Shown here: positions 1 through 64,000 of the stretch, in pieces
Position numbering within the stretch: position 1 is the stretch's first letter
Layout: each line of letters opens with the position of its first letter
Assembly: GCF_964355755.1 (NCBI RefSeq)
Contig: NC_092677.1
Location: forward strand, 4,283,001 to 4,347,000
Length of the DNA stretch: 64,000 bases
Source of the DNA: Antedon mediterranea
Taxonomy: Eukaryota > Echinodermata > Crinoidea > Comatulida > Antedonidae
Direction of reading: 5' to 3'
Position numbers and translations under genes: made by a program
The notes under the pieces: model-generated
Seen by the model: only the letters and a program-made list of their open reading frames with translations
Told to the model about the DNA's origin: nothing
The model's database searches: none

Positions 1-1340
1 TTGAATGGCCAAGCAAACTGCCTTTTAAATTAGCCCTTAACACTCATGCGCTCTGTCACATTTTAATTGTATAGGCATCTTTGATTTTAAACATGTCAAT
101 TTCGAAATGAATATTATATAACACTGTTTGTTTTGACGTAATTTATTTTAAAGTGGTACAACAATGGTTTTAACCAAGAGCAAAGAAACGATAATTGGTT
201 GAAATTAGCAATTATGCGTCATATTACACAATAAACATCTGGAGTATTGTTCAACAAATAATGAACTAAATAGAAAATCACTAACGTTTATTAGTAAATT
301 GTTAAATTGAGTGCATGTACTCGAACGTGTAATAAGAGAGACCCAGTGAACTGATAGATAGTGGTGAAATTGAACCACTTAGTTTTATGACAATTCTAAA
401 GATTTAATGTGTATGACGTCCAAAGATTTGTCTACACTATCTTTTATAACTCTATGTGACAAAATATGTGATGTGCCTATATATGGACATGATGATGTCA
501 CACCACTACCATATTTTGGTATATCACTACCATGGTTGGGCATGTTACACTTTTCCTGTCAAACTACATTGATAGCGTAAACAGAGCTTAAAATGTGATG
601 AACCACTCGGGAATTATAGACACAATTACGTACCACATAAGTGCACATTTTATCAAAAATGTGTATTCTTTTGTCAAAAGGATACAAGCTGAAATTAGAG
701 GGTCCATTTAAAGATGCAATTGTTTGTTCTATAAGATAAAACTAGGCCTACTAAACATTTAATTCTCGTACGGTATCATCTTTAGTGTATTCGGGTAAAG
801 ATATACAGTATTCTATCATAGGATTCATTGCTTCATTGATACTTTTTAATGCTCTTCTGCTTTTTATTGTTTTAGTGCAGTTTTATCCTATTTAACTACA
901 TTTTATGTGTATTTCTTTTTTCTTGTTGATATTGTTGACAAAGATCTTGACCAAATAAAATTAACGATTTTATAATGTAATGATTAAAAAACATAAATTG
1001 CAAAAAAAGCTTGAAAATATTTGTAGGAATTTTTTTTGATTTTTTTTTTGGTCTATTTAATATTTAATTATCAGCTGATTTTGATCACCTCTGTAAGACA
1101 GTGGTGCCTAATTAACCATACAGGGTTACTGGATGTCAGTTTTACAGAATCATAAAACAAACGACACATTCTGGTACTAAAAAACAGAATAACAATATTA
1201 ATTGTATCAACTAACAAAACTTTCAGTTGACTTACAATAAAACAGTTATCAAAAGTTAAAACTATAATAAAAAAATCAAAGGGGTGGTATAATGGACGCT
1301 ACAAACAAGCGACTGAACTTGAAAAGAAGTTTTTGGGACA
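1..1340. repeat. Duplicated flank, copy 1 (GPCR cluster unit)
   Basis: This block is a diverged direct repeat of 5093-6553. Both begin with the same words (ttgaatggccaagcaaactg) and both run on to a shared GGTGGTATAATG stretch near their right ends, with many small indels between. Because copy 2 lies just upstream of the minus-strand GPCR at 3551-4522, copy 1 is probably the upstream flank of another receptor copy lying before position 1. No coding potential is seen in it. Confidence 0.8.
421..590. mobile_element. Decayed MITE, GTCTACACTATC family
   Basis: This is a non-coding element of about 170 bp with degenerate terminal inverted repeats of the form aagctytgtctacactatc / gatagygtaracagagctt and an internal TGTGATGTGCC...GACATGATGATGTCA segment. 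It is the counterpart of the copy at 5499-5665 inside the duplicated block. Related copies lie at 38845-38987 and 59772-59915. Confidence 0.6.
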
Positions 1341-1344
1341 AATA

Positions 1345-2000
1345 CTGGATCACTTATTATCCTACTTATAATAGACCTTAGTACACTTCAAAACTATAAA
1401 ACGGATCTCTAACAAATTCAAAGCCCTGAAAGATATAGCTACGGGAGACTACATTTTTTAAAAAATCCGGACCCAGGATCTCTGAACCGCTTTTAAACTG
1501 TGGGAAGGCAAATCTAAAAGAAATCTAACAACAGGATTCAATTATATGATGTTACATAGAATACTGCCTACCAACAAACGGCTTTATCAGTGGAAAGTTA
1601 AAGAAACACAAACGTGTGACAAATGTGGAGAAATTGATAATGAAAATCATTTGTTTTATAGTTGTAGATTTATTCAGAAATTTTGGAGGAAAATGCTTAG
1701 TATCTTTTTAAGTTTAAACCACAATAATATATCATTTAAGCAATTAATACTAGGAACGGGAGATAACCTAATAGATTATATTTACACATCTGCAGCCTTC
1801 ACTATTTTATAGAATAAAAATATTATTATCAGCATTAAATAAGCCAGTGGGTAAATCTTTATGGAATTTATTTAAAAGCAATATGCCATATAACATTGAT
1901 TGTGAAATATATAACAATAAAGAAACAAGTATAGAAAAATGGGTAGCTTTAAGTAATACTATTATGCTAATATAATTTCTAAATTGATACGATTATCAGA
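1345..2000 (+). mobile_element. Truncated LINE, 3' end of reverse transcriptase ORF
   Basis: An open stretch at 1546-1812 encodes ILPTNKRLYQWK followed by CDKCGE and HLFYSC, the CxxC...HxxxxC zinc-binding arrangement (zf-RVT type) found after the reverse transcriptase domain of L1/Tx1-like LINEs. After a stop at about 1810 the shifted frame continues with LINE-like sequence (KPVGKSLWNLFKSN), so the copy is broken by frameshifts and is 5'-truncated. It sits directly after the end of the duplicated block, whose homology stops near 1340, so it may have inserted there. Confidence 0.65.
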
Positions 2001-2199
2001 AAAGGAAATACTGTGATACGAGTTACTGGTGGTACTAAGCTATTATGTTTTTTTATTTCGTTTTATCTTGTATATAATTACATTGTATGATTTAGGCTGT
2101 AAAATGAAAACAAACAAATGAAAATTCTTTGTGTAAAATATTTTAAAACGAGATAGATGATAATGATGATTATTGTCAAGTGTATAGAAAAATATAAGA

Positions 2200-2601
2200 A
2201 AACTAGAGGGTACTCCGAGAGTACAAACCTCCGCCTACTGTAAAATTCCTTTACATAAAATGCCCCCTGAATATTTTTTTTTAACATTTTTTTTTATTAG
2301 TCCTAAGTGTAAATATGTTAACTGCACACTACAAAGTTGTGGATGACAGTGTGGTGTAATGGTTATGTATCCAGCCTCTCACAGTTGAGGTCGCTGGTTC
2401 AAGCCCCACTGAGGGTTTTTTTTTTGTTTTTAATTATTTTTTTATTTTTTATTTTTTTTTTTTTTGTGGACCTTGATCTTTGACCCTGACCCTTCAAATT
2501 CAAACTCGTCCGAGCTTTTTGGGCATAGATCATTGTGTCCAAATTTGGTTAGAATCGGATAAAAACTGTGGCCTCCAGGCTGTTCACAGACACACACACA
2601 A

Positions 2602-2638
<37 letters not shown>

Positions 2639-2680
2639 AACATACAGGGGTGAAAACATAACCTCCTTGGCGGAGGTAAT
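2200..2680. repeat. Dispersed composite repeat with CA microsatellite
   Basis: The block begins with CTAGAGGGTACTCCGAGAGT followed by acaaacctccgcc, and ends with CATAACCTCCTTGGCGGAGG just after an (ACACACA)n tract at 2587-2643. A diverged relative with the same two ends is at 37613-37812 and is duplicated at 58543-58750. It contains a tRNA-like SINE head (2347-2420). Short ORFs read from it on the minus strand are VCVCVC artefacts of the microsatellite. Confidence 0.6.
2347..2420 (+). mobile_element. tRNA-derived SINE head
   Basis: The stretch carries a pol III A box (TGGTGTAATGG) and, 33 bases on, a B box (GGTTCAAGCCC), followed by a T-rich tail. The acceptor arm does not pair well, so it is read as a tRNA-derived SINE rather than a working tRNA gene. 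Confidence 0.55.
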
Positions 2681-2863
2681 AATGACAAAATAGGTAATAC
2701 GGAAATTAATAAATGTAAACATGTTACTAGTGAATTGTAACGACATTTAGAATTAACAAAAATGTTGTTAAATGATATGATTTTATGTAATGACATGAGA
2801 TAATATATGAATGTGAATAAAAGTGGTGTTTGCGGCACAAAAATAAACAGAATTCTGAGCTCC

Positions 2864-2957
2864 GGAGATCAAAGGGTTTATCTGTGGCTGCGACACGATC
2901 AGTACATAATACAGTACTGTTGTTATTTGTCGCAGCCAGACATACTATCAAAGGACT
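2864..2957. mobile_element. Small palindromic MITE, copy 1
   Basis: The inverted words GTGGCTGCGACA and TGTCGCAGCCA flank about 35 bp, with GATCAAAGGG and ATCAAAGGAC at the outer ends. A second copy is at 19457-19590, in an intron of the CNBD1-like gene. Confidence 0.6.
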
Positions 2958-3283
2958 GATACAACCTCAGTGTCATTTTGTTTTTTGTTAGATTGACTTG
3001 GTTCAATTTGGGCTTTTGTGGTTCTTAAACCACCTGAAACCTAAGCTTGTTACAGAGTAAATCATTAATCTGAAATATTACTGCGAAATATTAACTGATT
3101 TGACGTCAGGAAATGTAAAAAAAAATTGTTCAATTGATGTCATAGCATTGTGAACGCAGATAATAGGACCGATTTGCACACAAGATAATGAATTTGTCTC
3201 ATTAGTAAGTACTAACGAGACAATAAATAACATCATCATCAGCACAATCACTAACTGCATTATAAATAAAAACGTATAACAAA

Positions 3284-3607
3284 CGTGAACGGTTAGTAAA
3301 TGTTTAAGCATCAGTCCTCCTGAATGGCAGTTCTTGTGACAGACATCGACATTTCTGCAGGAACGTGAACGGTTAGTAAATGTTTTAGCACTAGTCCTCT
3401 TGAATGGCAGTTCTTGTGACAGACATCGACATTTCTGCAGGAACGTGAACGGTTAGAACATTGTTTATCATCAGTCCTCCTGGATGGCAGTTCTTGTGAC
3501 AGACATCGACATTTCTGCAGAAACCTGAACGGTTAGTACATTGTAAAGTATCAGTCCTCTTGAATGGCAGTTCTTGTGACAGACATAGACATCGACATTT
3601 CTGCAGA
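3284..3607 (-). repeat. 80-bp tandem array derived from GPCR C-terminal coding end
   Basis: Four units start at about 3311, 3391, 3471 and 3551 with an exact 80-bp period. The unit includes the last ~50 coding bases of the adjacent receptor (ending AEMSMS...AIQED-stop on the minus strand) plus ~30 bp of 3' flank. The innermost unit is the real end of the gene; the three outer units are downstream copies, each preserving the splice-like TTTCTGCAG/CTGCAG word and the stop codon. Confidence 0.85.
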
Positions 3608-4522
3608 CGCCCTTTGCTTTTTACACAAACCACATCTGTTGAAAATGTTCAATATCTGTTTCTTGAATTCCTTTTTTCGCAGAGAGTAAATGACAGGGTT
3701 GACGGTACACCCACAGAGAGCGATGTAAAAAACCACAGCGGACACATCTGCTGTGTGTCTTCCACCCAGAGGATTACAAGTATATGTTGAGTATCGATAC
3801 ACTAGGGTCGGTATGTAACACACAACGAAAGCGCCAAGTACAATCAACGTGGTTTTGATGGCTTTGACGTTGATGCTATGCTTCTGTCTGCCTTGAACTT
3901 GAGATTCTGAGATACGTCTTGCCTGGTTAGATGCTATAAAGTACACCTTTGCATGAATCCCAATCGTAACGGCCATAGACACTCCAATTACTATATCAAC
4001 GGACATGCTACTAACGGTCGTCGCGTACACTCCACAGTCAATTATAACGACTGAGGAGCCGGAATAGAAGACGATATATGACGCCAACATTCCAAAAATC
4101 CACACAGACGCAATTAAAACAACACCTTTTGTTTTGTCACTTATTTTCATGTATTTCAATGGATACGTCAGAGTTAGTAGTCGATCGACTCCAATGACAA
4201 ATAGATTCAGTAACGACATGAAGACGAAACTTACAGCAATTTGAAAGGCCTCTCCCAATTTGACGAAGTCACCTGTATTGTAAAATACTGACAAAATGAC
4301 CAGTAGGTGTCCGGTCACTTCATCAATAACAGCAAGATTAAGCAACATCATGTTAGTCGGAGAGTGTAACGATTTATTACGAATAAAAACCCAGCAAACA
4401 AACAAGTTTCCAAGTACGGCGACTACACCAGATATTGGATATAGAACCGAGTATATTATGTCTTGCAATTGAGCCATCGGTATTACAAAATTAAACGGTT
4501 CGGTATTGTTGGAATAATTCAT
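3551..4522 (-). CDS. Class A GPCR (orphan, MECA-like), receptor 1
   Basis: This is a seven-transmembrane receptor of about 323 aa. The chosen start is the ATG at 4522 (MNYSNNTEPF), which gives an N-terminus with two N-glycosylation sequons before TM1. An open stretch continues to 4597, but TTTTATTTCATTTCAG just upstream on the minus strand looks like a splice acceptor, so a 5' non-coding exon is likely. Visible motifs are the TM1 N (VLGN), TM2 D (NLAVID), a modified DRY (VDRLLTL), TM4 W, TM6 CYIP, TM7 NPVIY and a C-tail with KKEFKKQ. No cysteine stands at the usual TM3 position, while ECL2 (DCGVY) and ECL3 (TCNP) each have one. That pattern recalls the melanocortin/EDG/cannabinoid/adenosine group, but no ligand can be assigned. 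It is a paralogue of the receptor at 9155-10144. Confidence 0.88.
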   Translation of the reverse strand: MNYSNNTEPFNFVIPMAQLQDIIYSVLYPISGVVAVLGNLFVCWVFIRNKSLHSPTNMMLLNLAVIDEVTGHLLVILSVFYNTGDFVKLGEAFQIAVSFVFMSLLNLFVIGVDRLLTLTYPLKYMKISDKTKGVVLIASVWIFGMLASYIVFYSGSSVVIIDCGVYATTVSSMSVDIVIGVSMAVTIGIHAKVYFIASNQARRISESQVQGRQKHSINVKAIKTTLIVLGAFVVCYIPTLVYRYSTYTCNPLGGRHTADVSAVVFYIALCGCTVNPVIYSLRKKEFKKQILNIFNRCGLCKKQRASAEMSMSMSVTRTAIQED

Positions 4523-5092
4523 TATGACTATTGGTCCGGTAACCTTGTTGAGAAATTTGTTAAAATTGGCTGAAATGAAATAAAAAGAAAAACGCACAAT
4601 AAATCAAAGTATTGAAACTTCAGTTAAATGGTAAACATTCCGCCATTTTACAAGCATCTGAGTTCAAATATTGTATCTCAGTATGTTTATCCAATTCTTT
4701 CTTTGATCAACGCACAAATTATTTGAAGGCCTTTATAAAATAAAAAAAATAAATTATAATCACAAAATATTAAAACAGACAGGATACCAAATTACAGTAC
4801 AACTTATGAACATTTAAAAAATAAACAATTTGCAAATATACATATAATATAATTCATATGGTTCACATGTCACTGACGAACGCCAAAAATTAGTTCAAAA
4901 CTAATGATATAGTTGCATTGTGTAGAATAAATATAAAATAGTTACCTTTATATTTTTGTCAAATCGTTAGTATTCAAATGTGCTTGGTATGATACAATAA
5001 ATAACAAAACCAGCAGTAGTTTTGTACTTTAGTAGTTTAGTACTGAAAATACTTGAAGTTTGGTCAGTAATATACACTGATCTAGCACTATG
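4523..5092. other. Upstream flank of receptor 1, no gene seen
   Basis: This is AT-rich DNA with no ORF or repeat family I recognise. On the minus strand a pyrimidine tract and CAG next to 4575 suggest that the receptor transcript has an upstream exon somewhere in this direction. I could not identify that exon or its promoter. Confidence 0.4.
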
Positions 5093-6553
5093 TTGAATGG
5101 CCAAGCAAACTGCCTTTTAAAGTAGACCTTAACACTCATGCATCTTTGATTTTAAACATGTCAATTTCGAAACAAATATTGTCTTGACGTAATTTATTTT
5201 AAATTGGTACAACAATGGTTTTAACAAAGAGCAGAGAAACCATGGACCAATTTATAGGTCCATGAAGAAACGATAATTGGTTGAAATGAACAATTATGCG
5301 TCATATTACACAATAAACATATTGAGTATTGTTCAGCATAATGAAATAAATAGAAAAGCACTAACGTTTATTAGTAAAATGTTAAATTAAGTGCATGTAC
5401 TTGAAAGTGTAAGAGAGACCCAGTGAACTGATAGATAGTGGTGAAATTGAACCACTTAGTTTTATGACAATTCTAAAGATATTAAGTGTATGACGTCTAA
5501 AGCTTTGTCTACACTATCAAACTTTATGTGACAAAATATGTGATGTGCCCATATATGGACATGATGATGTCATATCACTACCATATTTGGGTACATCTAC
5601 ACTACCATGCTTGGGAACGTAACACTTTTCTTGTCAAACTACCTTGATAGTGTAGACAGAGCTTAAAAGTGTAATGAACCACTCGGGAATTATAGACACA
5701 ATTATGTACCACATAAATGTACACTATATCAAACATTTGACTTTGTCAAGCTAAAATTAGAGGGTCCATTAAAAGATGTAATTGTTTGTTCTATAATAAG
5801 ATAACACTAGACCTACACTAAACATTTAATTCGTGTACGGTATCATCATCTTTAGTGTCGCCGGTTGAAGATTAATGTATTCTATCGTGGGATTTATTGT
5901 TTCATTGATACTGTTTAATGCTCTTCTGCTTTTTATTGTTTTAGTGCAGTTTTATCATATTTAACTACATTTCATGTGTATTATTATTTTCTTTTTCTTC
6001 TTGTTGATATTATTGACAAAGATCTTTCAAATCAAATAAAATTAATTATTAATGTCATGATACCCTACGTGGGTCTAATATAAATTTAAAAAACTTTCTA
6101 AAAGATGTTCTGGGAAAAAACAAGGCAAGAGCAAAAAGAGAAAATTAAAACTTTCTTTTATCTTCTATATCGAAGCGTTCAAATTAAAAAATGATGGTTT
6201 TGAACATAAATTGCAAAAAAGCTTGAAAATACTATTTTGTAGGAATTTTTATTTTTTTGATATTTAATTATCAGCTGATCTTAATCATCTTTGTAAGACA
6301 GTGGTAGTAACCATGCAACGCCATACCACTTTACTGAGAAGTCAGTTTTATAGAATCATATAATATATGACACATATGCTGGTACTAACTGAATAAGATT
6401 ATTAATTGTATCAACTAATAATAGTTTCAGTCGACTAACAATACAATAGTTATCAACTGTTAAAATTGTAAGAAAAAATCATAGTGGTGGTATAATGTCA
6501 AAAACGCCACTCAACCATGCGGCTGAACTTGAAATGAAGTTTTTTTGGACATT
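5093..6553. repeat. Duplicated flank, copy 2
   Basis: This block is colinear with 1-1340, starting at the shared ttgaatggccaagcaaactg and ending around TTTTTTGGAC. It carries extra insertions, for example about 110 bp around 6060-6170. It holds the better preserved MITE at 5499-5665. No protein-coding signal is seen. Confidence 0.8.
5499..5665. mobile_element. MITE, GTCTACACTATC family
   Basis: The terminal inverted repeats are AAAGCTTTGTCTACACTATC on the left and GATAGTGTAGACAGAGCTT on the right, about 20 bp each. The element is non-coding, with an internal palindromic GACATGATGATGTCA. It is the best-preserved member of this family in the window. Confidence 0.75.
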
Positions 6554-7310
6554 GATTTCTCCTTCTTTTGAAAATGTCTCCTATCTTTTAACACTAGCAG
6601 TTTACTAAAATTCCAAGAGACAGCTTCAAAGAAAAAGGGTGTGCGTGCCGACGAGCAACATCAACCAATCTAATTATTTAGTTCAGCTCATGCAAAAGCT
6701 TGACTGGTCAATTTTAGCATGTTGAAACAGTCAACAAAATCGTTATAGACGTTTTTGTGTCAGGATCAGAAAATGTTGCGAATATGCCTATATTTTAACA
6801 TATTTTATTTTTATTTTATTTTATTTTTATTTATTTTAACATATAACGATTTTGAGATCATCTTATATTGAAAATCAATGACGGCGATGTTTCTTAAAAT
6901 TAAGAATTAAAAATACCATGAAAGTGTAGGTAATCAAATTAGGCATAACAATATCGAAACTGAACCATAAAAATCGGTGAAATAATACAAACAATTACAT
7001 TGAAAAAACCTCCCCAAAATAGCTGTTTTTCTGTTCAGCGGAAATCGTCCGGGTTTTGTAATAAAACAATTAGTTAAAGAAACATTTGTTGGAAAGAGTA
7101 AGAAAAAGAAAAAAGAGAGAGAGAAACTAAGATAACCATACAATAATCTATATCAAAGCGTTCAAATTATTGTTATTGCAGAAGGCCTATTATAAGGAGA
7201 ATGAATGATGTAAAACAGAGTACGGTAAACATTTAAATAGTTTCATTGCTCTATGGTTGTTATATGAGTGGAGTTCACGGCGGATGGATGAGGACGAGAA
7301 TTGTCTCTGC
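6554..7310. other. AT-rich intergenic DNA
   Basis: There is no gene or recognised repeat apart from a (TTTTA)n-like tract at about 6797-6840. A 69-codon open stretch on the minus strand (6934-7143) is low complexity (SFSLSFFFFLLF) and is not supported. Confidence 0.4.
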
Positions 7311-7523
7311 AAAAGTCAACCAATGTAATCCACCTAATGGCCGTGTTTCCTGCGAGAAGCATGTGATGTTTGTGGTGGTTCAAAAGTCAACCAATGTAAT
7401 CCACCTAATGGCCGTGTTTCCTGCGAGAAGCATGTGATGTTTGTGGTGGTTCAAAAGTCAACCAATGTAATCCACCTAATGGCCGTGTTTCCTGCGAGAA
7501 GCATGTGATGTTTGTGGTGGTTT
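7311..7523. repeat. 71-bp tandem repeat, three copies
   Basis: Units begin at 7311, 7382 and 7453 with AAAAGTCAACCAATGTAATC and are essentially identical over 71 bp. The near identity implies recent expansion. The 63-codon ORF across it is a by-product. Confidence 0.9.
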
Positions 7524-8685
7524 AATTCTGTCCTCAACTGGTAACCTACTTCACTTTATATTAGTAGTTCAAAAAGTGTATACACATGGTACGCCTACAT
7601 GACGTACGCACTCATGCGACGAAAATCTCAGACAGTACATGTGATGGCAATAGAAATCGCATGGATGTAGGCCTATGTTATTCATGCACTGTGAAAACAT
7701 CGCATTCGTCTAATTTCGCATACAGTAGTGAAAAAAAGACTTCAGTGTTCTTTACCATCAATTCTACATGTTTGGCTATACAATATTCTTTGACCGCAGG
7801 GCCATGTGGACAATCACAGTAATAATCACTATCTATACAAGATGATAATTTACCGTACTACTGTAATGCGCTTGCTTCGCACAATATTACAATAATCAAG
7901 AAAAGCGCTGCAAGCAACTCATTAGGCCTAATGCATTTTGTTCAATTCAACTTGGAATTCATTCCAGAAATAATACATATAGCAAATGGTCATATAAAAA
8001 GAACTATGGTAAAAACGAACAATTTATTAAGACGCATGTTCAGAAACAAAAATAGATAGAATTTATTAAGCATTGTCCACACAGCATTGTTAAAAAATGA
8101 AAACACGTTGTTTTCGAAACGACACGTGCCTACTGACACATGTTCTGTACACAGGTCTAGATTACACGTCCCATTATAGTGACCATAACAAGCGAACGAG
8201 AACGGTTTGTTTAGTTTTAGTAAAATACAAGATTATGTACGGTTATGTTAGAAATAATTCATTTCCTACCGTTTTAGGTTTAATATCCAAATATATATAA
8301 ATAACATATAATACCAGTGAAGCTATTCTTAGATTTCCGTAGTAAATCATCCATTTTTATTCACACAACTTAACAACGTTACAATAACATTCTCGGATAG
8401 ATTAATTCCCCATCAGATAAATCTAATAGGAGGCACATTAGGCATAAACAAAATGTGTTCGTTTTCTGTCAATTATCAAACAATTTCCATTTACAAATTA
8501 CAAACTAAAAATTAATCTTCTAAGATTTGTTGCTAAATTTATCTTGTAAATTACGAGTTTCATGTTTTCTATTTTAACTTACCAATTATAGAATAGATAA
8601 ACTGCAATTTAATGTATCGTGTTTATAAGCGCAGCTTACCATTTGAGGTTAAGGACCTGGGGTTGAAAGAATTATAGTTATAGTT
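7524..8685. other. Intergenic, nothing recognised
   Basis: AT-rich sequence without convincing coding potential. The small open stretches at 7586-7822 and 8097-8300 have no recognisable motif and no splice context that I trust. Confidence 0.35.
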
Positions 8686-8998
8686 TTAAAGATACATTAT
8701 CCCCCTCTGAAAAAATAATTCTTACAAAAATGTTGGTTGAATATGCCATTTTAATGGTAGTTATTCACTTTGACCAAAAATTGGATTGAAAAAAAAATGC
8801 AAATTGGCTGCAAGTCAATGTGTTTTTGGTTGAATTTAAACGATTATTTTGTCATTTTATAAGTATAAGAACTTACTTTTTTTTTCATTATTTTTTTATG
8901 GAAGTGATAAATTTTATTAAAACTATAAAATGGCCTATTAAAGTCCGATTTTATAAAATTTCAATTTTTTACGTTTTCGGGGGACAATACATCTTTAA
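8686..8998. mobile_element. MITE, TTAAAGATRYATTRTCCCCC family, copy 1
   Basis: The left end is TTAAAGATACATTATCCCCC and the right end is GGGGGACAATACATCTTTAA, giving near-perfect inverted repeats of about 20 bp. The interior has TAGTTATTCACTTTGACCAA, shared in inverted orientation with the copy at 20357-20643. TTAA-type ends are compatible with PIF/Harbinger or piggyBac-like mobilisation, but no transposase is present to decide. Confidence 0.8.
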
Positions 8999-9154
8999 CA
9001 TAAGAAGGTACCGATTGAACCATAGGCGACCAACCACCAATTTATAACCACTATATTCAGCTGCAAGCACGTACATTTACACCTAGCACAAAACAGTGAC
9101 AAAATGACTACATAAATGACAAAACTAAAGAATATTTATATAATCTAGTTTGTA

Positions 9155-10144
9155 TTACTCTTCAACTAGTACCGCAGTAGCTGCAGTTTTTGACATTGAC
9201 ATCTCTGCTACTGTCAAACATTCGGTAGACCTACTTTTACATAATCCGCATTTGCGAAAAAGGCGGATAATATGCTTTTTAAACTCTGGCCTTCTCATAG
9301 TGTAGATGACAGGGTTTACAGTGCATCCACTGAAAGAAATAGCGTATAAAAAACACGACACCATTGCCGTATTTTCTCCGCCAAATGGCGAACAGTCGTA
9401 AGTGGAATACACATACATCATGGATGGAAAATAGCAAAAGAGAAAAGCGCCAAGCACGATCAATGTGGTTTTGATTGCTTTGATATTGACGGTGTTGGCT
9501 TGCTTTCTACCCTCTACTTGAGATTCCGCAATACGCCTTGCTTGTTTTGCTGCAATGAAATAAACTCTGGTGTGGATGAGAACGGTCAAAATGACAACTC
9601 CACACACAATGATCTCCACTGCCATGCTACCAACTGGTTTATCATACAAGGGACACTCAATTGCAATTGCGTCGAATCCACCATACACGCCATAACAAGA
9701 CATTGCGCCACAAAGCCAGATAATAGCAACTAGTACGATAACTTTTGATCTATCGGGAATGTTCATATATTTCAAAGGAAATGTGAGAGTTAAGAACCGA
9801 TCAAAGCCGACGAAGAAAAGATTAAAAAGCGACAATATAAGACACGTTCCAACGCCTTTTGACACATCGTAGAATTCAAGAAGCTGATTTGCTGAATAAA
9901 ACGAAGAAGCTATAATCAGCATGATTCCTGTCACGTGATCAATGAATGCTAGATTAAATAGCAGAATGTTGTAAGGTGTATGTAAAGATCTCGTTGTAAA
10001 GATAACCCACATCACGAAGATGTTACCAAGAACAGCAACCACTCCAGATATTTGATAGAACACCGAAAAAACGATATCTTCATATTTCGAATACTCGTAA
10101 ACATATGACATGAGTGACGTGTCGTTGAGCGTATTGGTAGCCAT
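9155..10144 (-). CDS. Class A GPCR (orphan, MECA-like), receptor 2
   Basis: This is a seven-transmembrane receptor of about 329 aa starting at ATG 10144 (MATNTLNDTS). An in-frame ATG at 10243 would add 33 residues, but a TTTAG acceptor-like word lies between the two. Motifs are VLGN in TM1, NLAFID in TM2, DRFLTL in place of DRY, W in TM4, a basic ICL3 (QARRIAESQVEGRKQ), CYFP in TM6 and NPVIY in TM7. The C-tail contains AEMSMS, also present at the end of receptor 1, so the two are tandem paralogues in the same orientation. The usual TM3-ECL2 disulfide cysteine pair is not evident. The ligand is unknown; lineage-specific, intron-poor GPCR expansions of this sort are common in echinoderms. Confidence 0.9.
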   Translation of the reverse strand: MATNTLNDTSLMSYVYEYSKYEDIVFSVFYQISGVVAVLGNIFVMWVIFTTRSLHTPYNILLFNLAFIDHVTGIMLIIASSFYSANQLLEFYDVSKGVGTCLILSLFNLFFVGFDRFLTLTFPLKYMNIPDRSKVIVLVAIIWLCGAMSCYGVYGGFDAIAIECPLYDKPVGSMAVEIIVCGVVILTVLIHTRVYFIAAKQARRIAESQVEGRKQANTVNIKAIKTTLIVLGAFLFCYFPSMMYVYSTYDCSPFGGENTAMVSCFLYAISFSGCTVNPVIYTMRRPEFKKHIIRLFRKCGLCKSRSTECLTVAEMSMSKTAATAVLVEE

Positions 10145-11381
10145 TTTGGAACTTTCGGTTGATATACTTCTGTTGTGCCTAAACCCGTAATAATAATTTA
10201 TGATTGTTAATCCATTTGAATCAGTACCATTACCAAGATACAATTTTAATCAAAATCTTAAATCAGAAAACTTGAAACACAAACCAAAGTAAACCGTGTA
10301 TTATACTTGCTCAAAATTAATAGTAATCTTTAATGATACGTTAAATTGTCATGTTTGTTTTTTAATTAAATCAATACTATTAAACAATAACCAGTGTGAA
10401 AGTCAGCTTACATTTTGTACAGTTTTTCTTATTTGTACGGTCGCATAGCTATAGTGACTTTGAATATTATCAAACATCTGGGTCTTACCTGAAATTTGGT
10501 CCAATTTAGATATTCAACTGGCTTTCTAATAACTAACTAATTGCATACTAGCATAACTTGTACTGTTTAAGTTACACAATTTCCTTTATTTAAATAGGTA
10601 GGTCTAACCAATCAATTGATTGAAAGTTAAAACATTTTTTTTAAATGTTTGTTTAAATTAAAGTAACACGTTTGTTTAAATTAAAGTATACGGTTGATTT
10701 TGTGGTAATACGAAACGGTCAGTACTTTTAGGCCTACTCAAAAATATTAATAAACCATAAATTTGCTTTCAGTGAAATTACAAAAGAACAGTTATTACTC
10801 TCCAATTCAATAATTGCTATAATATCCATATTGTTGAAAAATAAACAGGGCACACAGTAAATAAATCGATTTTCAATGTAAGTAAATGAGTATGAGTCTA
10901 TTGCAAATTATACCTTAGTGACATTGTCCCATTAAAAGGTGGACCAACAATGAATATTCGTAACTAAGGTAGGTAACATATAGCTAAATATTAATGGACT
11001 TAATACAATGGTAGTGAAAATTATATAATCGAAATGATAAATTTATTTGTCATTAACTTACTGTGTTTTTTTGGTTTAAAAAAAAATTAAATCAGAGTGA
11101 TAATAAGCAAACGAGTTCAATCCCAAAATCAAACTAACAAATACCCAAATACATCTTTTAAAATAACTATTAAAATAACATAATTAAAATAACTAATTTG
11201 AATATTCCGCAAAACTAATGATATTCCGCTCGACTAATCCGCCCTCAATAGTTTACACAAAAACTATTGTTTATAAACAACAAACGAAACTTGTGCGAAA
11301 CATGCATGAATTAAAATGTATTTATTTGTTTAAACATGTTGATGATGAAGACATTTAAAAAGTAATCAGAAATAAAACCGC
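10145..11381. other. Intergenic between receptor 2 and USB1
   Basis: AT-rich. It contains a short direct repeat (CGTTTGTTTAAATTAAAGTA type, 10645-10690) and nothing else I can name. The divergent promoters of receptor 2 (minus) and USB1 (plus) must lie here. Confidence 0.4.
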
Positions 11382-14300
11382 ATGTCTGGATTATGTTCTA
11401 TTCAGTCCGCCTACGGCTCAAGCGATACAGACTCGTCTGATGAAGAGAATCACCAGAAAAAAAGAGGTATACTTCCTAGGCCTGAACCCACTACTGATTT
11501 GGTGGTGGGAAAGCGCGGCGTAGATGTCTTCCAGTGCCCTACCCCACACACTGAAACTGATGCTAAAAGGCCTAGGCTAACAAGAACAGAATCAAATGGA
11601 AGGTACAGTTTTAAAAAGTAGCTATTGGAGTATTCCTTTAAATTGTTTTTGTTGTGGTTATGTGGATGGTATCGTAAAAAAAAAGCTAATATTTAATAAT
11701 AAGGCTAACCACGGAGGTATACCTCCATGCATGCTAACTTTAACTAAAATAAAAGCCTATTTTAGGCTAGCATTTATTTAGTTGGTAACGCTAGGCCCTA
11801 GTTAGGCTAGTTCTAGGCCTATAGCCTATATAAAATAATAAATGCTACAAAATAAGACAGGGAGGTATGAATAATAATATTATTAATACAGATATTTGTT
11901 TTATTTTTATACCTCTCTACTTTACTAGCCCAGGGCCAAGTTAGTACAGTACTACTAGCTAGGTTAGGTAATAGTATTAGGTAGCCTAGCTAGGCCTAGT
12001 CCATGGCTAGTCTATAGCTATTAGGCTTAGTAATAGTAGTAAGTACGTCTACTCGTTTATGCCTGGTCAAAACCCCCCAAACTAGGCCTAGGGCCTTCTG
12101 GTCTAATTTCAACTTTTCCTTCTCCCGATAGTAAAAGTACTTCAGACTTTCTACCACTACCGGATGAAGTGATGTCGATGTTCTTGGGCGACAGGGCAAG
12201 TGATGCATCATCATCCAATCATCAAGGACGTGTTAGATCGTTTGCTCATGAAGCTGGAAATTGGGCAACTTATGTATATGTACCAAGTAAGATGGTGTTT
12301 TCTAAACATTTTTCCAGGAACTACCATTAAAACCTTTCCCAGAGGATAACTTTTTACTGTTTATTCATTAATTCATAACGAAAAATATTGTTCTTTCTTG
12401 AACTAAAAATAAATAAACAAAATCAAATAAAACATAAATATTCAATAGTTAAAGCCCCATTCCCTACGTTTTTTAAATCTAATTTAAGATCACAAACTAT
12501 ATTTAATGTAAAAATAATACTATATGATCCTATTGCGATAACTTTTTTCGTCTTTAAACGGTTAAAAATGTGAAAAATAAGTCGATTCTAATAATTATAG
12601 CGGCCCGCTATAAATCCCAAAATGCATTGCGCGCAGATTGATATTTTTGTTTTTCACCTGTAATTCGCCCACTTTTCGATCGATCGTGAGGCCAAAACAA
12701 ATGGAAGACTCCTAACTTTTCAGCGAAAATACCGGGTTTTCCCCAATTTGTATCAACGGAGTCTGGCAAAAATAGAAAGACAATTAATGCAGCAACTATA
12801 CAACGTCAGGCTAGGTATATAGGTAGCGTACGATGTTCGTACGTTACCGATGTTTGCCAGCTAGGCCTACAAAACTAAGCCTAGCTAGGCTATGCCTAAG
12901 ACCGTCCACTCGCCGCGAGCTACTTAGGTAGTGCATTGTTTCTCACTTTTTATCATAATTTACCATAAAACGTACATTTAAGACAAGGAATGACATGGTT
13001 TAATGTTTTTAAAGTGATATATATGTATTATTTTCCAAAAAACGTCCAAAATTGCAGGGAAGGGGTCTTTAACTGTTCCAACCATGCCATGTATTACCAA
13101 AATACTGACTATTGGCAGAAAATACTGATTTATCAACTACACATAATAAATAACAGTTAATTTGTACACAAACAAAATAATTGATACAAGTGTAAAAAAA
13201 TAAACATTCATAAAGCGATGTTTACGGATATATCACACAGAGTACCAAAAATAATTGAGGTGCGACTTGGCGAATAAAACAAACTATATATTATTATTTC
13301 AGTTGAGATAACAAGTGGACTTGAGGATATTGTAAGTGCCTTGCATGAGTGTATCCCTACTGAATACAACATACAACCAATGGACATTCTTCACCTAAGC
13401 GTATCAAAGACGGTCACACTAAAATATCATTGGATCAGACCGTTTACAGAGTTGCTATCACAAAGACTGGCAGAATTACCACAATTTATCTGTGCTTTTG
13501 GAAAGCCACGTGTATATGTTAATGATGAAGCCACTAGGTAAATAAACATGCAACATATTCTTCTATACGCAGGCACTAGATCTAGCAAAAACCAGCCCGA
13601 ACTAGTATCACTATCAGGCACCAAATCTAGCAAAAACCAGCCCAAACCAGTATCAGGCACTAGATGTAGCAAAAATCAGCCCAAACCAGTATTGGAGACT
13701 ACATCTATTTGTGAAAATATGTTTGTAAACACATACAGTAACCTTTACTTTACAAGATGCCTACATTGTTATGATGTCAAACATACAGCAACAGCTGATA
13801 TTATATGGTGTTTGTTGGGTGTAATATCCACACCTGCAATAAAATTTGATGATAAAATAATATAAAATTTAAATGCTTTAAACGATCTGTTATTTACAAG
13901 GGGAAAAATAAATTGGTATAATTATTTATTCAATAGGTCATTTGTGAGTCTTACAATTGGTCAAGGAGTAAAGGAACTGGAAGACATTGTTAAGGAAGTC
14001 GACTTGGCTCTAAATGAATTTAACTTGCCACCATTCTACAAGGTAATACAAGCCTATTATAAATCAAATAGTGACATAGGTCACATAAAGGTCAATGATT
14101 GCATTAAATCATAGATATATACTGTATAGCACATAGCATGCTCGTTGTGTTTGTGCACTCTTTGCATAGTGCCATTATTAAAAAAATAATAATTTAAATC
14201 ATTATCTCATTTAAAGCCAGCATCATTTCATGTAAGCATAGGATGGTGCCTAGGCAACATAACCAAAGACATATCAACAGAAGCATTATCAAATTTAGAG

Positions 14301-14762
14301 GTAAATTTGCAAAAGTTACTATATTAGATTTCATTCTTTGAAATGCCATTAGATATACCCTATTAATGGACACATTCCTGTTGAACAAACCAGGGCCAAT
14401 ATGTTTCAACCCCTAAAATACCCCTATTATGGAGACACTATGGTTGGTCCTGAAGGTGTACCTTTAACAGTGGCGTAACAGGGGCCCCGGTGTTTATCGA
14501 GGCCCCTGAGCAGTATCCAGTGGAAAATACAGGCATTAAAATATGTTGAAAAAGGCTAAAAACTTGGGGTTCTACCAGGGGCCTCAGGTATCTGCGTTAC
14601 GCAACTGCCCCAGAGTTCTACTGTACTATAATTATTACAACTGAATTTTGTTTTCTACAGAGATGCTTTCTAGAACACTTTTCATCATTAAAACCATCTT
14701 GGAACGTGACAAAGCTATGCAGTAAAATTGGCAACAAATGCTTTGCATTTCCTCTCAGCTGA
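11382..14762 (+). CDS. USB1: USB1, U6 snRNA 3' phosphodiesterase
   Basis: Six exons give a closed frame of 300 aa: 11382-11602, 12132-12286, 13303-13537, 13937-14042, 14217-14300 and 14661-14762 (TGA). All introns are GT-AG. The protein is a 2H phosphoesterase: GNWATYVYVP opens the fold, the first catalytic motif HLSVS is at residues 156-160 and the second, FHVSIG, at 243-248, followed by the C-terminal GNKCFAFPL. The acidic/basic N-terminus (SSDTDSSDEE, KRPR) is typical of the family; human USB1 is about 265 aa. USB1 trims the oligo(U) tail of U6 snRNA in the nucleus and leaves a protected 3' end. Intron 2 holds a MITE (12448-13073), intron 3 a short tandem repeat and intron 5 another MITE. 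Confidence 0.93.
11720..12110. repeat. AGGCCTAG-rich tract in USB1 intron 1
   Basis: The intron is littered with overlapping GGCTAG, TAGGCCTA and CTAGGCCT words. The same compositional motif recurs in 28078-28230 and 33890-34400, so it is a genome-wide simple-sequence theme rather than one element. Confidence 0.6.
12448..13073. mobile_element. MITE in USB1 intron 2
   Basis: The left end GTTAAAGCCCCATTCCCTAC mirrors the right end GCAGGGAAGGGGTCTTTAAC. About 625 bp, with no transposase ORF. The interior is more GC-rich than its surroundings and contains TCCCAAAATGCATTGCGCGC. Confidence 0.7.
13572..13696. repeat. About 40-45 bp tandem repeat, three copies
   Basis: The unit is GGCACTAGATCTAGCAAAAA followed by ccagcccaaaccagtatca, repeated three times with small length changes in USB1 intron 3. 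Open frames over it on both strands are artefacts. Confidence 0.8.
14468..14607. mobile_element. Short MITE in USB1 intron 5
   Basis: The ends are CAGTGGCGTAACAGGGGCCC and GTTACGCAACTG, imperfect inverted repeats with the CAGTGGCGTA start often seen in hAT-type non-autonomous elements. No target duplication is visible. Confidence 0.5.
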
Positions 14763-17587
14763 CATTTGTGGCAATTCTTGTACTATGCAATAAACCGTGT
14801 CATTATTTGCAGATTACCTGTTCCTAACAGAAAAAATATTTTCATTTCTGTCTGAATTCTACACCTGTTTTAAAAAAAGCAAATTGTATTTCAAGAAATA
14901 ATGACTTGGTCTAATGAATAAAAAGCGCAGCTCTGCAAAATATACAATTGTGCTTCAGATAAGGAATTCAAATTATATTCAAGCTGGAACAGCAACATAA
15001 TACAACAATTATAAAGGGATCATGTTAAAATTATTGTAAAGTTCTGCATATTTTTTACTGTTTATATTGTATTTTTTTCATCATTGGTTTATGAGCCAGT
15101 CCCTGCAATAAACTACAAACCTTGCTATAAACAATTATAACAGGTTAAACAAGTAAATAAAAAGTAGTTACTGCAGTAACATAAAATGTAGTTACTGCAG
15201 TAACATAAACAAGTAAATAAAATGTAGTTACTGCAGTAACATAAACAGGATAAACAAGTAAATAAAATGTAGTTTTACTACTTGACAGGTTGTTTACAGA
15301 CATTTTCAACAATATTATCATAAAAATATGTAATTTAAAAATTGACTGTACGGCAATATTTTAAAAAAACCTCGAAATGTGTCATTTTACAGCTAACAGC
15401 CTAACAATGACAATATGGTTTGTGACTGTAAATCTGAATTATTTTTCTTGTTAAAAATAAAAACAATACAATTCAAAAATGTTTTTTTTTACACCAGAGG
15501 ATTTGTATCTGCATAAATTAATAAATGGAACTTTTTACACCTGTAATGACAATAGGAATGTGAGAATATTTGTGGTAATCAACAAAAGGCAAAAAAAAAT
15601 ATCAAATATGTTTTTTCAAATTGGAAATCTTGTGGAAATCCAATCAGGAATCCAGCACCAAGATTCAAATCCATTTATTATATCATCATTTGCATAAAAT
15701 ACATAGACAATTAAGTAGGGAGTAACAGCACAATACAAAAAGAAAAAACTAAGGCACACCATTCTATAACATTAACTAAGCAATTAATCAAGGCAATGTA
15801 TTGCATGAATGCAGTGGGTCTATTGTGTACCAAATTCTGTTTAAATTTAGTGTATTCAACTGGAAAGGAAAACATTAATATTAAAAAATAAACCTTTTTT
15901 TACTATATTAATTTTGTTACCTTTTATGGATCTGCATATTAAATTTTCAGAATATTATAAAGTAGTAATATACAAGGGCCTTTAATGATTTACTACATTA
16001 TAGATCTATTAATAGTACAACATGCTATCATATCTCCATGGTGATTTGGTTTGTTTTTTTACTAGCAACTTGCTAATTTCCTTTCATTATTGATTGTGAC
16101 ATAAAATACATTTGAAATATAAAAAAAACAGACAAAAGGAACATTTGCAGTAAAAATTGTAAACTTTCTTTAATATTTTATGATGTTGTTAGTAACTCAA
16201 TATTTATTTTTTTCATTATGTAATGTTTGTTTGTGAATATATGCACTTTTGTAGGCCTACCAGTAAGTCAATCAAAGTTAATAGTCTTGTTTCTACTGCC
16301 TGTTACATTCTAAATTCATGTATACAAACATTTTATTAAGAAAAAATAAACCTATCATTTACTGTACATTCCCATAAGAGCAAATTTACTTTATTTTTTT
16401 CTAAATATTTTTTTATCACAAAATAATAATGTTTGCTTTTGTCTTAGTCTGTGTCTTCCACTGCATACTGCATTTAAAACGATCCATATATCGAAATAAT
16501 CTTTTCAATTGCCATTCTTGATTCTATAGAAACTGTGTATTGGAAAAAATGTTTTTCATGTTTTCATGTTCCCATATGTTCTATATTGTACCATCAGTAC
16601 CAGTACTTCTATGAATAGATGATTAGTTGGGAACATGAACGCTAGTTGATCAATCCAGTACCGTTTTGACCGTGCGATCATTCGGGAAAACTCCTCCCGC
16701 CGTTAAAATCAAAGCAAAATGCCTAAGAATTTTGAAATTTAAAAATATTCATAAAAAAATCAAATATAACAGTTAATTATATCCCAACTGTAAAGAGTAA
16801 CAGTAAATAAAAATCATCAGTTGGGTTTCTCAAAGTAGTGACGAATAATTAACTGTATATTACTGTATATTATATGTATAATATTTTATTTATATTACTA
16901 ACTGAATGAATCTTTTCAAGGGTTAAAATATTCAGTTTGCTATTTTCATAGAATCACTTGTAGTATTGACAAATAAAAATGTGTTTATGTGTTTGTCATA
17001 ACATGATTTTGTGTACCAGCAAGTCTGTGTCTTCCCCTGCATACTACATTTTATGATAAGTATGCAAAATTTAATAAATTTTTACCAAGAAAATATTCAT
17101 TTGGTATTCCAATCTCATAACAGAGAATATCTTGTAGGCCTACTGAAAAAAGAAATTAAAACAAGGTCATATCATGCAGTCGCGTGCTCAAGTTAGTGTT
17201 CACTAAGTGGCGTTGCACGTGACTAAAAATTGACAGGTTATTAGGTGTTTATCACAAAATATTGACGAGTTTCCATGCATGTTTTCGAACCATCAAGAAA
17301 ATAAACTATAAAAAAACATTTGACATGTTTTTTTGTGTTGATCACAAACGTTTCATATAAAATGTATACAAATATATATACAGTATTTGTTTAAAACATA
17401 TGAACAGATATGGAAGCCATTTTTATCTTCTGACCATCTTCATTGTTACTGTGTCGACTCTGCCTTCAGGAACTGTACATAATATCTATGTCAACAAAAC
17501 TTGATGTACGTCCGTCACTTGTACCTCAGCGGCCGGCACTCGTCTGAAATGATCACTCAGCAAATGTTACAATACAGTAGAACCCAT
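14763..17587. other. Intergenic DNA 3' of USB1
   Basis: About 2.8 kb of AT-rich DNA. It contains a local tandem repeat at 15142-15273 built on AGTTACTGCAGTAACATAAA and AACAAGTAAATAAAATG. Otherwise no gene is recognised. Small ORFs at 15479-15697 and 17011-17196 lack any family signature. Confidence 0.4.
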
Positions 17588-17880
17588 CTTCTTTTAATGC
17601 GGGTTCTTTGTACCTTCATTTTCTCAGCTTCAAAACATTTTGACTTTGCTTAAATTTCCTGCTTGGGACACCTCTACTGAGTAAACACTTTGTTGGGTCA
17701 TGAAGGTGTCCCTTCTTTTAATGCGGGTTCTTTGTACCTTCATTTTCTCAGCTTCAAACCATTTTGACTTTGCTTAAATTTCCTGCTTGGGACACCTCTA
17801 CAAGGAGACACTTTGTTGGGTCATGAAGGTGTCTCTTTTGATGTGGGTTCCCTATACCTTCATTTTCTCAAAACATCTTT
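17588..17880. repeat. About 122-bp tandem repeat, 2.4 copies
   Basis: Units start near 17588, 17712 and 17832 with CTTCTTTTAATGCGGGTTCT and contain CTGCTTGGGACACCTCTAC and TTTGTTGGGTCATGAAGGTG. The third copy is partial and diverged. Non-coding. Confidence 0.85.
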
Positions 17881-18292
17881 ACTTTATTTTTCTGCTTTTG
17901 ACTTTTTGTATGTCACTTTTAAGGCATTGTGACATGTGTTCATTTTCAAGCATTGTTTATTCATTGCAAGTTTGAGAACACTTTGTACTGGTACTATTCG
18001 ACCATGGAGGCATTAATTGTTATGATCGTATTATTGTTTGGTAATATAGTACAGTACATTAACATACAAACAAAACATAAAATACAGTATGAACTGTAAA
18101 AAATGTGAATATGATAAAAATGTGAAAATCTATGTGATTAAAAAAGTCACCGCAATCTAAAATTTCTTGTGCTTGATATGCATATCATTGGATTACTTTC
18201 ATTTTTTACATAATTATGGTTAAAAGTATACATAAATACAGAATATTTTTTACAATTATTTTTACAAAGTATTATTATTGCAAGTCAGTTTT

Positions 18293-18885
18293 TGAACAGG
18301 ATGGGTATGACATAAATGACCTCTACGACAACCTCTTCTTTAAAAAAACTAGAACTGTAGAAAGAAATTATTATTGAGTCAGATTTGACCAACTGCCAAA
18401 ACCAGGATGGATACTGCATAAATGACCTCTCTGGCCACCTCTTCTTTAAACTGGTACCACTCTCTTTGTTAGAAGAAATTATCAGGTTTGACCAACAGAC
18501 AGCCACACCCAGATTGGATACTGCATAAATGACCTCTACGGCTACCTATTCTTTCAAAAACTGGTACCACTCTCTCTGTTGGCAGAAATAATTCAGTTAG
18601 ATTTGACCAACCGCCACACCCAGGATGGATACTGCATAATGACCTCTACGGCCACATCTTCTTTAAATGGTACCACTCGCTCTATTGGAAGAAATTATTG
18701 AGCCAGATTTGACCAACTGCCACACCCAGGATGGATATTGCATAAATGACCTCTACGACCACCTCTTGTTTAAACTGGTACCACTCTCTCTATTGGAAGA
18801 AATTATTGAGTCAGATGTTGATCACTTGACCTTTTATAATTATTGACATTTACGACCACTCCTTGTGTACCACTCTTGTCAATAA
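18293..18885 (-). repeat. About 110-bp tandem array derived from CNBD1 last exon
   Basis: Five clear units plus one decayed unit repeat GGATGGATACTGCATAAATG, gacctctacggccacctctt and TGGTACCACTCTCTCTGTTG. The same order of words occurs in the true last exon (18886-19094: GGTTGGATACC, ACAACCACACCCTG, TGGTACCACTCTCTCTGT). On the minus strand the units read like the exon's EWYQFK...VVVDVI, with frame breaks. The array therefore arose by tandem copying of the gene's 3' coding end into its downstream flank. Confidence 0.8.
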
Positions 18886-21800
18886 TTATTGTGAACCAGA
18901 TTTAGACCATTTGCCGCACCCAGGTTGGATACCACTTGAATTAATTACATCCACAACCACACCCTGTTTAAACTGGTACCACTCTCTCTGTAACTCTTGC
19001 TCAATGTATTCTGTGTAAATCTCATCTTTTGACAAGTTTCCGAATGTCTTTTTATTCGTCTGTAGTAGCAATGACCGTGTTGTTTCATCCAATTCTGAAA
19101 GATTAAGAAATTTGTGAAAATAATTAAATTTTAAACTTTACCATAGAATAGAGTATTCTTTATCATTTATTATACCTAGCCTCTTTGATAATACTAAAAT
19201 ATGAACATTACCACTTATTTTTTCTGGTGTTATTATTCCTAAAGTGACATCTGTAGCAGTTACTATTGAACATGTGATCGTGTCTTCTTCTAAAACACTG
19301 ATCTCACCAAATGATTGCGATGTTGTCAATTTACCCATCACCACTTGTTTCAAACGCTTTTCCTGCAACAACAACATTTTGTTAATATCGACAAAGGTTA
19401 AAATCGTTCTCATTTAAGGTTTTGTTAAGGGTGGTTGGCAATCTAACGAAGCTGAAGATCAAAGGGTTTATGTGTGGCTGCGACATGATCAGTTCAACAC
19501 CTCTTAAATCGATACTGCTCGTCGTGGAGAATATGTATATAGTACTGTACTGTTGGTATTTGTCGCAGCAAGACATAAGATCAAAGGACTATTATGAGTT
19601 CCTATCTTGGCAAGGCCTTGATTTTTATTTTTTTCAGTAAGCAGTAATAATTCTTTTTTTCCCTCTTTTTTTGGCTTTTACTTGAATCAACCATTTGAAT
19701 ATGTCTGTATTTCTTTAAAATCTTTTTTTGGCTTCTTTCATTTTTGATGTACTGTATGTATACTATATCTCTGTATAAAGTCTGTTTTCCTGTCAACGTT
19801 ATTCAACGCTATCGTCGTTCAACGACGATCGTTCGTGAAAACAATCAAGTTGAAATGATAACGATAGCGGGTACCTTACCTCTTTTCCATTTCTCAGTTT
19901 GTGATTCACTTCTACTTGTCTCAATACGTGACATTCACCAGATTTAATGAAACCAATAAACGGACAAAGTACACCCTCTGTCACGAGGACTAAAACAAAA
20001 TCAAAGTGACATTGTTGCTTAAACACAACTGTAACATGAGCTGACACTAAGTACCTGTAGCAATATAATTACACCTGGAATATGATCATACATGGTTAAA
20101 AGTGACATACAATATGTTCTTTAAGTGTCATATTGATTTTAGCAAATTGTAACATATTGCATTTTAGATGCAGAAACAATGTAAAAGTATCGCATATGGT
20201 TAAGTACAAATTTTTCCATCACGATATTAATTACAGTATAAAGTATCTTATATAACTTTAATACAAGTAAATGGCTGTACTGTAATTTGATGACTTTGAC
20301 AGCTCAGCTAAAGGCAAGAATTTCAAATATAATATTTTGAAATGTTAAATAAATGTTTAAAGATGTATTGTCCCCCAAAAACATGAAAAGTGAAGATTAA
20401 TAAATAAACCATTTTGCAGTTTTAATAAAGTTATTCACTTTTTTAAAAATTTCACTTATAAAAAGACAAAGTAAAGTAAATTTTAACCAAAAACCATTGT
20501 CAAACAATTTTGCTTTAGATTACATTTTTTTCAGTTAAAGAAATAATTTTCAATCCAGTTTTTGGTCAAAGTGAATAACTATTAGGTGACATTAAAATGA
20601 CATATTCAACAAAAAATGCAAAAAAATGCGACAATATATCTTTAATAAATGAAATGAACTAACCAGTGTTTTCAGGAAAAAAAGCCCACTCAATAAGTTC
20701 AGCTAATTTCAATAGTGACTGTCTTGGCCATAGTTTGTATGACTCACAAGGCTGTACTAAGTTACACTTCTCCGTTAAATCTTTCTCTTTCAGTTGCTAT
20801 ACATATAAAATAAATGGGTTTTTTTTTCACACATTGAAACAATATTGATATAAAAATGCGAAGAGTGACAGAGAGTGTTCTCTTTATATTTCAGCAGATA
20901 GCACATTATAGATAATTTTAGATTTTATTAAATTCTTAAAACATTATCAATGTTATAAGTTATCTAGCTGCAACATTATGGAGCTGTCCATGCGTGTTTG
21001 ATCCAATTACCGGGGCTAATATAATGTGAAATGCAAGGATTAACATATTATTATCCTAAAAATCAACAGGCATGGTATATAGCAAAAAATAATAATGGGG
21101 GGTATAACCTGCAACTTGTAGCCTACTGGCCTGAATTGTGCACAGGTGTGGACGACACATACCACAACTTTCCACTCCCCTAAGGTTCCCTTCATGTCGA
21201 GTTCTGCCACCAAACAGCACCCGGGAAAAGTTGTACTGGGTTCTTTAAAGTGCACACGAACCAGATGTGTACACTGGACTTCCAGTTTTAAGTCCTTAAC
21301 CAAGAGATTTGTTCTACCGGTACCAAAAAAATGGTCGAGGAGTGACTTGAACCTGTGCCAATTCTATAGCTATGGTTCGCGGCAGAGCCCCTGCCTTAAC
21401 CGCTTGGCCACTTGAAATCGAAGCACCAAGTTATAGTTCTACAATTTAATTTTAATAACTCACTTGTGATATTCGTTTGTAGTCGTTACTAGACACTTTC
21501 AGAAACTCACACGGCAGTGTATTAGTTTTTACTGTCAATATTCTGAAAATAATTATTGATATTATTTGTGTAATATTCAACTAATACCCTTTTCACATCT
21601 GCAAAATGTAGCCAGTTGTAACCAGGCTTGCATACAGTAGTGTGAATACTATTTTGTGGAAAATCTCCCGAGATTTCACAGGGGACCTCTCGGGAGAAAA
21701 ACACACTGATGAGAGGCAAATTTTTGTTCCGCGATGTTCCCGTGTATTGCCCTGGTATTAAACTTACCAATCATAGTAATCAAATAGCGTGCAACTACAC

Positions 21801-24800
21801 TATCCTTTTGAGATTGCTCAGTGTTCACGTATGAAAATGTGTAATAAGTCAGGCGATCAACCTGGTTACACGTTGTTACAAGTTGTACAAATTTATATGA
21901 AAGAGGTATTATTCTGATCAACTGGAGTAGCAACATTTTACAACATATCTAGAATGTACCACTGTTTCAAAAGGTAAGTACAACTGATTGCATTCTGGAT
22001 GATTGACAACATCCTTTCAAAACAAGTACTTACTGTGAATTAACTTCCTCCCCTTCAATCCCCTCTAAGCAGCCAAAACAATCACCAACCCCGAGCTAAA
22101 ATGACACATTAGAATTACAATAACAAAGTTATATACAAAATGCATGACACTAAAAACAGCAATAAAATTTAATTATAAATTAATAATAATAGTAAAACAA
22201 TCTCGATCTCAAAATTGTTACAGAATAATTATTTTTTATATGTATTTTGGTTGTACTTGAGCAGTAATAACATGAATACAGTACTACAAATACTAATTAA
22301 TACACAAATGTTAATTAATATTAACACATTATTATTTTCCCATTAAGTTTTTACCTCAGGCAAGTCTCTTTCTAAGAGAAAAGTTGTATTCCTGGTTGGT
22401 TTAACCTCATTCTTAGCCTTCAAACGTATCCATGGGTCAGTCTGGGCCACTACACTTCCCTTTAGTACGATGTAAAATCCAGTATTTCCAAAAACTACAC
22501 AAGCAAGCGTACATAATGAGATAATATAAAATAAATGTATATGTGTATGTTAATATTTTTATGTATTTTGTTTATAAGACCATGGAAAATGCATTGGAAA
22601 CACAGAAAATGTGTTGGCAACACAGAAAATGCGTTGGCGATACGGAAAATGGGTTGAAAACAAAGGAAATGCATTGGCAAAAACGAAGAATGCGTTGGCG
22701 ACACGGAAAATGCATTGGCAACACGGAAAATGCATTGGCAACACGGAAAATGCGTTGACAACACAGAAAATGCGTTGGCAACAAAGAAAATGCGTTGGTT
22801 ACACAGACAATGCAGTGGCTACACGGAAAATGCATTGGCAACAAGGAAAATGCGTTGGCTACACAGACAATGCAGTGGCTACACGGAAAATGAGTTGGCT
22901 ACACGGAAAATGAGTTGGCAACACAGAAAATACATTGGCATAATGGAAAATACATCGGCTACACGGAACATGTGTTGGCAACACAGAAAATGCGTTGACA
23001 ACACAGAAAATGCATTGAGATAACTGAAAATGCGTTAGCAACACGGAAAATGCCTTGGCAAATGGAAAATGCGTTGGCAAAATGGAAAATATGTTGGCTA
23101 CACGGAACATACGTTGGCTACATGGACAATGCATTTACAACACAGAAAATGCGTTTACAAAATGAGGGAAACTTGGGTGTTCTTCACAGTCACACCTACC
23201 TGTGTAGTCGTCATCCTTCCATACATCTAATGTGACTACAGAACAGATTTCCTTTAGTTCCTTAGTTGTAGTCTGACTTGATAACACGGGAAATGCTTTC
23301 AGGTGCTTAAAAATTACTTTATTGTCTTCTGATGACCTCTCAAACGGTCTGAAAATATAATAACACACCATGATGGCTTTCAAGATGCAAATGTCGGGGT
23401 TCATTCATGAAATGGAAAGGAGGTATGGTTGGGGTGACAGGTTTAAATGTATTTACTGTAAATGGATCTTCATATAAAAATATTGTTTTTGTACAACCTA
23501 CCAAGATTTTTAGGGGTTTGTATTTGACGCTGTTGAGATCAGGTCAATCAATGTTTTTCAAATTTAGTGAAATGTTGATAATTTGTATACACCGTGCATG
23601 TGTAGGGAAGTGTACAATGGCACAATATGTATAGTGAACAAATGTACAAACTTTATAATAGATAGTGTATATCACTGGGTGGTTTAGAATTTTTGTTCAT
23701 GTAAATTGTTAATACATAGATACACTTACAGTTTTCTAAGCAATCTGCGGAGGTCTTTGATTCTGTTTTTCTTAATGACCTCTGGGTCAGCTATCTTGCG
23801 TTCCTTATGAAGCAGCGCCATATGATCTTTGATTTCATGACTGATGACCTCTGCTGGTGGTGTCTCTTTCTTTTCATGGTTTGAAAGTGTACTCAAACAG
23901 CCTTGTAAATTACAAAATAGACAATGGTAATCAAGTTTATAGTAAAATACATTCATGTCAAAAAAATCAAAAAAAAATCTTTATGTTTAAAAAATGGTTG
24001 TATTTATTAAATAAATGGCCACTGAACATAATACCCTTTTCACAGGTTTGCAGAGTATAAAGACAATTTTGTCACACTAATACAGTTTATTATGAAACAT
24101 GTAATCAATTGGGAGATCAAACCTGGTTACAACTTGTAACAATTTATGCAGATGTCAAAAGACTACATTCCCACGTTTTCTATGTTACAATTTAGCTATC
24201 TAATTATTAGCAGAAATTCTTTTATTTTTGACCTGATTGGTGATGTTTTAATGCAAATAAATTGACTTGGTGCCCATCCCAGCAGACTTGACGGACTTCA
24301 ATGATGGACCTCCATTCTTTCCTCCATACATGTAATGTCTCTATTCCTTCAACAGCGAAGCCTGAACCTTTTTGCAGCAGACGATCTTTTGCAGTACAGA
24401 ATAAATCGGTAAAAATTACCGAAGTTTAAAAATAAAGGGTTTTTAAACAATATTTACCAGTAGATATGTTCGTTGCGGCCAATAGTGAGTGTGTATCACC
24501 TTGTTCTACTACCGTCTTTGGTGTAGCTTTTGCATTCACAAACATTTGGTGGTAATATTGCATAAACAAAGAATGATCACATACAGATGGTGTGCTGAAA
24601 AGTAAAAACATCACAACTCTTAAAATCAAAACAATAAATAGGCTACAGTAGCCTAGGACTTACTTATATTTAACCAAAAAGTTTTGTTGAAAATGTTATT
24701 TAAAAACACATTCCTTGCAATTGTTGAGGTTTTGTGAGTGAGTGAGTGGCCGAGCGGTTAAGACAGTGGAACCGTAATTACGTAGCCATAACATCGGCAG

Positions 24801-27800
24801 GGGTTCGAGGCTCAATCACTCCATGGTTCTGGCGGTAGAACGAGTCTTCTCGGATAAGGACTACAAACCGTAGGTCCAGTGTACACATCTAGCTCGTGTG
24901 CACTTTAAAGAACCTAGTAGTACATCTTTCGAGACGAGTAGGGGGTTACCCCGGTGTATTAGTACATCACAGCCACTGATCATAACTGGGCTCTCTGGGA
25001 GACCAGTCTTTGACTGAAGAGGTCACCCAGTATAAATATAAATTTCAATTTAAATTGTAAAAAATAATACAGTTACATACTTGTAATCAGGGAGTTGTAA
25101 ACAACTCCCTGCTTGTAATGTTGTGTAGGCTTTATCTTTAAAAACATTAAATCAGGTCATTCCTTGTCTTCAATGAATTTTTTCTATCTATTAAATTAGA
25201 CTTTTTAATTTTATGTTGTGCTCTTTATATGCCTATATTTATACAGTCTTAGTATTTTATTGTTCGTTATGGCTAAAGATTTGGTACCGTATCCATACTT
25301 CTAAAAAATAAAGGTATGATAATAGAGGGCGTAATGTAAGATAGATGTTAACCAAATAGGTTATGGCAATGGTTTTCAGCAAGCCAGCTGTGTAGCTTAG
25401 TTGGCTGATGAGGCTATGGTTTAAGGGGTTGGAGGTTGGATTCTCTAATTTTTTTTTTTTTTTAGTTTTTAATTTAAGAGAGATTATTTAGGCCTAGCGG
25501 GTTAGGTTTTTAATATTTAGGAACGAGTTTTAATATTTAGGAACAAGTTTTATATTTAGGTACGAGTTTTAGGAATGCAATTTTACCGTACCTTTATCAA
25601 ACGGAAGCGCCCTTTATAATTACCGTACCTTTAGTTTTTATTTAGACGTATAAATATGGTACCGTATCTTTAGCCACGGCATTTATTGTTTGTTACCAAC
25701 CTACTATCCTTATCACCCGATGGCTCATCTTGACAGCATAACCACCTCAGCTTGTCATAATCAATAACTTGATCATTTAATTCTTCACGTCCATCATGAT
25801 TAGATGAGATGACTACAATTTTGTAAAAAATAAAAAAAAATATTAAAATTTATTATTTAAAGAAAATGGCCTTTAAAATATTATTAGCCAACCAAGCCTA
25901 GCCTAGCCGCCCACTCCTAGCTAGGCGGTTTACGATGAAATCGGTCGCGTCTGAAATCGGTCGCGTTTGAAATCGGTCGCGATAAAATCAACTTCCGGTA
26001 TTTTGTATGGCGCGCCGCTAGAGCTATAATATTGATGATATCGGTCGCGTTTGAAATCGGTCGCGTTTGAAATCGGTCGCGCTATTTTGAATGGATCGAG
26101 CGGGATGCATGCTAGAGCGGGATATACATTTTTCGTTTATATAGATTTAATTGATATTTTTTAGGAACTAGATTAGTTATGTGGATATTTTTTACTTGGT
26201 AATATTTATTATCAATCAATAAATTAATTTTTTTTTTGTATTTCACAGGTCTCGGAGAAGGACTGTGTCTTTTCAAAATGGCCATTTCTAAACACGTTTA
26301 AATATTATATTAGGCATAATGTTATATTAGGCATATAATAATTCACCTCTATTTATATGTACTGTAATTAATATATTATATAGAGAATATACGTCTGTCG
26401 TGTCTTTTATTATGCAAACAATTACGTATGGTTTTAGGATATTAATAAAATATATAGATAATATGTCGTTATAAATCAATCTACCGGCCTACAGTAGGAG
26501 TATGATGTACAATGATAGATAAAGGTGAACACGATTCTCAAAGAGGTAATCTGCACTGATATTTAAACATTTAGGCCTAGATTTACCGAGACACTGAGTT
26601 GCACTTACTTAATTATTTACATTAAATGATTATTATAAATGAAGAAATAAAAGATATTCAAATTAAAATCTATAGTATTGCCGACTTTTTTACGTAAATT
26701 ATATATAAATCATACTGTCAAATTATAGAAACAGTACTTTATTCGGAATTATTATGGATATATAGCAAGCCTGTGAGCTACAGCGACTTTAATTGCTTTT
26801 GCTTATCCTTGCCTCCTTAGATTTCCACGTGTCTTGATTTTGTTACCTATGTTTTAAATGTATTTCTATTTTAAAGGCTAAATAATGAATGAATGAACAT
26901 AATCTCATAATCGCGTCGAGCATCTATAGCTCATTGAATCGTTTCACAAAAACCGTGCAGGAGGCCTATAGACGTTTCAAACGTATGGTTATTAGTAATA
27001 GACGTCATCATATCTCGCCATCGACAACGATCGTCGTGTTTTGTCCATGAGTTGACATACTAACAAGTGCGTGTTTTTTAAAAAGGGGAAACCCCGTCAG
27101 CAAAATAACGTATTGTTAGAGGAAACAGCTTCACGATCATAGAAGGCGCATCTCCGTCGATATGGCTTATTCGGGGGTTTATTTCAGTAACTCGCCTTTT
27201 AACCATCAGCATATAATGATCATTTTACTAAAAACTATTTTAAACATTAGAAATAAAAATATACACGTGATTTGCCTCAACAATAATCATTATAAGCTTA
27301 ATATTATCCTACATAACGGATAGAAATAAAAATAAGGTGATCGAATAGTATGTTGATAACGACATGGATATGATATAATCTGCCACATATATGCACAAGT
27401 ATAAAAATGGATACGCTGGCTTTACGGGCTATATTGTAAAAATTATTGTTTTTAAATAAATTGTTCTCTTTTACGTAATTGTTTGCATAATAAAAGACAC
27501 GACAGACGTATATTCTCTATATAATATATTAATTACAGTACATATAAATAGAGGTATTTTATTTTTTTTTTATTTCTTTATTCTGATATAAAATCAATAG
27601 GATAAAAACACAAAAAAGTACCGAGACGGCAAACTTATTTCCATTGTGGTCCTAAATTTCCATTGTGGTCCTAGGTAAATTATTATATGCCTAATATAAC
27701 ATTATGCCTAATATAATATTTAAACGTGTTTAGAAATGGCCATTTTGAAAAGACACAGTCCTTCTCCGAGACCTGTGAAATACAAAAAAAAATTAATTTA

Positions 27801-28467
27801 ATGATTGATAATAAATATTTATTAACCAAGTAAAAAATATCCACAAATAATCTAGTTCCTAAAAAATATCAATTAACTATATAAACGAAAAATGTATATC
27901 CCGCTCTAGCATGCATCCCGCTCGATCCATACAAAATAGCGCGACCGATTTCAAACGCGACCGATATCATCAAAGGTACAGCTCTAGCGGCGCGCCATAC
28001 AAAATACCGAAAGTTGATTTTATCGCGACCGATTTCAAACGCGACCGATTTCAAGCGCGACCGATTTCATCTGACACCAGCTAGGCTAGCCTAGGGCCTA
28101 CTAGGCTAGATAGGCCTATCTATGACATATAGGCCTAGGCCTAGGCCTAGGCCTAGGCTAGGCCTAGACTTTTTAGTCGGAACTTTAATCATGACAGTAT
28201 GTAGGCCTATGCCATGCATGGCATAGAGTAGAGGCCTTTAGGTACGAAACGACTCGACTGGAATTATTACTTATCATATCGAGCCACTTTGCTCCTGTCC
28301 TGTCAGACAGTGGTGTGGCATTCAAAAAAAGAGGGCCTAAAAATAGGCTTACTCACTTTTGTGACGTGTTTGCCGAGGCTTTCTACTGCTCCAAGTTCCA
28401 TCATTTGCCTTTTTATCTGTAGATTTCAGAATTGACATTACTAATTTGATATCCTGACCTGGACGAA
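18886..28467 (-). CDS. CNBD1: CNBD1-like cyclic nucleotide-binding domain protein (5' incomplete)
   Basis: Twelve minus-strand exons keep one frame (about 520 aa, start exon not found): 28357-28467, 25701-25812, 24458-24594, 23730-23901, 23200-23348, 22355-22494, 22034-22095, 21464-21542, 20664-20796, 19880-19989, 19212-19362, 18886-19094 (stop TAA). All acceptors and donors are GT-AG. Two cyclic-nucleotide-binding-like folds are suggested: one at GFYIVLKGSV...LGVGDCFG, and one at FIGFIKSGECHVLRQ...SFGEISVLEEDTITC. The latter has the FGE of a phosphate-binding cassette but lacks the usual Arg (SVLEEDTITC where RAA/RTA is expected), so nucleotide binding is doubtful. Segment order and motifs (HSLFMQYY, IFKHLKAFP, GFYIVLKG, FGEISVL) match what I know of vertebrate CNBD1, a protein of unknown function. 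Introns hold many mobile elements; the last exon has spawned the downstream array. Confidence 0.82.
19457..19590. mobile_element. Small palindromic MITE, copy 2
   Basis: It shares GATCAAAGGGTTTATSTGTG with the copy at 2864-2957, then GGCTGCGACA...TGTCGCAGC and a terminal ATCAAAGGAC. About 40 bp longer internally. It lies in an intron of the CNBD1-like gene. Confidence 0.6.
20357..20643. mobile_element. MITE, TTAAAGATRYATTRTCCCCC family, copy 2
   Basis: The left end TTTAAAGATGTATTGTCCCC and the right end GCGACAATATATCTTTAA are inverted repeats. The interior matches the copy at 8686-8998 in reverse orientation (TTTGGTCAAAGTGAATAACT). It lies in an intron of the CNBD1-like gene. Confidence 0.8.
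21121..21417 (-). mobile_element. tRNA-derived SINE, diverged member
   Basis: Read on the minus strand it starts with a Leu/Ser-tRNA-like head (AGTGGCCAAGCGGTTAAGGC) and carries a central core related to the copies at 24734-25052 and 54574-54898. The most conserved core words are GTGTACACTGGA and GTTCTTTAAAGTGCACACG. It lies in an intron of the CNBD1-like gene. Confidence 0.7.
21580..21913. mobile_element. MITE with AATACCCTTTTCACA ends
   Basis: The left end CTAATACCCTTTTCACATCT pairs with the right end ATATGAAAGAGGTATTATTC. The interior contains AACCTGGTTACAMSTTGTWAC-like words that also occur at 24024-24165, a shorter or decayed relative starting AATAATACCCTTTTCACAGG. Confidence 0.55.
22581..23165. 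repeat. 20-bp minisatellite, about 29 copies
   Basis: The consensus unit is GAAAATGCGTTGGCAACACG with frequent CRT and ACA/ACG variants. It sits in an intron of the CNBD1-like gene between the exons at 22355-22494 and 23200-23348. Because 20 is not a multiple of three and stops are rare in the unit, several overlapping open frames of 70-100 codons appear on both strands; none should be taken as a gene. Confidence 0.95.
24734..25052 (+). mobile_element. tRNA-derived SINE, full-length-like copy
   Basis: The head has an A box (GTGGCCGAGCGGTTAAGAC, Leu/Ser-tRNA type) and a B box (GGGTTCGAGGCTC). A body follows with CCAGTGTACACATCTAG, GTGTGCACTTTAAAGAACC and GAGACCAGTCTTTGACTGAA, and the tail is TATAAATATAAATTTC. 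It is very similar to the inverted copy that disrupts exon 15 of channel copy B. Confidence 0.85.
25385..25462 (+). mobile_element. tRNA-like SINE head with T-rich tail
   Basis: TGTGTAGCTTAGTTGGCTGA resembles a tRNA D-arm/A box, and GGAGGTTGGATTC resembles a B box with one mismatch, followed by a run of T. Too degenerate for a functional tRNA. Confidence 0.4.
25934..28071. mobile_element. Foldback-type element with 0.5-0.6 kb inverted arms
   Basis: The arms 25934-26428 and 27472-28071 are long inverted copies beginning GATGAAATCGGTCGCG. Each end has clustered GAAATCGGTCGCG units (six on the left, five on the right) around a GGCGCGCC, like multiple transposase-binding sites. The right arm has about 110 bp of extra DNA near 27555-27675. 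The central ~1.04 kb (26429-27471) is AT-rich and shows no transposase. No clear target duplication is visible. The element lies in a large intron between CNBD1 exons 25701-25812 and 28357-28467. A short ORF at 27869-28054 is just arm sequence. Confidence 0.88.
28078..28230. repeat. AGGCCT tandem tract
   Basis: An uninterrupted (AGGCCT)n core of about five units near 28132-28160 sits within a wider CTAGGC/TAGGCC-rich region just outside the right end of the foldback element. Confidence 0.75.
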
Positions 28468-28609
28468 CTAAAAATTAAAAAAACAAACAATATACAACTG
28501 CCTACTTCTCCCCCCATGCGATTTATCGTCTGCGCTGGCTACGTCACACAAACGCAACACAACTTTGGGTACCGATTTGAGGCCGTTTTAACCCCCCAGA
28601 TTATGCTAT

Positions 28610-29536
28610 CGCCCGTATTCTTAAACCGGACTTTAGTCGTAGTTCGAAGTTCGACTTGGAAAAGTCGTAGTTCGAGCTATTACTTCAAATTCGATTCAAA
28701 AACGAAGTAGTCGAAGTTTGCAGTTCGACTTAATGAAGTCGAGCTTTTAGTCGAGTTGCACACGTCTGGGTAACAAAGGCTATACATTGGCCAATGACAA
28801 GAGAGTATTTGAGGAGCAGACGAAATTTTGCGCATTGATATCACTTTCCATTTCTTACAACACTTTTTACGCATCAGGACTATATACATGAAAAATAATT
28901 TTAATCGTTAATTATTAGAACAATATCAGTATTAATTTAACAGTGAAGTATATTTGATTAACAACAAATAAAATCTTAAAAATATATTTAGGAACCATGG
29001 CGGTACGGTAACTTTTATATTTTCTAGGCCCCCAACAAAGTATGATCGCCACGAACCACGCACTTCATAGCGTGACAAGAAAGCGCTAGGCCCCCTAAAC
29101 ATTCCATCGCGTGGTGAATTGCCGCATCTCCCATTGTCGCTATGGCGTGACGTAGCTCAAGTCGGACTTGCGCGAAGAAAATAATGTAATTTGTATACAG
29201 TTGTAAATAAAGATGATTTTCATTACTATAATTTATACCAATGTATATTTAATTAAGCTAATATAAATATAGATATTTCATTCTTCAATATCTGGCCAAT
29301 ATAACAACTCAATGACTGTTACGTTTTTTATAAACATCGTTTAAAAACCATTTAGTCGACCATTTAGTCTGCCCCCTCCAGGACTAAAAAAATCGATCAA
29401 AATCCGTCTCGATTTAGTCGAGGTTGGCCTGATTTAGTCGGTGATTTAGTTGAAGTTCGGTTTATGAATTAAAATGACGTCATTTTTTTAGTTTTAGCTC
29501 GAACTACGACTAAAGTCCGGTTTAAGAATACGGGCG
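28610..29536. mobile_element. MITE with perfect 38-bp terminal inverted repeats
   Basis: The left arm 28610-28647 (starting CGCCCGTATTCTTAAACCGG) is the exact reverse complement of 29499-29536. The interior has repeated ATTTAGTCG words (29350-29460) and no transposase. Flanks read CTAT on the left and TATA on the right, so the target duplication may be TAT or TA but is not certain. Confidence 0.9.
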
Positions 29537-30287
29537 TATATCTTCATTGCTATGGCGCGCTTTCAGAGCATAAAAATATACGTCATTATCATTATTTTGT
29601 CGATACTGTATTTTTGTAATGAATTGAACGTGGAAATGAATGCATAGTTATAATATAATTTTTTTGTCACTATCATATTTGGCCACACACACCCTTTTGT
29701 GTAGTGTAGACAGAGCTTTAGCGTCGTACTATACTGTATTTACGGTTTTTTTACATTATTAACAGGATACTTAATTTGAACAAAATTCAGATGAGTGTTG
29801 ATATTGAGTTACCTTAAATTACGCAATGTCAATCATGCCAACGACAAAATACAAAATCGATTACAGACATGCGTAATAGTAATACGTACGCGACGTATAA
29901 TTTAGCAATCAACCAAAAAAACAAATTCTGATTTAATATAGTATTATATTACACACTTCAATGGTACAATATTTTTATTAAAAATATAATGTTTACAACA
30001 CTATCTAGGCTTAGCCTAGCTATTTTATTTTCATTAAAAACAAAGAAGTGCCTTGTCACACCAGTGGTGTATCTCACACAACAATACCTTTGTGTTTCGT
30101 TTCGTGTTTATCTTCAAATTCAAAATCAACATTTATTTCCAAAATGGTGGCGTCACCAAAAAAGCAAAAACTTGTGCCAGGGACGCCAAAACAAAACATT
30201 CAAAAGCAAACAAAACATATATATATAAGACACAGAAATGAAAATAACAATAAAACTTAAAGCGGTATATCTTTATCATAATGTAAG

Positions 30288-30656
30288 TTAAGGACCCATT
30301 TACACTAGGACGATAACGATCGACGATAAATATATAAGCATAAAACAAAAGACATTAGAAAGGTTTTCGTTCTAGAACTATTATGATAATCATTTTTGAT
30401 AAAATAATATTTTTAAAACTCCAATCAAATGACGTCATGATTAATAAAAACAATAAAATGTTTGTATTTTCATGATATTATTGCTCTTACTAATCATGAC
30501 GTCATTTGATTAGACGTGTGAAAATATCATTTTTATCAAAGAAAGCATAGATGGTGGTTATCCTATAGTTCTAGAATGAAATGTTTTTATAGTTTTTTTG
30601 TTTATGTATGAACAATGCATATTTGTCTATTATCGTCGATCGTTATCGGACCTTAA
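30288..30656. mobile_element. Foldback MITE with internal palindrome
   Basis: TTAAGGACC plus GATAACGATCGACGATAA on the left mirrors TTATCGTCGATCGTTATC plus GGACCTTAA on the right, the right end lacking 14 bp. Nested inside, TCAAATGACGTCATGATTA and TAATCATGACGTCATTTGA form a second inverted pair around 80 bp. The whole ~370 bp can fold on itself. Confidence 0.8.
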
Positions 30657-30689
30657 ACCTGCTATAATACTATGTATGAAATTATTACG

Positions 30690-30915
30690 TAGATTGACAA
30701 AATCGTCAAATTGTGACTTGCGTTGCGCTAACGTCTGCGTTACGCTCCAAAGTGTGGTCTCCACTAGAGGCACAATGCAATGACGTACGCACAACGCAAG
30801 CGAGTTGACCAAAGACAAGCCATGGTGGTTCAAATAATCCATCGCTTGTGATTGGTTAAATCACTTACGTTGCGTTACGTCCTTGCGTTGCGTCGCTAGT
30901 GGGAACCTGAGCTTA
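30690..30915. mobile_element. MITE, GTTCCCACTAG family, copy 1
   Basis: The right end GCGTTGCGTCGCTAGTGGGA and the internal ATCGCTTGTGATTGGTTAAA match the copy at 31107-31287. The left half is more diverged (CTCCACTAGAGGCACAATGC). Confidence 0.6.
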
Positions 30916-31106
30916 ATAGTGTTTAATCAAGCCTTCAGTTTGGTTCCATTAACGCAAAAGGGAATCACACGTGCAAAATATCATAGCATGCGCGTGTTGC
31001 GTCTACGTCCTCTTGTAGGACTATAATTACTGAAAAACATCGACTCGTCCATAATAAAAACAACAATCAAGTACAAAATAATGAGATGAAGTCATTCACT
31101 TTTAAA

Positions 31107-31287
31107 GCTTGGTTCCCACTAGAACGTAACGCAAGGACGTAAACGCAACGCAAGCGTTTTAACCAATGACAAGCGAAGTTATAGACAGTTAGCAATCACA
31201 AGCGAATAAGCCATCGCTTGTGATTGGTCAATTCCTTTGCGTTGCCTTACGTCCTTGCGTTGCGTCGCTAGTGGGAACCACGCTTTA
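31107..31287. mobile_element. MITE, GTTCCCACTAG family, copy 2
   Basis: The left end AAGCTTGGTTCCCACTAGAA and the right end GCTAGTGGGAACCACGCTTT are inverted repeats that continue into GTAACGCAAGGACGTAA. About 180 bp and non-coding. A degenerate third member lies at 47392-47494. Confidence 0.8.
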
Positions 31288-32092
31288 TTAAACGATTGTC
31301 TTTGTTTCGTGTTTATTAAACTATATATCGATTTTTAGAGTAACCAGCTAAAGCCATCAATCACTTGTTATAGGCCTGTGTTGATTTGTGCACCACGAAG
31401 CGATGATGTCATCAGATTACGAAGACAAATAAGCAACCTTTTTAAGTTACTAGATAAACAATATTCGTTATACAAAAGTTCATGTCTCGAACAGAAGTGA
31501 ATTCAAAATCAAATTATCTACGATACATCAAAAAAAATGTGCATCATTTCATTTAAATACTGACGTACCTATCGCAACCTATCATTACCAAACGTTTCTT
31601 GGTAGTAGAGTACCAGCATAATAGAATAGACTGTCCAGACTTTATCTGCTACACCGGTTACGCGCATTATACTCTTAGGCCTAAATTTGAATAACTTAGA
31701 GATACTTTTATTTATCTGGCTATCTAGAATTCCTTATCGAATGATCTCCGAAGTTTCATAGATTTCCTTTAACTTTAATCCAGAGATAGGCCTACTATAT
31801 TCTAGTAAGGATTTTTTTATATAAGATCTTGATCCGTTTTGGATCTTTGTGGGTTTATCTGTGTTAGTATAATTTGAATATTTTTATATATTTATATAAT
31901 TTATTTTATTTGAAATGATAGAAGACCTCTTGATATCAGTTCTGTACAATGAAGAATCTGTACGGGTTATCTTCGGTAATGATGGTAAATAATATATAAA
32001 AATAATAATAATATAGAAATATGTAACTCACAGCTTGGCCCAATAATATATACATTAAAAAAATGATTTATGTAAATCACCAATTCACAGGA

Positions 32093-32938
32093 TCATGTAA
32101 ATAACTTGAAGCAAGTAGTTTGCTTAACTGCATTTCTGAATTCAGTAAGTCGAAACCAGTAAATGATTGGATTTGAAAGCGAATTGATAGTCATAAAAAC
32201 GATATTTATGCAATAGATTATTAAATAAACATCCATATTTTGATCAAGAAAAACCCCAATAACGGAGTTTATTACAACCACTCCATTTGTTATATTAAAC
32301 ACAAACACTATAACACAAAAAGTTATAATCATTTTCATGTACCTTTCTTCTTTTTGTGTCGATTGAGGTGTGTCCCGTTTGTTACAAATACTTCTGTATA
32401 TGAAAGTATAAATACCTGTATTGACAAATATATACACTAGTATAGCACTGTATACAATCACATTCGACTCTGATAAAAATACGAGAACAGTTTTAAATAA
32501 TATAACGGCGATTACGGCAATAGTGTATTTTGTTTTCGTGACAATAAGATGGTATTTCATCGGTGCCCAAACAAGTGCGATGTACCGATCTACGGCGATG
32601 CAAGAAATTGAGCAAGCGGATACTAAATAAGATATATCTAATAGATAGTACGAGAAAATGAATATGTTTACGTTCAGTTGCCACATAATTGTTACGCTAC
32701 ACGTTGCAACTGAAAGTGAACTTGTAGCATCGGAAAAAGCTAGTAAGCAGACGAAAACATGTTTCTTCTTTCGTAAATTCTTGTTGGTGAGTATCAACAA
32801 TATTACAAGCGCATTAGTTAAAATAGAAGATGCCCACATTATGTACAGTATCGGTGTTGCATATAGGACCGGTTCGGTTGTGAGCAAATTATGTAACTGT
32901 TGTAAATTATGTAAACTTACATTTTTAATGTCTTCCAT
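32093..32938 (-). CDS. Divergent class A GPCR, intronless
   Basis: A single open frame of 281 aa starts MEDIKNVSLH, with a probable N-glycosylation sequon (NVS). Seven hydrophobic segments are visible. Conserved rhodopsin-family marks are TM1 N (LTNALVI), TM2 D (LLAFSDA), an intact DRY (AVDRYIALVWAPMKYH) and NPIIYW in TM7 followed by a short basic tail. Missing marks are the TM3 cysteine, the TM4 tryptophan (AVIAVILFKT) and the CWxP of TM6 (CVIVFVFNITN); extracellular loop 2 is very short. It is not close to receptors 1 and 2. The ligand is unknown. The window upstream (32939-33100) shows no acceptor that would change this start. Confidence 0.85.
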   Translation of the reverse strand: MEDIKNVSLHNLQQLHNLLTTEPVLYATPILYIMWASSILTNALVILLILTNKNLRKKKHVFVCLLAFSDATSSLSVATCSVTIMWQLNVNIFIFSYYLLDISYLVSACSISCIAVDRYIALVWAPMKYHLIVTKTKYTIAVIAVILFKTVLVFLSESNVIVYSAILVYIFVNTGIYTFIYRSICNKRDTPQSTQKEERYMKMIITFCVIVFVFNITNGVVVINSVIGVFLDQNMDVYLIIYCINIVFMTINSLSNPIIYWFRLTEFRNAVKQTTCFKLFT

Positions 32939-33742
32939 AATTCTTATTTAATTGGAAACAAAATTGTATCCGATAAAAAGTTATTTTCAAGCGATGTATT
33001 ACAATTGTAGTTTTAATCCAAAACGGTACTGAAGTCACTCTGGTTGAAAAACAGCTGATGAAGCGTTTATGCACTCTCGGAATAGCCTACGTGGTTTTCT
33101 GATAGTCAGTAAAAAAGCCAAATAAAATGTCTTTGTTCGTGGCACTTTTCGTATTTTAAATTTGTTTTCCAATAAAGTAGGAAAACTCTAAATTTTACAG
33201 ATACAGAATTGTATTTAAAAATAGAACAATATTGCCTGCATGTCCCTTTCTAGTCTCTCAACGAAAATGTGTTTTGCAGTCATGCCATACACACACTAAT
33301 CTAAAAACAGCAACACAATAATTAACTACGTGAGTTGTTGTGCCAAATTTCCGTTTCGTATACAGTATATTATTAGTAAAACAAAAGGTGCCAAAACGGT
33401 TCTTTTTTGCATGCTCTTAATTGTCAGAATGCCTGTTGTTGGTGGATCTTTTCTAATCCAATGTTTGCTTGGTTACCATGGTCGTTGTGTAAAAGAAAAC
33501 ACTCATTAATCAACTAATAATATCAAAATTAGTATAAATGTAATGGACATATACATTTAAAGTAATGCGAAAATGGCATTTAACTTGAATAAAGATTGAA
33601 TTTGCTATACTGATAATTGTTTCAGCCTTAGTAACTACAAACTAAGTTATATCGCATCCGTCATGGGAATGTACAAACAAAACGTAAGGCGGCTAGGCTA
33701 GCCCATCACATTTGTTTGCTCTGTTTCTTTCTTTCTTTTAAA
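32939..33742. other. Intergenic between divergent GPCR and CCDC113
   Basis: It contains the divergent upstream regions of both genes and a candidate X-box at 33471-33485. No repeat or further ORF is recognised. Confidence 0.4.
33471..33485 (+). promoter_or_regulatory. X-box-like RFX site upstream of CCDC113
   Basis: GGTTACCATGGTCGT carries one good half site (GTTACC) followed by ATGG and a poor second half. It lies about 260 bp before the CCDC113 ATG. RFX factors commonly drive cilium genes through such sites; this is inferred from motif and gene class only. Confidence 0.35.
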
Positions 33743-36700
33743 ATGGCAGATTCTGAAAGTATTGCAGCATCTTCTCAGATGGATAATCAAGATGACCCAT
33801 TGAATGAGTATTCGTCGGAAGAAATTGATCGAATGGTAAAGGAATTGCTGTAAGTTATTCATTTTATTCAAATAAATACAACCACCCCACCAGGGCCTAC
33901 CCAACCCATCATGTCATGCCACCCAGGCCTAGTAGAAGTAGGCCTAGGCTAGGCCTACTGTCTAGTGAACGTGAAGGCCTAGTGAGACCCTAGGCTAGTT
34001 AGGTGGTCCTATTATACAGTAGTAGTAGTGGTAGTAGGTAGGCCCCTATTAACTTTTAAATTCCAAACAGGTGGCTACTCTCTGGTGGTATGATTTATTG
34101 CTCTAGGCCTAGCCTAGTAGGCCTAGCTAGCCTAGTAAGTAGGTATCTGGTGGTGTTTAGTAGGACCCTAGCCTAGGGCCTAGCTTTAGGTTTAGCGCCT
34201 GTTCTATACTAGCCTAGGCCTAGTAGTAGTAATAATTTAATATAGGCCTAGCTAGGCCTAGGCCTAGTAGTAGGCCTAGGCCTAATAAATATTCCAATAA
34301 ATAAAATAAAATGAGAATAAATTCATGTTGCTGATAATATCTAGGCCTACAAGTAGTTAGGCCTATGCCCTAGGCCTATTATTAAAGACTCTAGACCTAA
34401 TAATTCAAATTAATTTGCTTTAATATTCTTGTTAATGTCAATGTCATTCATGAATCATACATAGAACTGGAAATGAAGTTATTGAAAATGAGACGCTCAT
34501 GTTCGTTAAATATTTGAAACGAGTTGACCCAAATGTAACCGGAGCACCATTCGCAGTACCGGTACCCAGTCAGTCATCACACGACACACGAGTAATGCGA
34601 AAGCGTTCACGTTCAAAAGGAAGTGGTGTTGATAAACATCTAAAACTGACAGCAGAACAGAAATGTGACATCGCTCAAAGAGAAATTGAAGAACTTCGAG
34701 AAGATATTGCAAAACTGAAAGAGGATTCTGAGAAGAAAATGGATAGTTTTAAGGTATAAACAACATATGGAAAAAAAAGATTAAGTAATCAAATTTGCAG
34801 TTTGAAAGTAGTACGTTTCACTGTCCACTTTTCTTTAATTTTATCACGGCAGGCTATTATAGAAGAAGCAGATCTTAGGTTTTCGGAGTTAAAGAAGTCA
34901 TCATACGAATTTGAAAGAGACATAGTAAAGGGTTCAGTGAATACCAGAATTAACCGAGTGATAGCTGAAAAGGTTACGCGCTATTTTGAAGATAAACAAA
35001 GGGCGCGCGACACATTGATTGAGAAGTTACGACTTAAGAACTCTACTCTGAAAGTCCAGAAGAAAAAACTACATCTGCAACTTAAGCAGGTTAGTATTTA
35101 GTCTTTAGTATTTTAGGTTAGTTCAAGTCTTGTATATCATTATTAATATTAGGGAGCTTAACTTTAACGTTATTTCCCAACTTGCAACGTGCAAGCTCCG
35201 CCCACTTTGTATGCAAATCGATCTGTGTGTGACCATCGCGAAAAAAATAATATATTTTCTCCATGGTGAGACAAAAACTTTAATGTGTGTCGATACTGAC
35301 TTTCTTTTTTTGTTCAAAATAACGACAGAAATCCTCTTTCTTCTTTCTCTCCAAACTATTATGCTGTTGAAAACCCCATACTTTCTTCCAACTACTGCAG
35401 AAGACATTTATTTTTCTTATCTCTTATCCAACTTTTTCACAAAATTAAGTAAGATAATTGTTTTATTTTTCAGAAAGAGGAAATGGGTGAAGTGTTACAC
35501 GAGGTTGATTTCCAGCAGCTAAAGATTGAAAACAGTCAGTATTTGGAAAAAATTGACGAGCGTAACCAAGATTTGCTAAGACTTAAACTAATGTCCGGCA
35601 ACACTCAGCAAGTTCTCAATTCATACAAGGTAACTTGGTTTTCTATTTTATTGTTATTCTTATTCAATACATAAACTTCTTGCAATGCTAATGCATTCAA
35701 ATACCCTAGCATTATAAATGTTATAGTATAGTATACAGCAACTCTGAGAGATAAAGAATTCATGCATATTATAAATGTTACTAGTTTTGGAAGAAAATTT
35801 GACAATAATCACATTAGTAATAACATTTTATGAAACTTGGAACCAATTCATTTTTCTTTAAAACAAAATATCCTACATGTGCATTCTGACATAATTCAAA
35901 TGAAAAAAGGAAAAGTTGGTCACACTTTTCCCAACATGTCTAATCTCAACATCCCCCCCCCCCACACAAATTCCATCTCCATCACTTCCATCCCCTGTCA
36001 CTTACATCCCCACAACTTCCCTCTCCTCCCTCTCATCCAATTCCCCCTGGCCCATATACCCATGTGGTCCTTCGTCAGTATTCATCCAGATCCAGAAGAC
36101 AGAGAAATATATAATTAATTTTTACATTTTTATAAATTTAATTTAAAGAAAAAGCTACAAACGTTGACGCTTGAGTCGGATCGTCTTCATTCTGAAATCA
36201 CTTCCAGGAATGATCTGCTTGGAAAAATCGATACAGAGACGGAAACGGTTGAAGCTGTAAGTTCAATAAGTTGTGTTTTACTTCTCGTTGTTTTATTTCA
36301 GCATAGAACCTAACTTTTAATTACGTTGTCAAAATTCTGTTTTTAAAAAGGAGAGAGCAAAAGCGGAGGAAGTAAATCGTAAACTACGCCAACAACTTGA
36401 TGATTTTAGAGTTCCAGAAGTTGTCGAGTATGTCCAAGAAAAAGCGGACTTGTATGAAATGAACAAAACTGTTAAAAGTTGGGAGAGAAAAGTGGAGATT
36501 GCAGAGGTATTTCATTTTTGGAACTTAAAGCATAGATAAAAAATACAAAAGTAACATGCAAACATTATTGGTAATTGGTACCACTTTGTTACTCTCCCAA
36601 AACAGAACTTCCTTGGTCCCAATTTATAGCAAGGTTGTACATATACACAGCGATAATTATATAATCATCAGAATGGTACAAGTAATTGCCTTCTACATCA

Positions 36701-37353
36701 AAATGTCAATAATTTAAAGATCGATAAAGATCTGAATAAGATAGAAAAACAAAATCCAATAATTGTAACTTTGTACATATTAGTTTTTTTCTTCACATTA
36801 ATACAAAATTGTTTAAAATTCCTTTTGGGTTAATCTAATGGACATTCTATAGACCTTATTATTATATTACCTTGTTTTATCGTTGTTTGTGTGATTTATA
36901 CTGTAGCTAGTTAGGATTAGTACGTTCAATTAAAATATGTTTACATGATCAAAAAAAAAACTTTCATAATATAGAATAATACAGGTTACATTCCAATTTA
37001 ATCAAGTACAATATATACTATAATTTTAGTAGCATCTCTTTGCATCCTTAAATAGTAGCTATAATAAAAAAAAAAGTCGATATGTAATCTAGGATCATAG
37101 TAAAAATATGCATTGTCACCAAAAATGTTTATTATTGACAAATGTGTAAAATGAGGACGACTAGTACTATTTTATTGTTTGAACTTAGAAATGGAAAAAA
37201 AAAATCGATCATTTTAATCAAATTTATTTTCGAAATTCTTTTTCATTATAGATGGCCTTGAGAGCTAACCGAAAGACATGGCAACAATTGAAGGCAGCTA
37301 GTCACCAACAGCAACAGCAACTATGGAACATGGAACCAATCAAAATGTCCTAA
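33743..37353 (+). CDS. CCDC113: CCDC113 / CFAP263 coiled-coil ciliary protein
   Basis: Seven exons keep one frame of 384 aa: 33743-33849, 34465-34753, 34853-35089, 35474-35629, 36149-36256, 36351-36506, 37252-37353 (TAA). All introns are GT-AG. The acidic N-terminus (MADSESIAAS) precedes NETLMFVKYLKRVDP, a basic linker (RKRSRSKGSG) and then almost continuous coiled coil (EELREDIAKLKED, RFSELKKSSYEFERD, KEEMGEVLHEVDFQQLKIEN, IDERNQDLLRLKL), ending in MALRANRKTWQQLK. This matches the DUF4201 CCDC113/CFAP263 family (human about 377 aa), a centriolar-satellite and axonemal factor needed for cilia. Its last exon and part of intron 6 are inside a segmental duplication whose second copy starts at 57598. 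Candidate poly(A) signal AATAAA near 37493. Confidence 0.93.
33890..34400. repeat. AGGCCTAG-rich tract in CCDC113 intron 1
   Basis: About 500 bp built largely from TAGGCCTAG, GGCCTAGC and TAGTAGTAGG words, filling most of intron 1. Confidence 0.7.
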
Positions 37354-38555
37354 GCAAGTAATGTCGTCTGCTGAAGATACAGTTACATCAATTGGTGTTT
37401 ACTCCCTCTTCCAAAATTATTGATTTTTCTTTTACTAAATTATGAATTATATTTGTCAGACAAACATTTATTGTGTATTTAGATAAAGTGTAAATAAACA
37501 AACATGTTGTAATTGAAATGCTGTATTTTGTGTATTTAATATAATATAGACTTCTTTCTATGTATAAAATTACCTTTACTCATTTTGTTCTTTCAATATA
37601 AGTTTTAATATAAACTAGAAAGGCACTTCGAGAGTGCAAACCTCGCCTAGCCTAGGCATATGAAAATGTATGTTTCCATACAGCTATGAAACCATCCTTT
37701 AACATTTTATGTATTTATAACCTTTTGACTAATCTTCCTAACAAATATAGAAAGAAACGAACAAACAAATGCACACACGTGATCGACCACATAACCTCTC
37801 GCCATTTTGGGCGAAGGTAACAACAATTACATACGAGAAACATTAATATCAACTGTTAAAAGGGTAATATCAACAGACCGAACACGTTATTTGATTGGCT
37901 TGGTCATGATCAGCGCGCGGAAGCATGATTAACGGTGAATGTGAATCTACCTATGTGATTGGTCACTTGTGCGTTGCGCGTACTTTAATTCTTGCATATC
38001 ATTATACCGTAGTGTCTACAATCATAATCGCAATATACAATACAAGTACTCGTATAGTATTCGTATTTTATGCGTTGTTGCTGTAAAGTATTTAGTAAAA
38101 CCAGAGATAGAGTATAATTACATTTACATATTGTAAGAAAGTGTGATGAACAATGAATATGTCTTCTAATTAATTGGCAAATGTTAGGCTTAGGAAATTC
38201 TCAAATGATTAGAAATATCGATCGGATTTCGAATAAATATCTTCTTAAATAATGTTACAATAATCTGGAAGACGCTCATTTTAAATTTTTTTGCAGATGA
38301 CAAGCATCGTTCTATCGCAGACTAGTAATTTATTATAAAACATAACAGGTTTCCATTTTTATTTTGCCTTTCCGTTTACGAAAAAAGTATCACGACCTAT
38401 GCGGGAAAAACGAATATTGTCTGTGATATCTATATATTTTCGTAACTTTACGAATTGTACGTCCACGCATTATTAAGAGACAGATAGATGCATTGGTTGA
38501 TACAACTAGGGCCAATTAAGAAACGAAATCAACATTGAAATTGGCCTAAGAAAAT
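37354..38555. other. Intergenic between CCDC113 and channel copy A
   Basis: It holds the CCDC113 3' UTR, a dispersed repeat at 37613-37812 (CTAGAAAGGCACTTCGAGAG ... GCCATTTTGGGCGAAGGTAA, related to 2200-2680) and the promoter of channel copy A. Sequence from about 38210 is shared with the upstream flank of copy B (about 47740), so promoter DNA was part of the older duplication as well. Confidence 0.6.
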
Positions 38556-41500
38556 ATGGCTCAAGAAGAGGACTCTGTACTTGGAATAAGTCGAAAGTTC
38601 GGAGAAAACACTTCTTCACATGGTATACCACGGGTAGTAGCGTCAAAATCGTATTTTGGAAAGATCTTCTGGAGTTGTTTGTATGTTGCTTCTCTAGTGG
38701 CGTTCACTTGGCAGGCCTATGTCCTCATCGATACATACTTCAAGTGGGAAGTTTCTATCAAAGTAAGTCGAATTTAAAAGGTGTATAGTTTAACTTCACT
38801 CAAGGGCTATACATACAAAATCGAGGTTTACACTTTTGTACATTTAAAGCTCTGTCTGCACCATCAATTTTTGTGAAAAAAAAATGTGATGTGCCCATGT
38901 ATAGACACGATGATGTCATATCCCTACCATAGTGGACACATCACATTATTTTTGTTGTCTAAGTAGTTTGATAGTGTAGACAGAGCCCAAGGAACTGCAT
39001 TCATACGGCCCTTTTGTGGTCAATTGAATAATGACCCGATATTCCTTTATAATAGGCCTATAGTACCTTCTACATTTAGGCCTAACATCAAATTCATACA
39101 TTTGCAGGGCTTTAACAGTAACGTTTGACTTATTTCCATTTTTGTAGAACTGAAATAGCAATTCTTTATAAAAGATTAAATCAAATTATTAATTACGCAC
39201 ATTTATATTAGAAAAGAAATGAATTTCTTGAAATATTTCTTGTTTTGATTTTATTCGTTCAGTAATTAATTAATGAAACGGATATTTCTTGCTTTGCTTT
39301 TATTTATTTTTGTCAGTACGTCGTTGAAAACTCAGACGCCAGACCCTTGCAATTTCCCGCCGTTACCTTGTGCAATACAAATCAAGTTCGCCGGTCTGTT
39401 TTGGCGTTACGTCATGAGTATGAGATACTATCGTCCATTGAAAACTACACAAATCATTTACAATATTACGGTAAAACATTTTTTATTAGTATTTTGCGTC
39501 AATGTTTTGTTTTGTCAGCTCTGTCTTTATGGGACCCGATGATGTCATATCAGTATCATCACTTTTTTTTACACAAACTAGTTTGGCCCTGTTCCATTCT
39601 ACCATTAAGGACCTAATAATTGTTTAGTCAGAGCGAATACATCTCTATGGTAAGACTTCTTTTTTTCCCAAACCTAACGCCTTATCTTTGCTTCTCTATC
39701 TGAAAAAAACATCGATGTGTGTATGTAGGCCTAAATATGTATTCACATTTGTTTCTGCAGCTCCGTGTAAGGCTGGAGATTTTCATTGCGACAACAACAA
39801 GTGTGTTAAAGATTACAGGGTGTGCAACGGTATTGATGATTGTGGTGATAAGTCAGATGAACAAGACTGTCTACCTGAAAGTAAGTATTGGAATTGTTAT
39901 CCACCCGTAAAATGATGGAACACACGAGTATTATTGATAATTTATTAATAACACCACCGCCATTGTTTTCTTTCTGTAATGGCGCTAGTTACACTCCGTC
40001 ATGCATGAGTAATATGATGGAACGCACGAGTATTATTGATAATTTAGTAATAATTATCACCACCGCCATTGGCTTTCTGTGATGGCACTAGTTACACTCC
40101 GTTATGTGTGAGTAATGAATGACGTAATACATAAGCAGTAAGATTGTATTCGTAGTCCACGTGACTGCGAATTCCGGTAAATGCGTCTTGATTTTAAAAA
40201 GACAGTGTGTCTAAATAAAGTACGACGAATGCATTTAGCTGAGTATCATTGTTTTGTACTTGTCGTCAGAAAAGAGTATTGACCGACATAATATTTCATT
40301 ACTAATCATTATTATATTTATTTTGCATAAATACATTTTTTTTTGTTATAAAAAGTTCCGTGTCGATCTGGGTACAAGCGGTGTCAAATTGGAGGAGAAT
40401 CCGGTTATTGTATTAGCGAAGACAGATGGTGTGATAGAAATGTAGATTGTTACGACGGAGAAGACGAAGTTTGTACAGCGAATGACAGTGGGTAACATTA
40501 AGTTAAAGAACATTAAATTACCCAACTTCCTTAACATAATTACTCCTTAAAATCAGAATAACAATGGAATATATATGAGGAAGAAGTATAAAATCATTGT
40601 ATTTATCATTTCAAAATGAAATTAATAAAAGTAGTGGTTAATGCCACAAAAAAGAGGAAAAAAACATTTCTTACCGTACGAGGTAATAGTCATAGCCCAA
40701 AGTATGAGTTGGACTAGAATTACTATCAAAATTGAAAAGTTCCCATGCGTTGGATTATGCGAATTCATTATCATGTTTTGCCATCTACGATAAGAGTTCA
40801 TGACATTTACGCGAATATATTCGATTAGTTAAAAGCAAACTTTATGCATTTATTTCAGTTAAGTGCAAGGACGATGAATTTTCATGTAAAAGCGGGGTAG
40901 AGGCGTCTTTTGAAACTGAATTTGTTGAAAAATATGGGAATAAGTATTGCATTAATGCCAAGCTAAAATGTGATGGTATTAGACATTGTGCGAATGATGC
41001 TGACGAAGCAAATTGTCCAGGTGATGTAATAAAATGTTGTCTTGGTAATTTGAGTATGTTCAAAATATCGATATTTATTAATAGCGATAGCGCTTTTGTA
41101 TAAATGCACCAAAACCATAGCCATACAATCTAAACGCTCTACTTTACATTTTTGGTAGGCCTATTAATGTATATGCATCCTCAACATAACCCAGGACCTG
41201 CTTGTATAGGAAGAATGGTTCTTGGGACAGGAGGTGTAAGTGGTAGGCCTAGATAAAATGTCACTGCCAATCTAGTACAAATTGATACTCGTTGTTTTTG
41301 TAGCAGGACAATGTAATGAGAATGAATTTACATGTGGAGATATCATTTGCATCCCGAATGATTATAAGTGCGACGGGTTTTGTGACTGCGCAGACTGCAG
41401 GGACGAGTCTTCAGACATAGTTTGTGTATTTACATGAACGAATGGTAAACAAATCCCAAAAGAGGAAACGTGCGATTATAAAAACCAATGCGGTGATAAC

Positions 41501-44500
41501 AGTGATGAAGAAGGATGTACAGTATTCCCAAGTATAGTTATTTTAATTTTTGTCAAAACATTTAATAACTACGGTGGCTGATTTCCGCCAAAGAAAAAAA
41601 TTATTTTATAATAATACGGCATTACGGGGTAATTAGGGCGTTATAATGCCGTAATTAGGGCGTTATAACGCCCTAAATACGGCGTAAATATATATTTTTT
41701 TGGTAGGCCTATTAATGTATATGCATCCTCAACATAACCCAGGACCTGCTTGTATAGGAAGAATGGTTCTTGGGACAGGAGTTGTAAGTGGTAGGCCTAG
41801 ATAAAATGTCAATCTAGTACAAACTGGACTAAATATATAATCTGTTCACACGTACATGCCCCCCTCTCGGCGCATTCACAGATTTTAGAAAGTCACGTGG
41901 TACATTACTGGCCATCTTTGTGTCCAACTATGCCTGTGTAGTGTATGGAGTCGAGTTATGTGCTTAAAAAATGATAAATAATAAAAAATTCACAGGGTTT
42001 TAAATATCCAATTTAATATCAAAACAATCAACTAATACGTATTTTTATAAACTAATTTTTTTCTTTGGCGGAAATCAGCTTTCAAATAAATTACAAAGTA
42101 TAAAATTAAAGTAACGTCTTTTAAGAAGAATTTTTTTCTCTTTACAGATTGCACTGATGAGTTTAAATTCCAATGTGATAATAAGCAGTGTATTGACAAG
42201 ACTGACCTTTGTAACGATAAAGAAGACTGTTATGATTATAGCGATGAACGTTCATGTAGGTTATTTATAATCTGTTAGCCTGTGTGTCCTAGGACTGTGT
42301 TTAACATGTAAAGACAAAAAATGTTTGTTTCAGTGCTATATACTCTCAACATTATGCTTCATTTAATTTTAGGTAATTGCTCAAGAATTCTTTGTAATAA
42401 CAAGAAATGTGTTAACATTTACGCTGATTGTAACGGATTAGACGAATGCGGCGATGGCTCTGATGAAATGTTCTGTAATGAAACAAGTGAGTCCCTAAAC
42501 GGCCTAATCTAAGTCGGCTCTAAACCAACTCTCCCCGAGTAAATTAAACCCCAATCAGTCAACACCGTTCCCAATAAAGTTACTAACAACTATAAGTCTA
42601 TTCGGCAGTTGTGACAACGTGTTGATAAATGATGCAGATAAGATAGATTTAAGTTAATATGCCTATATTTGTTATTTTATGTAATTAGTATTGTTTTTTT
42701 ATATAGTAATTCATTATCAAGCACACGATCCTTCAAATTGGACAGATGACTGGTATTTCCAATACGCAGACAAATTAGACATAGGTTCTGATACATATGT
42801 GCTTGAGACAGCAGTAAAATTATTTAAGGAATACTTCAAAGATTGGGGATTTGAGCGAGTTTCAGGAGAGTTTCCACCAGACTGGATTAGATTCCTTGTC
42901 TTCAGTAGCACGGCAGACTATAGTGACCTACAGAATGTTCTAAAACTTACCCAAGAAGAATTATCGGAACTAGGACATCAGGCTCACCAGATGATTTTAC
43001 AGTGTACTTATGGTGGTACGAAGTGTGATATTGAAAAGTACGTGAAAATGGTTTGACAGTTTTATTAATGATAACACCTACAGTAGTTTTTGTTAATATA
43101 AAACAAATATAAACAAATCCTCAAATTATTTCTGTTTCTGTTTTTTATTTTCCATCTCTCAATTTAGAATATATAACATATCATTTAAATGGAAAGTATG
43201 ACCAAAATAGCAAAGCAACTACTGTAGATGTCTACAAAAAAAGTGGGAATAGACCGTCCTTACCTGCACACGTTTTTTTTTCATTCAGTTAGGTGTCACA
43301 AATGAATTTAAGCTTATTTGATTTCAGGGATTTTCACTTATTTCAACATGACAAATACGGTAACTGCTACACATTTAACAGTCATAAGAAGGAAAATGCG
43401 ACAAAACACGATGTATCACAACCAGGTGCCGAAAAAGGTAAGTTGGTAACCGATTGTAAGAATCCAAACGAAGATTTGAGAAAGAGCCGAAGTTTTTCAA
43501 AATACAAACTAACATAGCATTATATTCGATTCGTAGTTTGAATCTCTTTTCACCCATTTACTTTTTGGTAATAAAGGTTTAAAGCTAACGCTGTACACAG
43601 AACAACATGAATATGTTAGTATCTTCGGACAAGAGAGTGGCATCAAAGTGTCGGTGCATAATCAGTTTGAAACACCGTTTCCAGAAGAAAATGCCATTAC
43701 CGTCTCACCAGGCAGAGCTACGTCATTAGGCATAAACAAGGTAAACGTCAATGCAATCATTTTTCTTATCATTGAGAGATGTAATGCAATTGATGAAGAA
43801 GCTCTTTGACATGATTTACACTTGCTTTGCTTCGTTGGTTGCAAAGTAACTAGTTCCTTATGTCTTAGGTTTTTGAAAATCAATAGTTCCCTATATCACG
43901 ATCGTTATAATCGAAACGTGTATTTTGAAATGTATACAATGTTTTATTTGCAGCACGAACTGATTCGGAAAGGCCAGCCATATGGTAACTGCACAAGTGA
44001 AAATGCAACCGTGAAGAACTTGATTTACAAGGGAGACACAGTGTACACAGCTACTGTAAATAACAATGATGTCATTCATGTTTATTTTACTCCATGAATT
44101 GATTTAAAAATTGAAAGGTTTCCATGTATTGTCTGTTTGTACATTGCTCTGTATTCAAATTATTCCTAATCAGCAGATCCATGTTAAAAATATAAATATT
44201 ATCATCATTATCATATAATTGCTGTAATGGTAGGTCTACGTCATGATCAATTCTTTCCTATTTAGTATCTATTAACCCAATCATTATTTCATTTTTTATC
44301 TTCTATAGGCTTGCCAAAAATCGTGTTTACAACTAAAGTTACTAGAAGTTTGCGACTGTGTGGACACATTGCGTTATAATGGTTCCCAGCGTTGCCAACT
44401 ACTGGATCTTGAACAAGGCTAGTTTAACCAAATGAACATACAACATTAGCAAACATTGAAGCCACTGCTGGCGCGAAAAAAAAATTCTTTCTTCAATTCT

Positions 44501-46196
44501 TTTCGTAATTTTTATTCAGCCAAAATAAATATTTAACATGTAGGCTATACTACAAAAAGTGATTTTACTGATTAAGCGAAAACTCAAGGGACTATAATTC
44601 GCATATGTGGACAATGAAAATACGAATACACATGTACATAGGCTAAACCAGCCTAGCTTTACCTACAAGATCTATTCACTCATTTTAGAAGTACATTATT
44701 TGTACCTTTAAACTGAGTGAATAGATCTTGTGAGTAAAGCTAAACATTTGTATAGACCTATATCATTGCAACATTATTTCTAAAAGCTCAACATATTCCA
44801 TTAGTACGCATCACAACATTAATATAAGGCGTACAACATACTAGATTCAATTTACCCGTAATTGCAGTGAAATATTATATTTCTAAAGCCTATACTTTTT
44901 TTTTACCAATTAGAACGTTGCCGCCAATTTGTGAATTTTCTTCATTCTCAATATTTAATCAAATGTGATTGTCCAGTTGCTTGTCGGTAAGTTAATGTAT
45001 CTTTCTAAAACTGAAACTAAATTCGCTTCTTGACTGGACTGGTAACATGTATGGTGAATTATTGTGTTAAGTTGTAACAAATTAAACAAAACCATTGTAT
45101 TGGTGGAAAGTCATGGACTATTATGTTGTGACGTCTTCTTGTAGCAAAAGAATAATTTCTATTTTTTTTTGTTTTTAGTGAAATTACATATGAAAAGACC
45201 GTATCACAATCACTTTGGCCTTCTGATAGATATGTGGTAAGTTTGCTGGTACGGTGAAGGAACTGAGAACTCGTGCCAAGGATTTAATAATATAAGATTA
45301 TAACATTATTACGAATGGACTATACCTAATAAACTGATTTCGAAATAAGTTACAATAACATTTTTAATCTTCCAGAAAACTTTGCTTGACAGTATTTACG
45401 TCCTTGAGCCAAGATACAGTGAACATTTATACGATCTCGAAACGGCACAGTAAGTAGCATGTTTAAAAAAGAGGCAATGTTTTCGCGCCAATAGAAAGCG
45501 TCAGCTTATACGCATGCGTAGAGACCGATTTTAAAGATGGAAACATGAATACGCATGACGCTTTCGATTCGTGTGAACAAATTCGCCTAATGGAAATCGG
45601 CTTTACACATTATTAACTGTAATGATCAGATTTGCCAGACGCCTTTTAAAATTAGAGATATTCAGTCTTCAATGTATAAATTGTATTTGTATAATAACTA
45701 TTTTTCTATAATTACTTTTGAAATGTGTGTAAACAGAAGAAATCTTGCTCGTCTGAACGTGTATTATGAGGATCTTTCGTACGTCTCCATATCCGAACTC
45801 CCTGCTTATACAGTAAGTATACACAGACACGTCTAGTTAGTATTACTTTCAAGGACCTTTTGGACGTCAATAATATCACAAAAAAATCGATCAAAAATTC
45901 CGAACCTTTAACTTCAATCATCCTATATGCCTATTCTGTGAAAAATCGTGATTGAGTGAGAAAATTGACCCGGTGATAAAATAATCCGATATTTCAACGT
46001 AATTTACTTTATAACCAATTTTTCTGAATTTCAGTGGCAAAGCCTCTTCGGTGACGTAGGAGGAACTCTAGGGCTGTATATTGGTCTTTCATTGCTAACT
46101 GTTGTCGAATTCTGCGAATTCTTCATTGATATTCTTCTTTATTGTTGTAACAAAATGATGAAGAGGAACAAAGTACAAAGTATACCGGGCATGTAG
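38556..46196 (+). CDS. DEG/ENaC channel with seven LDLa modules, copy A (in-frame stop)
   Basis: Eighteen exons close one 827-codon frame: 38556-38762, 39317-39470, 39761-39880, 40356-40487, 40859-41020, 41307-41531, 42148-42255, 42373-42486, 42707-43037, 43328-43437, 43577-43740, 43954-44055, 44309-44417, 44914-44986, 45179-45236, 45376-45449, 45737-45812, 46035-46196. Order: FGENTSSHG gating motif (HG at 22-23), TM1 about 36-58, FPAVTLCN 82-89, seven LDLa modules about 121-407, finger, YGNCYTFN, AITVSPGRATS, YTATACQKSCLQ thumb, WPSDRY, RLNVYYEDL, TM2 with GLS filter 790-792, short basic tail. It should be a trimeric amiloride-type Na+ channel of the plasma membrane. TGA at 41435-41437 (codon 302) replaces an LDLa cysteine, so the copy is truncated unless that symmetrical exon is skipped. 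The exon 13 donor is GC. Confidence 0.9.
38845..38987. mobile_element. MITE, GTCTACACTATC family, in intron 1 of copy A
   Basis: The ends are AAAGCTCTGTCTGCACCATC and GATAGTGTAGACAGAGC, with the internal TGTGATGTGCCCATGTATAG of the family. The same insertion is present in copy C (59772-59915) but not at the matching place in copy B. Confidence 0.75.
41577..42079. mobile_element. TIR element in intron 6 of copy A carrying host intron sequence
   Basis: Inverted ends of about 36 bp (left GCTGATTTCCGCCAAAGAAA, right its complement with one mismatch) bound a 503-bp element. Inside, 41695-41825 is a near copy of channel intron 5 (41149-41275): TTTTTGGTAGGCCTATTAAT onward. A GGGCGTTATAACGCCC palindrome also lies inside. 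Present in copy C, absent from copy B. Confidence 0.85.
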
Positions 46197-48067
46197 TTTA
46201 TAAGATGCAACCAGGGAAGAATTGTAATTTAACTCTTCCCTGATGCAACACAATTTCCCATTTTTGTGTATATATGGCCCAAGACTTAATTATATATTAT
46301 GACGAGTAAATTATAGTTTATACGCAACAAGCACGTTTTTGTTGTTAAGTCTAGGTAGATTTAGAGGTAGTAGGGAGGTTTCGCAACCTTACGAATACGA
46401 TAACGAAAACGGATACGTCATACATTTGTGAAACTTTTGAGCTGATCCCCATTTCATATTCGTAAAGCGTATTCGTGTTGACGAATATCACCAATCATAT
46501 TCGTAACTACAAAACGAGTATAATTTTTGATCTATTTTGCACAGTTTGCATTTGAATCAGGAATGATTCATGATTATAATATAATTATAGATTTATTGAA
46601 TGTAATTTACTAAAATGCCATGTCAATTTGATAAATAGCACTTTTTAAAGTCCTCACTCGCTTTGGTGTTACGCTAGGCCTAGGCAGCCGGCCAAGCACC
46701 TGCACTTCGCTCAAATTTACCGCAGTCATATTTTGGACGCGCCTCAATATTTCGTTGCCATGCGAAACAGATTTTTTATGGCTTACGAAAACGAATACGT
46801 GTGCGTGACGTATCGTATTTCGTTATCGTATTCGTAAGATTCCGAAACCTCTCTAATGGCATCATATGTCCTGGTAAATGATCGGTGTTGGACCTGTTGG
46901 TAACTATAAATAGAAGGTAGTCCATGTAGTATGTATAAACTAATTAAATGGAAACAGCCATAATTTTGTAAAACGGCGGCGTGTCGAGCAAAGCAAAGTA
47001 CTTTGATATTATATGATTGTAATTGATTGAGCTTGACAGTGATATGATTATTTAGAAAGATGCTATATACATAAATATTTTCCATTTCTTGGACTTGTAA
47101 ATCTAGTTATATGTCTATTCAAAATATAAACCACAAATAAATAAACTAATAAATAAATAATGCATGTTTTGAAAGGTTTTAAAATAATGCACAGTTGGAT
47201 TTACATTTTAACCAGCTTACTGTTAGTGTGTGGTTATTTATTAGCTATGATTAATAGAATAAATAAAGATTGTAGCACAATATTCATTTACATAATTTAC
47301 TCATTATGAATCAAAAAGGAAAACCTTCATAAAATTATATTATTTCCCATGCGCGGATTGACAAAACAATTGAGTAAATAAATAGTAGGCGTGGTTTCCA
47401 CTATTACGCAAATGACGTAGGCCTACAACGCAAGTAATAACAACAACTCATGTGATCTCTCGCTTGCGTGTATATGCGTTGCGTCCTACTTTAGAAATCA
47501 TTTTGACTTAAATATCAACGACTAGGCACTGAGAAAAAAAATATAACAAGTATTCGAACATCGACATTTAAATTACCTTGCTGTAAATTGAAAACATTAT
47601 TACGTTAATTAAAACCAGAATCGTGTTTTCATTTAGGTATTGTATTGTGAATCACATAAAGAAAGTACATTTTTATAGTAATATAATAGTAATAAGAACA
47701 ATTACATATTGATAGCCAATATGCTTTACACTCTCAAATAGAAAAATCGATCGGATTTGGAATGAATATCGTCCTAAATAATGTTACAATAACCGAAAGA
47801 CGCTCATTCTATCACCAACTAACACTGCATTGTCGTCGTGAGTAAAAAATGTCGGACTTGTGATCAAGTTGAGATTTTGTATCAGTATTTGCATTTCCGC
47901 GCTCATATACGGAAGAAGTACCACAAACTGGCAAGCTACGCGGGAACGAATTTACTAACAAATATTTTCGTAATACGTACATCCACGCGCGCATAATTCA
48001 GAAACTTATCCGAGATCAAGATTGATGCAAGAATATTAGGAAACGATTCGATGTTGTCATTGAGAAC
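46197..48067. other. Intergenic between channel copies A and B
   Basis: It contains the 3' end region of copy A, a 485-bp TA-flanked MITE (46371-46855), a degenerate GTTCCCACTAG-family element (47392-47494) and, from about 47740, copy B upstream sequence homologous to 38210-38555. No further gene is seen. Confidence 0.5.
46371..46855. mobile_element. MITE with about 50-bp TIRs, TA-flanked
   Basis: The left end TAGGGAGGTTTCGCAACCTT mirrors the right end AAGATTCCGAAACCTCTCTA; both continue into ACGAATACGATAACGAAA-type sequence for about 50 bp. TA at both borders fits a Tc1/mariner-type non-autonomous element. No transposase. Confidence 0.85.
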
Positions 48068-49113
48068 ATGGCTCAAGAAGAAGAGGAAACTGTACTTGGA
48101 ATAAGTCGAAATTTCGGAGAAAACACTTCTTCACATGGTATACCACGGATAGTAGCGTCAAAATCGTATTTTGGAAAGATCTTCTGGAGTTGTTTGTATG
48201 TTGCTTCTCTAGTGGCGTTCTCTTGGCAGGCCTATGTCCTCATCGATACATACTTCAAGTTTGAAGTTTCTATCAAAGTAAGTTAAGAATGTATCTATCA
48301 TTTAATTTTACAAAGAAAATTTAAGAAAACAAGCTTACTGATGGCTACACAAATCATTCCAATCAAAGAATGTTTATATTTTTATAACTAATTTAGAAAT
48401 CACATCCACACGGCCAATCGTAGACTTTTCGATGTTTGTCTGAAATAAAAGCTCAAGTAGTATACGTATGAAACGCCATATGTGCCAAAATATTAATCTT
48501 TTTACTAATAATTAAGTCAAAAGGCCTCGTTAAAAGTGATTAGGAATTAAATTGTAACTTTTGACTTACAGTATTTCCATTTTTGTTTAAACTAATATAG
48601 CAATTAAATTACCGAAAATTAGGCATAATGAAAATAATAATTATATTATAAAAAATTAATAAAACGAATATTTCTTGCTTTGCTTTTATTTATTTTTGTC
48701 AGTACGTCGTTGAAAACTCAGACGCCAGACCCTTGCAATTTCCCGCCGTTACCTTATGCAATACGAATCAAGTTCGCCGGTCTGTTTTGGCGTTACGTCA
48801 TGAGTATGAGATACTATCGTCCATTGAAGACTACACACATAGTTTGCTATATTATGGTAATAATGTTTTAGTTAATAATGTTGCGTCGTCAGAAGATTTC
48901 CCTGATATGTAGGCATACCGTAGTGCAAGATAAGGGGGTCGTAGTGGGAGAGATGAGAGAATTACAATGAATGCAATATACCGGTTTGTGACCATGCAAA
49001 GCTTATTTCGGCGTTTTTAAAATGATGGTCAAAAAGGTTTTTTATCTGCATTTATCTCTCCTTAAATAATATGGTCTGCACTAATTCTGTCCTCTAATTC
49101 TGCTTCTCTTTGA

Positions 49114-49393
49114 CTCTGTCCATTCTGTAGGCTACCTAGCCCTGTCTCTGTCCATTCTGTAGGCTACCTAGCCCTGTCTCTGTCCATTCTGTAGGCTACC
49201 TAGCCCTGTCTCTGTCCATTCTGTAGGCTACCTAGCCCTGTTTCTGTCCATTCTGTAGGCTACCTAGCCCTGTCTCTGTCCATTCTGTAGGCTACCTAGC
49301 CCTGTCTCTGTCCATTCTGTAGGCTACCTAGCCCTGTCTCTGTCCATTCTGTAGGCTACCTAGCCCTGTCTCTGTCCATTCTGTAGGCTACCT
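49114..49393. repeat. 32-bp minisatellite, about nine copies
   Basis: The unit is CTGTCCATTCTGTAGGCTAC followed by CTAGCCCTGTCT, nearly identical in every copy, in intron 2 of channel copy B. Absent from A and C. Confidence 0.95.
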
Positions 49394-52300
49394 GAATGGT
49401 TCTTTTGCTTTCCTATCGTTCTTTTGACAGTTTATTCGGTATGTACAGATGTATTCAATAGATTTACAGCATTTTATATTATAAATGCTTCCGCAGCTCC
49501 ATGTAAGGATGATGATTTTCATTGCGACAACAATAAGTGTGTTAAAGACTACAGGGTGTGCAATGGTATTGATGATTGTGGTGATAAGTCAGATGAACAA
49601 GACTGTCTACCTGCTAGTAAGTATTGGAATTTTTATCCACCCGTAAAATGATGGAACACACGAGTATTATTGATAATTTAGTAATAATTATCACCACCGC
49701 CATTTTTGTCTTTCTGTAATGGCGCTAGTTACAATCCGTTATGCATGAGTAATTAATGAATGACGTAATGCATAAACGGGCAAAGGTAATTAAGTTTGTA
49801 AAATGATGGAACGCGTGGGTATTAGGCATATATTTAAAATTTAAAGTAATAATTATTACCAATCATTATTATTTTTATTTTGCATAAATATATTTTGGAT
49901 TGTTTTATATACAGTTCCGTGTCGATCTGGGTACAGGAGGTATTAAATGGGAGGAGAATCCGGTTATTGTATTAGCGAAGACAGATGGTGTGACAGAAAT
50001 ATAGATTGTTACGATGGAGAAGACGAAGAATGTTCAGCAGATGACAGTGAGTAGAATCGGACATACCAAAGCTATTTCAGTTTAAGGGAGAAAACAAAAA
50101 TTCAAACAGCAATACATATTATAATAAAAAACTATTTAAATAAGCAGCTGCTTGTCTGTTAAATTGCCATTTATAAGCATGGTTACCTATTGGGGAAAGT
50201 ATTAGGTCTATACGTATTGATATGTACTTACAATTGCGAACTAACCACTGAGAGTTCATTGATGATTCGGCCAGTTAAAAACAGGCTTATAATGTATATA
50301 TTTCAGTTAAGTGCAAGGAGGACGAATGTTCATGTAAAAGCGGGGTAGAGGCGTCTTTTGAAACTGAATTTGTTGAAAAATATGGGACTAAGTATTGCAT
50401 TAGTGCCAAGCTAAAATGTGATGGTATTAGACATTGTGCGAATGATGCTGACGAAGCAAATTGTCAAGGTGATGTAATTTGTGTATGTTCAAAATATCGG
50501 TATTTATTAATAGCGCTTGTATAAATGCACCGAAACCATAACCATACAATATAAACGCTCTACTTTACATTTTTGGTAGGCCTATTGATGTATAATTTAT
50601 GCATCCTCAACATAACCCAGGACCTCCTGGTATAGGAAAAATGGTTCTTGGGACAGGAGCTGTAAGTGGTAGGCCTAGATAAAATGTCACTACCAATCTA
50701 GTACAAATTGATACTCGTTGTTTTTGTAGCAGGACAATGTAATGAGAATGAATTTACATGTGGAAACATCATTTGCATCCCGAATGATTATAAGTGCGAC
50801 GGGTTTTGTGACTGCGCAGACTGCAGGGACGAGTCTTCAGACATAGTTTGTGTATTTACGTGCACGAATGGTAAACATATTCCAAAAGAGGAAACGTGCG
50901 ATTATAAAAACCAATGCGGTGATAACAGCGATGAAGAGGGTTGTACGAATTTTCAAAGTACAGTAATTTTACTTTTATTAAACATTTATTTACAGACTGA
51001 TACAAAATACATTAATGAATGAATCTATTGATTGATTCAAAGAATGACTGGTAGATCTTCATAGATCTACCACTATCACCGACACAATTCTAAGCAATAC
51101 ACACATTATCAATTATCCTATACATTTAATTTTTCCCTATATGTTGATCTTCAATTTCTTTTGAAAGTTTAAGTTAGCCTACTTAGGTAAAATTTGTTTT
51201 CAAATAAATGACATAAGTATAAATTAAAGTAACGGCTTTTAAGAAGTGTTATTTTTTTCTCCTTACAGGTTGCAATGAAGAGTTTGAATTTCAGTGTGAT
51301 AATAAGCAGTGTATTCACAAGGCTTACCTTTGTGACGATAAAATAGACTGTTATGATTATAGCGATGAACGTTCATGTAAGTTAAATTTTTTTTTAAATT
51401 TAGAATTTAAAAATCTTTTTGTGTCTTAAGACTTTGATAAACATGTAATGACAAATGTGTTTGTTTCATTGCTATTTACTCTCAGCATTATGCTTCATTT
51501 GATTTTAGGTAATTGCTCAAGATTTCTTTGTAATAACAAGAAATGTGTTAACATTTACGCTGATTGTAACGGATTAGACGAATGCGGAGATGGCTCTGAT
51601 GAAATGTTCTGTAATGATACAGGTTTGTGTAGTCTTTCTACACCAATTTGGTCAAACTCGGCCCTAAACCAACTCGGCTCTTATCAACTCGGCTCCAGGT
51701 CTCGGTCTCAAATTAACACTTCTCAAGCCAACTCGACCCCTTGTCAACTCGGCCCCCAAGTCAAATTGGCCACAAACTATTCTGTCTTAATGAAGTGATT
51801 GATTAAGATTTTGAAGCAAATAAAATTATTTTCGGCAGTTGTATCAAGGTATTGACAATTCGGCAAGTGATGTTAGATTTAAATTTATATATTTATATTA
51901 TTATATATGTATTAGGCCTATAACTTAAGTAATTTTTTTGTAGGAATTCATTATCAAACACACGATCCTTCAAACTGGACGGATGACTGGTTTTTGCAAT
52001 ACGTAGACAAATTAGACATAGGTTTTGATATAACTACAGCAGTAAAATTGTTTAAACAAAACTTTAAAAATTGGGGATTTGAGCGAGTTTCAGGAGAGTT
52101 TCCACCAGACTGGATTAAGTTCCTTGTCTTCAGTAGCACAGCAGACTATAGCGACCTACAGAATGTTCTAAAACTTACCCAAGAAGAATTATTGGAACTA
52201 GGACATCAGGCTCAGCAGATGATTTTACAGTGTACTTATGGTGGTACGAAATGTGATATTGAAAAGTACGTGATACTTATAAAAACACCCAGTTTTTGAC

Positions 52301-54573
52301 GAAACTGAAATATTTAAAAATAATTATAAAAAATAAATATAAACAAGTTTGTGTTTCAGTTTTATTTTTTTCATTTTTCATTTCTAAAATATTATGGAAA
52401 TGGAAATGATAACCAACAAATTCAAAGCCTGTACACAGTTTATCAAATTTAAATAGAAAACAATTTAAAAGACAATAAAATGTTCAAACATGACATTACA
52501 GTCAAAATCTGAAACAAAAAATGTTGGTGAAACTAGACTGTGGTTTACATATAAATAGATTAATTCCACAAAACACAAAGCAATATATTTGTTGTGACTA
52601 GTAGTGACAGGCCTGATCGCAAATGAATTCCTTATTTGATTTCAGGGATTTTCATCTATTTCAACATGACAAATACGGTAACTGCTATACATTTAATAGT
52701 CATAAGGTGGAAAATGCGATAGTTCACAATGTAACACAACCAGGTGCCGAAAAGGGTTAGTTGATTATCCGATTATAAGAATTGTTTCAAAGGATTTTAA
52801 AAAGATCCAAAGTGTATGTATAATTATAACGAACAAAACATTTAGATTCTATTCGTAATTTGAATATATTACGTGCGTTTATGTTGGGTATTTTGTGATC
52901 GATATCCTTCTTCATTCATTTTATTTAATACCTATTTACTGTTTGATGATAAAGGTTTATGGCTAACGCTGTACACAGAACAACATGAATATGTTAGTAT
53001 CTTCGGACAAGATAGTGGCATCAAAGTGTTGGTGCATAATCAATTTGAAACACCGTTTCCAGAAGAAAATGCCATCACCGTCTCACCAGGCAGAGCTACG
53101 TCATTAGGCATCAAAAGGGTAAACATCATCTTTCTCATCCGTGGCAGAATGTTTTTCTTCATACCATTTGGACAACATAGGACATACTACCTAAAATCGT
53201 GACTGAAAAACATGACTGTCAAGAAAAGAGCGAGGAAGCGAGCCCCAACGTCCCCGCATGCGCACAGTGAATTAAAACGACTTATGTAACCTTAGCTTCT
53301 AGATCTTCTGTAGCTCCTTATAATATTAAGATTGATACACCTTTTTTCAAATTACCTTCGAAGTTCTACAGAAAGTCAAACAATATTTTTGTTTACAGCA
53401 CGAACTGATTCGGAAAGGTCAGCCATATGGTAACTGTATAGGTGAAGATGCAAGAGTGAAGTACTTGATTTACAAGGGAGACACAGTGTACACAGCTACT
53501 GTAAATATAACTATATCATTCATGTTTATTCTAAAGCACACCTTTTGAACGCCATTAAATGATTTTAAAACTGGAAATTAACCATAACACGCGCTGCAGC
53601 ATTTACATCGTTTAGTTGTCTTGCCTGAACTCTACTGTTATAACAGGCCTAAGCAGCATATATCTTTGTTAAAAATAATATACTTATTTTTATAATTGCT
53701 GTAAATGGTAGGCATACGTCACAATTTGTATTAATATGTGTAGTCATCGTTATCACCATCTTCTTCATACAACACCAACATGATTACATCATTACCTTAA
53801 TTTTAATTGATTTTCTATAGGCTTGCCAAAAATCGTGTTTACAACTAAAGTTACTAGAAGTTTGCGACTGTGTGGACACATTGCGTTATAATGGTTCCCG
53901 GCGTTGCCAACTACTGGATCTTGAACAAGGCTAGTTTAAACAATAGTTAACACCTTAAAGCCTGTTTTCCACTAAGAGAGTATTCGTTTGAATCGAAAGT
54001 ACTCATTATTCAGATTCCAAATCACTTTATGCGACGAATTCTATAGTTCCTTGAGTTCATCGAACTGTTTGAACTAGAATCCGCAGTATTTGTAAGATGC
54101 AAATACACATGTGCATTAATAACAATAATACTTCATTCATAAACACTCATTCCGTTAGCCGAGGAGTAAGCACATTTTAGGCCTAATTGCTATTTTTCAA
54201 AATCTCAACATATTCCCTTATTACCTATTAAAACATTGATATACAATATGAATACTGGATCCAAACGCGCTATTTTCCTTTTTATTTGCAGTAAAATATT
54301 ATATTTTTAAGGTCTATACATTTTGTTTTACCAATAGAACGCTGCCGCCAATTTGTGAATTATCTTCATTCTCAATATGTGATGCAATGTGATTGCCCAG
54401 TTGCTTGTCGGTAAGTTAAACTCGCCTCTGGTGATAACACTATGTTGAATTGAATTATAGTTATCACAAATTAAACAATATCATTGTACTGAAACGTATG
54501 GCATATTATGTAGGTGAGGTCCTCTAATAATTCCTATTTTTGTTATTTTTAGTGGAATTACACATGAAAAGAC

Positions 54574-54898
54574 TGAATTGAATTGATATTTATATTTATA
54601 CTGGGTAACCTCTTCAGTCAAAGACTGGTCTCCCAGAGGGCCCAGTTGGTGATCAGTGGCTGTGATGTACTAATACACCGGGGTAACCCCCTACTCGTCT
54701 CGAAAGATGTACTAGGTTCTTTAAAGTGCACACGTGCTAGATGTGTACACTGGACCTAAGGTTTATAGTCCTTATCCGAGAAGACTCGTTCTACCACCAG
54801 AACCATGGAGCGAGTGAGCCTCGAACCCTTGCCGATGTTATGGCTACGTAATTACGGTTCCACTGTCTTAACCGCTCGGCCACTCACTCACTCGAGTG
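54574..54898 (-). mobile_element. SINE inserted in exon 15 of channel copy B
   Basis: The element is inverted: its A/T tail (TGATATTTATATTTATAC) comes first and its tRNA-like head (GGCCGAGCGGTTAAGACAG on the minus strand) last. It is closely similar to the SINE at 24734-25052. It splits the exon between GAAAAGAC and CGTATCACAATC, which are contiguous in copy A. A target duplication is short or absent (GAC at most). Confidence 0.9.
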
Positions 54899-55721
54899 AC
54901 CGTATCACAATCACTTTGGCCTTCTGACAGATATGTGGTAGGTTTGCTGGTGGTTCTTCGTGCGAAGTATTTAATAATACAGTATAGAATAAAACATTAT
55001 TACGAATGGACTATAACTAATGCTGATTACTGGGTTACTATAACATTTTAAATTTTCTAGAAAACTTTGCTTGACAGTATTTACGTCCTTGATCCAAGAT
55101 ACAGTGAACATTTATAAGATCTTGAAACGGCACAGTAAGTAGCATGTTTAAAAAAGAGGCATTGTTATGCAATTGTTGTAATGATTTGATTATCTCTGAA
55201 AAACAAATTTTGTAGCCTTTTTTGTATAATACGGTAACTATTTATTATAATTATTTTTTAAATGTGTGTAAACAAACGAAATCTTGCTCGTCTGAACGTG
55301 TATTATGAGGATCTATCGTACGTCTCCATATCTGAAGTACCAGCTTATACAGTAAGTATACACAGTCAAATCTAGTCGGTCTTTCGACGTTTGCATATAT
55401 CACAAAATGGCAAAATACACAAACATCCATTTCTAGATCTCTGGAAATTGAGATAGTACTTCCATTGATAGTTGGGGTTGGGTGAAGTGTATGGAACATT
55501 TAAAGTTTCTATGTCAACATACAGCCTACGTTGATAGCCTATTGTATTCTGAATTTCAGTGGCAAAGCCTCTTCGGTGACGTAGGAGGAACTCTGGGGCT
55601 GTATATTGGTCTTTCATTGCTAACTGTTGTCGAATTTTGCGAATTCTTCATTGATATTCTTCTTTATTGTTGTAACAAAATGGTGAAGAGGAACAAAGTA
55701 CAGAACTCACCCGAGTTGTAG

Positions 55722-57555
55722 TTTCTTTGATGCAACCGCATGGAAAACACATATTTCCTATTTTCTTGTATATAACTTCAGTCTTATAGACAAGAAGAGT
55801 AGGCTTAACACAGTAGATTTAAATTATTAGATTATGTAATTTATACACACCAACTTTTATTTTAGGGAATTTTACAGCTTACTATGTCGGTCGGTTGGTC
55901 GGTAAACTTGAGCACGCGACTGCAGCCATGCATATGGCCTTGTTCTATGAACTAGCACAATATATTTTCCTCTTTTATAGAACTTTAAAGTAACACTGTA
56001 TACCAAATTAAATTTAATAAATTGCTACATAGTTTATAAGTACTTTCTTTTAGGGAAGGATGCGGTTTATTTATGTGTGTATATTTCATAGTAAAGGAAC
56101 ATGGAGATGACTAAAGTACACAATTTGTTCGGCAATTAAAAATAGCACGTCAATAGAATAGTCAATCTTGTGACGATCAAGTAATAGAAATCATTATTAA
56201 ATACAACACAATATAATCAAAGAAAAGAGTACTTTTGTCCACTTTGAAGTGTATTTAGTACAATGATTTATTGTGCTTGATATCAATTTTAGACTGTATA
56301 CTAGAATTTTTACAGGTCTTTTTTTGCATAGTTAATTTAGATTGTAGAGATTATTATGCCTTATATCAACCTACCTGTTTGTCTTGAACTATTTACAAAT
56401 TGTAAATTAAAAAATCAATCGATGCATGTTTTTTATTTTTTTTTAAATACACAATTCTGCAATACTAAATAACGTTTTAGTTTTATTATTATTTAGCATT
56501 ATTTTTCTTTATTTATTTATACTACAAATTTTATGAATATGTATTGTTATATTCCAAGATGTATTTTAAGTGGAGAGAGGCACTATATGTCAACATATCA
56601 TATTCATGGTCCTCTTCCCACGACGGTTGTTACATAATGCTTTGCATTTCTTTTTATTTTTTCAAAATTGTATTTATATGATTCATATGGACATTTTGTC
56701 TGAAATAAAGTTGAATTGAATAGTAAGCCTATTCTAATTGTTAAGCTTAGTATTCATAATAAAATTTACTTGTGTTTTTAAGTCCTGATGATAACTTATT
56801 ATCTTAATAAATAAATTAGCCTAAATTTTAGAGACCTACCAAAAATCAAACGATGTATGCATTAGCATATAAACTTTCAAAACTTTCTAGTGTGCATGCG
56901 CAGTTTAATACAATATAGTGCCCTCTATTAATTTTCCAGTCAAGGGCTGTTGGCGCGTTCTCTATTATGTCATAATTAATCATGAATTATTCATGATTTC
57001 TGCCCACGTTCGTCCTGGAAAAAAAAATTACGCGGGCTGTTGCAGTGCAGTTAGAAACAGTGTTTTTCAGGACACAGTAAATTGCTTAGTTTTAAAGCAT
57101 TAGGCTAGCAAAGACACGCTATCGTATTGATCTGCTACCGTACCATCAGTACATTGGCCAATTTGTCTTAATCTCACATAAGTGGCGTTGATTAAGTGGG
57201 CCTATCCAATACATAATTATGAATTCCCTAATCAAATTAGCAAACCTCAAAGTCAATAGTATAATAGCATTTTGTATTAATGTACATGTACGCTTGATGT
57301 GTGTTGATCGTCGCAATTTGTTCATTTTGTTGCTACTGCGCTGCTTGATACAACGATTACTAATAAGTTCTCGTAATTGGACGCCCACAACCGTATCCAT
57401 GGAAACGCATCAACTATTTAAAAAAATTGTCGCGTTATGTATTATGGCTTTTAAGAATGCGATATCTTAGAAAGACGACACATCTCAATAATTCTGTTAC
57501 AAACAAAATCTAAATCTACCCGACAATAATGGAAGATTGTTGTTGAAAACACAAG
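55722..57555. other. Intergenic 3' of copy B, mostly unique
   Basis: AT-rich 3' flank of copy B. A short ORF on the plus strand at 56918-57103 and overlapping ones near 57146-57470 have no recognisable family. An X-box-like site lies at 57393-57406. This DNA is outside the A/C segmental duplication. Confidence 0.4.
57393..57406 (+). promoter_or_regulatory. X-box-like RFX site
   Basis: GTATCCATGGAAAC resembles the RFX X-box (GTTRCCATGGYAAC) with both half sites partly kept. It stands 150 bp before the ATG of the small ORF at 57556, a normal distance for cilium-gene X-boxes. Confidence 0.35.
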
Positions 57556-57756
57556 ATGAGTGATAAAGAAACGTTTGAAGAGATAACTTCTAAATTAGGT
57601 ACAAGTAATTGTCTTCTACATCAAAATGTCAATAATTTAAAGATCGATAAAGATCTGAATAAGATAGAAAAACAAAATCCAATAATTGTAACTTTGTACA
57701 TATTAGTTTTTTTCTTCACATTAATACAAAATTGTTTAAAATTCCTTTTGGGTTAA
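57556..57756 (+). CDS. Small putative membrane protein, unknown (66 aa)
   Basis: An open frame of 66 codons begins MSDKETFEEITSKLG, continues with a polar stretch (NNLKIDKDLNKIEKQN) and ends in a hydrophobic segment of about 24 residues (PIIVTLYILVFFFTLIQN...) with a basic residue near the end, like a tail-anchored protein. The A/C duplication starts exactly at codon 15: the remaining codons are also found in CCDC113 intron 6 (36675-36833), where no start codon precedes them. So it is either a real small gene whose 3' part was copied, or a chance fusion at the duplication breakpoint. I do not recognise the family. Confidence 0.35.
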   Translation: MSDKETFEEITSKLGTSNCLLHQNVNNLKIDKDLNKIEKQNPIIVTLYILVFFFTLIQNCLKFLLG

Positions 57757-58174
57757 TCTAATGGACATTCTATAGACCTTATTATTATATTACCTTGTTT
57801 TATCGTTGTTTGTGTGATTTATACTGTAGCTAGTTAGGATTAGTACGTTCAATTAAAATATGTTTACATGATCAAAAAAAAAACTTTCATAATATAGAAT
57901 AATACAGGTTACATTCCAATTTAATCAAGTACAATATATACTATAATTTTAGTAGCATCTCTTTGCATCCTTAAATAGTAGCTATAATAAAATAAAAAGT
58001 CGATATGTAATATAGGATCATAGTAAAAATATGCATTGTCACCAAAAATGTTTATTATTGACAAATGTGTAAAATGAGGACGACTAGTACTATTTTATTG
58101 TTTGAACTTAGAAATGGAAAAAAAAAATCGATCATTTTAATCAAATTTATTTTCGAAATTCTTTTTCATTATAG

Positions 58175-58276
58175 ATGGCCTTGGGAGCTAACCGAAAGAC
58201 ATGGCAACAATTGAAGGCAGCTAGTCACCAACAGCAACAGCAACTATGGAACATGGAACCAATCAAAATGTCCTAA
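58175..58276 (+). pseudogene. Orphan copy of CCDC113 last exon
   Basis: This is a duplicate of exon 7 of CCDC113 (37252-37353), with its acceptor (TTTCATTATAG), stop codon and 3' flank. One residue differs (MALG for MALR at the start). No other CCDC113 exon accompanies it, so it cannot make the protein on its own. Confidence 0.9.
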
Positions 58277-58542
58277 GAAAGTCATGTCGTCTGCTGAAGA
58301 TACAGTTACATCAATTGGTGTTTACTCCCTCTTCCAAAATTATTGATTTTTCTTTTACTGAATTATGAATTATATTTGTCAGACAAACATTTATTGTGTA
58401 TTTAGATGAAAATGTAAATAAACAAACATGTTGTAATTGAAATGCTGTATTTTGTGTATTTAATATAATATAGACTTCTTTCTATGTATAAAATTACTTT
58501 TACTCTTCACATTTTGTTCTTTCAATATAAGTTTTAATATAA

Positions 58543-58750
58543 ACTAGAAAGGCACTTCGATAGTGCAAACCTCGCCTAGCCTAGGCATATGAAAATGTAT
58601 GTTTCCATACAGCTATGAAACCATCCTTTAACATTTTATGTATTTATAACCTTTTGACTAATCTTCCTAACAAATATAGAAAGAAACGAACAAACAAATG
58701 CACACACGTGATCGACCACATAACCTCTCGCCATTTTGGGCGAAGGTAAC
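58543..58750. repeat. Dispersed repeat, duplicated copy
   Basis: Counterpart of 37613-37812 within the segmental duplication, with the same CTAGAAAGGCACTTCGATAG start and GGGCGAAGGTAACAACAATT end. Confidence 0.7.
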
Positions 58751-59482
58751 AACAATTACATTCGAGAAACATTAATATCCACTGTTAAAAGGGTAATATC
58801 AACAGACCGAACACGTTATTTGATTGGCTTGGTCATGATCAGCGCGCGGAAGCATGATTAACGGTGAATGTGAATCTACCTATGTGATTGGTCACTTGTG
58901 CGTTGCGCGTACTTTCTTGCATATCATTATACCGTAGTGTCTACAATCATAATCGCAATATACAATACAAGTACTCGTATAGTATTCGTATTTTATGCGT
59001 TGTTGCTGTAAAGTATTTAGTAAAACCAGAGATAGAGTTATAATTACATTTACATATTGTAAGAAAGTGTGATGAACAATGAATATGTCTTCTAATTAAT
59101 TGGCAAATGTTAGGCTTAGGAAATTCTCAAATGATTAGAAATATCGATCGGATTTCGAATAAATATCTTCTTAAATAATGTTACAATAATCTGGAAGACG
59201 CTCATTTTAAAGTTTTTTTGCAGATAACAAGCATCGTTCTATCGGAGACTAGTAATTTATTATAAAACATAACAGGTTTCCATTTTTATTTTGCCTTTCC
59301 GTTTACGAAAAAAGTATCACGACCTACGCGGGAAAAACGAATATTGTCTGTGATATCTATATATTTTCGTAACTTTACGAATTGTACGTCCACGCATTAT
59401 TAAGAGACGGGTAGATACATTGGTTGACACAGCTAGGGCCAATTAAGAAACGAAATCAACATTGAAATTGGCCTAAGAAAAT

Positions 59483-62400
59483 ATGGCTCAAGAAGAAGAC
59501 TCTGTACTTGGAATAAGTCGAAAGTTCGGAGAAAACACTTCTTCACATGGTATACCACGGATAGTAGCGTCAAAATCGTATTTTGGAAAGATCTTCTGGA
59601 GTTGTTTGTATGTAGCTTCTCTAGGAGCGTTCACTTGGCAGGCCTATGTCCTCATCGATACATACTTCAAGTTTGAAGTTTCTATCAAAGTAAGTCGAAT
59701 TCAAAAGGTGTATAGTTTAACTTCACTCAAGGGCTATACATACAAAATCGAGGTTTACACTTTTGTACATTTAAAGCTCTGTCTGCACCATCAATTTTTG
59801 TGAAAAAAAAATGTGATGTGCCCATGTATAGACACGATGATGTCATATCCCTACCATAGTGGACACATCACATTATTTTTGTTGTCTAAGTAGTTTGATA
59901 GTGTAGACAGAGCCCAAGGAACTGCATTCATACGGCCCTTTTGTGGTCAATTGAATAATGACCCGATATTCCTTTATAATAGGCCTATAGTAACTTCTAC
60001 ATTTAGGCCTAACATCAAATTCATACATTTGCAGGGCTTTAACAGTAACGTTTGACTTATTTCCATTTTTGTAGAACTGAAATAGCAATTCTTTATAAAA
60101 GATTAAATCAAATTATTAATTACGCACATTTATATTAGAAAAGAAATGAATTTCTTGAAGTATTTCTTGTTTTGATTTTATTCGTTCAGTAATTAATTAA
60201 TAAAACGGATATTTCTTGCTTTGCTTTTATTTATTTTTGTCAGTACGTCGTTGAAAACTCAGACGCCAGACCCTTGCAATTTCCCGCCGTTACCTTGTGC
60301 AATACAAATCAAGTTCGCCGGTCTGTTTTGGCGTTACGTCATGAGTATGAGATACTATCGTCCATTGAAAACTACACAAATCGTTTACAATATTACGGTA
60401 AAACATTTTTTATTAGTATTTTGCGTCAATGTTTTGTTTTGTCAGCTCTGTCTTTATGGGACCCGATGATGTCATATCAGTACCATCACACTTTTTTTTA
60501 CACAAACTAGTTTGGCCCTGTTCCATTCTACCATTAAGGACCTAATAATTGTTTAGTCAGAGCGAATACATCTCTATGGTAAGACTTCTTTTTTTTCCCA
60601 AACCTAACGCCTTATCTTTGCTTCTCTATCTGAAAAAAACATCGATGTGTGTATGTAGGCCTAAATATGTATTCACATTTGTTTCTGCAGCTCCGTGTAA
60701 GGCTGGAGATTTTCATTGCGACAACAACAAGTGTGTTAAAGATTACAGGGTGTGCAACGGTATTGATGATTGTGGTGATAAGTCAGATGAACAAGACTGT
60801 CTACCTGAAAGTAAGTATTGGAATTTTTATCCACCCGTAAAATGATGGAACACACGAGTATTATTGATAATTTATTAATAACACCACCGCCATTGTTTTC
60901 TTTCTGTATTGATGCTAGTTACACTCCGTCATGCATGAGTAATATGATGGAACGCACGAGTATTATTGATAATTTAGTAATAATTATCACCACCGCCATT
61001 GGCTTTCTGTGATGGCACTAGTTACACTCCGTTATGTGTGAGTAATGAATGACGTAATACATAAGCAGTAAGATTGTATTCGTAGTCCACGTGACTGTGA
61101 ATTCCGGTAAATGCGTCTTGATTTTAAAAAGACAGTGTGTCTAAATAAAGTACGACGAATGCATTTAGCTGAGTATCATTGTTTTGTACTTGTCGTCATA
61201 ATATTTCATTACTAATCATTATTATATTTATTTTGCATAAATACATTTTTTTTTTGTTATAAAAAGTTCCGTGTCGATCTGGGTACAAGCGGTGTCAAAT
61301 TGGAGGAGAATCCGGTTATTGTATTAGCGAAGACAGATGGTGTGATAGAAATGTAGATTGTTACGACGGAGAAGACGAAGTTTGTACAGCGAATGACAGT
61401 GAGTAACATTAAGTTAAAGAACATTAAATTACCCAACTTCCTTAACATATTACTCCTTAAAATTAGAATAACAATGGAATATATATGAGGAAGAAGTATA
61501 AAATCATTGTATTTATCATTTCAAAATGAAATTAATAAAAGTAGTGGTTAATGCCACAAAAAAGAGGAAAAAAACATTTCTTACCGTACGAGGTAATAGT
61601 CATAGCCCAAAGTATGAGTTGGACTAGAATTACTATCAAAATTGAAAAGTTCCCATGCGCTGGATTATGCGAATTCATTATCATGTTTTGCCATCTACGA
61701 TAAGAGTTCATGACATTTACGCGAATATATTCGATTAGTTAAAAGCAAACTTTATGCATTTATTTCAGTTAAGTGCAAGGACGATGAATTTTCATGTAAA
61801 AGCGGGGTAGAGGCGTCTTTTGAAACTGAATTTGTTGAAAAATATGGGACTAAGTATTGCATTAATGCCAAGCTAAAATGTGATGGTATTAGACATTGTG
61901 CGAATGATGCTGACGAAGCAAATTGTCCAGGTGATGTAATAAAATGTTGTCTTGGTAATTGGAGTATGTTCAAAATATCGATATTTATTAATAGCGATAG
62001 CGCTTTTGTATAAATGCACCAAAACCATAGCCATACAATCTAAACGCTCTACTTTACATTTTTGGTAGGCCTATTAATGTATATGCATCCTCAACATAAC
62101 CCAGGACCTGCTTGTATAGGAAGAATGGTTCTTGGGACAGGCGGTGTAAGTGGTAGGCCTAGATAAAATGTCACTGCCAATCTAGTACAAATTGATACTC
62201 GTTGTTTTTGTAGCAGGACAATGTAATGAGAATGAATTTACATGTGGAGATATCATTTGCATCCCGAATGATTATAAGTGCGACGGGTTTTGTGACTGCG
62301 CAGACTGCAGGGACGAGTCTTCAGACATAGTTTGTGTATTTACGTGCACGAATGGTAAACAAATCCCAAAAGAGGAAACGTGCGATTATAAAAACCAATG

Positions 62401-63963
62401 CGGTGATAACAGCGATGAAGAAGGATGTACAGTATTCCCAAGTATAGTTATTTTAATTTTTGTCAAAACATTTAATAACTACGGTGGCTGATTTCCGCCA
62501 AAGAAAAAAATTATTTTATAATAATACGGCATTACGGGGTAATTAGGGCGTTATAATGCCGTAATTAGGGCGTTATAACGCCCTAAATACGGCGTAAATA
62601 TATATTTTTTTGGTAGGCCTATTAATGTATATGCATCCTCAACATAACACAGGACCTGCTTGTATAGGAAGAATGGTTCTTGGGACAGGAGTTGTAAGTG
62701 GTAGGCCTAGATAAAATGTCAATCTAGTACAAACTGGACTAAATATATAATCTGTTCACACGTACATGCCCCCCTCTCGGCGCATTCACAGATTTTAGAA
62801 AGTCACGTGGTACATTACTGGCCATCTTTGTGTCCAACTATGCCTGTGTAGTGTATGGAGTCGAGTTATGTGCTTAAAAAATGATAAATAATAAAAAATT
62901 CACAGGGTTTTAAATATCCAATTTAATATCAAAACAATCAACTAATACGTATTTTTATAAACTAATTTTTTTCTTTGGCGGAAATCAGCTTTTAAATAAA
63001 TTACAAAGTATAAAATTAAAGTAACGTCTTTTAAGAAGAATTTCTTTCTCTTTACAGATTGCACTGATGAGTTTAAATTCCAATGTGATAATAAGCAGTG
63101 TATTGACAAGACTGACCTTTGTAACGATAAAGAAGACTGTTATGATTATAGCGATGAACGTTCATGTAGGTTATTTATAATCTGTTAGCCTGTGTGTCCT
63201 AGGACTGTGTTTAACATGTAAAGACAAAAAATGTTTGTTTCAGTGCTATATACTCTCAACATTATGCTTCATTTAATTTTAGGTAATTGCTCAAGAATTC
63301 TTTGTAATAACAAGAAATGTGTTAACATTTACGCTGATTGTAACGGATTAGACGAATGCGGCGATGGCTCTGATGAAATGTTCTGTAATGAAACAAGTGA
63401 GTGTACCCTCGTCCCTAAACGGCCTAATCTAAGTCGGCTCTAAACCAACTCTCCCCGAGTAGGCCTAAATTAAACCCCAATCAGTCAACACCGTTCCCAA
63501 TAAAGTTACTAACAACTATAAGTCTATTCGGCAGTTGTGACAACGTGTTGATAAATGATGCAGATAAGATAGATTTAAGTTAATATGCCTATATTTGTTA
63601 TTTTATGTAATTAGTATTGTTTTTTTATATAGGAATTCATTATCAAACACACGATCCTTCAAATTGGACAGATGACTGGTATTTCCAATACGCAGACAAA
63701 TTAGACATAGGTTCTGATACATATGTGCTTGAGACAGCAGTAAAATTATTTAAGGAATACTTCAAAGATTGGGGATTTGAGCGAGTTTCAGGAGAGTTTC
63801 CACCAGACTGGATTAGATTCCTTGTCTTCAGTAGCACGGCAGACTATAGTGACCTACAGAATGTTCTAAAACTTACCCAAGAAGAATTATCGGAACTAGG
63901 ACATCAGGCTCACCAGATGATTTTACAGTGTACTTATGGTGGTACGAAGTGTGATATTGAAAA
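59483..63963 (+). CDS. DEG/ENaC channel with seven LDLa modules, copy C (3' partial)
   Basis: Nine exons are visible before the window ends: 59483-59689, 60244-60397, 60691-60810, 61267-61398, 61769-61930, 62217-62441, 63058-63165, 63283-63396, 63633-63963. They keep one frame from MAQEEDSVLG to the finger-domain exon ending GGTKCDIEK. The product starts like copy A (FGENTSSHGIPRIV, TM1, FPAVTLCNTNQVRRS) and carries the same seven LDLa modules. Where copy A has TGA, copy C has TGC (Cys) at 62345-62347, and the exon 4 donor is the consensus GTGAGT rather than GTGGGT, so C is probably the functional member of the pair. The thumb, WPS motif and TM2 exons should follow beyond 64000. Confidence 0.92.
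59772..59915. mobile_element. MITE, GTCTACACTATC family, in intron 1 of copy C
   Basis: Same insertion as 38845-38987, inherited through the segmental duplication. Confidence 0.75.
62487..62989. mobile_element. TIR element in intron 6 of copy C
   Basis: Same element as 41577-42079, with the GCTGATTTCCGCCAAAGAAA ends and the internal copy of intron 5 sequence. Confidence 0.85.
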
Positions 63964-64000
63964 GTACGTGAAAATGGTTTGACAGTTTTATTAATGATAA

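What the first reader, a model, noticed from the sequence alone, without database searches (positions are those of the whole stretch)
38556..64000. Tandem family of DEG/ENaC channels with seven LDLa modules built into the extracellular domain
The exons read as a complete DEG/ENaC subunit, but six exons encoding seven LDL-receptor class A modules (residues about 121-407 of 826) sit between palm strand 1 (FPAVTLCN) and the finger. Known ASIC/ENaC/FaNaC subunits are around 500-700 aa with no such insert. Seven Ca-binding modules on the finger side of a trimer would project up to 21 LDLa modules per channel, suggesting ligand capture (lipoprotein, peptide, matrix) or Ca/proton gating through the modules. 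I know of no characterised channel of this architecture.
Basis: partly seen in the sequence, partly recalled or inferred. Interest (0 to 1): 0.88.

Follow-up and report, generated by a model that had tools for sequence, protein, structure and literature searches.

The report
Sodium channels with built-in receptor arms
A feather-star genome carries a row of sodium-channel genes whose outer part contains seven receptor-type binding modules, a design shared with predicted genes of starfish, a brittle star and acorn worms, which suggests channels that grip something outside the cell in order to open or close.

Summary
The window is from the crinoid Antedon mediterranea. Of the three window copies, copy 1 has an in-frame TGA in LDLa 5, copy 2 is a pseudogene, and copy 3 runs off the window but is complete and open in the assembly. 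The array has eleven copies in about 132 kb; six look intact.

The insert lies inside the finger after helix alpha1, the slot that holds the protease-sensitive GRIP domain in ENaC. It is not private to this animal: 66 database clusters from nine echinoderm and hemichordate species combine ASC with LDLa, and all 46 models with both landmarks, window model included, have LDLa in this slot. Ten literature searches, eight aimed at this design, found no description. Best mechanism (inferred, about 45%): a binding or tether arm coupled to gating through the finger. Verdict: a real, old, apparently undescribed variant of a known channel family; its ligand is unknown.

The parts
38556..46196 (+). Copy 1: 18 exons, 826 codons with one in-frame TGA at 41435-41437 (codon 302)
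   Evidence: Exon model
38556..39470 (+). Copy 1 exons 1-2 (38556-38762, 39317-39470): His-Gly motif, TM1, palm strand 1 FPAVTLCN, start of finger; exon 2 ends in phase 1
39761..42486 (+). Copy 1 exons 3-8, seven LDLa modules, all phase 1-1: 39761-39880, 40356-40487, 40859-41020, 41307-41531 (two modules), 42148-42255, 42373-42486
42707..46196 (+). Copy 1 exons 9-18, rest of the channel to TM2: 42707-43037, 43328-43437, 43577-43740, 43954-44055, 44309-44417 (GC donor), 44914-44986, 45179-45236, 45376-45449, 45737-45812, 46035-46196
48068..55721 (+). Copy 2, pseudogene in this assembly: TAA in LDLa 2 (49944-49946), TAA in exon 16, no AG acceptor before exon 17, exon 15 interrupted
49497..51622 (+). 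Copy 2 LDLa exons 3-8: 49497-49616, 49915-50046, 50307-50468, 50733-50957, 51269-51376, 51509-51622
54578..54893 (-). 316-bp repeat inside exon 15 of copy 2; 95% identical, inverted, to 24736-25053
59483..63963 (+). Copy 3 exons 1-9, open for 517 codons: 59483-59689, 60244-60397, 60691-60810, 61267-61398, 61769-61930, 62217-62441, 63058-63165, 63283-63396, 63633-63963; gene goes on past the window to 67116 in continued window coordinates
57598..64000 (+). Stretch with copy 3 that is 98.4% identical to 36675-43074 (copy 1): recent duplication, or a false duplicate of the assembly

Best explanation
A tandem cluster of DEG/ENaC sodium-channel subunits with an array of seven LDLa modules spliced into the finger between helix alpha1 and the next finger helices, the slot that holds the GRIP domain in ENaC. 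Shown: gene structure, domains, slot, open copies, purifying selection, and the same joint in predicted proteins of crinoids, starfish, a brittle star and acorn worms. Inferred: the array is a binding arm that holds a matrix or cell-surface partner; its occupancy or tension shifts finger and thumb and so sets the opening of a trimeric Na channel (tether gating). Cassettes with phase-1 ends probably entered a phase-1 intron by exon shuffling before echinoderms and hemichordates parted, and other binding modules were added in other lineages.
Against: No transcript, expression, binding or current data. NCBI's model of copy 3 lacks TM1 and LDLa 1-5. Only modules 2 and 4 of the Antedon joined model have Asp at both central Ca-ligand positions; 1 and 6 have Asn, 3 His, 5 Gln, 7 Asn and Glu (ligand positions recalled), so Ca binding is doubtful for several. 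In the first two exons dN/dS of copy 1 v copy 2 is 0.87. Five of eleven copies look damaged. LDLa modules also serve soluble ligands, so a tether is only one of the possible uses (recalled).
Confidence: 0.45

Rival explanations
1. Soluble-ligand gating: the arm captures a secreted protein, peptide or lipoprotein, and the channel is a ligand-gated receptor rather than a tethered force sensor.
For: LDLa modules are ligand-binding in LDLR relatives (recalled). FaNaC is gated by a peptide bound at the finger (PMC11026163, passages). The LDLa part differs more between copies than the channel part (85% v 98% identity, copy 3 v copy 6), as might fit different ligands.
Against: dS is raised there too (0.220 v 0.072), so gene conversion of the 3' exons explains the contrast without ligand change. 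No ligand known.
Confidence: 0.27
2. The array serves Ca or proton sensing, assembly, trafficking or endocytosis rather than gating by a partner.
For: LDLa folds depend on Ca (recalled); six of seven modules have the same central ligand letters in Antedon and Anneissia.
Against: Several modules lack a canonical ligand residue. Relatives carry CUB, TSP1, SRCR, F5/8, PAN or kringle as well (Pfam columns), which are binding rather than Ca-sensing modules (recalled).
Confidence: 0.15
3. Mostly relics: the array is decaying and has no important use in Antedon.
For: Copies 1, 2, 4, 7 and 9 have a stop, frame slip, missing exons or lost splice sites.
Against: Copies 3, 5, 6, 8, 10 and, with one exon end unplaced, 11 are open; LDLa dN/dS is 0.21-0.78 among copies 3, 5, 6, 8 and 10; the seven modules pair one to one with those of Anneissia.
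Confidence: 0.1
4. Artefact: exons 3-8 belong to a separate LDLa gene.
For: NCBI's model of copy 3 starts at an ATG in the intron before LDLa 6; no transcripts seen.
Against: Phases agree at every junction of copy 3 and copy 8 and copy 10 without moving any site; the exon order recurs in all eleven copies; P0001 joins LDLa 6-7 to the channel; P0002 spans everything; 46 of 46.
Confidence: 0.03

Closest known systems
Epithelial sodium channel (ENaC) subunits with GRIP domain
   Same: Same channel core and fold; an extra block in the same finger interval; NCBIfam ENaC model scores P0002 higher than the degenerin model (300.4 v 233.4 bits)
   Different: Block is LDLa array, not the protease-cleaved GRIP strands; no RxKR/RxRR site in the joined window model; P0002 is under the ENaC cut-off of 428 bits
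FMRFamide-gated channels (FaNaC) and ASICs
   Different: No LDLa; solved chains of 404-525 residues against 839 for P0002
Predicted ambulacrarian ASC+LDLa proteins (names such as degenerin-like, LRP2-like, uncharacterized) and amphioxus P0036
   Same: Same slot and joint motif; P0036 has F5/8 and kringle there, with a weak Xlink match
   Different: Known only as automatic predictions; module sets differ; P0036 has no LDLa
LDL receptor family
   Same: Tandem LDLa modules
   Different: No EGF or beta-propeller domain found; here the array sits in a two-TM channel

Membership tests
DEG/ENaC channel | ASC domain over the family cut-off | tested here: met
   299.4 bits, cut-off 23.6
DEG/ENaC channel | Two membrane helices, large ectodomain, DEG/ENaC fold | tested here: met
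DEG/ENaC channel | His-Gly motif, FPAVTxCN, GxS filter, 14 conserved ectodomain cysteines | tested here: met
   Positions 22, 82, 790 and 14 Cys; seven conserved disulfides per PMC6197857
DEG/ENaC channel | Trimer that conducts Na, amiloride-sensitive | not testable with these tools
   No functional data
ENaC subunit | NCBIfam ENaC (TIGR00859) cut-off 428 bits | tested here: not met
   P0002 300.4, P0001 250.6 bits
ENaC subunit | Furin-type sites in the alpha1-alpha2 slot | tested here: not met
   None in the joined window model by RxKR/RxRR pattern
Nematode degenerin | NCBIfam deg-1 (TIGR00867) cut-off 598.45 bits | tested here: not met
   P0002 233.4, P0001 219.5 bits
LDL receptor family | EGF and beta-propeller domains beside LDLa | tested here: not met
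   Pfam finds only ASC and LDLa
Ambulacrarian ASC+LDLa group (defined here) | LDLa between FPxVTxCN and the late-finger landmark | tested here: met
   Seven in slot in the window model; 46 of 46 models with both landmarks

The most novel reading that the evidence does not exclude
A class of receptor-channels: early in ambulacrarian, perhaps deuterostome, history the finger alpha1-alpha2 slot became a socket into which binding modules were shuffled (LDLa, CUB, TSP1, SRCR, kringle, F5/8), so that diverse matrix or ligand cues gate a common Na-channel core; in Antedon one type grew into a tandem array of at least eleven copies.
Probability: 0.4. Interest if true: 0.88.

Novelty: new variant of a known kind. 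Interest (0 to 1): 0.74.

Why it matters
The alpha1-alpha2 finger slot is where proteases control ENaC (PMC6197857, passages). These genes look like a natural domain-insertion experiment at that place. If the arm gates the channel, they make directly testable whether binding or pulling at the finger opens a DEG/ENaC pore, including the standing question whether matrix tethering gates such channels (PMC10148893, passages), because here the candidate tether is part of the subunit itself. They would also give echinoderms and hemichordates a large, unstudied set of candidate sensory channels.

Tried and rejected
Two-gene artefact: rejected on phases, exon order along the array, P0001 and P0002. 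False duplication in the assembly: copies 1 and 3 are 98.4% alike, so it could explain that pair, but not copy 2, copy 11 or the differing copies 6 and 10. Furin activation in this gene: no site. Positive selection on LDLa: not claimed; dN/dS 0.21-0.78 and raised dS fit gene conversion; all pairs with copy 11 were saturated. Filing as ENaC, degenerin or LDLR: cut-offs or domains not met. tRNA-type origin of the repeat in copy 2: suspected by eye only; ARAGORN (bacterial code) found no tRNA in the window. Absence in sea urchins, sea cucumbers, protostomes, vertebrates: no ASC+LDLa protein from them in the rows shown, but lists were cut (120 of 235, 120 of 437; 46 of 46), so absence is not shown. 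Literature: ten searches, eight aimed at this design and two for background; two searches returned nothing; the 11 papers with ENaC and LDLa look, from titles and abstract starts, to be about proteases or unrelated matters. The library lacks most subscription journals and all preprints.

Full report
What is there. The window lies at G000:C8:4283001-4347000 of a 354-Mb, 18-contig assembly. P0001, named degenerin unc-8-like [Antedon mediterranea], matches at 99% and equals copy 3 from residue 335 to the end. Antedon is a crinoid. The contig length listed for P0001 (28,587,047) and that of C8 (28,582,174) differ slightly, so the held assembly may be another version. In copy 1 all splice sites are AG/GT except one GC donor after exon 13, also GC in copies 3, 5, 6, 8 and 10 and GT in copy 11. 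Pfam finds only ASC (6.9e-89) and seven LDLa stretches (1.8e-40).

State of the copies. Copy 1 has a TGA at codon 302. Copy 2 has two stops, a 316-bp repeat in exon 15 (95% identical to 24736-25053, inverted) and no AG before exon 17. Copy 3 is open to the window edge and over 826 residues in the assembly. The next 116 kb bring the array to eleven copies, all on the + strand, from 38556 to about 170993 in continued window coordinates, each with hits to the six LDLa exons between exons 2 and 9. The family LDLa profile finds seven modules in ten copies and six in copy 7. Open without moving any splice site: copies 3, 8 and 10. Open after small rule-based shifts: copies 5, 6 and 11; in copy 11 the end of exon 10 could not be placed on a GT. 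Copy 7 has a frame slip in LDLa 2, copy 9 no exon 16, copy 4 is degenerate. Copies 1-10 are 50-59% identical to Anneissia P0002, lowest in copy 4; copy 11 is 50.9% identical to P0002 and 59.5% to P0003 over its 3' part.

Exon logic. Exon 2 ends in phase 1, exon 9 begins in phase 1, and the six LDLa exons are phase 1-1. Leaving them out keeps the frame. Shuffled cassettes in a phase-1 intron would look so; this is inference.

How wide. Three protein searches (rows shown: 120 of 235; 46 of 46; 120 of 437) list 66 distinct clusters with ASC and LDLa by precomputed Pfam: 36, 17 more, 13 more. They come from Antedon, Anneissia, Patiria, Asterias rubens, Acanthaster, Amphiura, Saccoglossus, Ptychodera and Glandiceps. 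Of these 66 plus the window model, 46 have both landmarks; all 46 have LDLa in the slot, 2 of them also outside (P0144, a 1940-aa model with a second LDLa block, and P0165, right at the landmark). For 21 the place could not be tested: 17 lack the N-terminal landmark and 4 the finger landmark (one of these lacks both). The joint FPxVTxCNTN...YYxPCxxGDF recurs with variations; P0003 and P0017, for example, depart from it. Other Pfam domains listed for these proteins include CUB, TSP1, SRCR, HYR, F5/8, PAN, FN3 and kringle; whether each lies in the slot was not tested one by one. Amphioxus P0036 has F5/8 (818-936) and kringle (975-1052) between its strand-1 motif (125) and finger landmark (1100), and no LDLa.

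Tree. On the channel core with 73 rows, the LDLa label needs four changes and three unlabelled rows (P0034, P0045, P0142) fall inside the LDLa group. Without five doubtful rows, the 52 LDLa rows are one side of a branch against 16 others, SH-aLRT 86, not decisive. The rows are only relatives that these searches returned. A single origin is likely, not proven.

Constraint. Copy 1 v copy 2: dN/dS 0.32 for LDLa exons, 0.32 for channel exons, 0.87 for exons 1-2. Among copies 3, 5, 6, 8 and 10, LDLa 0.21-0.78 and ASC 0.17-0.34; copy 3 v copy 6 has LDLa 85% and ASC 98% identical with dS 0.220 and 0.072, which suggests gene conversion of the 3' exons; pairs with copy 11 are saturated. The modules pair one to one between Antedon and Anneissia and the two central ligand letters agree in six of seven, but only modules 2 and 4 of Antedon have Asp at both.

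Mechanism. Shown: a channel core with its hallmarks, binding-type modules fixed in a gating slot, long conservation. In print: this corner carries ENaC's protease control and FaNaC's peptide site, and matrix-tether sites were proposed there (PMC6197857, PMC11026163; passages); matrix tethering of DEG/ENaCs is a standing model (PMC10148893, passages). Inferred: the array holds a partner and passes occupancy or tension to finger and thumb. Odds: tether gating 45%, soluble ligand 27%, Ca sensing or assembly 15%, relic 10%, artefact 3%.

Novelty. The main texts of two DEG/ENaC phylogeny papers (PMC10507113, PMC9949801) and a family review (PMC10148893) hold no word beginning with LDL (term searches and passages). 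Eight searches aimed at the design found no description; the library is partial, so this is not proof. The proteins exist in databases as automatic predictions. Hence a new variant of a known kind.

Noticed in passing
window 3551-4603, 9155-10249, 32093-32947 (all - strand): Open frames of rhodopsin-type receptors (7tm_1, 1.6e-30, 1.4e-25, 9.9e-18).
   Followed up: partly
62673 and 41763: ATG in the intron before LDLa 6; NCBI's model of copy 3 (P0001) starts at this ATG and so lacks TM1: a wrong start or an alternative transcript.
   Followed up: partly
24736-25053 and 54578-54893: Inverted pair of a repeat, 95% identical; the second copy interrupts exon 15 of copy 2. Looks like a mobile element; its kind was not determined.
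   Followed up: partly
49114-49424: Short tandem repeat in the intron between exons 2 and 3 of copy 2, seen as a recurring peptide in the translations.
   Followed up: no
P0136, P0138 and other ASC proteins without LDLa: Sea urchin relatives have a Gly/Ser-rich stretch with RKKR in the same slot, which recalls furin sites of ENaC.
   Followed up: partly
P0036 (Branchiostoma floridae): F5/8 and kringle modules in the same slot of an amphioxus channel: the slot may be a module socket in deuterostomes at large.
   Followed up: partly
G000:C5 about 26.05-26.48 and 29.99-30.02 Mb; also C2, C6, C9, C11: Other ASC matches in this genome, several clustered (90 matches in all; the family also rang in 1 of 14 control genomes).
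   Followed up: no
44418 (copy 1): GC donor after exon 13, kept in copies 1, 3, 5, 6, 8 and 10, GT in copy 11.
   Followed up: partly
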